DNA of 34,767 bases. Origin: a virus. The position numbers and the translations under genes are program-made. Of the stretch, positions 1 through 34,767 are shown in pieces. The DNA lies in the IMG/VR virus record IMGVR_UViG_3300010372_000127, positions 1-34,767 of that record. One strand, written 5' to 3'. How positions within the stretch are numbered: the stretch's first letter is position 1; every line of letters begins with the position of its first letter. The notes under the pieces were generated by a model, which searched no databases, was not told the origin of the DNA, and worked only from the letters and a program-made list of their open reading frames with translations.

Positions 1-380
1 CTAGTAAGCTGGTGGAATTGGCGCGTCAACTGGAGCTGCACCTCAGCGAAAAGACGGAATACCAGACGGAGTTGGACCAAATCCAAGTCTTAGTCGCGTC
101 GATTTGTGAAGCCATTAAGCGGGTCAAACCTCAGTTTGAAGAGCCAACTCAATCGGCGACAGAGCACTTGTCCCAGGAGGCGCTGGTGAGTGCCTTAAAC
201 CAATTGCGTCAAAGCTTGGAGGATGCCGATTCCGATGCGGTGACACAAATTGATGCATTAAAACCCCAAGTGAGTAGCAAGTTATGGCAGCAACTCAGCC
301 CTGCGCTGACTATGATTAATCAGTATCAGTTCGATGAAGCGGTGGATTTGATTGATGAAGTGCTTGCGGAATTAGCATGA
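1..380 (+). CDS. 3' end of a host signalling gene, probably hybrid sensor kinase (partial)
   Basis: The reading frame is open from the first base of the window, so this is the tail of a longer gene; the GTG at 12 is probably an internal codon. The visible part, about 125 residues, is acidic and helix-rich (LSQEALVSALNQLRQSLEDAD) and ends in LIDEVLAELA. That resembles the four-helix Hpt-like or C-terminal segment that closes many hybrid histidine kinases, but no catalytic histidine motif is clear to me. It lies 53 bp or more upstream of a response-regulator gene on the same strand, and a kinase/regulator operon is the simplest reading. The kinase assignment is inferred from this context and from weak composition evidence. 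It belongs to the host and not to the prophage. Confidence 0.6.
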   Translation, partial: SKLVELARQLELHLSEKTEYQTELDQIQVLVASICEAIKRVKPQFEEPTQSATEHLSQEALVSALNQLRQSLEDADSDAVTQIDALKPQVSSKLWQQLSPALTMINQYQFDEAVDLIDEVLAELA

Positions 381-433
381 AGACCGGTCAATTGAAGAAC
401 GGTAGTTGACCATAAATAAAGCCACAGGATAAG

Positions 434-811
434 GTGAAAGCGTTGATGGATAAGGCAACAATATTGGTCGTCGATGATACCCCGGAAAATATCGATATTT
501 TAGTGGGCATCCTCGGTGAGGATTATAAGGTCAAGGTGGCGATTGATGGACCAAGAGCGCTCGCCCTTGTTGCCAAAACCCTGCCAGATTTGATTTTACT
601 CGACGTAATGATGCCCGGCATGAATGGCTATGAAGTGTGTAAGTTGCTTAAGCAGGAACCCCTAACTTGCCATATTCCAGTGATTTTTGTGACCGCCTTG
701 TCTGAGGTGGCCGACGAGACCCAAGGGTTTGAGTTAGGCGCCGTCGATTACATTACTAAGCCTGTGAGTGCCCCCGTGGTAAAAGCGCGTGAGCCGAGAC
801 GAGAAAATTGA
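434..811 (+). pseudogene. Response regulator receiver domain, truncated by prophage insertion
   Basis: The protein starts with a near-complete CheY-like receiver domain: acidic pocket VVDD (residues 12-15), phosphoacceptor Asp57 in LILLDVMMPG, Thr87 in VTALS and Lys109 in ITKP. After VSAPVVKAR the sequence stops resembling receiver proteins, and six codons later (EPRREN) it reaches a stop. The change coincides with TGAGCCGAGACGAG at 790, which looks like a Mu-type right terminus, so the original output domain has been displaced to the far side of the prophage. The start is either GTG at 434 or ATG at 446; the ATG has AAGGTG upstream and gives the usual short N-terminus. A phosphorylatable receiver without output could still be made and might compete for the partner kinase, which is inference. 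Confidence 0.85.
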
Positions 812-862
812 GCAATATTCCCTATAAAAAAGAGCAATACTATGATTGCTCTTTTTTATAGG
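790..862. mobile_element. Right terminus of the Mu-like prophage (host/phage junction)
   Basis: At 790 the host response-regulator frame breaks and the sequence TGAGCCGAGACGAGAAAA begins. From memory, Mu's right end read inward is TGAAGCGGCGCACGAAAAA; both share the terminal TG and a similar GC/ACGA/AAAA pattern. Mu transposition duplicates 5 bp, so GCGCG at 785-789 is the predicted target duplication, and its partner would lie beyond the right edge of the window. The segment also contains TTGAGCAAT (808-816) and two inverted copies of an 18-bp motif (821-838 and 845-862) that recurs near the other end of the prophage. Boundary and duplication are inferred from sequence only. Confidence 0.7.
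822..861 (-). terminator. Perfect 17-bp hairpin closing the tail-fiber transcript
   Basis: Positions 822-838 and 845-861 are exact reverse complements (17 bp) around a 6-nt loop. The base of the stem is an A-run/T-run, so both transcripts end in six U residues after a GAGCAAT core. It lies 12 bp past the stop codon of the fiber gene, the last phage gene, and should terminate the late transcript before it reaches host DNA. Being symmetrical, it could also stop host transcription entering from the truncated response regulator. Its arms double as copies of the motif shared with the other prophage end, so it may also be part of the transposase-binding end. Confidence 0.85.
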
Positions 863-873
863 CTTTGTAGTTA

Positions 874-2898
874 TTATCCTGTTATAGTGTTCTTTGTTAC
901 CCATGCACCGCCAACCTTTTTTTGGATTAGCAGATCACCACCAGTAGCATCAAATAACCATGAACCATCTTCATTCATATTGCCAAGTATCAGTTTTCGC
1001 ATTAAAGGTATTTGAACAGTACCATCTTTCTCAATTCTGAGGCTAGGTATATCAGTAGAGTACCCAGTTACAAATTCAAATGCTGTTACTGTATTGTTGC
1101 CTCTAAACTGCTTGAGGCCCAGAATACGTGAAAAAAGTTCAAAATACTCAGAGAATTGACTGCCATTTTTTTTGTAATAACCAATGGTAGTATCTTTATC
1201 GTCCTCATCAACATAAGCATCAGACCCGCCTTCCAAAACACGGGCCTCTAAAATATCATAGGACATACTTCCTATATCGCGCTGCTGCACCCACAACTTG
1301 TTAAAGCTAGTTAACTTGTCGATATTGCTGCCTATAAATTGTGATAATGCTTCTTCTGCCTTGTTGGCATCTGTATTGATGTAAGTACAATCTCTAATAC
1401 TGCAAGATGCATTTTTCAATATTGAAGTTGTGACAGCGTAGTTATTCGAGTTTTCTAAGCCACAAGAAACAAACACAGTATCATGTATATGCACACCTTC
1501 AGCATCAGGGCTTATATCGTGCATAATAGATTGAAAGTTCTCAAAAATATTGACACCCATAATTAGCAGTCGATCGGCGTTTTCCTCTGTTTTCGGACCA
1601 AATTCCCCAATGATCGCCGCCCCACCATTTTTTATAATATTTCCTTCAATGATGAGATTTCCTGCACCCCAGCTAAAGGTAATCATACCTTCTGAGTGAC
1701 CAACATCAGTACTTCTTAAGTTTACACCTTTACCGTTATTGTTAATAAATCTTGAAAAAATACCTTTGTCTTTTTGAAGATCGTTAAGCGATAAATGAAA
1801 GCATGATCCATTCAGATTTTCATAAACATTATCATCAACAGTTATCCCATGACCAACTATCGATTCTCCAGCAACATTCTTAATATGCATCTTGCTGACC
1901 AATCCGCCTTTACTATGCAATCCAATCTCATGAATAAAGCGCCAACTATAGTTAAGCTGATTGGCAGAGTTACCATCAAGTACTCCATTAATAATAAAAA
2001 TTCTTTCATTGATGCCTGGATTAAATGGTGAACCTGGGTCAGGTGCAGACGGCCTGCCACTAAAACACTGAAAACATTTAGCAACAGTAGTACCGCTTGG
2101 GATGATACTTGTAAACGATCCAAATGATCCAAACCCATTTACCAGCGTCACTTTTTTTGCAAGCTTATCAATTTCAAGTATTTTTACTGGGTTTTGAGAT
2201 GTGTTGTCATTGTTAACATCACTAAATGCCGTTAAATAATCACCAACATGCCAAGTATCAGGAATGCGAGTTAACCAAATAATAGCTTGACCTGTTCCTA
2301 TATCTCCATCAAGAGTAGACGATGTTAAAACACCATCCACCCGTTTTAATGTTGCACCATTTAAATCTAAGGTTAAATTATTGATACCACCAAGATAATG
2401 TGTTGTATCATACTCATATGTATAGCCTTCCTTAAAAACAAGCCGTGTGCCAGTAAATGGTAAATTTCCAATATAATTTAACGCCTTATTGATCGCATCA
2501 CTATCAGAATCATTTTCAGCACGGAACTCCTCCACAAAAACACCAAAAGAATCAGAGACGTTCTGTAAAGAAAATTGTTCATTACCTAAAATACTCTTCA
2601 GTGCTAACGATATAGCACTCGCTTTATGTGCATTGGTAGCATTATTGATATGATCATTAATGCTCAGATTCACTCCGCTAAACATTTTTTGCAGATGATC
2701 GTCCTTAGTCGGATCAAATGTTACCCCCATTTCAGCCAACGCATTCTGAAACTCGTCGATCACATGGTTAAACCAATCTGCACCTGGGTAGCTTGGGATA
2801 TTGTTATCACCAGACTCGGTAAAGTAACCAGGTGAACCGACTAAAGGCTTATTTGCTGGGCGAGTGGTGGCTTGCGAGCCGTTACGTAAAGGATGCAT
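874..2898 (-). CDS. Tail fiber / tailspike-like receptor-binding protein
   Basis: This 674-residue protein is the last gene of the late operon, where Mu encodes its fiber S. The N-terminus (GSPGYFTESGDNNIPSYPGA, then a helical stretch to about residue 75) looks like the virion-anchoring part seen in Mu-like fibers of marine gammaproteobacteria. Residues about 115-560 start with a short DSDAINKAL segment and continue with many beta-strand/turn repeats (LTLDLNGATL, RIFIINGVLDGN, NLIIEGNIIKNGG), typical of pectate-lyase-type beta-helix tailspikes. The C-terminal 80 residues (SLRIEKDGTVQIP...LILGNMNEDGSWLFDATGGDLLIQKK) resemble a trimerisation or tip region. The gene is visibly more AT-rich than the morphogenesis genes, suggesting exchange of the receptor-binding module. 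SD AGGAG lies 8 bp before the ATG. No assembly chaperone or invertase follows. Enzymatic activity on polysaccharide is only a possibility. Confidence 0.85.
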   Translation of the reverse strand: MHPLRNGSQATTRPANKPLVGSPGYFTESGDNNIPSYPGADWFNHVIDEFQNALAEMGVTFDPTKDDHLQKMFSGVNLSINDHINNATNAHKASAISLALKSILGNEQFSLQNVSDSFGVFVEEFRAENDSDSDAINKALNYIGNLPFTGTRLVFKEGYTYEYDTTHYLGGINNLTLDLNGATLKRVDGVLTSSTLDGDIGTGQAIIWLTRIPDTWHVGDYLTAFSDVNNDNTSQNPVKILEIDKLAKKVTLVNGFGSFGSFTSIIPSGTTVAKCFQCFSGRPSAPDPGSPFNPGINERIFIINGVLDGNSANQLNYSWRFIHEIGLHSKGGLVSKMHIKNVAGESIVGHGITVDDNVYENLNGSCFHLSLNDLQKDKGIFSRFINNNGKGVNLRSTDVGHSEGMITFSWGAGNLIIEGNIIKNGGAAIIGEFGPKTEENADRLLIMGVNIFENFQSIMHDISPDAEGVHIHDTVFVSCGLENSNNYAVTTSILKNASCSIRDCTYINTDANKAEEALSQFIGSNIDKLTSFNKLWVQQRDIGSMSYDILEARVLEGGSDAYVDEDDKDTTIGYYKKNGSQFSEYFELFSRILGLKQFRGNNTVTAFEFVTGYSTDIPSLRIEKDGTVQIPLMRKLILGNMNEDGSWLFDATGGDLLIQKKVGGAWVTKNTITG

Positions 2899-2920
2899 GG
2901 TATATCTCCTATCAAACTGG

Positions 2921-2938
2921 GTTTAAACGCTGTTTAAA
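2921..2938 (-). repeat. Phased GTTTAAA array a (upstream of fiber gene)
   Basis: GTTTAAA occurs at 2921-2927 and again at 2932-2938, an exact 11-bp step with CGCT between. It lies in the 64-bp gap between the gp48-like gene and the fiber gene, just upstream of the fiber SD. It is one of five intergenic arrays with the same 11-bp phasing (see findings). One-turn spacing suggests a protein-binding site; the ligand is unknown. Confidence 0.6.
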
Positions 2939-2962
2939 GCGATTTTTAGTTAAATAAAATGC

Positions 2963-3547
2963 CTAAACGGCGTAGTAAAACTCGTAATACAAACCACCGA
3001 CTTTGTAGCGGTTTAAGGTACATTCGAGCACTCTGGCATCGGATGTAACCAGTGGCGTAAGCACATCATCCAAACAGGTCATATATGCGCCTGGAATGCC
3101 GTAAACCGTCACTCTTAAGATGTAACGATATTGCGGTGGCCATAGTGGATATGTGCAGGATCTTAAACAGTGGTGAGGAAACGCCTCATCCACTTCAACG
3201 GTAAATCCAAGGTCTTCTGCTAACTTTTGGATGTTCCATGCTTGCAGGCCACCTTTGCGGTGAGACTTCTCGATTACCGCATAACGACGATACTCAAGGC
3301 TTGATACTGGCTCGGCCACGCACTCAGGCAGGCCCAAGTACTCTTCCCATTCATCCAACAACTGCAAGGTGGTTTCTGGGCGCATTTCAAGCAGCAAGGT
3401 ATCGGCGCTTTGTTCAACACGTTCTAGCCTTGGTGCATAGCCTTGGGTGTACTTATATAAGTCGAGTGAGGTTGCGCGTTGCCACAATACGCCACGCGGC
3501 ATTTGCGCTAATAAGGCGTTAGTCCACTGTGCTACGGAGTGCCCCAT
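2963..3547 (-). CDS. Baseplate/tail protein, Mu gp48-like (DUF2313)
   Basis: The 194-residue product matches the Mu gp48/YmfQ family in size, position and style. It opens with a helical region containing LLAQMPRGVLWQR, typical of the family's LxxLLPpG.aw start, followed by a central LLDEWEEYLGLPEC segment, which is the recognisable hallmark. The C-terminal half is beta-rich with several aromatic residues. In Mu and P2-like phages this protein joins the gp47 (J-like) wedge protein at the baseplate rim and helps link the fiber. It overlaps the end of the gp47 gene by 16 bp, indicating translational coupling. The following gene is the fiber, as in Mu. Confidence 0.85.
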   Translation of the reverse strand: MGHSVAQWTNALLAQMPRGVLWQRATSLDLYKYTQGYAPRLERVEQSADTLLLEMRPETTLQLLDEWEEYLGLPECVAEPVSSLEYRRYAVIEKSHRKGGLQAWNIQKLAEDLGFTVEVDEAFPHHCLRSCTYPLWPPQYRYILRVTVYGIPGAYMTCLDDVLTPLVTSDARVLECTLNRYKVGGLYYEFYYAV

Positions 3548-4599
3548 GTAATGGCTCCTAGTGCATGCAGTTCGGTGGCGGTGGCGGTAACATCGGCGGC
3601 TAAGTCTAAGGTGTAGTCAGTCACGCCAAGGGTTGAACCAATAGCGGTACGCACTGCACTTAATAACAGCGTTGAACCTGGGCTTAAGGTTTTAAAATAG
3701 CCTTTAATGCTGGCGGTAACGCTATCGCGTAGGTCGGCATTATCTGGGGTGATAGTGATCGCTAAATTGGTGGTTTTAAGCGTAAGCGGAATATAAACCG
3801 CCTCTATACCACCTGGGCGACCAACGTCCGCTCCGGTGGCAGGGTCATTATGGCGATAGATATAATCGGCCATGGCCACTTGATCTTGATACGTTGGCAA
3901 GATATCCACTCGGTCATCAAAAACAAACGCATAACCCACCGTTGCAGGGCCTTGGTAGTTATCAATCGCCCAAGCGCGGTTTACGCCTGCAACTTCACGG
4001 CACCAACCCACATAGTCATGCACTGCTCCCCCCATTGGTGGGTTGCGCTTACGGAACAATAAACGCTCAAGTACTTTAGCCGGTGTTTCGAGATCCGCGC
4101 CGCCAATTAAGCCGCCACTAATGCCATTAGGTTGAATGCCTGGCACGGTTGAAATCAGCGTTAATGTTTCGCCAGCAACAAGGTTGCCTGCTGCACCTGC
4201 TGCTTCGGCCTCAACTTGCACCACCACATTGCCGCCTGACGGCGTATTAGATAGCGTTACACGATATAAGCGTCCATCTGCATGGGTCATCACAGTATCA
4301 ACAGGGATGGCCACATTGCCCGCGAACGTCACAGGGCCAGCTGCGCTACTTGCCAGCTTTTGGATCACCCCTTCATAACGGGCGGTATCAACAATGGTTT
4401 GATCTTCTGATTCGCTAGATGGGATGATCTGCCGCACAATCCAGCTTTGGTAATCATATAAGTCGCGCACTGCGGCGCTTACCGCAGTGTTCAGCGCCTG
4501 CTCAATACCAAACTTAGGCAGAATGGTATCTAACGACGCTTCAATGTCGATTAAACCGCTTTCAATGAGTGTTCGTAGCGTGGGTACGTTATACGGCAC
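3532..4599 (-). CDS. Baseplate wedge protein, Mu gp47-like (Baseplate J family)
   Basis: At 355 residues this matches Mu gp47 in length. The N-terminal helical region (RDLYDYQSWIVRQIIPSSESED) and the central jelly-like segment (ATGNVAIP-type beta strands, GxxGNLVAGETLTLISTVPGI) are the family pattern of P2 gpJ/T4 gp6 wedge proteins. Conserved-looking motifs are GGADLETPAKVLERLLFRKRNPPMGG and the following HDYVGWCREVAGVNRAW, where the wedge contacts neighbours. Role: forms the baseplate ring that opens on sheath contraction. It overlaps the gp46-like gene by 11 bp and the gp48-like gene by 16 bp, so the three are probably translated as a unit. Confidence 0.92.
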   Translation of the reverse strand: MPYNVPTLRTLIESGLIDIEASLDTILPKFGIEQALNTAVSAAVRDLYDYQSWIVRQIIPSSESEDQTIVDTARYEGVIQKLASSAAGPVTFAGNVAIPVDTVMTHADGRLYRVTLSNTPSGGNVVVQVEAEAAGAAGNLVAGETLTLISTVPGIQPNGISGGLIGGADLETPAKVLERLLFRKRNPPMGGAVHDYVGWCREVAGVNRAWAIDNYQGPATVGYAFVFDDRVDILPTYQDQVAMADYIYRHNDPATGADVGRPGGIEAVYIPLTLKTTNLAITITPDNADLRDSVTASIKGYFKTLSPGSTLLLSAVRTAIGSTLGVTDYTLDLAADVTATATELHALGAITWGTP

Positions 4600-5044
4600 T
4601 TTGCGTCTCCCAACGTTTTGACACAGTAAAAGTAATCACTTCATCATCGGGTTTAGTGATAGTGATATGTAAAGCCAAGGTTTGAAACTGAGGGATAGAA
4701 CCCGTCACCACTACGCTTTTAGCGGTTACGCCATAACCGTCATCACGTAGCATCCACGCGAGCGAATCCTGCGCGTATTTAACGGCTTTATTGCGGGTAT
4801 CGGTGGTGAGCTTTTCGCGGTACACCAACCACAACTTAGACCCCCAAGGCGAGGCCGAAAAGGTATCACCTGGCCAGCCGCGTAGGTCGGTTGAATTATC
4901 GGGTAAGGTGTCGGAGTCATCGGCGCGGGCATCGGTAAACAGTGATATCAAAGCAAGGGTGGAAATCTCACCATCGATTCCACCCTCTACAATAACTCCG
5001 GTATTTTCCAGCATCTTAAAAAAGATGGTGCTCATAGCTGACAA
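4589..5044 (-). CDS. Baseplate protein, Mu gp46-like (GP46 family)
   Basis: The 151-residue protein carries the family signature around DLRGWPGDTF, near residue 52, followed by SKLWLVYREKLT. The C-terminus is a compact beta domain (ITKPDDEVITFTVSKRW). This corresponds to Mu gp46 and resembles the T4 gp25/P2 gpW role: joining the sheath to the first baseplate ring. The gene sits between the spike (gp45-like) and wedge (gp47-like) genes in Mu order, and overlaps the latter by 11 bp. Assignment rests on motif, size and position. Confidence 0.9.
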   Translation of the reverse strand: MSAMSTIFFKMLENTGVIVEGGIDGEISTLALISLFTDARADDSDTLPDNSTDLRGWPGDTFSASPWGSKLWLVYREKLTTDTRNKAVKYAQDSLAWMLRDDGYGVTAKSVVVTGSIPQFQTLALHITITKPDDEVITFTVSKRWETQSAV

Positions 5045-5046
5045 AC

Positions 5047-5694
5047 CTACTCAGGTGCTGTTGTCGGCCTGTTATCTGCGTCTTTGTGGATATGACCAAG
5101 GTAACTAATGTTATTGGCACTTAAATCAGAACCAGTAACTACACTGCCTGAAGTAATGCCATTAGTCGCTGTTATGCCTGAGTCTGTTGAAATATCACCA
5201 GTAACGTGTAACGGGCCATCGATTAATGTATCTGGTGAGATGATAGTGAACGAACCTGAGGCGTTAAAAATAACGTCGGTTGTTGATATGGTGAAGGTAT
5301 TAGCGATTTCAAAAATCACATCCTGCGCGGTGAGGATGATTTGGCCGTCTTTGGTAAGGCGGATCTTATGTCCTTCCAGATGGTATAGAAAAACATCACC
5401 AACTTCACCCTTTGGCCTAACTTTTTTATCTTCAACCGCAATTGCTACTAAACCAGATAATGCACCTCCAAGCGCAGCAACAATAGCCTCTGCACCCTCT
5501 GGCGGATACGAACTCATACCATAGTTTTGAAAGCGCTCAATGTTATCGGCTGATTCATCGGCATGCATTTTCACTTGCAGGTTCTGCCGCTGTAAGTCTT
5601 CTACAATTCCACTTACCACTGCACGGGTTAGCATGCCAGTAATGCGGCGACGAATAGGCGCGAGCAGCTTATTAATATAGGTTTCAGTTACCAT
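5047..5694 (-). CDS. Baseplate spike protein, Mu gp45-like (gpV family)
   Basis: A 215-residue trimeric central-spike protein. The N-terminal part is helical, then a gpV-like OB-fold region follows (residues about 40-110: SSYPPEGAEAIVAALGG...KVRPKGEVGDVFLYHLEGHKI). The rest is regular beta-strand repeats (DVIFEIANTFTISTTDVIFNASGSFTIIS), as expected for a triple beta-helix needle. The protein ends in GHIHKDADNRPTTAPE; the HIH pair matches the metal-binding tip motif seen in P2 gpV and Mu gp45, where a bound iron ion sharpens the apex. The spike punctures the outer membrane. Start ATG overlaps the hub gene by 7 bp. Confidence 0.93.
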   Translation of the reverse strand: MVTETYINKLLAPIRRRITGMLTRAVVSGIVEDLQRQNLQVKMHADESADNIERFQNYGMSSYPPEGAEAIVAALGGALSGLVAIAVEDKKVRPKGEVGDVFLYHLEGHKIRLTKDGQIILTAQDVIFEIANTFTISTTDVIFNASGSFTIISPDTLIDGPLHVTGDISTDSGITATNGITSGSVVTGSDLSANNISYLGHIHKDADNRPTTAPE

Positions 5695-6767
5695 TTGCTA
5701 CCGCCTAACTTAGTGTCTTTAACGATTTGCGCGGGGATATCCATCGCATCAGGCCGCACCACGTTAATTACCGCCAAACGGCCTGCATCGTCTTCACTGA
5801 ATAAGATAGAGGCAATTAGCATTTCTTCATCCAGCCCCATAATCTCGTCAATCACCGGCACAAGGGTATTAATGTCCCAAAGCTTATTAGTTTGCGGTAT
5901 ACGCCAGCCCGTTACCGTGTACTCGGCCATATTCGATTTACCTATGCTGCGCTGGCGTTCCCACTGGCCGCGCTTAGCCGCGCCTTCGGCGGTGGTGATT
6001 TCTTCATTAACGATAATCAACGGGCGATAACGGCCAATCTCGCTATCAGTCACATCAGCTTTAATGCCGCCAACCGTTGGCAAACCTGCGCTATCCCATT
6101 GGCCATGGGCAGCACCTGCGGCTTTAATGGTGAACTTGCTATAGCGTTGGCGCCAACTAAAACGACCACGGGCGGCTTTAATGTTCTCGCCCAAAATCAG
6201 CGATACACCCGCTTTGTTTTTGCTGGCGCGGGTGATCACTAAGTTGCCAAAGGTGTCACTGGTTAGCAGGACTCCGCGCTGTTTGGCTAAGCGCGCAAGC
6301 AGCTCGTGCGGGGTTTCGCCTTGCTCGATTTGAATACGTTGGAACGGCTCACCCACATCGGTATTAACGATTACCTTAATGCCAAATGGTTTGCACACGA
6401 TATCTGCGATTTGGGTGAGGGTTTGATTATTAAACTGGCCGCTTGGGTAGTCGATAGAGCAATCAACAAGGTCGGCGGTTTTATCGCGGCCACTCACACT
6501 AATTGTAATAGTTGACTCGTCATAGCTGGGCACCCAGTCATCAACGTAGCCGGTGATCACTCGCTCTCCGCCAATATCCACAGTGCAAGCTTGGCCTTGT
6601 TTAATCGGCTCAATAAAAGCTTTGTACTGCGCATCGTTACCTAAAAACTTATAGGTCATTTCTAAGTCAAATGCGCCAGACATGGCCTCAAGCGAGCGGG
6701 TAATGCCGATCTTCGTCCAACCTTGGTAAATCTTGCCACCGGCTTTTAATACAATCTCTTCGCTCAT
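5688..6767 (-). CDS. Baseplate hub protein, Mu gp44-like (gpD/gp27 fold)
   Basis: The 359-residue product matches Mu gp44/P in length. It starts with a beta-barrel region (LKAGGKIYQGWTKIGITRSLEAMSGAFDLEMT) and has the typical hub sequence NQTLTQIADIVCKPFGIKV with QIEQGETPHELLARLAKQRGVLLTSD near residues 150-180, a stretch shared by Mu gp44 and P2 gpD hubs. In the virion a trimer connects the tail tube to the gp45-like spike. The ATG lies exactly at the end of the circulation-protein gene (one-base overlap), and the next gene starts 7 bp before its stop, so expression is coupled. Confidence 0.92.
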   Translation of the reverse strand: MSEEIVLKAGGKIYQGWTKIGITRSLEAMSGAFDLEMTYKFLGNDAQYKAFIEPIKQGQACTVDIGGERVITGYVDDWVPSYDESTITISVSGRDKTADLVDCSIDYPSGQFNNQTLTQIADIVCKPFGIKVIVNTDVGEPFQRIQIEQGETPHELLARLAKQRGVLLTSDTFGNLVITRASKNKAGVSLILGENIKAARGRFSWRQRYSKFTIKAAGAAHGQWDSAGLPTVGGIKADVTDSEIGRYRPLIIVNEEITTAEGAAKRGQWERQRSIGKSNMAEYTVTGWRIPQTNKLWDINTLVPVIDEIMGLDEEMLIASILFSEDDAGRLAVINVVRPDAMDIPAQIVKDTKLGGSKW

Positions 6768-8083
6768 TAGCTGATCACCTCAACGGTATCAGTGGGCAAA
6801 ATAAACGCGGGGTTAGCAAAGCCGTTACGCTGCACTATGCTATCGCGGCGCTCGGTATTACCCGTTTGCTGCCACGCCACCAATGCCACCGGCACTGACT
6901 GCTTAGCTTGATATAAACTTACCTGCGGTAGTAGCTCTGCGCGTTCGCGGGTATCAGCAAGCACGGCTTGGCGTAGCTTGCGCATTTGTCGCCATACTGC
7001 CGAACTGCCAGCCTCAACCGCATCAGCAGCATAAGCAGCTAAGGTGTCGGCAATGCCATAGCCTAGGCTTTTAAGCTGTTGGCCCGTTAAAATGGCGTTG
7101 CGTTCTGCACCCGATAAGCTCTCGACTGTTTGCTCGGTATCATCCAGCTTTTGCACTATGTCGGCACTGGCCAAGGCGTAACATTGCGACACAACCGCAC
7201 TGTGTAAGGTTAGGGTTTTAAATGCCTCAGCATTGGCCGCAATCACGGCATTTTTAGAAGGGTTAGCAAACTTTGGTACCGATGCTGCCATGCCGCCAGT
7301 GCTGGCGATATTGCGCGATAACCCGCCCGTAATAGCGAGTTCTGCCCGTGTACCTTGCCAACGGCTTTGCACATTGGCGTAAACATCGAGGGCGCGGATC
7401 GGGTCTTTTACTACGCTCTTAACGTCTTCTAATAAGCCCATGGTCTCACGCGCTAAATCGCCAGGGTATGCAAGCAGCTCGCCCACGCTATCTTTAGTGC
7501 GCATTAAACGATCTGTCCACAGGCGTAAGTCATCAGGGAGTGACGGCAAGCCGCGGGTGAGTTCGTCTAAGTCATCTAAAAATTGATCCACCATATCACC
7601 CGCACCATCGAGCGTATTAGTATCAAAGCCAGCTTCAAAGGCGCTGGTTACATTGACTTTAGTGGCATCAGCCTCGGTATTAACTTGGTTAGCGGTATCC
7701 GATTTAGCAGTAGGGAATAAGTTTTCACCCACTTCGAACACTTCAAAACTAATGGTAGCGGTACCATCAACACGGTTAATTAACTTGTGGCTAACCTTAC
7801 CAATTTGAACTTTACGAATACCAAACCAAGGGTGAACTAATTCACCTGGGCCTTGCTTATTTAATGCCTCAAGCAGTGCTTGCAATTGCTCAAAATAGTC
7901 GGCACCCACCACACGGCCACTAATACGCTCTTGGGTGAGTACTTTGCCGTTATCTTCGGTATAGCCAATTTCTTTTTTGGGGTAAGCGTGGGGGATAGCA
8001 CGACGGCCGCTTTCACCATCGGCCTCTTCGAGTAAAAATTCAACGCCTCGAAACGAGGCGGTTAAACGGTCTTCAAACGCCAT
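6767..8083 (-). CDS. Mu gp43-like tail/DNA circularisation protein N
   Basis: A 438-residue protein. The N-terminal 100 residues (FEDRLTASFRGVEFLLEEADGESGRRAIPHAYP...GKVLTQERISGRVVG) are the DNA_circ_N family domain. The known architecture is a T4 gp53/P2 gpU-like domain placed in the tail or baseplate of Mu-type phages, despite the historic name DNA circulation protein. The rest is helical and less conserved, with LSGAERNAILTGQQLKSLGYGIADTLAAYA. The N-terminal domain carries WFGIRKVQIGKVSHKL, characteristic of the family. It follows the tape measure gene after an 11-bp gap, as in Mu. Confidence 0.9.
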   Translation of the reverse strand: MAFEDRLTASFRGVEFLLEEADGESGRRAIPHAYPKKEIGYTEDNGKVLTQERISGRVVGADYFEQLQALLEALNKQGPGELVHPWFGIRKVQIGKVSHKLINRVDGTATISFEVFEVGENLFPTAKSDTANQVNTEADATKVNVTSAFEAGFDTNTLDGAGDMVDQFLDDLDELTRGLPSLPDDLRLWTDRLMRTKDSVGELLAYPGDLARETMGLLEDVKSVVKDPIRALDVYANVQSRWQGTRAELAITGGLSRNIASTGGMAASVPKFANPSKNAVIAANAEAFKTLTLHSAVVSQCYALASADIVQKLDDTEQTVESLSGAERNAILTGQQLKSLGYGIADTLAAYAADAVEAGSSAVWRQMRKLRQAVLADTRERAELLPQVSLYQAKQSVPVALVAWQQTGNTERRDSIVQRNGFANPAFILPTDTVEVIS

Positions 8084-8094
8084 TTAACGCTCCT

Positions 8095-9822
8095 TTAATT
8101 TATGCCAGTGTCTGGGTCAACGGCGATACCAGGAGGCGCTTTAGATACCGTCAGTTTTGGGCGGTTATCAGTTAGATCAAGTTTAAGGTTAAGCTGCCCA
8201 TTTATGCCGTTAACTAGGTTTGCAATATCAGTGTTAGTGCTTGGTTTATTCGCCACATCTTTTATGGGTTCGCCAAATACACTCGGCAATACATCAGCTA
8301 AGGTGGTCGCCTTTGCCCATTTTCCAAAACCAGTATCACCAATGGCGGCATCGGCTATCGCATCAACAACGGGATACATTAACAACGCAGCACCGCCAGT
8401 TTTGGCGGCTGAGCCAACCTTGCTCCATTTGCTTTTACCTGCCTTACTATCTCCACCCATAGCATCAGGCATACCGCCAGCAGCGCCACCCATACCGCCG
8501 CCCATATTGACCACATACACAGGCATTACGCCCATATCAGCAAAACCACCTTTACCTGCACCCGCGCCAGCACCGCCTTTACTGCCAAAGATATTTTTAA
8601 GATCACTGGCAACTTCTAAACCTTTTTTCGCGGCCACTAAACCACCGATCACCCACAGGGCCGTCTCGCCCCACTTTAACCAGTTGTCGACTGTCTTCTC
8701 GTCAACACTATTAATGGCATCAGCGAGGTCACGAATAGGTTGTGATAAACGACTTTCGGCAAAGTTTTGAAATGAAGTATTTAACGACTTAACCGCATTA
8801 TTAAACTCAGCGGCATTTTTCGCGGCGGCTTTTTGGGTTTCACCATATTCGCCAGTAGACTTATTCATTTGTCTTAATAATTCTTTATTTTCTTTTGTAT
8901 ATAAAGAAGCCAAACCTTGTTTTGCAGTTGAATCGAATACATCACCCAATTTCATTGGGTCATTTTTTGCTTTATCCATTATCTCTAAAAGCAATTCAAC
9001 TGGCTCACGTAATTCTTTAGTGCCTTTTTTAAATACATCGATTCCTTGACGACTTAAAAATTCAACCTTTTGTTTATCTGAAAAAGCTTCAAACACACCT
9101 TGAATCGATGTTAATGATTCATTGGCATTACCCTTAGTTTTTGCAAATAGCTGCACCAAAGATGCCATTTGGGTAATTGCTTGCGGACCCTTACCTTGAT
9201 ATACCGCAAACAACTGTTCAGAGATTGATGCTAAATCTTTAACGTTAACGCTACCCACGGCGAACTGACTATATAAGTCGTCAATGGTATTCATCACTTG
9301 CTTAGCGTCTTTAATTCCCTTCTCGCGGAACTGGGCAAATAACGCACCACTTGATTTAGCATCTGCACCAAACGCTTGCATAAATAAACCCATGTTCTCA
9401 AGGTTATTTTGCACAAACTCAAAGTCACCCGTTTTACCTAGCAGCTCATCAACAGCGGCAGTTAATTGGGTAGTATCAATGCGGATATCTTTTTGATTAG
9501 CCAGCTCAAGGATGCTGGTTTTAAGCGAGGAGACTTGCTCATCGGTTAATTTAGCGTTGGTACCTAGGCGAGTCATTTGCTCGCTAAAGTTACCAATACC
9601 GCGCACAGTAGCACCGGTTAAGAAGGCGGCACCAATACCCACGTAACGATTGCCTAAGGTGTCAATACCGCGCCCAGCCACCTCGGCTGAGCGCTGGATC
9701 ATGGTCATGGCTTTTTCGTTACGCTGAGCAAACTCGCTCATGGATGCGCCATATTGCTTGGCTTTGGCGGATAGGTTGCCAGCAAGGTTTAAAATGATAT
9801 CGGTTTTAAGTTGCTGGGCCAT
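8095..9822 (-). CDS. Tape measure protein, Mu gp42-like
   Basis: The 575-residue protein follows the tail-chaperone locus, the invariant place for tape measures. The N-terminus is the TP901-type phage_min tail core: repeated helices (LTDEQVSSLKTSILELANQ, TTQLTAAVDELLGKTGDFEFVQNNLENMG) up to about residue 370. A Gly/Ala-rich segment at about 410-460 (GGAGAGAGKGG, GGGMGGAAGGMP) follows a hydrophobic stretch, ALWVIGGLVAAKKGL. Such segments let the protein pass through the tube and insert into the inner membrane during DNA ejection. The length suggests a fairly short tail, although the length-setting helical segment was not measured. The ATG at 9822 is overlapped by the frameshift extension of the chaperone gene. 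Confidence 0.9.
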   Translation of the reverse strand: MAQQLKTDIILNLAGNLSAKAKQYGASMSEFAQRNEKAMTMIQRSAEVAGRGIDTLGNRYVGIGAAFLTGATVRGIGNFSEQMTRLGTNAKLTDEQVSSLKTSILELANQKDIRIDTTQLTAAVDELLGKTGDFEFVQNNLENMGLFMQAFGADAKSSGALFAQFREKGIKDAKQVMNTIDDLYSQFAVGSVNVKDLASISEQLFAVYQGKGPQAITQMASLVQLFAKTKGNANESLTSIQGVFEAFSDKQKVEFLSRQGIDVFKKGTKELREPVELLLEIMDKAKNDPMKLGDVFDSTAKQGLASLYTKENKELLRQMNKSTGEYGETQKAAAKNAAEFNNAVKSLNTSFQNFAESRLSQPIRDLADAINSVDEKTVDNWLKWGETALWVIGGLVAAKKGLEVASDLKNIFGSKGGAGAGAGKGGFADMGVMPVYVVNMGGGMGGAAGGMPDAMGGDSKAGKSKWSKVGSAAKTGGAALLMYPVVDAIADAAIGDTGFGKWAKATTLADVLPSVFGEPIKDVANKPSTNTDIANLVNGINGQLNLKLDLTDNRPKLTVSKAPPGIAVDPDTGIN

Positions 9823-10292
9823 GGATTAATTCTCTTATCTTGTAGTAGATCCTAACGAGGCGGCGCAGGGGCATTACATGGGTGACGCTTAGCGGAACGC
9901 GAGAGCTTACCGCTAACTGTAAGCTCTCGCTGATATCGGCTAGCGCCCTAAGATCGCCCCCGTTCTGCCAACTCCTTGGCAATCAGTTGATCCAGCTCAG
10001 TGGCTTTTTGTTGCAGCAAGGTAAAGTCGTCTTGGTGTAGCTTGCGCAGTTCCTTCACGCTAATTGGCCCTTGAACCTTGCCAATGTACTCCACCTGCCG
10101 CACCAGCAACTCTAAGCCGTACATCACATCCGAGGTATAAGCTACAGCTTTACCATCAACTACAATCACCTTTTCAGCGGCTAACTGCGCATCGATATAG
10201 TCGCCAGAGTTAAGTTCCTTTAAACCCACTTCAAAGTGGGTTTGTTCACCCACTTTAAGGCCATGGCTTAAGTCAAAGGTCATGATACCCAT
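9806..10292 (-). CDS. gp41 long form produced by a -2 ribosomal frameshift
   Basis: The 0-frame gp41 gene ends GAA CGG GGG CGA TCT TAG. The octamer GGGGGCGA (9961 to 9954) is, from memory, exactly the slippery site reported for Mu's tail-chaperone gene, where ribosomes slip by -2. Slipping at GGG puts translation into the frame GGC GAT CTT AGG..., which is open for 50 codons and ends at TAA 9808-9806, inside the first codons of the tape measure gene. The fusion would be 162 residues. It fills the otherwise empty 125-bp gap before the tape measure. The family role is the G/GT pair of lambda: the short and long forms coat the tape measure while the tube assembles. A perfect 12-bp hairpin begins 23 nt past the slippery octamer. 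Confidence 0.82.
9899..9930 (-). promoter_or_regulatory. 12-bp perfect hairpin downstream of the frameshift site
   Basis: Positions 9899-9910 and 9919-9930 are exact reverse complements around an 8-nt loop. On the minus-strand mRNA it starts 23 nt after GGGGGCGA and lies within the extension frame. There is no U-tract after it, so it does not look like a terminator. A role in stimulating the slip or in protecting or regulating the tape-measure message is inferred; 23 nt is longer than the 5-9 nt spacer usual for stimulators. Confidence 0.65.
9948..10292 (-). CDS. Tail assembly chaperone, Mu gp41-like (short form)
   Basis: The 114-residue acidic, helical protein matches Mu gp41/Phage_TAC (gpE-type) in length and content: GLKVGEQTHFEVGLKELNSGDYIDAQLAAE at the start and a C-terminal helix HQDDFTLLQQKATELDQLIAKELAERG. 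It binds the tape measure protein during tail assembly and is absent from the virion. ATG 10292 overlaps the tail-tube stop (TAATG) with no obvious SD, so translation is probably coupled. Ribosomes reaching its end may shift into the long form. It lies between the tube and tape measure genes, the conserved chaperone position. Confidence 0.88.
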   Translation of the reverse strand: MGIMTFDLSHGLKVGEQTHFEVGLKELNSGDYIDAQLAAEKVIVVDGKAVAYTSDVMYGLELLVRQVEYIGKVQGPISVKELRKLHQDDFTLLQQKATELDQLIAKELAERGRS

Positions 10293-10645
10293 TAGATACG
10301 CTCGACCTTATTACCTTGGAACGTGCCTGTAATATCACCGCTATCGCTAACGGTAAACGGTGCCTGTGGTGCTGCATCTGTCATCATGTAGTCCACGCCG
10401 TTGTCACCCTCCCACGTTAGCGTTGCGTTGGTGATGTTATTGATATCGATAACATCCACATCTTCATCAGCCGCAATCACTACCGCAATGGTGGGCACTG
10501 TGTACTCGTTAGATTGGCCCCAAACGCGATTAGGGCCAATATGTGGGGTGCGAGTGTAACCACCTGGGTTTAACGTAGAGCCTTTTTTCGTTTTAAGCTG
10601 TTTGCTGTTGGCACGAATAACCACTTCACCTAGGATTTGTCCCAT
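10292..10645 (-). CDS. Tail tube protein, Mu gp40-like (gpM)
   Basis: At 117 residues from ATG 10645 the length fits Mu's 118-residue tube protein. The longer GTG start at 10654 is rejected because AGGGAG runs directly into it, whereas it sits 8 nt before the ATG. Typical features are the N-terminal GQILGEVVIRANSKQLKTKKGSTLNPGG and the beta-rich remainder ending GTFQGNKVERI. Hexameric rings of this protein stack to form the DNA channel inside the sheath. It follows the sheath gene by 16 bp. Confidence comes from length, order and general resemblance to the family. Confidence 0.9.
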   Translation of the reverse strand: MGQILGEVVIRANSKQLKTKKGSTLNPGGYTRTPHIGPNRVWGQSNEYTVPTIAVVIAADEDVDVIDINNITNATLTWEGDNGVDYMMTDAAPQAPFTVSDSGDITGTFQGNKVERI

Positions 10646-10661
10646 TGTGATCACTCCCTAA

Positions 10662-12143
10662 TTAGAGTTTGAACTGCATTAACGCAGCAAAAATGCGGAA
10701 CTGGTTGACGATATCAGGCTTGAACACGCAGTTAAGGCGGTTCTGGTCGCTGCTATCGCGGTACACTTCAAGCGTCTCTTTAAAGCCGTCAAAGTCTTCC
10801 ATTAATCCTTTTGGTACCCAGTCATTGTTTGCCAGTTCAAGCATGGCGTTACGCATGATCTTAGGCGTCACGACTGGCTGACCTGGGTCAAGTCGTGCTA
10901 ACACATCGTCACCGGCTAACTTATGGCGTGGGAAGCGATTAGTTACCATCACCCGCAGTGAATAACGCAGGTATCCCAACGTCGCTGGGGTGGTGATATC
11001 TAAATAGCTTGGGTCTGGATCGCCGTAGCTGTTCTCGCGATACATAGAGACTTCGCGCTCAATCGCCACTTCGCCGCCTGGCGTCACCATATAAGTGGCA
11101 ATACCATCACCGAGTAACAAGTTACGCTCGGTTGGGTCCCACTGGATTTCTTTTGCTGGCGGTAACAAGCTAGTCATTACCAGCGTTTGCAATGGGCGAG
11201 CTGGATCAATACCGAGTGAGTAAGAGGCTTGGCCAGCATAAGCCGCTGCCCATTCCCATGGTGAGTGAGGCGCTTTGTTAGTACCCATACAGGTAAACAG
11301 GTAGTCATTACGAGCCACACCAAAGGCGCCAGACTCGGCAAAGGTGCCACGGAACGCGGTGTATGCAATGCCCTCAATCATTTTGAGTGGACCCCAACGA
11401 TTCACTAGCTCATCACGCAGCTTGTTCATGCTTTGGGTGTCGTTGTATGGCATTACGATATGGTTGTACCACTCGTTTGGAATGGCCGCGATAACGGCGT
11501 CCATATCTGGCGTGCCGGCACCGCCAGTCATTTCGACCACGGTTAAGGTCACGCCCTGCGGTAGCTGCTCGCCGTCGTAGTAGTTGTAACGGATATCGAT
11601 ATCGTTAGTGGTTTGGCCCTTCCACTTGGCGGTAAGCTCAACCGTTTCAGTGGTGGCCGCTTTAAGTGCAGCAGTAACAGGCAGGTTAGCGTTAGCGTTG
11701 ATCTTAGCAATCATCGCCGTGGCGATAGTGGCCGCTGTTGCCGCTTCATCCACTCCCACTTGCACCGACTCACCCGCAATCAGCAAGGCAATCACGCCCG
11801 CCTTGGCCGTGGTAGCAGCAATGGTGATTTCACCTTTAGCGGCACTGCCTGCGCTTAAGTCGGCTACACCTAAGGCATATACATCGGTATAGTCATTAGA
11901 TTTGCGGAACATCTTAAGACTGCGCGCCAGCATCGAGCCTTTGCCAAACAACGCATCCATTTGGCTTTCGCTGTTGGTGATACGGCTAAGGGTTAATGGA
12001 CTAGCGGTGCCGGTGCCAAGTTGCTGACCGATCACTAATACCTTTTGCGCCAGTGCAGGTGTACCGCTCAGGGCGTTTGAGTTGTCGATCTCGATATAAA
12101 CGAGAGGGACTTTAATATCGTTAGGGATGCTACCGAGGGACAT
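10662..12143 (-). CDS. Contractile tail sheath protein, Mu gpL-like
   Basis: The 493-residue product has the length of Mu L (about 495). N-terminal VPLVYIEIDNSNALSGTPAL and QKVLVIGQQLGTGTA are the sheath family start; an Ala/Thr-rich inserted domain (about residues 100-190) probably faces outwards; the C-terminal part (LRYSLRVMVTNRFPRHKLAGDD, NQFRIFAALMQFKL) is the conserved helical core that contracts. Its presence makes the phage a myovirus. It starts 2 bp after the small gp38-like gene; the sequence CCTAACCATG joins the stop of one and the start of the other. Confidence 0.95.
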   Translation of the reverse strand: MSLGSIPNDIKVPLVYIEIDNSNALSGTPALAQKVLVIGQQLGTGTASPLTLSRITNSESQMDALFGKGSMLARSLKMFRKSNDYTDVYALGVADLSAGSAAKGEITIAATTAKAGVIALLIAGESVQVGVDEAATAATIATAMIAKINANANLPVTAALKAATTETVELTAKWKGQTTNDIDIRYNYYDGEQLPQGVTLTVVEMTGGAGTPDMDAVIAAIPNEWYNHIVMPYNDTQSMNKLRDELVNRWGPLKMIEGIAYTAFRGTFAESGAFGVARNDYLFTCMGTNKAPHSPWEWAAAYAGQASYSLGIDPARPLQTLVMTSLLPPAKEIQWDPTERNLLLGDGIATYMVTPGGEVAIEREVSMYRENSYGDPDPSYLDITTPATLGYLRYSLRVMVTNRFPRHKLAGDDVLARLDPGQPVVTPKIMRNAMLELANNDWVPKGLMEDFDGFKETLEVYRDSSDQNRLNCVFKPDIVNQFRIFAALMQFKL

Positions 12144-12145
12144 GG

Positions 12146-12316
12146 TTAGGCTCCTGCTTTCGCTTTGGTGGCTTTAAGTTCGACTACATCGCCATCGTTT
12201 AAGCGACGTACCCAAAATGATGAACGCTCAACCTTTTCGCCATCGGCTTTTAGGTATTCGCCGTTCGGCTTGCGTACTGGTACCGCAGCTTTTGCGGGTT
12301 TAATTAAAATCAACAT
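12146..12316 (-). CDS. Small protein, Mu gp38-like (DUF2635)
   Basis: This short gene has an ATG at 12316 and a TAA at 12148-12146, encoding 56 residues. The translation starts MLILIKPAKAAVPVRKPNGEY, continues with KADGEKVERSSFWVRRLNDGDVVEL, and ends in a Lys/Ala-rich tail. The pattern vKPA...VRkP..G.yL...Ge.V..s.fW.RRL.DGDVve is the DUF2635 family, which sits just before the sheath gene in Mu-like phages. AGGA precedes the ATG by 7 nt. Its function is not known; the position suggests a tail assembly or minor tail role. Confidence 0.88.
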   Translation of the reverse strand: MLILIKPAKAAVPVRKPNGEYLKADGEKVERSSFWVRRLNDGDVVELKATKAKAGA

Positions 12317-12332
12317 AGGTCAATCCTGTCGG

Positions 12333-12923
12333 TTATTGTGGTAAATCAACCAAGCCTTCTAGCTCTGGCGCACCATCGGCTATCTGGGCTTTAATGCCAA
12401 AGCGGAGGAAGTCATCTAAGGTGTCTGGATCGATTGGTACATCCAGATACCATTGCTGCGTCCAACTCACTGACCAAATCGCAAGGCCAAGCTCGTCAAT
12501 TTGAGCGCTATATAAGTTATCGCCACGCACGCCATCGGCGCGGCCATAGGCTGTTGGTAGCGCACCTTTACGCAATAACAGCCCCGCAATTCGGCCAGCA
12601 ATCACTTCGGCGCGGGTATCTTTTTGGTAGCCAAATTGGTCAGTGGTAAATACGTAGGCGGTAAAATTAACCGTGCCAATTAAGCGGCCACCCACGGTTT
12701 CATACTGAGGGACTCTTACCGCAGCAATGCGCACACCACCATCGCGGTTAGCTATCCAGCGCTTTACGTCCGCTGGCGTGTCAAACTTGCCTATGTGGCG
12801 TTCAACGGTTTGCACCCGATCAATCTGGCGCTCTGTACCTTCAAGCTCTGGCTTGAGGTAAGTGACTATTTGATCACAGGCCCATACGGTTGAGCCTGTA
12901 GTATTAAAATCTGGCTTACTCAT
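12333..12923 (-). CDS. Tail terminator-like protein, Mu gp37-like
   Basis: The 196-residue protein matches the Gp37 family in size and place: an N-terminal VWACDQIVTYLKPEL, VRIAAVRVPQYETVGGRLIGTVNFTAYVFTTDQFGYQKDTRAEVIAGRI in the middle, and WSVSWTQQWYLDVP in the C-terminal half. The alpha/beta pattern around AYVFTTD...A..IAGRIAGLLL resembles tail-terminator and neck proteins (lambda gpU type), which cap the tail tube and join it to the head. That role is inferred. Four bases overlap the virion morphogenesis gene upstream (ATGA). Confidence 0.8.
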   Translation of the reverse strand: MSKPDFNTTGSTVWACDQIVTYLKPELEGTERQIDRVQTVERHIGKFDTPADVKRWIANRDGGVRIAAVRVPQYETVGGRLIGTVNFTAYVFTTDQFGYQKDTRAEVIAGRIAGLLLRKGALPTAYGRADGVRGDNLYSAQIDELGLAIWSVSWTQQWYLDVPIDPDTLDDFLRFGIKAQIADGAPELEGLVDLPQ

Positions 12924-13474
12924 TGCGCTGCACCTGCCATTAAGTCACCCCAAAAGCTACCTAGCACCGCATACACTTCTTGCTGATTGTCGCGGCTTAA
13001 GCCCAAGAACTCGCGCTGAGGGATATTCATCATCCGAGTAAAGGCGCTTACTTGCTGATACACCGGAAACGCCAATGCTTTACCAAAGGCTTGTGTAATA
13101 AGGCGCGTATGTGCATCCACTTGCACCGCACCGCTAAAGCCGTCTTGATGCACTGCGGCGTAAGGCAATGGGGAACCAATGCGGACTTGATTTTTTTCAA
13201 CGATGTACTGAATGGAGTCGAGAAGATCTCCGCCTCCTCGTAGCAGCGATTGATTACCATGGCGGGTCTTGGAATAAGCGTCTGACCAAGCAGGCCAACT
13301 AGAACCATCAGGCGCAGATTTCTCATCAGCAATGCGTCTCCGTGTTTGGCTTTCAACAATGCCGCCAAGGGCATCTAACAATTCGGCCTTGTGCTTTGGG
13401 TCGCCAAGGGTATCCATGAGCTGCTGATAACGTTGCAGCTCCTGCGTACCTGTTACCTGCACACTCAGCGACAT
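12920..13474 (-). CDS. Virion morphogenesis protein, Mu gpG / P2 gpS-like
   Basis: The 184-residue product looks like the phage_tail_S/virion morphogenesis family: PDGSSWPAWSDAYSKTR (the family's pdG..W..ls..y...k), LLRGGGDLLDSIQYIVEKNQVRIGSPLPYAAVHQDGF (typical L..sG.L..si......vG....YA.iHq.G), and a C-terminal IPQREFLGLSRDNQQEVYAVL (iPaR.flGls). Homologues complete the tail or its junction with the head. In Mu, gene G lies beside F before the protease, whereas here the related gene sits among the connector genes after the capsid, a rearrangement found in some Mu relatives. One base overlaps the next gene. Confidence 0.9.
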   Translation of the reverse strand: MSLSVQVTGTQELQRYQQLMDTLGDPKHKAELLDALGGIVESQTRRRIADEKSAPDGSSWPAWSDAYSKTRHGNQSLLRGGGDLLDSIQYIVEKNQVRIGSPLPYAAVHQDGFSGAVQVDAHTRLITQAFGKALAFPVYQQVSAFTRMMNIPQREFLGLSRDNQQEVYAVLGSFWGDLMAGAAQ

Positions 13475-13908
13475 TACAGCACCCCACTCAGGCTTTTACG
13501 GGTAAACAAACGCTCGTTATCCTGCACCAGCTCGACCTTGCCTAAGCTGGTTTCAACCGGCTTATCGGCCTGCGGCAAACCAAGGTCCCGCTTTCCTGAG
13601 CCAATTTCGCGCAGGGTAGTAAGGGCTTGTTGATAGCGTTTTTCTAATAGGTCTGTGACTTGCTGATCACGATCCCCTAGCCAGTAAAACGCAATAGTGA
13701 TGGCGAGCTTATTCAACATGCTTGGCACTGTGGCCAAGGGCAGTGCATAGCGGGTTAAGAATGAGTTAATCTCATCGTCCGCTTGCTCCAATGCCTGATT
13801 GATATAAGTATCGTTTAACTCGCCTGTGGTGCGGTCAATTGCAAAGTTCCACAGCATTGACTCATCACGATCAATCAGGTCTTGCTTAGTTGCATAAACT
13901 GCCATCAC
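13474..13908 (-). CDS. Head-tail connector, Mu gp36-like (DUF1320)
   Basis: The 144-residue protein starts AVYATKQDLIDRDESMLWNFAIDRTTGELNDTYINQALEQADDEINSFL, the characteristic DUF1320 opening, with YA...D......L..L.D......D...I..Al..A..eId.yL, followed by LNKLAITIAFYWLGD. It is a helical adaptor (gp6/gp15-like) predicted to bind the portal ring underside. It sits between the gp35-like and virion morphogenesis genes and overlaps the latter by one base. Confidence 0.9.
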   Translation of the reverse strand: MMAVYATKQDLIDRDESMLWNFAIDRTTGELNDTYINQALEQADDEINSFLTRYALPLATVPSMLNKLAITIAFYWLGDRDQQVTDLLEKRYQQALTTLREIGSGKRDLGLPQADKPVETSLGKVELVQDNERLFTRKSLSGVL

Positions 13909-13919
13909 TGCCGCCTTAG

Positions 13920-14513
13920 TTATTCGCTAGCTGTTGCTAGGTCAATAACGCTTGCTGGGTCGATAAGGGTTTCGAGGTCAACGTCTTCCACAACCAAGTT
14001 CGGCTCACGGTGGACACGCTCAGCCTTTTCACGAGTGAGACACACAACACGTTCAGCATCATGCTCAAGCGCAGATACGTCGTCCGTGCTAACATGATCT
14101 CCATCAACCACGAGCACCAAGGTTTCTGTGAGGCGATGGAACTGCACACCCGAGCGCCAAAATCCAGCGTCCGCTTTAGCACGTACCGTAAAGGCTCCAA
14201 CAATGGCGAGAGCATTACCGCCAGCGACATTAAGATCAGTTTTAGATAGCGAGTTTTCATTTGAACCTTCCTGTTGAGTAGGGTTTAGTTTGGCCTGTTC
14301 TTCCGCTTTGGCTTGAGCTTCTAATTGCGCTTTAAGCTGGCCATCAGCATCAAACGTTGTATTTACAGCATCGCCACTTACTGCTTGCGATTGGGTTTGC
14401 GCCGTTTGCAGCAGGGGATCTTGTGCCACTGTTGCTGTTGTTGATTCGCCTTGTCCTGTGGACTTAGCGGCTTTGCGCGAGCGCGTTTGGGTTTTGGCTT
14501 GTTGTTCACTCAC
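13920..14513 (-). CDS. Mu gp35 / HI1506-like protein with a long charged N-terminus
   Basis: The 197-residue product has two parts. Residues 1-about 100 are Gln/Ala/Lys-rich and low-complexity (QAKTQTRSRKAAK, QLKAQLEAQAKAEEQAK), probably disordered or helical. Residues about 105-175 (FTVRAKADAGFWRSGVQFHR, then ALEHDAERVVCLTREKAERVHREPNLVVEDV) contain the FRAg..rW.RaG..w pattern of the Mu gp35/FluMu HI1506 family. The GTG start at 14513 follows AAGGAG by 6 nt, and a phased GTTTAAA array abuts that SD. Function is not established; position is after the capsid genes and before the connector genes. Confidence 0.75.
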   Translation of the reverse strand: MSEQQAKTQTRSRKAAKSTGQGESTTATVAQDPLLQTAQTQSQAVSGDAVNTTFDADGQLKAQLEAQAKAEEQAKLNPTQQEGSNENSLSKTDLNVAGGNALAIVGAFTVRAKADAGFWRSGVQFHRLTETLVLVVDGDHVSTDDVSALEHDAERVVCLTREKAERVHREPNLVVEDVDLETLIDPASVIDLATASE

Positions 14514-14523
14514 GTTGAACTCC

Positions 14524-14541
14524 TTTTAAATCAGGTTTAAA
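14524..14541 (-). repeat. Phased GTTTAAA array b (upstream of gp35-like gene)
   Basis: TTTTAAA at 14524-14530 and GTTTAAA at 14535-14541 are 11 bp apart with TCAG between. Further GTTT-rich sequence follows to about 14562. The array lies in the 38-bp gap between genes and directly touches the SD of the gp35-like gene, so a bound protein would cover the ribosome-binding region on the DNA. Confidence 0.55.
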
Positions 14542-14551
14542 TCGGTTTCGA

Positions 14552-15112
14552 TTAGGGTTTAACGCCCCAAAAACTCATGATTGCCGCCGCGGTTCCAGGC
14601 AATACTGCTGTGGATGCTTTAGCAATTAATGAAACTTGGCGACTAGCGTCACTGGTGTAATGTCGCCAGCGAAACTTTGCCCCTGCTGGGAAAGAGACCG
14701 CCAATGTGTAATCGATTGGTCTGACTTCGTCTTCGATATCTCGCGATAAAGTCATCTCACGCAAACTGTCTTCCGCTTTAACCCACGTACCAGAAACGCT
14801 ATCAAATACTTCAACAAACACACCCCACAGCGCATCACCGCCACTACCGCTTTCGCGAATCACAATGCAGTTGAGGCTGGCCATGCCGACATAATCTTTA
14901 ACGGCAGTGACTTCACCAGTTACCAAATCAACTATTAAATCGGGAGACGGTAACGACAACTTATTGAATAAGATAGTTTGTGGAACGTTACTTGCTGCAA
15001 GGGTTTGTTTTAGTGTCGTGCCCGATGAAACATAGCTTGAACGCATTAACAACGAGTCAACCGGCAATGGTGATGCACTTTGACTAATGAGTGGCGAACC
15101 TTTAAAAAACAT
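14552..15112 (-). CDS. Unknown structural-region protein (possible head decoration or fiber)
   Basis: I do not recognise this 186-residue protein. It is beta-rich and Ser/Val-rich, with SLNCIVIRESGSGGDALWGVFVEVFDSVSGTWVKAEDSLREMTL and VSFPAGAKFRWRHYTSD; it ends in TAAAIMSFWGVKP. Alternating strands with Trp and Phe suggest a small jelly-roll or Ig-like surface fold, which together with its place directly after the capsid gene would suit a head decoration or head fiber protein. That is inference. The start follows GAGGG, three bases after the preceding gene. Confidence 0.6.
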   Translation of the reverse strand: MFFKGSPLISQSASPLPVDSLLMRSSYVSSGTTLKQTLAASNVPQTILFNKLSLPSPDLIVDLVTGEVTAVKDYVGMASLNCIVIRESGSGGDALWGVFVEVFDSVSGTWVKAEDSLREMTLSRDIEDEVRPIDYTLAVSFPAGAKFRWRHYTSDASRQVSLIAKASTAVLPGTAAAIMSFWGVKP

Positions 15113-15115
15113 GGC

Positions 15116-15364
15116 TTAGCCCTCTGTCACAATCATTAATCCCTGCCCAACCAACAAACGGGCATAGATGTTTTTAGCGGTAGCGCGCGACCAACCCCAA
15201 CCATCTTCATTTTTGAGTTGATGCCCCATGGTGTCATTGTTAGCCGGTGGCGTATCTTCCACGCGAATCAATGCCACATTGCCAGTCTGGTTTTCCATAA
15301 ACCCAGCAGCGGCGTTAGATATCAACACCCAAGATGCTGCATTAAGTTGCACTTCGATTGTCAT
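15116..15364 (-). CDS. Small unknown head-region protein
   Basis: From ATG 15364 this is 82 residues, beginning MTIEVQLNAASWVLISNAAAG and ending RLLVGQGLMIVTEG. GGAG lies 5 nt before that ATG; the in-frame upstream ATG at 15403 lacks a comparable site. Central features are NVALIRVEDTPPANNDTMGHQLKNEDGWGW, suggesting a compact beta fold. The repeated theme of adding or supporting surface properties (VLISNAAAG, ALIRVED) resembles small capsid-associated or fiber-partner proteins of other phages, but I cannot name the family. It is located between the major capsid gene and another unrecognised gene, probably coexpressed with both. Confidence 0.65.
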   Translation of the reverse strand: MTIEVQLNAASWVLISNAAAGFMENQTGNVALIRVEDTPPANNDTMGHQLKNEDGWGWSRATAKNIYARLLVGQGLMIVTEG

Positions 15365-15421
15365 AAAGGCTCCTTGGTTGGCGCGTCCATGCGCCGAATC
15401 CATCCATGCTGCGGCTTGGGG

Positions 15422-16321
15422 TTATGCTAAGTAGCGCGACACCACAATCTCTACGTTGTTGTAGTAGATGTTTGACTCGCCGTTCTCAAGAAACTCACGG
15501 GCAATCAACTTACGCGCCGCTGATTCATTGCTTGGGCCAACCACTAAAGTGGTCGCCATGGTGCCAAGTGGCGTGCCGTTGGTTTTCTTCATGCCTGCTA
15601 AACGTTGTTTAGCGAGGTCGAAGTTAGCTTCACTCAAGGCCGCTTTCGAGCCGATAGCAATTTGCGGGAAAGAGAAGCCAAAGCCAGCACGACCATCCAC
15701 ACCTTGAGCAACCATGTTGTTAAACCATGCGTACTCACTAGTGGCACCGATAAACTCAAGTGCTAATGGGCGACGGTCTTGATAGATAATCGGCATTAGG
15801 ATTTGTGAGTTATCCAGCAAGAACCAAGGTGAACCAGTATCAGTTGCAGGATCACCAACTACGTTTGAATAGGTAGACGCTGGCGTGGTTTCTAACGGGT
15901 GGTCACTATCAAAGTAGTTTTGACCATCGAAACACAAGGTAGTAAATCCAGCCGCTAATAAGCCGTAAGTATGCTTATCAGGGAACAAAGAAGACTCACG
16001 GCCCCACGCTTTAGCCAGTACTGAGTACTTGCCAATTTTGTCGTCTTCCAAGTCTTCACGCTTGATCTTGATAGATGCTTCGTAAGTCTTGTTGACGATT
16101 TGATAGCCGTTAGAACCCAGTTCCGTTAACTGGCGATCAGTCAACCATTCTTCAATGCCTGGCAAGTCTTTTAACCAGCCATAAAATTCAGAGCTGCCTG
16201 AGCTTGGCACCTTGCTAGCAATCTTGTCCCATTGCGGGGTGACTGTGCCTAAGCCATCAACGAAGGCCGCGTTCGCGCCAATCGTTAATGCTTCAATAAT
16301 TTGTGCTTGAGTAAAAGCCAT
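15422..16321 (-). CDS. Major capsid protein, Mu gpT-like
   Basis: The 299-residue protein fits the Mu T major head subunit (about 305 residues). The N-terminus AFTQAQIIEALTIGANAAFVDGLG and the following WDKIASKVPSSGSSEFYGWLKDLPGIEEWLTDR are the typical T opening, as are YQIVNKTYEASIKIKREDLEDDKIG and KAWGRESSLFPDK. The C-terminal PLGTMATTLVVGPSNESAARKLIAREFLENGESN...VEIVVSRYLA is the HK97-type core. Many copies form the icosahedral shell on the scaffold made by the upstream I/Z gene, which is 12 bp away. No decoration insertion is evident. Confidence 0.95.
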   Translation of the reverse strand: MAFTQAQIIEALTIGANAAFVDGLGTVTPQWDKIASKVPSSGSSEFYGWLKDLPGIEEWLTDRQLTELGSNGYQIVNKTYEASIKIKREDLEDDKIGKYSVLAKAWGRESSLFPDKHTYGLLAAGFTTLCFDGQNYFDSDHPLETTPASTYSNVVGDPATDTGSPWFLLDNSQILMPIIYQDRRPLALEFIGATSEYAWFNNMVAQGVDGRAGFGFSFPQIAIGSKAALSEANFDLAKQRLAGMKKTNGTPLGTMATTLVVGPSNESAARKLIAREFLENGESNIYYNNVEIVVSRYLA

Positions 16322-16333
16322 GGTGAATAACCC

Positions 16334-16843
16334 CTATAGATAATTTGGTTTGTGGTGACGTGACTTAAGCCATGCTTCTGGTGTCACGTTCATTGCGCGG
16401 CATAGCGAGAGTTCATCCGCTGTTAACTCGCCATCACCTTGTTGTTGTGGATTGGCTGGCACTTTCTTTTGCGCATTAGTGGCAATCACTGGCGCGGTAC
16501 CTAAAAAGCCTTTGAACTGCTCAATGCCAGCTTGCGTGCTGCATAGGCCGAGATACATCTCTTTGTCCTTGGGCGCGACTTTGCCAGCATCAACACCGCT
16601 TTGAACCAAGGCTTCAATCTCTGCCTTGGCAATATCTGCTAACTTGGCTTCGGCGGTTTCGGCGCGGTTAAGTGCAAGCTGATAGGTGTTGGTTGGTACA
16701 TACAAATTGAGGTCAACTTGTTTAGTACTGTTCAGCGCAACTTCTTTTTCTTGCTTGATAGTGTTAATCGCCACAACGGCTTGCTCTGCGGTGGCGTCTT
16801 CGCCAAGGCCGAGCAGATCGGTTAAAAGCTTTGGCAGCTTCAT
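16334..16843 (-). CDS. Nested scaffold, Mu gpZ-like (internal start in the protease gene)
   Basis: Within the protease gene an in-frame ATG at 16843 is preceded by AGAGGA at 7 nt, giving a separate 170-residue protein, MKLPKLLTDLLGLGEDATA... It comprises the helical, coiled C-terminal half of the long product, with EKEVALNSTKQVDLN and ALNRAETAEAKLADIAKAEIE. In Mu, the scaffold Z is made exactly this way from an internal start in gene I, assembles inside the prohead and is degraded by the protease. The internal SD is visible; actual expression is inferred. Confidence 0.75.
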   Translation of the reverse strand: MKLPKLLTDLLGLGEDATAEQAVVAINTIKQEKEVALNSTKQVDLNLYVPTNTYQLALNRAETAEAKLADIAKAEIEALVQSGVDAGKVAPKDKEMYLGLCSTQAGIEQFKGFLGTAPVIATNAQKKVPANPQQQGDGELTADELSLCRAMNVTPEAWLKSRHHKPNYL

Positions 16844-17299
16844 GGGGTCGTCCTCTTGTCGGTTAAGTGCGGGTACATTTAAATTGGGGGAGTTGGTTAG
16901 GCCAGCACTCTCTAGGCTGTAAATAACACCTGTGTCTGGATCATGGGCAAACGCGGGGGAGTAGAAGGCGTACTTCTTTTCCTCAATCAGTTCGCGGCCT
17001 TCGGCATTCCATTCAACAAAGCCCCAAATCTCACCGGCGCGGTTTTCCACTTGGGTAATCCAACCACTGGCTGGGGCTTCTTCACCTTTGGGTGCTTTGA
17101 TATGAGTCGCATGCTCAACGTCGAATGGGCGCTTTTTGGTAAACGCCGCCACAACGCCGTCAGGATTTGGGTTCATCCATGAACGGCCATCGACTCCTTT
17201 AAAAGTGCCAGCGGGGATCATCGGCAGCCAAATGCCTGGGGCATTAGCTTCTAGTGCCATCATGTTGAAGCAAAGTGCGGTAAGCGCTTTTACTTGCAT
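16334..17299 (-). CDS. Prohead protease with C-terminal scaffold, Mu gpI-like
   Basis: The 321-residue protein combines a protease and scaffold. N-terminal 150 residues include MIPAGTFKGVDGRSW, FDVEHATH (family His), GWITQVENRAGEIWGFVEWNAEGRELIEEKKYAFYSPAFAHD, matching the Mu I family, whose Ser lies in the YxSPaf motif. After residue 153 comes the separately startable Z-like scaffold. It cleaves the scaffold and itself during prohead maturation. SD GGAG lies 10 nt before ATG 17299, and an ATG-TAA minigene with AGGAGG sits 24 bp further upstream. Capsid gene follows at 12 bp. Confidence 0.92.
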   Translation of the reverse strand: MQVKALTALCFNMMALEANAPGIWLPMIPAGTFKGVDGRSWMNPNPDGVVAAFTKKRPFDVEHATHIKAPKGEEAPASGWITQVENRAGEIWGFVEWNAEGRELIEEKKYAFYSPAFAHDPDTGVIYSLESAGLTNSPNLNVPALNRQEDDPMKLPKLLTDLLGLGEDATAEQAVVAINTIKQEKEVALNSTKQVDLNLYVPTNTYQLALNRAETAEAKLADIAKAEIEALVQSGVDAGKVAPKDKEMYLGLCSTQAGIEQFKGFLGTAPVIATNAQKKVPANPQQQGDGELTADELSLCRAMNVTPEAWLKSRHHKPNYL

Positions 17300-17320
17300 G
17301 GGTAAGAACTCCGTTAAGGG

Positions 17321-17339
17321 TTACATAGCAACCTCCTGT
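17321..17339 (-). promoter_or_regulatory. Start-stop element: AGGAGG then ATG TAA
   Basis: The minus strand reads ACAGGAGGTTGCTATGTAAC: a full SD, five spacer bases, ATG (17326-17324) and an immediate TAA (17323-17321). The protease gene starts 22 bp later with its own weaker SD. A ribosome initiating here terminates after one amino acid and could reinitiate downstream or stall, so this may tune translation of the protease/scaffold gene. It could equally be the remnant of a lost upstream gene. Confidence 0.55.
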
Positions 17340-17477
17340 GTGGGTTGATATGCGGAAAAACTTTCAGAGTTCAGATTAAGCGGATAAACCGAGCGAGCTA
17401 AAATAACCTCGGTTGTTGATTTTTACGTGGGGAGTGCAGAGGTCAATCGAGAGGGATGCGCGAATTAGATTACCGAA

Positions 17478-17516
17478 AAAAACGAGGTTGGCAAGCAATC
17501 ATCCGCATGCCAACCT
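17478..17516 (-). terminator. Rho-independent terminator after the F-like gene
   Basis: Arms 17485-17493 and 17508-17516 are perfect 9-bp complements around a 14-nt loop. On the minus strand the stem is followed by CG and seven T residues, a standard terminator. It would end transcription of the packaging genes and separate them from protease and capsid, which would therefore need their own promoter or regulated readthrough. No clear promoter was seen between it and 17299. Confidence 0.8.
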
Positions 17517-17525
17517 AAAACATTA

Positions 17526-17554
17526 TCTTAAACCATGTTTAAACCATGTTTAAA
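17526..17554 (-). repeat. Phased GTTTAAA array c (prophage centre)
   Basis: Three elements start at 17526 (TCTTAAA, degenerate), 17537 (GTTTAAA) and 17548 (GTTTAAA), each 11 bp apart, with CCAT as linker. It is the longest of the five arrays and lies 10 bp from the terminator stem in the central non-coding gap. Confidence 0.65.
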
Positions 17555-17607
17555 TCGCGTCAGGTTTGTTTAACCTTTTTTGCGAGTAACATCGTAAGGA
17601 TTTTAAA

Positions 17608-18387
17608 TTAAGAGCCGTTAGCGAGCGTTTGACGCATTCGCGACTCTTTTAATGCGAGGTCGTCGGCTAACATCTTTTCACGGCCTTTACCTGGGTTATA
17701 GTTCCATCCTGGATCAATCCCTTCTGGCAGTACTTCTACTTCTCCGGTGCGACGGTTTACCCATTGCTTATTTTTACTGGCGGGTACTGTGGTTTTAACT
17801 GTGCCCGCGGCGATCAGTTTATCGGCCTCATACTGCGACACTTGCCTGATCCAACATTTGCAGCCCCAACCGTTGGGCGTCATATGCACATCCCACCATG
17901 GATCATCCGCTGGCAACAAAGTGTTATTCCATTTTAAGTGCTCAATGCGGTGCTGCTCGCTTGGCCCCAGTTGATAAAGCAAATATGGCATAGTGCGCTT
18001 AGTGCGCTGGATACGTTCCCACTGGCCAGCGCTGCGAGCGGTGCGCATATTGGTTTTATAAATGGTTTTGATGCGACCTTCGCTACCGAGTTGCACTAGC
18101 TTGGTTTCATCTGTAAGTGGATCTTGCATGGTCTGCACGCCCCACCAACCCGACTTTACCAGCAAGGGTTTTAGGATATCGCGGAACTGCTCAAAGGTTT
18201 GGCCTTGGCCAATGGCATCTTCAACCAGCTGCTTAACCTCAACCAGCAAATCGGCATTCAGCATCTTAGCCACGGTAAAGGCATTAGCTTGTTCTTCCTT
18301 CCATACATCGCGAAAGTCGAAGCCCGGCTTAATGCCTTTACGCTTAAACCACTCAAGCGCCTCTTTGGGGACTAATGGATCAGCCAT
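17608..18387 (-). CDS. Head morphogenesis protein, Mu gpF-like (SPP1 gp7 family)
   Basis: From ATG 18387 the protein is 259 residues; the earlier ATG at 18396 directly touches the GGAG, which is correctly spaced (9 nt) for 18387. Typical features are AADLV.....F..I......A..E..kA (ALEWFKRKGIKP...WKEEQANAFTVAK), RIKTIYKTNMRTARSAGQWERI, and near the C-terminus DPWWDVHMTPNGWGCKCWIRQVS, the conserved WGCkCwv.pv of the family. Such proteins ride on the portal inside the prohead and are needed for assembly. The gene overlaps the portal gene by 8 bp. Confidence 0.92.
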   Translation of the reverse strand: MADPLVPKEALEWFKRKGIKPGFDFRDVWKEEQANAFTVAKMLNADLLVEVKQLVEDAIGQGQTFEQFRDILKPLLVKSGWWGVQTMQDPLTDETKLVQLGSEGRIKTIYKTNMRTARSAGQWERIQRTKRTMPYLLYQLGPSEQHRIEHLKWNNTLLPADDPWWDVHMTPNGWGCKCWIRQVSQYEADKLIAAGTVKTTVPASKNKQWVNRRTGEVEVLPEGIDPGWNYNPGKGREKMLADDLALKESRMRQTLANGS

Positions 18388-19945
18388 CTTGCGCATCTCC
18401 TAGGCCACGTAGCTGAAACATATATTGCGCCATTTGCGCAATAAACTGTTCCGCGCCCAGCTGCTCTTGCAACGCTGGCAAGCCTGCGGCGAACTCGTCA
18501 TAGGTAGCAGACTTGTTGGCGAGTTCAATAATCGGGTTCATAAACTCATCGGCCACTTGCTCCCATTCGCCCATGGCCTCGTTGGCTAGATTATCAATCT
18601 CGCGCTCTGCCGTATTGCGCACTTGGTTAATGGCAATCGTTTGGCCGTTGGCGCGGTTTAATGCGGTGGGCATAGGTTGCATACCAACGGTTTGCATGGG
18701 CAGCAAGGTTTCTTCACCAGCTTCAACCGTACTTAAGCCAAGCTTATCGGCCATTTCGGAGGCGCTAACCTTAAGCCCACGGTCAATTAACGGGGTAAGG
18801 CTATTAACCAGCATCTGCAAATCTTCTGGCTCTGGTACCTTAATTCGCACCTTGGGATAGCGCAGCTGCTCGCCCCAGTTCAGAATGATATAGGGCTTAA
18901 TCAAGTACTCGTTGATTGAGGCTTCAAGCTGGCGCGCATCCCACTTAGCGATATCGATCCGCACTTCATTGTGAATTGTGGCTTGCGATTGTGAGCTGCC
19001 GTTATCGGCGGTCATGGTTTGGCCAAGGACCGCCTTACTGATTTGCTCATCGCACCAACGGGCCATATTTTCAAATAGGGTATCGCCGCCATTACCCTTG
19101 GCGGTTTCGATCAGTTCCAGCTTCATCGACTCGGGGATCACCGCACCAGCATCACTGGCGATTCTACCAATCGCATTAATCAAGGTGCTGATATCTGATT
19201 CGCTGGCATTGGCACCATACTTACCCACGCGCACCGGCACGCCAAACACTTCGGCAAAGGCCCACCAATCGCGCACGGTAAATGATTTGAGCATATACAT
19301 CACAGCCACAAGCCGCGCTAAACCGTTGCGCCATACGCTGCCAGACTTTGACCGTGGGGTATGAATGATAAATTTATAAGGCTCAAGCGCCGCACCCATT
19401 GGCGCGTCTTCACTAATTAATAAAATCTGTTCCAGCGTTTGTTGGTCTTGGCGTAGGTAGCGCGGGTCTACCCATTTGTAGTCCTGCGGTTTCCATGGAG
19501 TTGACTTGGTATCCCAAAGAATTTGCACTACGGCCAAGCCCTTGCCTAGACCATCGAGCAAATCGAAAAACAACTCAGGGATTTGGTCATCGTTGATGAT
19601 CTCGCGGGCGCGTTCGGCCATCAGTACATCGATGGCATCATCACTGGCCGCTTCAACCGTTGGCGCAATGGCCGCGACTGCAAACTTACGGGTGCGCAGC
19701 TGGGCGGCATAGTGCAAGTCGCGTTCTTCAATCTCTTCGGCCAGCGTCATATAGGCTTCAGGATCGTTACCATCGATAACTGATCGCAGCACTCCCGCTA
19801 AACGCTGCGGCGTGAGTGTCGATGCCACGGTTGTAGCGCGTGGGTTACGAATGCCTGTGGTATAAGCGCGGGCGATATCTTCGCCCATGATCTGCTTATC
19901 GGCTTTAAATGGCTTGCCTGTTGATGGGTCAATAATGGCGCTCAT
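18380..19945 (-). CDS. Portal protein, Mu gp29-like (DUF935)
   Basis: The 521-residue protein matches Mu gp29 in size. The N-terminus includes AYTTGIRNPRATTVASTLTPQRLAGVLRSVIDGNDPEAYMTLAEEIEERDLHYAAQLRTRK, the DUF935 opening. Further hallmarks are KGLAVVQILWDTKSTPWKPQDYKWVDPRYLR, RNGLARLVAVMYMLKSFTVRDWWAFAEVFGVPVRVGKYG and KAVLGQTMTADNGSSQSQATIHNEVR. Twelve copies form the vertex through which DNA enters and leaves. ATGA overlap with the terminase gene indicates coupling. The C-terminal 90 residues are helical, as in other portals' barrel regions. Confidence 0.95.
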   Translation of the reverse strand: MSAIIDPSTGKPFKADKQIMGEDIARAYTTGIRNPRATTVASTLTPQRLAGVLRSVIDGNDPEAYMTLAEEIEERDLHYAAQLRTRKFAVAAIAPTVEAASDDAIDVLMAERAREIINDDQIPELFFDLLDGLGKGLAVVQILWDTKSTPWKPQDYKWVDPRYLRQDQQTLEQILLISEDAPMGAALEPYKFIIHTPRSKSGSVWRNGLARLVAVMYMLKSFTVRDWWAFAEVFGVPVRVGKYGANASESDISTLINAIGRIASDAGAVIPESMKLELIETAKGNGGDTLFENMARWCDEQISKAVLGQTMTADNGSSQSQATIHNEVRIDIAKWDARQLEASINEYLIKPYIILNWGEQLRYPKVRIKVPEPEDLQMLVNSLTPLIDRGLKVSASEMADKLGLSTVEAGEETLLPMQTVGMQPMPTALNRANGQTIAINQVRNTAEREIDNLANEAMGEWEQVADEFMNPIIELANKSATYDEFAAGLPALQEQLGAEQFIAQMAQYMFQLRGLGDAQDG

Positions 19946-21501
19946 AGTCTTATCCCTTTGCCGCGCATATCGTGCGCGGCCATATCATCAAAACGGTTGT
20001 TCTCGGCGGCGGTACCAAAAAAGCGGCGATGGTTTTCGTCAACATCAGCTTTAATGGTATGCAGTTCGTAGCGGGTGATATCGGCTTTAGATGCCAAAAA
20101 GGCTAAAAAGATCGCCACCGCGCTATCGCCATGGCGCTTATTGCCATCGCTGCCCGTGGTGCGGCTATCATCGATACTCGGCACACCGCGATAAAGTTGA
20201 ATTTGCCCAAGGTCGGTAATCACATCCTCGTGCTTGGGTAGCAGCAGCTCATTATCTTCAAAGGCGGCTTTAAAGCGCGGCATGTTCTCGCGATAGAACG
20301 CCACCGAAAGCATGACCTCAACCACCTCAGCACCGTACTTATAATGGGCTTGCTCGGCTAAGTACTGGCCGTTACCCCGCGCATCAAGGTAAATGCCATC
20401 ACGGCGAGGCAAGCGATCGCAAATGTAATACAGCGCTTGCTCTTGTTGTTTAAAGGGTACGTTTTTAAGTTCGACTAAAAACGGTACCGCTCGAGTGGTA
20501 TTGTCATGCACTGTTATGGGCGCATAGACAGTTAAGTCACCACTGCGGGCAAAGTCTTCCCCAAGCGCATGGCGCAAGTTAGTCGGCAACTCTGCAAGTA
20601 CTGGGGCAACTTCACGCTCTAGCCATTCTTGCATCTCACCAATCCGCGCAAATTCGCTAGCCTGATTAAATATGCTAGAGCCATTAAAACGCAGCACGGG
20701 CACATCAAGCACCGCTGCTCTTTCACGTAGGCCGCGTGGGATATAGGCACCACCGCCGTTTTTAGGGATGCAATAATATTCTTCTAATGCGTCTTCTTCG
20801 GTGGCGGTATCTTTAAGTAAGCCTGCTTTCCATTGGTCTTCTTCTGCCTGCGTCCATGTCTTACCCTTGACTTGGCAAATGCGCTTATACAAGCCGTCAC
20901 GACAAGCATCATCAAGGGTGATGGTATGGATCGAGTAACGCTTTTTACCTGCACGGGAATCATTAATCAGCTGATTAAATAAGTTCTCAACGCCGTTATG
21001 GGTTGAGATTAAGCGCACCTTTGCGCCCCACATGGTTAACGCTAATGCGGCTTTAAGTACTTCGGCTAAGCGCTCGTGGAATGCGGCTTCGTCGATGGTC
21101 ACATTACCTTGCATACCCCGCAGGTTTGACGGGTTACTAGAGAGTGCTTGCACCTTAAAGCCCGAGGCAAAGTACACAACAAAGGTTAAGATCTCTTTGT
21201 TGCCATCTTCATCAAGAAACACTTCTTCCTGCACATCTTGGGCAGCATAGTTAAATGCCTTGGCCCACATGGCCACAGCATCAATAAACTCCCGCGCCAT
21301 TTCTTTATTAGAGCCAACATAAAAATGATGAGTCCCGCCAGCGGCTTTAGACTTAGATGCAGTTAATGCAGCGTCTGCAGCTTCTGCCCAAGTGATACCT
21401 GTACGGCGGCTTTTTTCAGCGATCTTGAGCGGAGATTCATCAGCAATCCAACGCTTTTGATAGGGCAGCAGTACATCCTGTTCGCGGAACTCGTAGTTCA
21501 T
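19942..21501 (-). CDS. Terminase large subunit, Mu gp28-like
   Basis: The 519-residue packaging motor has an ATPase half with a deviant Walker A, EKSRRTGITWAEA (residues 29-41), and a Walker B, VTIDEAAF (134-141). The nuclease half (RNase H fold) shows GEDFARSGDLTVYAP, YLDARGNGQYLAEQA and KRHGDSAVAIFLA, the last two giving the expected acidic metal ligands. It cuts and packages DNA into the prohead; in Mu this is a headful process starting in the phage end and taking flanking host DNA. The ATG shares a base with the stop of the gp27-like gene. Confidence 0.95.
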   Translation of the reverse strand: MNYEFREQDVLLPYQKRWIADESPLKIAEKSRRTGITWAEAADAALTASKSKAAGGTHHFYVGSNKEMAREFIDAVAMWAKAFNYAAQDVQEEVFLDEDGNKEILTFVVYFASGFKVQALSSNPSNLRGMQGNVTIDEAAFHERLAEVLKAALALTMWGAKVRLISTHNGVENLFNQLINDSRAGKKRYSIHTITLDDACRDGLYKRICQVKGKTWTQAEEDQWKAGLLKDTATEEDALEEYYCIPKNGGGAYIPRGLRERAAVLDVPVLRFNGSSIFNQASEFARIGEMQEWLEREVAPVLAELPTNLRHALGEDFARSGDLTVYAPITVHDNTTRAVPFLVELKNVPFKQQEQALYYICDRLPRRDGIYLDARGNGQYLAEQAHYKYGAEVVEVMLSVAFYRENMPRFKAAFEDNELLLPKHEDVITDLGQIQLYRGVPSIDDSRTTGSDGNKRHGDSAVAIFLAFLASKADITRYELHTIKADVDENHRRFFGTAAENNRFDDMAAHDMRGKGIRL

Positions 21502-22082
21502 TACGCAATCCCCAAGATTTGGTTTTTAATATCAATAGCGGTTTCAGCTGAGATACCCGCCTGTTTTACAATCTGCTCAACCTTAGTTGCAGCCTCGGCT
21601 GCAAAGGCACTACGGATTTCTTTTTCAACCTTAATACTCGACATGGCGGCGGCTTCAATGCGTTGCACGACCAGCGCCAGTTGCCCTAGGGCTTTGGGTG
21701 ATATTGGTTCGGCATCTTCTTGATCGGCGGCATCCATCATCTTCATGGATGTTTCAAATGCCATGGTGCGCACGAACTCTTGCAGCAGTTTTCCTACATC
21801 GGAGGTTGGGGCTTGGCCTAACTTGGCGGTCCATACCTCGGCAACCTCACGGCTTTGGCGAATGCGTTCGCCCACTTGCTCAAACTTTTTCGCAAAGCGA
21901 TTAAAGCCGGTGCGGCTAAGCTTGGCATCTTCTGGCAAGCCTGCTTCGTCAATCATTTGATTAACGGCTTCGAGGATATCCTTTTGATGCATTGTGCCAC
22001 TGCGCAATAGCGCATGCAGTTGATCGCGGATTTCCTGCGGCAGCAAAAGCACCTTTGACTTTCTACTGGTTGATACTTGCAT
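21501..22082 (-). CDS. Terminase small subunit, Mu gp27-like (DUF3486)
   Basis: The 193-residue protein begins with LLPQEIRDQLHALLRSGTMHQKDILEAVNQMIDEAGLPEDAKLSRTGFNRFAKKFEQVGERIR, the DUF3486 helix-turn-helix start with the invariant-looking SR..f.rya..fe......R..re. The rest is helical with coiled-coil character. It is presumed to recognise the phage pac end and recruit the large subunit. It follows the ArsR-like gene by 9 bp. The family is specific to Mu-like phages; the small-terminase role is the accepted inference. Confidence 0.9.
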   Translation of the reverse strand: MQVSTSRKSKVLLLPQEIRDQLHALLRSGTMHQKDILEAVNQMIDEAGLPEDAKLSRTGFNRFAKKFEQVGERIRQSREVAEVWTAKLGQAPTSDVGKLLQEFVRTMAFETSMKMMDAADQEDAEPISPKALGQLALVVQRIEAAAMSSIKVEKEIRSAFAAEAATKVEQIVKQAGISAETAIDIKNQILGIA

Positions 22083-22091
22083 ACAGCCCCC

Positions 22092-22382
22092 TTAAGCCCG
22101 TGGGCGTTTAACACCTGGCACAGTGGCTTGGCCTGTGGCCACATCATCACCACGGCCAGTTAAGCGGGCAATTTGGCATTCGGATAAGTTGCGCACTGTG
22201 ACTAAGCCTTGCTCTTCGAGCCACGCTAAATGGGTGCGTACTTGGTCGCGGCTAATGTTATGGCCATAAGCCTCAAGGCACGAATCAATGATCGATTCGT
22301 TGGCTTCGTATTGAGGCATCTCACGCAAAGAGCGTAAGATCACTAGGCGCTGGTCTTCGATTAATAGCTCTTTAAATGACAT
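22092..22382 (-). CDS. Small winged-helix protein, Mu gp26-like
   Basis: The 96-residue protein reads ELLIEDQRLVILRSLREMPQYEANESIIDSCLEAYGHNISRDQVRTHLAWLEEQGLVTV, a winged-helix topology with the recognition helix in SRDQVRTHLAWLEEQ. The tail, LTGRGDDVATGQATVPGVKRPRA, is highly characteristic of the short proteins found just before the terminase genes of Mu-like phages. DNA binding is inferred from the fold; a packaging-related or regulatory role is possible. SD and spacing to neighbours (8-9 bp) are normal. Confidence 0.85.
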   Translation of the reverse strand: MSFKELLIEDQRLVILRSLREMPQYEANESIIDSCLEAYGHNISRDQVRTHLAWLEEQGLVTVRNLSECQIARLTGRGDDVATGQATVPGVKRPRA

Positions 22383-22390
22383 ATAAACCC

Positions 22391-22690
22391 CTATTTATCA
22401 TCCTTTAAACGTTGTTCTAATAGCAGTCTGGCGAGGTGTTCGACTGGCTGAATATTTGCTCTGAGTTCTTTAATCTCGCCGCGAGTATTTGCCAGCTCTA
22501 CCATCAAGTCGGTAATTTGCTTTTGCGTTGGCAAGCTATCTACCTGAGCCTTTAAGTCATCCACTTTTTTTTCAACCTTGGCCAAGTCTTCGCGCCGCGC
22601 ATAGGTTTTTGATAGCAGGGCTAAAATCAACATGCCGCTGGTTGTCAGTGCCGCCCATAGCATTGGCCAGTACGCCTTTACCCATTCCAT
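22391..22690 (-). CDS. Membrane-anchored coiled-coil protein, Mu gp25-like (DUF2730)
   Basis: The 99-residue protein has a single N-terminal membrane segment (YWPMLWAALTTSGMLILALL, residues about 7-26) followed by a coiled coil, LAKVEKKVDDLKAQVDSLPTQKQITDLMVELANTRGEIKELRANIQPVEHLARLLLEQRL. This is the DUF2730 pattern. Located among lysis-associated genes it may be a spanin-like or holin-modulating protein, but that is inference. It is preceded immediately by a DksA-like gene with one-base overlap. Confidence 0.85.
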   Translation of the reverse strand: MEWVKAYWPMLWAALTTSGMLILALLSKTYARREDLAKVEKKVDDLKAQVDSLPTQKQITDLMVELANTRGEIKELRANIQPVEHLARLLLEQRLKDDK

Positions 22691-22905
22691 TAGCGCTCCT
22701 TAGCGGTTTGGCATTCAACACAACGCACTGCATTGGGCACGGCAATTAATCGCGCTGCCTCAATTACAAACCCACAGCCAAGGCAACAACGCTCGCCCTG
22801 GCTATTAATATCTGGCTGCTCAACGGCATGTTTACGCTGGCGCGATAAGGCGTTATCCCTAAACTCCTGCTCAAGCTGTTGAGCCCTGTCGAACTGGTCA
22901 GTCAT
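22690..22905 (-). CDS. TraR/DksA-type zinc finger protein, Mu gp24-like
   Basis: This 71-residue protein ends in the DksA/TraR C4 zinc finger: CLGCGF (C-x2-C), 17 residues, then CVECQTAKER. The N-terminal helix (FDRAQQLEQEFRDNALSRQRK) resembles the short coiled helix of TraR, which binds the RNA polymerase secondary channel and imitates ppGpp/DksA effects. It could thus reprogram host transcription at late times. It is tightly coupled to the holin-like gene (one-base overlap). Confidence 0.88.
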   Translation of the reverse strand: MTDQFDRAQQLEQEFRDNALSRQRKHAVEQPDINSQGERCCLGCGFVIEAARLIAVPNAVRCVECQTAKER

Positions 22906-23513
22906 TAACGCCCCTTAATTAAGTTGCTGCCAACATTCATCAGTGCGCCAATAGTCTTTTGGCCGCTGCTTTTGGGGTGAGGGGCAAAGCCGTCGAGGGT
23001 ACGCAAACCGAGATAGGCCCATGCCGGGCTTGATAGCAACATAGCGACTGAGATATCCACGCCATCGCCATAGCCAAAGGCATGTAAGGCTTCCATTAAA
23101 AAGCAATACAGCATTACCGCCCACATAGATTGACGCGCCATAAGTGGGCGAGTGGTGCGGATATAAGGATCTTCGGCTTTATCACCGGCACGAATGGTCT
23201 CTTGGGTTTCGCGCTGTTCTGCCTGTTTATCGTTAAGTGCAAGCTCTTGGCGGCGGGTTATTTCTTTTTCCATCTCCACCTTAATGCGCTCAAGTTCCAC
23301 CAACGACTCAGGTGATAGCGTTTGCATTTTTCGAGTCAGTGCCAGTTCTTTTTGCTCACTGCTTAAGCCAAGTACATCATCAACTTGCTCAACCATATCA
23401 GCGACTTTATTGGCAGTGTCGCTGCCGCCAAAGAGGGATGAAATACCACGGATTGCAGCAGGGCCAACCTGCATAGCCATTTGTGCCACGGCCATAATTA
23501 AAGGGAGTGCCAT
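22905..23513 (-). CDS. 3TM holin-like protein
   Basis: The 202-residue protein starts with a hydrophobic/helical segment (PLIMAVAQMAMQVGPAAIRGISSLFGG), continues with a charged coiled coil (residues about 55-115, with VELERIKVEMEKEITRRQELA), and then has hydrophobic segments SMWAVMLYCFLMEALHAFG and ISVAMLLSSPAWAYLGL preceded by RTTRPLMA. This RPlmtwlm...l layout is that of the GTA_holin_3TM family. Location next to the muramidase supports a lysis role: timing membrane permeabilisation. SD GGAG precedes the ATG by 9 nt; the previous gene ends 16 bp inside it. Confidence 0.82.
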   Translation of the reverse strand: MALPLIMAVAQMAMQVGPAAIRGISSLFGGSDTANKVADMVEQVDDVLGLSSEQKELALTRKMQTLSPESLVELERIKVEMEKEITRRQELALNDKQAEQRETQETIRAGDKAEDPYIRTTRPLMARQSMWAVMLYCFLMEALHAFGYGDGVDISVAMLLSSPAWAYLGLRTLDGFAPHPKSSGQKTIGALMNVGSNLIKGR

Positions 23514-23758
23514 TGTCGTAAGCTCCTAAGTTTGGATAGTTTGTCCGTGCCGGTTGGCACAATAGAATTGTCGAGATGGATCTTGATATCGCACTGCGTT
23601 ACGCCATGCCAACCGCGATTAAAGTACGATTGCATAGTGCCGCAATGGCTAAAGAACGGCGGCTGAGGTACAGGCTCGCCAGTGTGGTACGCGGCCAGCT
23701 CAGCATTAAGGCGCATAGCGCGCCCTTTGGTTTTTGCGTACTCCCAGTTTTTGCCCAT
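23498..23758 (-). CDS. Small unknown protein in lysis block
   Basis: From ATG 23758, which overlaps the lysozyme stop (TGATG) and has GGGAG 9 nt upstream, the protein is 86 residues: MGKNWEYAKTKGRAMRLNAE followed by LAAYHTGEPVPQPPFFSHCG and MQSYFNRGWHGVTQCDIKIH. The segment with P-F-F...F..GW is faintly similar to ribosome modulation factor/CrpP proteins (cPy...W..GW), often carried by phages, but the match is weak and the N-terminus is unlike RMF. No signal peptide or membrane segment, so not an obvious spanin. The last 16 bp overlap the holin gene. Confidence 0.6.
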   Translation of the reverse strand: MGKNWEYAKTKGRAMRLNAELAAYHTGEPVPQPPFFSHCGTMQSYFNRGWHGVTQCDIKIHLDNSIVPTGTDKLSKLRSLRQWHSL

Positions 23759-24348
23759 CAATTCAGCTCCCATGCTGCATTGGTTAGGCTCACTAGGCGG
23801 TTATGCCAGCCCTCAATAAAGCGGGTTTGCGAGGTATCCTTTTTGATGATACGGGCATAAAAACGCCCACGGCGCAGGCCATAACGGGCACACAAATATT
23901 CTTTATCTGCTGAGTTAACGGCATTGCGAGTGGCGGGGCCAACCTTGCCATCGGCTTTAGTGCCAGCGATTTCTTGCAGCATCAATAGCGCATTGGTTAC
24001 GCCATGCTGCACTGCGGCATCAAAGGTATATAGCGCCACCGATGCGGGCCAATCTTGGCAATAGGCAGGCTTCCAAAAGTAGCGGTGATAAAGCGATACC
24101 ATGCCATCGAGTGTGAGTGCGGCAATATCGATATTCGGGAAAGCACGTTTACTAATGCCGCCCTTGGTTTCGCCGCCTTTATCTTTGGGGTCGTTTACAT
24201 AGCCAAGGTTTGGCTTGGGTGTGCCGTCTTGATTAAGTGCGCCTTCTTCAATCAGCACAAAGCGCACTGCATGGCAGAACTCAGGCGAGTACCCCGCAGT
24301 CGAAAAGCAAAAACCATTGATATAAGAAAGTGCAGAGGATGAAAACAT
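23758..24348 (-). CDS. Endolysin, GH108-type N-acetylmuramidase
   Basis: The 196-residue protein contains FVLIEEGA (catalytic Glu34 or Glu35) and, after a short insert, GYVNDPKDKGGETKGGISKRAFP (residues 49-71), the GH108 muramidase signature. The C-terminal part (YTFDAAVQHGVTNALLMLQEIAGTKADGKVGPATRNAV) is the putative peptidoglycan-binding half (PG_binding_3). It cleaves cell-wall glycan for lysis, as Mu gp22. The N-terminal 20 residues look extra for the family and are mildly hydrophobic; they could be a signal-arrest remnant or a misassigned start, but no better start was seen. Its SD lies inside a hairpin (24349-24390). Confidence 0.9.
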   Translation of the reverse strand: MFSSSALSYINGFCFSTAGYSPEFCHAVRFVLIEEGALNQDGTPKPNLGYVNDPKDKGGETKGGISKRAFPNIDIAALTLDGMVSLYHRYFWKPAYCQDWPASVALYTFDAAVQHGVTNALLMLQEIAGTKADGKVGPATRNAVNSADKEYLCARYGLRRGRFYARIIKKDTSQTRFIEGWHNRLVSLTNAAWELN

Positions 24349-24390
24349 AAAAGCACAACCTGATTAATAACCTAATCGGATTGTGCTTTT
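24349..24390 (-). terminator. Terminator-like hairpin touching the endolysin start codon
   Basis: Outer arms AAAAGCACAA (24349-24358) and TTGTGCTTTT (24381-24390) are perfect complements, with a further imperfect CTGATTA/TAATC-G pairing within. On the minus strand the stem ends in TTTT directly followed by the endolysin ATG at 24348, and the endolysin SD (AGG) is within the stem. It would terminate the mor transcript or mask the endolysin ribosome site. Confidence 0.7.
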
Positions 24391-24425
24391 AATGGTTGAG
24401 CTTTATAAAATAACCTTGATTGTTG
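24391..24425 (-). promoter_or_regulatory. Candidate middle/late promoter region before the lysis genes
   Basis: The minus strand contains TATAAA at 24407-24402 in an AT-rich gap between the secreted-protein gene and the hairpin. No good -35 is seen 17 bp upstream, as expected if an activator such as Mor were needed. This is a weak, position-based guess. Confidence 0.25.
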
Positions 24426-24875
24426 TTATTGCTTAACAATTTCACAGGTGAACATATTTGCTTTACGTTGCATGGTTAATTGCCAACCATTTAATAATTG
24501 TGAGTTTGATTCACCATTTTTTAAATCAGCATTAAACACGCTTTTAATAATAAGTTCATCTTTTGTTGCATCATCACCCCAAGTTTTAGCTTGCTGGTAA
24601 TCAACCATCTTTACCAGTTTATAACAAGGCATGATTGCAATTGCATCAAAACTTGAATTTGGTTTTAGTTTAACACTAACGGAACCCTGTTTTTGAGATA
24701 AGTTAATTTTCATATCGCGGTACTGGTTGCTTGACTCGGCAATCATACTATCACCTTTGTTGTACCAGTCTGTACTAGAGACGTTGGTCAACTCAAATGA
24801 TTGCTTCACTTCATCGAGTGGTATTGCGACAACTGGCATAGATAACAACGCCGCCAATAAGAGTAACTTCTTCAT
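24426..24875 (-). CDS. Secreted protein of unknown function (possible lysogenic-conversion cargo)
   Basis: The 149-residue protein has a clear Sec signal peptide (MKKLLLLAALLSMPVVA, cleavage after about residue 17), then a mature part of about 130 residues with two cysteines (MPCYKLV, FTCEIVKQ) that could form a disulfide. No family is recognised; it is probably periplasmic. The gene is more AT-rich than its neighbours. It lies between mor and endolysin, where Mu has gene C, and is followed by a hairpin terminator. This is the pattern of a moron inserted in the phage, or a lysis/exclusion factor acting in the periplasm. Start is 10 bp after the mor stop, with AAGGAT as SD. Confidence 0.75.
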   Translation of the reverse strand: MKKLLLLAALLSMPVVAIPLDEVKQSFELTNVSSTDWYNKGDSMIAESSNQYRDMKINLSQKQGSVSVKLKPNSSFDAIAIMPCYKLVKMVDYQQAKTWGDDATKDELIIKSVFNADLKNGESNSQLLNGWQLTMQRKANMFTCEIVKQ

Positions 24876-24885
24876 ACATTCATCC

Positions 24886-25323
24886 TTAAAACAATTCAGG
24901 CTGTCTATTTTTTATCTCTCTCGCACGCATCTTAGCAATAACCCGCCAGATATGCTGCATTGATTTACCGTACTTGCGCGCCAGCTCCTCAACGTTATCG
25001 CCTTTGAACTCATGCCAAATAGAGAGATTCATGATCTCTATTTCAAGCTGGCAACCACGGGGCAAGTAAAATTGCACCCCGCCAAACTCTTTGCAAATGC
25101 TATTGAGCAAGCTGATTGCAATCTTAGTATCAACGTCGTGTCGCGCTAGATCACGTTTAAACAATTGGTAAAGTTGGCTCATGGCAACAGGCCAGCGTGA
25201 CGAATCCTCATCCTCTACTAAACGGGTCACATCTTCTAAGGTCACATTGTCGTAACCAAAAAAGTCGCCGTTCTCTTCGTTAGCAGCATTATGCTTTGCG
25301 CTGGTTGGGGTTGAGTTCGCCAT
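24886..25323 (-). CDS. mor: Middle operon activator Mor
   Basis: From ATG 25323 (AGGTG 6 nt upstream; the GTG at 25332 overlaps the SD) the protein is 145 residues. The conserved Mor/C core is evident: LNSICKEFGGVQFYLPRGCQLEIEIMNLSIWHEFKGDNVEELARKYGKSMQHIWRVIAKMRARE, with the GG.q.YiPrG..l dimerisation strand and the C-terminal HTH (NVEELARKYGKSMQHIWRVI). In Mu, Mor activates Pm, whose product C activates late promoters. No C homologue is present here, so Mor may directly activate lysis and late transcription. A terminator at 25362-25384 lies just upstream, separating it from the early operon. Confidence 0.93.
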   Translation of the reverse strand: MANSTPTSAKHNAANEENGDFFGYDNVTLEDVTRLVEDEDSSRWPVAMSQLYQLFKRDLARHDVDTKIAISLLNSICKEFGGVQFYLPRGCQLEIEIMNLSIWHEFKGDNVEELARKYGKSMQHIWRVIAKMRAREIKNRQPELF

Positions 25324-25356
25324 GGCCGTCACCTAGGTTAGTTAAAAACGCTGGAT

Positions 25357-25384
25357 AGAAAAACACCCCGCAAGGCGAGGTGTT
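25357..25384 (-). terminator. Terminator between early operon and mor
   Basis: On the minus strand AACACC-CGC...GCG-GGTGTT (25362-25384) forms a stem with one mismatch, followed by TTTTT. It would end the early transcript before mor. A second inverted repeat, ATCCCAT-CTTC-ATGGGAT (25405-25422), lies just before it, overlapping the end of the preceding gene; no U-tract follows that one. Confidence 0.75.
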
Positions 25385-25421
25385 GTTAGTATACGGCATA
25401 GGTGATCCCATCTTCATGGGA

Positions 25422-25697
25422 TTAGGTTAATACCCATTCATACATTAAATCGTTTTGTTTATCTTCTGATAGACGACCATCAACATAAATTTCTCTAGTG
25501 AAACCTGTTGAACTTACCAATTTTCTTAATACATATCTGATGATTTCAAACCCGTGACCGCCTATTTTTTGTTGAATTTCTAAGTAATCAGGTGAGCATC
25601 CGATATCTTTTACTGGTATAGAAACTCTTTTATTATGAAGAGGACCACCTAAAAACAAAAACTCTACTTTATGCATTTCCACAATAAAACTCCTCAT
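25422..25697 (-). CDS. Small unknown early protein
   Basis: The longest reading is 91 residues, but the first 21 bp overlap gemA and have no SD; GTG at 25682 lies 7 nt after AGGAG, and ATG at 25676 is another option, giving 84-86 residues beginning MHKVEFLFLGGPLHNKRVSI. The protein is beta-rich with FLFLGGPLHNKRVSIPV and YVLRKL..STGFTREIYVDGRLS. No family recognised; the LGGPxxG-like opening is seen in small proteins of unknown function. It is the last gene of the early operon, directly before the terminator. Confidence 0.65.
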   Translation of the reverse strand: MRSFIVEMHKVEFLFLGGPLHNKRVSIPVKDIGCSPDYLEIQQKIGGHGFEIIRYVLRKLVSSTGFTREIYVDGRLSEDKQNDLMYEWVLT

Positions 25698-26202
25698 AGT
25701 ATGCTGCTAACTTTTCATAGCCTGCGGGTCCTGTCAATTTATCATTAGCAGGAACGCGGCCACCACTGGCAACAATCGCATCGGCCATACAGCGGTAATG
25801 CCATTTCTTTAACCCTTCCAGTACCTGAGCGGCTTTCTCAGAGGTAAGCCACTCGATACGATCAACGCCTTGGCCATTGCTGGTTTTGGTCATCCGCTTA
25901 ACGTAAGTGTTTAATGCCACTTCGGTTTTGCTGCGCACAAATCCTTGTTCAAACATTACCAACCAAATAACACGGATCTTAGCTACCTCAGCCGCCCGCG
26001 CTTTTGGTCTGCTCTTAGCATTAACGGCTTTAGGTTTAAATCCGCGTTGCTTCATGGCATCCACTACCGCATTGAGCTGCGACTCGCTCAAGCCTTTGGC
26101 GCTACGTGCGCCGGTGATCTGCTCTAACAAATTGCGGTACATATCATCGTCAAGTTGCAGATCACGCTTACCGATTTGCACCAGCTTAAGGGCGTTAGAC
26201 AT
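25669..26202 (-). CDS. gemA: GemA-like regulatory protein, Mu gp16-like (DUF1018)
   Basis: The 177-residue protein shows the DUF1018 family pattern: KLVQIGKRDLQLDDDMYRNLLEQITGARSAKGLSESQLNAVVDAMKQRGFKP at the start, then KIRVIWLVMFEQGFVRSKTEVALNTYVKRMT and LTSEKAAQVLEGLKKWHYR. In Mu the GemA product modulates host gene expression and possibly DNA supercoiling; the molecular basis is not well known. It lies immediately before mor's terminator as in Mu, and overlaps the triple-HTH gene by 8 bp, indicating coupled translation. Confidence 0.92.
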   Translation of the reverse strand: MSNALKLVQIGKRDLQLDDDMYRNLLEQITGARSAKGLSESQLNAVVDAMKQRGFKPKAVNAKSRPKARAAEVAKIRVIWLVMFEQGFVRSKTEVALNTYVKRMTKTSNGQGVDRIEWLTSEKAAQVLEGLKKWHYRCMADAIVASGGRVPANDKLTGPAGYEKLAAYYEEFYCGNA

Positions 26203-26779
26203 ACATTCCCCTAAAGGCTACTAGATTTTTACGGGCTGAACGATGCAGCAGTTGCAGGGCTTTGCTATAGCCACGGCTTTCTTTTATTTCTGGTTGATAG
26301 ACATCAGTGACAACTTCTAACGCAGAATCTTGTTCACGCAATAGATCCTGCTTACTTAATATGGCCACCAAGGTGCTATGTCCAACATGCGCTTTTTTAG
26401 CCGCAGCATTAACAGATAAACCCTGTTGGTAATACTCAATGGCCTTTTGTAGATTAACCTTCCTAACCTTCATATCGCGTCTAAGTAATCCGCGAGCACC
26501 TAAAGCTTTTCCAAGGGTGGCATTACTGATAGCAACTTGTGTTGATGCCTCAGTTATTGTTAAACCGTTTTTATAAAGTTCGATTGCTTTCTCTAACTTT
26601 TGCTGTTGAAGCGCTTTAGTATCACGACTTAAGCCTTGTGATTTTAATGCCTTTTTTAACGCAGAGGTTGATACACCTGCACAGTCAGCACAATCAATAA
26701 TGGATAGGTTCAAGTTTTTAAGATACAGCTGAATAGCGTTGTTTAAACGCTCAACATATTCTTGATTTACTTTAGCCAT
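26195..26779 (-). CDS. Protein with three tandem helix-turn-helix repeats
   Basis: The 194-residue protein consists mostly of three similar units of about 48-50 residues: residues 11-58, 61-107 and 109-150. Each starts with a helix (AIQLYLKNLNLSI, AIELYKNGLTITEA, AIEYYQQGLSVNAA), continues with a HTH of the A..agvs.stL.kaL type (CADCAGVSTSALKKALKSQGL; TQVAISNATLGKALGARGL; KKAHVGHSTLVAILSKQDL) and ends in an LxRxx linker. The units are like single HTH_psq/resolvase-type motifs, and three in a row suggest a DNA-binding protein contacting several sites in series. An excellent SD (AGGAGG, 6 nt) precedes the ATG. It overlaps gemA by 8 bp. Target unknown; see findings on the 11-bp-phased arrays. 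Confidence 0.8.
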   Translation of the reverse strand: MAKVNQEYVERLNNAIQLYLKNLNLSIIDCADCAGVSTSALKKALKSQGLSRDTKALQQQKLEKAIELYKNGLTITEASTQVAISNATLGKALGARGLLRRDMKVRKVNLQKAIEYYQQGLSVNAAAKKAHVGHSTLVAILSKQDLLREQDSALEVVTDVYQPEIKESRGYSKALQLLHRSARKNLVAFRGMYV

Positions 26780-26788
26780 AACAACCTC

Positions 26789-27043
26789 CTATGCGGTTTT
26801 TAATTGCGTAGTTGGATGATTAACCAAGGTTACTTTGACATGATCAAAATAAGCGTACTTCACAAAACCCTGACCACAATGTGGACAAAAAGCTAATGAA
26901 TCCCACATCACGCCTTTTGTTTCTGGCGCAATGGTTTTCAACTCATTACCGCAGCATGGCACGGTATAAACCAATAGGTTAAAGCCTGCATCCTCAACCT
27001 TAGATACCCACTCTTGATACTCAATTAGTTTTGAATTTGACAT
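26789..27043 (-). CDS. Small zinc-ribbon protein, unknown function
   Basis: The 84-residue protein contains CCGNE (residues 30-31) and CPHCGQGF (53-56), enough for a zinc ribbon (C-C...C-x2-C). It reads YTVPCCGNELKTIAPETKGVMWDSLAFCPHCGQGFVKYAYFDHVKV, like small cargo zinc ribbons found in early regions of many prophages. No catalytic motif is evident. It lies between two other small early genes, with SD upstream and 9-bp gaps on both sides, and is probably cotranscribed with the triple-HTH gene and gemA. Confidence 0.72.
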   Translation of the reverse strand: MSNSKLIEYQEWVSKVEDAGFNLLVYTVPCCGNELKTIAPETKGVMWDSLAFCPHCGQGFVKYAYFDHVKVTLVNHPTTQLKTA

Positions 27044-27052
27044 ATGTTTATC

Positions 27053-27310
27053 CTATGCCGCGTTGCGGCGTTCGTTGTCTTTTACTGTACGTTCGCTGCG
27101 GCGCTCGTCTTGGCAGGCTTTGCAATGGCATTGCAGACCATCAGCCTCCCGTGACGATACCGACCAAAACAGCGTGTCTTGCGGCCAAAACTCATGGCAA
27201 CTGGGGCAAAGCTTTTGCAGGCCAAGCTCGTCGTCAATGATGGCCGTGCAGCGTTCCATCCGGCGCGCAATTAGCATTGGCTTCATTAATGGCGTGTATT
27301 CACCGAACAT
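27053..27310 (-). CDS. Small Cys-rich, putative zinc-binding protein
   Basis: The 85-residue protein has CPSCHEFWP and QCHCKACQDERRSERT, i.e. C-x2-C followed 24 residues later by C-x-C-x2-C, flanked by a basic tail. That pattern suits a zinc finger, similar to HNH-less recombination-endonuclease-type or DksA-like fingers; no clear family. MFGEYTPLMKPMLIARRMERC forms the N-terminus. GGGGTG is the SD. A phased GTTTAAA array (27322-27350) lies directly upstream, in the 40-bp gap to the next gene. Confidence 0.65.
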   Translation of the reverse strand: MFGEYTPLMKPMLIARRMERCTAIIDDELGLQKLCPSCHEFWPQDTLFWSVSSREADGLQCHCKACQDERRSERTVKDNERRNAA

Positions 27311-27321
27311 AGTTCACCCCC

Positions 27322-27350
27322 GTTTAAACCTGTTTTAAACCACGTTCAAT
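27322..27350 (-). repeat. Phased GTTTAAA array d
   Basis: GTTTAAA at 27322-27328, TTTTAAA at 27333-27339 and a degenerate GTTCAAT at 27344-27350, again at 11-bp steps. It lies between two early genes and just upstream of the operon segment that includes the triple-HTH gene. The last element touches the stop codon of the upstream gene. Confidence 0.55.
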
Positions 27351-27619
27351 TAATATTCAGTTGAGGCAAATAGACGCGGAAACTCGCCGCCATCAGCTAT
27401 TACATTTTGTAGTTGTTGCTTAAAGGTGATTCTTACTGGATGACCATTTTCATCATCATCTTCAGAAAAATAGGTATGAGAAAGTAACTGTTCCTCACTC
27501 AACTCATATGGATCATCAACTAAATCAGGATCGCCACAATATTCGATATATGCTGCGACACATGATTCAAGTGATTCACCAACAAACCAATCGTCATCAT
27601 TCATTGCATAAACGTTCAT
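27350..27619 (-). CDS. Small acidic protein of unknown function
   Basis: The 89-residue protein from ATG 27619 (AGGAG 8 nt upstream; the longer frame to 27679 runs through two hairpins and is unlikely) starts MNVYAMNDDDWFVGESLESC and is very acidic: CGDPDLVDDPYELSEEQL, FSEDDDENGHPV. This resembles acidic phage proteins that imitate DNA or bind host enzymes, and some early phage proteins of the type DDWx.a.sleea....., but no family is certain. Possible anti-restriction role only as speculation. Confidence 0.65.
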   Translation of the reverse strand: MNVYAMNDDDWFVGESLESCVAAYIEYCGDPDLVDDPYELSEEQLLSHTYFSEDDDENGHPVRITFKQQLQNVIADGGEFPRLFASTEY

Positions 27620-27649
27620 TTTCTTACTCCTACTTGGCTGCTCATCAGT

Positions 27650-27697
27650 GCTCGGCAACCACGCCGAGCAGACAGGCAAGGCACCTAAGCGCCTTGC
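27650..27697 (-). terminator. Two small hairpins between early genes
   Basis: GCTCGGC/GCCGAGC (27650-27656 with 27663-27669, 7 bp, 6-nt loop) and GCAAGGC/GCCTTGC (27676-27682 with 27691-27697, 7 bp, 8-nt loop) lie in the 87-bp gap 27620-27706. No strong U-tract follows either, so they may be weak terminators or mRNA processing/stability elements. Confidence 0.5.
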
Positions 27698-27706
27698 TTG
27701 TTTCGC

Positions 27707-28177
27707 TTACGCCACATTGGCTTGTTTGGTTTTTAAAAAGTACGCATCCGTTAGCTCTAAGCCTTTTAGCTTTTTAAACTGGCGGCAGAGCACAGAGGAC
27801 TTTGAGAAGAACGGTTCAAACCATTCGCGGCGACTGTGTAAATCGGGATACTCTTTTTTGGCTTGGCGTTTACCGTATATTTTTTCAATGCTGGCGATAT
27901 ATTTTGGTTTATACCTAGCCATGGTTCGCTTACTCCAAACCTCAGGCAAAATCGTTGGCGCATCTTCTGGATTGGTAAACCATCCACCTTGAATTTGACC
28001 ATCGATATAAACCACTAACAGCGTGGTTGACTCGTTTTTACGCTCGCGTTTAACAATGATTTCAGAGCCTTGGTAGTTGAACTTAACGCATGCGAACATG
28101 CCTGATAATTCATCCTCAATCTGTTGCCATTGCTCTTTAGTGATTGCGGGTGTACTTACTTGATTTTGTTCACTCAT
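27707..28177 (-). CDS. Unknown early protein (156 residues)
   Basis: The product has ITKEQWQQIEDELSGMFACVKFNYQGSEIIVKRERKNESTTLLVVYIDGQIQGGWF, a short alpha/beta unit, followed by RMYKPKYIA-like basic sequence: TMARYKPKYIASIEKIYGKRQAKKEYPDLHSRREWFEPFFSKSSVLCRQFKKLKGLEL. I recall similar proteins in Mu-like prophages of Shewanella and Vibrio, but no function is known. The basic second half suggests nucleic-acid contact. It overlaps the upstream gene by 8 bp and is part of the early operon. Confidence 0.65.
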   Translation of the reverse strand: MSEQNQVSTPAITKEQWQQIEDELSGMFACVKFNYQGSEIIVKRERKNESTTLLVVYIDGQIQGGWFTNPEDAPTILPEVWSKRTMARYKPKYIASIEKIYGKRQAKKEYPDLHSRREWFEPFFSKSSVLCRQFKKLKGLELTDAYFLKTKQANVA

Positions 28178-28352
28178 CGTCCCATTCCTTCTCGCCGGTA
28201 TCTTTCACTACTACTCGTTTTGCCTTTGGCGCTTTGCGGTTTCGCCAGTTTTCGCCAAAGGTATTGATGGCCCATTGCTCCGCCTGATCAGGCTTTTTAA
28301 ATCGCCCATAGGCCATCACGCTTTTGATCACATCGTTATGGTGTTTGGCCAT
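28170..28352 (-). CDS. Small basic unknown protein (60 residues)
   Basis: This short protein starts MAKHHNDVIKSVMAYGRFKK and ends with a charged tail, APKAKRVVVKDTGEKEWDDE. The start overlaps the preceding gene by 17 bp; GAGGG lies 8 nt before ATG, and the end overlaps the next gene by 8 bp, which argues for a real, coupled gene. No family recognised. Confidence 0.6.
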   Translation of the reverse strand: MAKHHNDVIKSVMAYGRFKKPDQAEQWAINTFGENWRNRKAPKAKRVVVKDTGEKEWDDE

Positions 28353-28572
28353 TGAGCTTGCCCTCGGCGATTAACGCATCAAACTCTTCGCGCATGCTCG
28401 ATTGCTCGTTACCCAGTACAAAGTTAAGGGCGGCGATATAGCCATCCTCAAAGCTTGAATCTGGATAAGCTGTGCCTTCGGTTTCTATAACTGCCTCGGC
28501 CATTTTGATTTCTTTTTCTAACTCACCTCTGCTGTATGGCGCGGTGAACAGCCATTTAAGATCATGTTGCAT
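28336..28572 (-). CDS. Small unknown early protein (79 residues)
   Basis: The ATG at 28572 overlaps the stop of the upstream gene (ATGCAACATGA), indicating coupling; the in-frame extension to 28611 lies wholly inside that gene and is rejected. The protein (MQHDLKWLFTAPYSRGELEKE...) is acidic and helical, with SSFEDGYIAALNFVLGNEQSSMREEFDALIAEGKL. EDGYIAAL.wVLg is common in phage early proteins of unknown function, which fits but does not tell the role. Confidence 0.65.
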   Translation of the reverse strand: MQHDLKWLFTAPYSRGELEKEIKMAEAVIETEGTAYPDSSFEDGYIAALNFVLGNEQSSMREEFDALIAEGKLNGQTP

Positions 28573-28834
28573 CGTTGGTTTTGTCCCATCGCTTGTCGTA
28601 AACCGTGACAATGTGTTTGTTCACAATCACAAAGTAGGCGCAGTCACATTCCAATATTCGCTTGGGTTGCCATGGTGCCCGCTTAATGATCCGTCTTAGT
28701 TGGCGCTTGCTTGGCCGAGTGGCGTTAGCGATTGCATGTACCATCTCGGCAAAGCCTTTGCCTGTTCGTTGTCGCCAGCGGATAACCGCATGGCGACTCA
28801 CGTTTACCTCTCCATATCGGGTAAACAGCTGCAT
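28562..28834 (-). CDS. Small basic protein, DUF4258-like fold possible
   Basis: The 90-residue protein, MQLFTRYGEVNVSRHAVIRW..., contains SRHAVIRWRQRTGKG near the N-terminus and ends with VNKHIVTVYDKRW. The sequence arrangement His-x..Rx.qR....g....i...i.......l....yivv.....i.TVY resembles DUF4258/RelE-superfamily-like and other small phage proteins with RHA..R...R. This resemblance is weak. High pI suggests RNA or DNA binding. It lies 2 bp after the DUF3164 gene. Confidence 0.6.
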   Translation of the reverse strand: MQLFTRYGEVNVSRHAVIRWRQRTGKGFAEMVHAIANATRPSKRQLRRIIKRAPWQPKRILECDCAYFVIVNKHIVTVYDKRWDKTNDAT

Positions 28835-28836
28835 GG

Positions 28837-29454
28837 TTACAACTTGGCGATATCGAGCGACACCTGCTTATAAACGCCATCGTCACAGCGTTCGTACACC
28901 CGCAGATAAGGCGTAGTGCCCGCCACTTTGATGGAGTCGGCAATGGCATCCATGGCCTCACGCCATTCGGCATCGTCGATATTGAGCTGCCGTAAACCCA
29001 GCACTTGGTTTACATCGATATGGCCTTGTTTGTTGACGCGGAACGCCAGCTCAACTAAGGCTTTAATTTGGTCGCTTGACCCCACAGACCAGCGCGTAAT
29101 GCACGAGTCAATCTTGGCTTTGGCGGCTTGGATCCGTTCATCAAAAATACGGTGTTCACCAATGGTCAGTTGCACTTTGTGCTTACCGTCGAACGACATT
29201 AGTGAGACGTTGCCTTTAGCGCCGCCGTACTTCACACCAAACTCGCTAGCGCTGAGGTCGACAAAGTCGCCCACCATGCCCATAGACTGGGCTTTGTATT
29301 GCGCCATGCTGCATTGCAGCGCTTTGGCATCGGCAACAATTTTCAGCACTAGCTCATCGCGCAGCTTGTCGATCTCTTTGATTTGGCTCTCAGGTACAGC
29401 ATGGCCAAGGGCGTTTAAGCGATAGCCAGTAGGGGCTTGGTTAGTGGTAGTCAT
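28837..29454 (-). CDS. DUF3164 family early protein
   Basis: The 205-residue protein matches the DUF3164 pattern of Mu-like phages: GYRLNALGHAVPESQIKEIDKLRDELVLKIVADAKALQCSMAQYKAQSMGMVGDFVDLSASEFGVKYGGAKGNVSLMSFDGKHKVQLTIGEHRIFDERIQAAKAKIDSCI. The hallmark is the central GGkKGNVtL.SfDG..kv... A role in the early, semi-essential functions is likely but not established. SD AAGGAA precedes ATG. It is often mis-annotated as a sulfate transporter. Confidence 0.88.
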   Translation of the reverse strand: MTTTNQAPTGYRLNALGHAVPESQIKEIDKLRDELVLKIVADAKALQCSMAQYKAQSMGMVGDFVDLSASEFGVKYGGAKGNVSLMSFDGKHKVQLTIGEHRIFDERIQAAKAKIDSCITRWSVGSSDQIKALVELAFRVNKQGHIDVNQVLGLRQLNIDDAEWREAMDAIADSIKVAGTTPYLRVYERCDDGVYKQVSLDIAKL

Positions 29455-29463
29455 ATTTGTTCC

Positions 29464-29784
29464 TTAAAAGTTCTTAGGCCACACGCTGATTAACTCAGGT
29501 GAGTATGGGTTTAGGGTGGTGGTTAGTTGTTCGGGTAAATCCAAGCCATCATCGGGCCAGCGCACTAAGCAGCCGCTGAGAGTGGCTACACATATCTTGT
29601 TAACCGTGCCGCGATGCACTTCGGTAATATGCGCAGCTTTACCGCGCAGCTTGTCGAAGGGTTTATCGATATCAATCACTGGCGTTAAATGCTGAGTGTT
29701 GATGGTTAACACATCGCAACCATGCAGCTTTAAACGGCCAACGGCGGTGAGGGCGATTGCCTGTTTTTCAACGAGTGATCTCAT
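29464..29784 (-). CDS. Unknown early protein (106 residues)
   Basis: The sequence starts MRSLVEKQAIALTAVGRLKL and has DVLTINTQHLTPVIDIDKPFDKLRGKAAHITEVHRGTVNKICVATLSGCLVRWP. This reads as a small alpha/beta domain; no motif recognised. It is placed between two early genes with 2-bp and 9-bp gaps, so it is part of the operon. The SD is GGGA with 8-9 nt spacing. Confidence 0.65.
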   Translation of the reverse strand: MRSLVEKQAIALTAVGRLKLHGCDVLTINTQHLTPVIDIDKPFDKLRGKAAHITEVHRGTVNKICVATLSGCLVRWPDDGLDLPEQLTTTLNPYSPELISVWPKNF

Positions 29785-29785
29785 T

Positions 29786-30064
29786 TTAAAAATCCCTTTC
29801 TAGTGAATTGAAAAATGCAGCGTTGTTTTTCAACTTTGATTCGACTGAATCAAGATCAACAACTTCACGGTAAATCAGCCCAGGTGAAACGATGATTTCG
29901 TCATCGCGCATTTGGTCTAAACAAAAGCCGCCGCGTACTTCCATCGCCACACGATCAAACGCAAACCGTTTGCCTTTGCTGTTGGTGATAACTAGGTCAA
30001 CCTCAATGGTTTTACCTTTAAAAATCACGGTTTTTGTTGCGCCGTTTTGTGCTAGTGCTTGCAT
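29786..30064 (-). CDS. Unknown early protein (92 residues)
   Basis: The product reads MQALAQNGATKTVIFKGKTI and EVDLVITNSKGKRFAFDRVAMEVRGGFCLDQMRDDEIIVSPGLIYREVVDLDSVESKLKNNAAFFNSLERDF. It is beta-rich in the first half and helical at the end. I know no family for it; GGGGTAAACC precedes ATG as SD. The gap to the small membrane protein gene is 3 bp. Confidence 0.65.
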   Translation of the reverse strand: MQALAQNGATKTVIFKGKTIEVDLVITNSKGKRFAFDRVAMEVRGGFCLDQMRDDEIIVSPGLIYREVVDLDSVESKLKNNAAFFNSLERDF

Positions 30065-30067
30065 GGT

Positions 30068-30388
30068 TTACCCCTTTACTTGGCAGTAGATTTGGCCGTA
30101 AACGCGACCATTGTTAGCGATCTGATTTAGGCGACGTTCTGCATCAGCAAACGACATAGCCCATATATGAAACGTCATTGTGCGGCCGCGTTGGTCGGTG
30201 TATTCCACTCCGTACTTAAACCACTTAACCCCGTTGTCATCGGTGTAGGTTTGCTCGCTATCTGGCTCGTCACCAAACAGATTGAGCATGCGGCGAACAA
30301 AGCCAGCGAGGCCATAACAGAGGTAAGCGATTACCGCGACACCCGCCAAAAAACCGATAAATTGCATAATTGATTCAGTAGTGCTCAT
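30068..30388 (-). CDS. Small membrane protein, unknown function
   Basis: From ATG 30388, which has GGAGG 6 nt upstream (the in-frame ATG at 30445 lies in the previous gene without SD), the protein has 106 residues. A membrane segment (IMQFIGFLAGVAVIAYLCYGLAGFV, about residues 7-31) is followed by a soluble domain with YTDDNGVKWFKYGVEYTDQRGRTMTFHIWAMSFADAERRL. Such an inner-membrane protein with cytosolic or periplasmic tail could affect superinfection or host physiology; inference only. Confidence 0.7.
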   Translation of the reverse strand: MSTTESIMQFIGFLAGVAVIAYLCYGLAGFVRRMLNLFGDEPDSEQTYTDDNGVKWFKYGVEYTDQRGRTMTFHIWAMSFADAERRLNQIANNGRVYGQIYCQVKG

Positions 30389-30399
30389 ATCAACCTCCG

Positions 30400-30528
30400 T
30401 TATTGGCAACCAAAACAAACGCCACCAAAAAGACTGAATATCCATTCAATTAACTGAAATGCGCAGTAACCAACGCAAGCGATTACAACTAGCCAAAATA
30501 ATTGAGCTGCTAAAGCTAACTGTTCCAT
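30400..30528 (-). CDS. 42-residue membrane peptide
   Basis: ATG 30528 is preceded by GAGGTGGG and gives MEQLALAAQLFWLVVIACVG then YCAFQLIEWIFSLFGGVCFGCQ, a single hydrophobic helix with a Cys-rich end. A further ATG at 30543 overlaps the end of gene B (ATGAGTGA). The peptide is upstream of the other membrane protein by 11 bp. Small hydrophobic phage peptides often act in superinfection exclusion or inhibition of host membrane enzymes; not shown here. Confidence 0.6.
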   Translation of the reverse strand: MEQLALAAQLFWLVVIACVGYCAFQLIEWIFSLFGGVCFGCQ

Positions 30529-30535
30529 ACCCACC

Positions 30536-31492
30536 TCACTCATTGGTTTCGAGTTCGTTAAACGCGGTACGCAGCAGCGCCTCAGTAATCGCCGCGCCTT
30601 TGGCAAACATGGCGGCTAGCTTGAGCGTTTTACTCAGTAGGCGTAGGCCACCTGGGCGCTCGCTGATTTGGATCATCAGGCTTAGCTCTGCGTCGTGCTG
30701 GATGTTCCACGCCTTTGCAATGGCGCGAACGTCAGCTTGTTTGGTTTTGTGAATGCCGCGCTTTTTAGCAATGCGCGAGAACAGGCGGGCAAAGTCTTCG
30801 TTACGACGGCCACCGGTTAACTGGGTGTAAACCTTGTTGTTACCCACTAGCGCCATGCCAATGCCGGTTTCTTCTTGCAGGATGCGCAGTTCTTCTAGCG
30901 TTGGGTAATCGAGGTGGTCTGCTTCGTCCACAATGATTAAGCCTTCGCTACCCTTTAGGCGCTGGCGGATAACACGGGCTAATGGGCCTTTGGTGCGCGG
31001 GGCTTGCGCCATGCCTAGCTCCATGGCGATTTCGTACAGCAGCTCAGTGAGGCTTGAACGTGAAGGGCTGGCGATGACCTTCCAAACGTTGTTATTGCTG
31101 CGTTGGTATTCATCTAAGGTTTTGCTTTTGCCCACGCCTGACGCGCCGTAGATCACCACTATGGCCTCGGTGATTTGTGCATAGGTGAGGTCGTCCATAA
31201 TCATTTTGGCGGTGGGCGTTAGCACAAAGCCTGGGTCTAGATTTGGGTTAGCCTCGCGTTGCTCACGCATACGCAGCCAGTTATCTAACTTTTTAACCAC
31301 TTGCGTGGTGTTAGCCTTGTATTGGCCGTTAAGCACTTGGCTTAGGGTGGATGGCGCAACGCTAATCTCTTGCGCTAAATGCGCAGCCACTACGCGCCCT
31401 GCTTCAATCAGGGTATTAATTTGCATTACTACATCCGTTTTACGGATTTCGGCTTTGCTGTCTTTGGCCGTTAGGCTGTGTACGTTTGACAT
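30536..31492 (-). CDS. B: Transposition target-selection ATPase, MuB-like
   Basis: The 318-residue AAA+ protein has an N-terminal HTH (residues about 35-75: VVAAHLAQEISVAPSTLSQVLNGQYKANTTQVVKKLDNWL), Walker A GASGVGKS (116-123) and Walker B LIIVDEAD (185-192), then sensor motifs including ALVGNNKVYTQLTGG and FARLFSRIAKK. C-terminal residues form the MuB_C-like DNA-binding domain. In Mu, B forms ATP-dependent filaments on target DNA, delivers it to the transposase and gives target immunity. It lies directly downstream of A; a phased GTTTAAA array is in the gap. SD AAGGACG precedes ATG. Confidence 0.95.
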   Translation of the reverse strand: MSNVHSLTAKDSKAEIRKTDVVMQINTLIEAGRVVAAHLAQEISVAPSTLSQVLNGQYKANTTQVVKKLDNWLRMREQREANPNLDPGFVLTPTAKMIMDDLTYAQITEAIVVIYGASGVGKSKTLDEYQRSNNNVWKVIASPSRSSLTELLYEIAMELGMAQAPRTKGPLARVIRQRLKGSEGLIIVDEADHLDYPTLEELRILQEETGIGMALVGNNKVYTQLTGGRRNEDFARLFSRIAKKRGIHKTKQADVRAIAKAWNIQHDAELSLMIQISERPGGLRLLSKTLKLAAMFAKGAAITEALLRTAFNELETNE

Positions 31493-31510
31493 AGGTCGTC
31501 CTTATTGTTG

Positions 31511-31539
31511 GTTTAGATCAGGTTTAAACGGGTGTTAAA
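31511..31539 (-). repeat. Phased GTTTAAA array e (between genes A and B)
   Basis: GTTTAGA at 31511-31517, GTTTAAA at 31522-31528 and degenerate TGTTAAA at 31533-31539 at exact 11-bp steps. The array occupies the 42-bp gap between transposase and ATPase genes, upstream of the B SD. Confidence 0.55.
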
Positions 31540-33544
31540 GTCGGTTTTTAAGCCGTTGTTGCTTCAATAACGCCACGCTTTCGCTAAAGTTGGCGGCGCA
31601 TTGGGCGCGGTGTTTGGCTTCGGGTTCGTGCTCAATTTCATAGGCCACGGCTGCGGCGGTATTGCCAAAGCTGGCAGGGCGTACCATTTGCACCACTTTG
31701 GTTTCTGGGATCACTTCTTCGGCGGCTGGGCGCATCATTGCGGCCAGTTCCAACATATCCACGCTGAGCTTGGCCTCTGCTGCCTGTTTGTTATTTTTGA
31801 CAAACTGAGTGCGCTTACGCTTGGTCTCACGGGCGGCTTGGGTATCGCCAAAGGCGACTTTTTCAATACACTCGGCGGTGCAAATATGGACGCCGTTGAG
31901 GGTATAAACCTCGATAGAGTCGTGCAGCTTTTGCGGGTCAAAACGTGCTACCAGCTTTTTGCCGACGTAGTTCATTAACTGCTCGTTGTAATAGCGGTTT
32001 TTACGGCCTTTAATGCTGCCGCCTGCATCGAGTTTTAAGGTGCCGTGTTTAGATACTGTCTCGGCCTCGGCTTGCAGCATCATCATGTAAAGCTGGGCTT
32101 TGGTGGCCTTGCGGATTTCAGCGGTTTGATAGCTGGCCTCAAAAGCTTGATCAAAGCTCATATAGCCTTTACAGGCTTCGGTAGTGCGGCCCACTTTGGC
32201 GTTATACATTTCCACGCCTTTGGCGATGGTTTGTATAAATGCCTCAGCATCAATGGCTTTGCTGCCGTAGTTGTCTGGCTTGGCGGTTGGGTTTGAGCCT
32301 GTGTATGCGCCGTGGTTGCTTGGGTGTTTATCGATATATTCCTCAAGCCCGCCCACACCAAAGGCGCGTTCGATTGGCTTGGCTTGGCCGTGGCCTTTAC
32401 CGAGGATCACGCTCGACCAGTGCAGCTTGATACCCATCATCGGGATAAGCCCTAATGGATCATCTTCTTTCACTTTAAAGCGGTAGCGGTTTGCTACGCC
32501 TCCGGTCATCCATTTGTTAGCCGCGGCGCGGGTGTTATCTATGGTGAGTTCTTGAGGTATGCCATAGGTGCTAAACACATCCATTAGCGATAAGCGAATA
32601 GAGTCAGTGTTTTCGCTGATATCGCAGCGCCAACCGATAATTTTTCGGCTGTATACGTCCTGCCAAAACCATGTTTTAGGGCGCAGGATCTCGCCGTTAA
32701 ACCACTTCACAAAAACGTTGTGTTGGTAGCCGTCACCGTTGATCCACTGCATAGCGTGTAGCTCTTCAATCGAGCGTTCTTGCGGTGGGTACATTTGGTG
32801 CAGTGCATGCTCGCCTTGGCGTAATAACACCTGTTGCTGCTCTGGTACTTCAAAATCCATGCGGCGGCTGAGGCTTTTAAGGCTTGGGTATGTCCAGCCT
32901 TTATCCTTGGCGATTTCTTTTAAGCGCTCATAGCATGCCGTCATCATCGGACACTCTGGGCGTAGGTAATCCGTTTTAAAGGCTTCCCAGGCTTCGGGGC
33001 TGACGTAGGCAAACTGGTTTTTCTTTTTAGCTTTGGCGGCTTCGACATATTTAGGCAGCAAGGCTGGCGCCCAATCTGCTTCATCAATGCCTTTAACCAT
33101 GGCGCAATGACGGCGCAAGGTACTTAGGCCAACGCCGTACTCTTCGCACACTGAGGTGTAAGCATCCATCATGCTGATACCGTTACGCTTAAGCGCATGT
33201 ACTGCTTGCACTTCGCGCAGCGCTTGCAAGGCTTTGTTGCGGGCGTCTTCGTGGTTTTGGTTCCAACGGGCCCACAGCGCATCACGGCAATAGCTGTGCT
33301 GCGGTTTCTTTTTGGGTAAGTCGAGGATCTGATCACCCAGTTGGATTTTGCCTTGTCGCTTATATAGCGCCGTTTGGACAGGCAGCGGGAGAACACTGAT
33401 ATGCCATTCAAAAGCCTTGGTACCTTCGCGCTTTCTATACATATCAGGACGGTCTTTAACCATCTTAAATAGTCTGGTTCTGACGTTATTATGATCTGTT
33501 GGTAAGCCAGCTAGACCAGCGCACTCTTTTGCAGTAACCCACAT
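31535..33544 (-). CDS. A: Phage transposase, MuA-like (DDE)
   Basis: From ATG 33544 (GAGG 7 nt upstream) the protein is 669 residues; the earlier in-frame ATG at 33589 would run into ner. With this start the catalytic triad falls at D271 (NGDGYQHNVF), D336 (TIDNTRAAA) and E392 (AKPIERAFG); Mu has D269, D336 and E392, strong support for the start. The N-terminus MWVTAKECAGLAGLP is the MuA enhancer-binding domain; a Mu-DNA-binding domain follows, then the rve core (about 260-440) and the C-terminal Mu_transpos_C region, ending in basic residues. It cuts and joins phage ends into new DNA. The order repressor-ner-A-B is that of Mu. Confidence 0.96.
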   Translation of the reverse strand: MWVTAKECAGLAGLPTDHNNVRTRLFKMVKDRPDMYRKREGTKAFEWHISVLPLPVQTALYKRQGKIQLGDQILDLPKKKPQHSYCRDALWARWNQNHEDARNKALQALREVQAVHALKRNGISMMDAYTSVCEEYGVGLSTLRRHCAMVKGIDEADWAPALLPKYVEAAKAKKKNQFAYVSPEAWEAFKTDYLRPECPMMTACYERLKEIAKDKGWTYPSLKSLSRRMDFEVPEQQQVLLRQGEHALHQMYPPQERSIEELHAMQWINGDGYQHNVFVKWFNGEILRPKTWFWQDVYSRKIIGWRCDISENTDSIRLSLMDVFSTYGIPQELTIDNTRAAANKWMTGGVANRYRFKVKEDDPLGLIPMMGIKLHWSSVILGKGHGQAKPIERAFGVGGLEEYIDKHPSNHGAYTGSNPTAKPDNYGSKAIDAEAFIQTIAKGVEMYNAKVGRTTEACKGYMSFDQAFEASYQTAEIRKATKAQLYMMMLQAEAETVSKHGTLKLDAGGSIKGRKNRYYNEQLMNYVGKKLVARFDPQKLHDSIEVYTLNGVHICTAECIEKVAFGDTQAARETKRKRTQFVKNNKQAAEAKLSVDMLELAAMMRPAAEEVIPETKVVQMVRPASFGNTAAAVAYEIEHEPEAKHRAQCAANFSESVALLKQQRLKNRL

Positions 33545-33555
33545 ATGATTACCTC

Positions 33556-33780
33556 TCACGCGCATTTTTGGCTGTAACGAGAAGGCCAAATAACCTCAGG
33601 TTCAACACCAATTTTTTGCGCAATGATGCGCTCACATTTTGGGTACTTAAAACGCAAGGCATTACGCAAAGTTGATCCTGCAATGCCATGTTCCTCGGCT
33701 AACTTTTCATAGTTAGTTCCGGCTTTTTCTAAAGCTGCTTTGATATCCGCTTTATGCCAATCTCGATCAAATCTTTCCAT
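33556..33780 (-). CDS. ner: Ner-like early negative regulator
   Basis: The 74-residue protein includes RDWHKADIKAALEKAGTNYEKLAEEHGIAGSTLRNALRFKYPKCERIIAQKIGVEPEVIWPSRY. The DWh.AdI.a.L.k...s...la...g....tL.nAL....pk.E.iIA..lg..Pe.IWPsRy pattern identifies the Ner/Nlp/SfsB family. In Mu, Ner represses the early promoter and the repressor gene, opening lytic growth. The SD GAAGG is 8 nt before the ATG. It lies divergently from the repressor with a 153-bp operator region between. Confidence 0.96.
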   Translation of the reverse strand: MERFDRDWHKADIKAALEKAGTNYEKLAEEHGIAGSTLRNALRFKYPKCERIIAQKIGVEPEVIWPSRYSQKCA

Positions 33781-33794
33781 CGTGATAACCTTCT

Positions 33795-33844
33795 TGTGTT
33801 ACATACATGCGCAACATTAACCGCTTGCGTATTTGTGTAACACA
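33795..33844. promoter_or_regulatory. 20-bp imperfect inverted repeat in control region (Ner or repressor site)
   Basis: TGTGTTACATACATGCGCAA (33795-33814) and the complement of 33825-33844 match at 17 of 20 positions, with a 10-bp spacer. It lies between the candidate early -10 and the ner gene, suiting an operator for Ner or the repressor. Confidence 0.65.
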
Positions 33845-33872
33845 TTCTTGATCAGAAAAATGCGCAGGTCAA
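33844..33872 (-). promoter_or_regulatory. Candidate early promoter Pe
   Basis: TTGACC (33872-33867) and AAGAAT (33849-33844) are separated by 17 bp and point to ner. The -35 lies inside the AAAAATGCG dyad and the -10 abuts the 20-bp inverted repeat, so both regulators could block it. The -10 is weak (4/6). Confidence 0.5.
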
Positions 33873-33933
33873 TAGCATTGCGCATTTTTATGGTTAAGCG
33901 TGCGAATTTAAATAAATAATAGGAACTCTTTAA

Positions 33934-34680
33934 ATGTCATATGGTTACGACAAAAATGCGGACGACATTATGAAAAATGCGGATCACATTTTTGAAATTA
34001 AAGGAATAATGCGATTTCCAGATAGATTGAAGGAATCAATAGGTGACATTTCAATACGCAGCTTTGCGAAGAAATGTGGGCTTTCAGAAGGCGTGATGCG
34101 TAATTATCTAGCGGGAAAAACATACCCATCATTAGACAAGCTGGCATTAATGGCTGAGGTTAGTAACAAACCGCTTGATTGGCTGGTTGCTGGCACTGAA
34201 CACAACTTCAATGAACTTATGGAACCTGGCTCTAAATATGTGATTGGACTTAATCTAGAAGAGTACGCCCTTATCCCTGGCTATCGTGTGCAAGTATCAG
34301 CAGGCCATGGCGCGCTTAATTGCGATCAACAAGATCCAGTAAGGTATTTAGCCTTTAGACGTAAATGGTTGAAGTTCAGAGGGTTTGAAGAACATGAGTT
34401 AGCCATTGTATGGGCGAAAGGTGACAGTATGGAACCGACGATCCACAGCAACGATACGCTTGTAGTTCACCTGGGCCGTAATAGCCCTGCCGATGGTCAC
34501 ATCTACATTTTTAGAAATGGTGATGAGCTTTTTGTAAAACGGTACCAGAACGCCTTCGGCAGTTGGCGCTTGATAAGTGATAACCCAGTCTATGACAAAC
34601 TGGATATCCCAAAGCATGAGCAACATCAGTTTGAGGTAGTAGGTCAGGTGGTGCATATTGCCAAAGACATAGGCGACTAG
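33934..34680 (+). CDS. Phage repressor, LexA/CI-like with S24 self-cleavage domain
   Basis: The 248-residue protein has an HTH at about 40-62 (ISIRSFAKKCGLSEGVMRNYLAG), a linker, and a Peptidase S24 domain with nucleophile Ser165 (KGDSMEPTI) and general base Lys202 (ELFVKRYQ). An Ala123-Gly124 in QVSAGHGA is the expected self-cleavage bond. It should hold the lytic promoters off and be inactivated by RecA after DNA damage; this differs from Mu's own c repressor, which is Clp-degraded and lacks the S24 domain. AGGA lies 9 nt before ATG; a later ATG at 34009 (AAGGA, very short spacing) would give a more typical N-terminus, MRFPDRLKESIG. It is the only phage gene on the plus strand. Confidence 0.93.
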   Translation: MSYGYDKNADDIMKNADHIFEIKGIMRFPDRLKESIGDISIRSFAKKCGLSEGVMRNYLAGKTYPSLDKLALMAEVSNKPLDWLVAGTEHNFNELMEPGSKYVIGLNLEEYALIPGYRVQVSAGHGALNCDQQDPVRYLAFRRKWLKFRGFEEHELAIVWAKGDSMEPTIHSNDTLVVHLGRNSPADGHIYIFRNGDELFVKRYQNAFGSWRLISDNPVYDKLDIPKHEQHQFEVVGQVVHIAKDIGD

Positions 34681-34767
34681 GTTTAAATGTTCAAACGTGT
34701 TTCGAACAACTATTAAAGCGGTTTTTACATTGCTCATTTTAATAGGCTAAAACGGCCAGTTTTAAAA
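34681..34767. mobile_element. Approach to the prophage left end (terminus not reached)
   Basis: Past the repressor stop there is AT-rich non-coding DNA with GTTTAAA and other GTTT/AAAC blocks, and the 18-bp motif CCTATTAAAATGAGCAAT on the minus strand (34746 to 34729). The same motif (16/18) is 31 bp inside the right terminus. If spacing is alike, the left terminus lies near 34,777, about 10 bp outside the window. No terminal CA plus the GCGCG duplication is seen, consistent with this. Confidence 0.55.
34729..34746 (-). repeat. End motif, left copy
   Basis: The minus strand reads CCTATTAAAATGAGCAAT. Copies CCTATAAAAAAGAGCAAT lie at 821-838 (plus) and 862-845 (minus) at the right end; two mismatches. 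The outermost copies point inward from both prophage ends, as expected of transposase-binding end repeats. Confidence 0.6.

Follow-up and report, generated by a model that had tools for sequence, protein, structure and literature searches.

Why should a transposable phage carry, in gap after gap between its genes, short runs of one AT-rich palindrome repeated at a fixed interval, and what would bind to them? The stretch analyzed here (the window, 34,767 nt) is the record of a Mu-like prophage, with Shewanella phage MuM16-2 and Vibrio phages such as martha 12B12 as its nearest named relatives. A first-pass annotation had pointed out five arrays of GTTTAAA elements, which it compared with repressor stoperators or with condensing sites.

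Phased arrays in the window and its relatives

All five arrays could be confirmed in the sequence, and their unit starts are exactly 11 bp apart in every case. The unit consists of an 8-bp palindrome, GTTTAAAC, plus a 3-bp linker, and its palindromic nature leaves the repeats without a strand. Together with a sixth, degenerate array at the left end, they are located as follows:

2921–2938, no strand: array in the gp48/fiber gap
14524–14541, no strand: array before the gp35-like gene, directly before the SD
17526–17554, no strand: central array, three GTTTAAAC-type units, aligned with the strong gyrase site of Mu and with 29 other phages
27322–27350, no strand: array before the Cys-rich early gene
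31511–31539, no strand: array in the A/B gap; its first unit (minus strand) overlaps the A stop codon
34681–34708, no strand: left-end array in degenerate form, immediately after the repressor stop codon

Pairs of GTTTAAAC with up to two mismatches over 16 positions occur five times at spacing 11 in the window and zero or one time at each other spacing from 8 to 33, the expectation at spacing 11 being 0.03 in random sequence of the same dinucleotide make-up. This is far above chance. The first-pass annotation was right that one face of the DNA is marked once per turn, at an exact 11-bp pitch. Its placement of the fiber, gp35, Cys and B arrays before gene starts also holds, the distance from array end to start codon being 11–23 nt, as does its judgment that the arrays are not CRISPR, terminators or ordinary promoters. 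The non-central arrays are short (2–5 units), and the linkers of central and non-central arrays alike are GC-rich (0.61–0.62, versus 0.39–0.42 in the flanks). Outside the non-central arrays the averaged AT/GC periodicity fades, and the flank signal is weak. TTTAAA is in excess outside the arrays as well, with 41 copies versus 3 of AAATTT in the window and 910 versus 252 in 31 related phages.

In 26 relatives, TTTAAA-N5-TTTAAA with at most one mismatch yielded 146 matches, versus 2 for the same pattern read backwards. The arrays recur in the same gene gaps, in line with the earlier expectation that their positions are kept: next to the repressor stop codon close to the left end, between A and B, upstream of the Cys-rich gene, in the central gap, and upstream of gp35 and of the fiber gene. 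At the left end, relatives carry a good array, GTTTAAA-N4-GTTTAAAC, of which the window copy is a degenerate version, and a conserved out-of-phase step of 8 bp is found there; a right-end array is present in two relatives. The A/B and gp48/fiber gaps measure mostly about 6–19 bp without an array and mostly 28–70 bp with one, indicating that arrays come and go as discrete pieces that fill a gap.

The right end of the window prophage seems to interrupt a host response-regulator gene (434–870), with the ORF at 434–811 ending in an unrelated tail, and GAGCAAT repeats near 810–850 resemble TTGAGCA repeats that relatives have at their left ends. At 828–861, AAAAAAGAGCAAT...ATTGCTCTTTTTT form a near-perfect inverted repeat with A and T runs on either side, resembling a bidirectional terminator immediately beyond the fiber gene. 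One relative, Vibrio phage vB-Vv-ZX4290, carries, per annotation, a diversity-generating retroelement (Avd and reverse transcriptase) at 35288–36894, near its right end.

The arrays extend well beyond this group. A Mu-type transposase is encoded in 25 of the 50 viral records checked, among the matches listed, for RTTTAAAC-N3-GTTTAAAC, versus 9 of 50 and 4 of 50, again among the matches listed, for the control spacers N2 and N4. Distant transposable phages, in which A is about 22% identical, have 7–11 phased pairs each and arrays with as many as five units in exact 11-bp steps. TTTAAA arrays with steps of 10 and 11 bp are present in Pasteurella AFS-2018a, Mannheimia 3927AP2, Haemophilus SuMu and Bacillus BalMu-1, where they lie close to one end or both, around the midpoint and in between. 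The pitch is 11 in the Shewanella/Vibrio phages and a mixture of 10 and 11 in the Pasteurellaceae phages, which is what helical phasing predicts. Observed versus expected numbers of TTTAAA pairs at 10/11 bp are 85 versus 0.4 in the group of the window, 39 versus 1.0 in the distant group, 30 versus 0.2 in Pasteurellaceae and 5 versus 0 in BalMu-1; spacings of 20–22 and 31–33 are also raised, while anti-phase spacings are low. This enrichment, tens- to hundreds-fold across groups, is confined to TTTAAA: seven other AT palindromes gave 0–1 pairs at 10/11 bp in the same phage groups. No array match was found in the transposable phages D3112, StopSmel and POA1180, and the proposed gyrase site of Ab30 (18736–18772) contains no TTTAAA. 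An even spacing of arrays along the genome, suspected in SuMu, was not significant overall (p 0.04–0.88).

Arrays that precede SD sequences, built from a repeated palindrome able to pair with its neighboring copy, might act as RNA elements in leaders, such as a hairpin or a translational enhancer. However, their predicted folding is not unusual (z from -1.2 to +0.8), the enriched spacings include multiples of the helical repeat (20–22, 31–33), and neither the left-end nor the central array directly precedes a gene, which makes an RNA role very improbable.

The central array and the strong gyrase site of Mu

What the first-pass annotation overlooked is that the central array occupies the position of the strong gyrase site (SGS) of the Mu family. 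In Mu, the gyrase cut is annotated at 17879/17880, between G and I. The central array of the window lies in the equivalent gap, from G/MuF to protease I, at 0.495 of the window, and the gap can be aligned with Mu around the cut. An alignment of 30 phages and Mu reveals a conserved core over the Mu cut, followed by a phased AT block and then by TTTAAAC units, with units 20, 31 and often 42 bp further on; the units of the window, at 0, +20, +31 and +42, make up a right arm with phased anisotropic bending signals. The start of the paired units lies 35 bp away from the cut in Mu, and the central array of the window begins at the matching place. Most of 41 transposable phages have one array close to their midpoint, and it is kept even where almost no others remain (YPCBV-1, 0.52; B23, 0.51; VW-6B, 0.50). 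The central array is thus very probably a homologue of the SGS, and its homology with Mu strongly suggests that gyrase binds there. Two further features can be placed beside it:

about 17567–17574: further unit GGTTAAAC, 20 bp from the central array
17523–17653, minus strand: putative full SGS (130-bp motif) with a predicted cut near 17589/17590, extrapolated from the Mu cut and the motif length of PMC6379681

The likeness to the Mu SGS covers the central place between G/MuF and protease I, the conserved core at the cut, and right-arm AT blocks once per turn with GC in between. The right arm is known to be essential and to carry repeated bending signals (Pato and colleagues, reviewed in PMC10052514), and a structure has it wrapped around the C-terminal domain of GyrA, the minor grooves of its AT repeats turned toward the protein and GC outward (PMC11626157). 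In contrast to Mu, the right arm of the window phage contains near-perfect GTTTAAAC units, and arrays of the window type are found again in other gaps and at the ends or close to them, whereas Mu, which lacks good arrays, has only the SGS and a degenerate counterpart in the A/B gap. The 130-bp motif of E. coli gyrase from Topo-Seq has a similar periodicity of GC in the arms, about 10.75 bp, and an AT minor groove toward the protein (PMC6379681); it is, however, degenerate and without a fixed hexamer, while the present arrays use TTTAAA and the non-central ones fall short of a full site in length.

The best explanation for the arrays as a whole, to which we give an even chance, is that they are SGS-type sites at which DNA wraps around host gyrase. 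TTTAAA once per turn, with GC-rich linkers, would let the DNA wrap the C-terminal domain of host GyrA with AT minor grooves inward and GC outward, the central array forming the right arm of the SGS of this phage. As in Mu, gyrase loaded at the midpoint would then extrude the prophage as one supercoiled loop and bring its ends together, and the remaining arrays, whether close to the ends, between A and B or elsewhere between genes, may serve as extra loading or wrapping sites that help to keep the prophage a separate supercoiled domain. The GC-rich linkers and the variation between steps of 10 and 11 fit wrapping on a protein surface, as with gyrase, and a universal host factor is consistent with a range of array hosts from Proteobacteria to Bacillus. 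Motif, pitch and GC-rich linkers are common to the central and the non-central arrays. The odds that the latter too are gyrase wrapping sites appear roughly balanced, and binding of gyrase to them is inferred with moderate confidence. Counted against gyrase are the shortness of the non-central arrays, their fading periodicity, the 8-bp step at the left end and the absence of arrays from some transposable phages. Moreover, plain AT/GC (Fourier) periodicity over whole genomes singles out neither the arrays nor the SGS of Mu itself, which, together with a signal specific to TTTAAA, leaves room for a sequence-specific protein; the motif common to the arrays might be that of a different protein with a binding site at the SGS as well.

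Transposition proteins, regulators and repressors as candidate binders

The main rival to gyrase is provided by the transposition proteins: the arrays might be internal sites for the N-terminal domain of transposase A, similar to an enhancer, or for the B ATPase, acting in self-marking (genome immunity) or in end synapsis. Of the phage proteins, A and B are the ones that nearly every array-bearing genome has; the signal is limited to TTTAAA, and several phages have arrays at both ends or close to them. The arrays also look phage-specific: in the 4.3-Mb Vibrio genome, the host checked in most detail, eight of nine copies of the pattern are inside one Mu-like prophage. In several other host genomes there is little excess over the reversed-pattern control, or even fewer copies than in it, and general use of the pattern by the host was rejected. 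A Pseudoalteromonas genome contains 34 copies versus 9 in the control, partly clustered; the matches listed from the genome collection are mostly background, with at least seven loci having two or more Mu-like genes.

Within Mu, strong binding of MuB comes about by a route that is unexplained, yet the protein is described as a non-specific binder (PMC7350765). Furthermore, the motif is unchanged in distant phages although A is only about 22% identical there, Mu, in which genome immunity was shown, has no good arrays, and the central arrays fall on a gyrase site that is already known. We therefore regard A or B as a possible but rather unlikely binder. That the scattered arrays constitute genome-wide self-marking by B or A, with or without gyrase, which would label phage DNA, build the prophage domain and block self-insertion, is similarly unlikely; if true, it would be a mechanism of the kind sought for Mu genome immunity. 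The Mu enhancer/operator (IAS) likewise consists of repeated sites near the left end of a transposable phage, but it lies between repressor and ner and overlaps the operators, where neither the window nor its relatives have an array.

A sequence-specific regulator or nucleoid protein other than gyrase, A or B could also occupy tandem 11-bp sites, in a geometry like that of PhoB-type boxes or tandem RHH operators. The exact pitch, the strong preference for TTTAAA over other AT hexamers and the four window arrays just before start codons would suit such a protein; nevertheless, we consider it doubtful, as the step in Pasteurellaceae is sometimes 10 and sometimes 11, the left-end array does not precede a gene, and no single phage regulator is shared by every phage with arrays. 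The repressor type, Ner, Mor, GemA, the triple-HTH protein and the product of g27707 each go undetected in some of these phages, the last in several. Ner, GemA and Mor were not found in the distant array-bearing phages, DUF3164 was undetected in SuMu, BalMu-1 and AFS-2018a, all with strong arrays, and a relative of the triple-HTH protein is present in only one other array-bearing phage. Ner, Mor, GemA, the triple-HTH protein, g27707 and DUF3164 were accordingly rejected as the general binder; this includes the first-pass suggestion of Ner, missing from distant phages with 7–11 phased pairs, or of the triple-HTH protein. Because no such regulator is shared, A, B or a host factor remain. The occurrence of arrays in a Bacillus phage argues against IHF, Fis and H-NS, given the distribution of these proteins. 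The gene g27707 (27707–28177) codes for a 156-aa protein without a Pfam match that is 46–50% identical in very distant transposable phages, in which it is more conserved than transposase A or B.

The arrays have in common with the repressor-bound stoperators of mycobacteriophage L5 that they are short, numerous and intergenic and are spread across the genome of a temperate phage, and some stand before genes. However, the L5 sites are asymmetric, oriented with transcription (PMC9283540) and match their own operator, while the arrays are palindromic, bear no relation to the operators and stay constant across repressor types. The repeats in the repressor/ner gap differ between relatives (TGCGCA, AGGAACA, CATCCGTT and GGGACG types) and include no GTTTAAAC array, and the repressors of distant array-bearing phages are only 25–33% identical. 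In the window, this gap (33781–33933) has repeats of TGCGCA and TGTTACA types, which are likely operators. Since operator regions vary and carry no motif, the stoperator model was removed, and we give it next to no credence; from the earlier pairing of stoperators with condensing sites, it is the condensing role that comes close to the best explanation, wrapping by gyrase.

Significance for transposable phages

SGS-like sites are known from Mu and a few prophages, reportedly through the work of Oram and Pato in 2004 and Oram et al. in 2006. In the literature searched, we did not find a genome-wide set of such arrays conserved across transposable phages, and the extra arrays appear to be undescribed so far. 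The central phased array offers a simple sequence signature for an SGS-type site in many transposable phages, including those of Vibrio, Shewanella and Pasteurellaceae and a Bacillus phage. In Mu, the SGS organizes the prophage domain, but placed alone in E. coli DNA it is insufficient (PMC3820752); the extra arrays are candidates for what else from Mu must accompany the SGS for a prophage domain to form.
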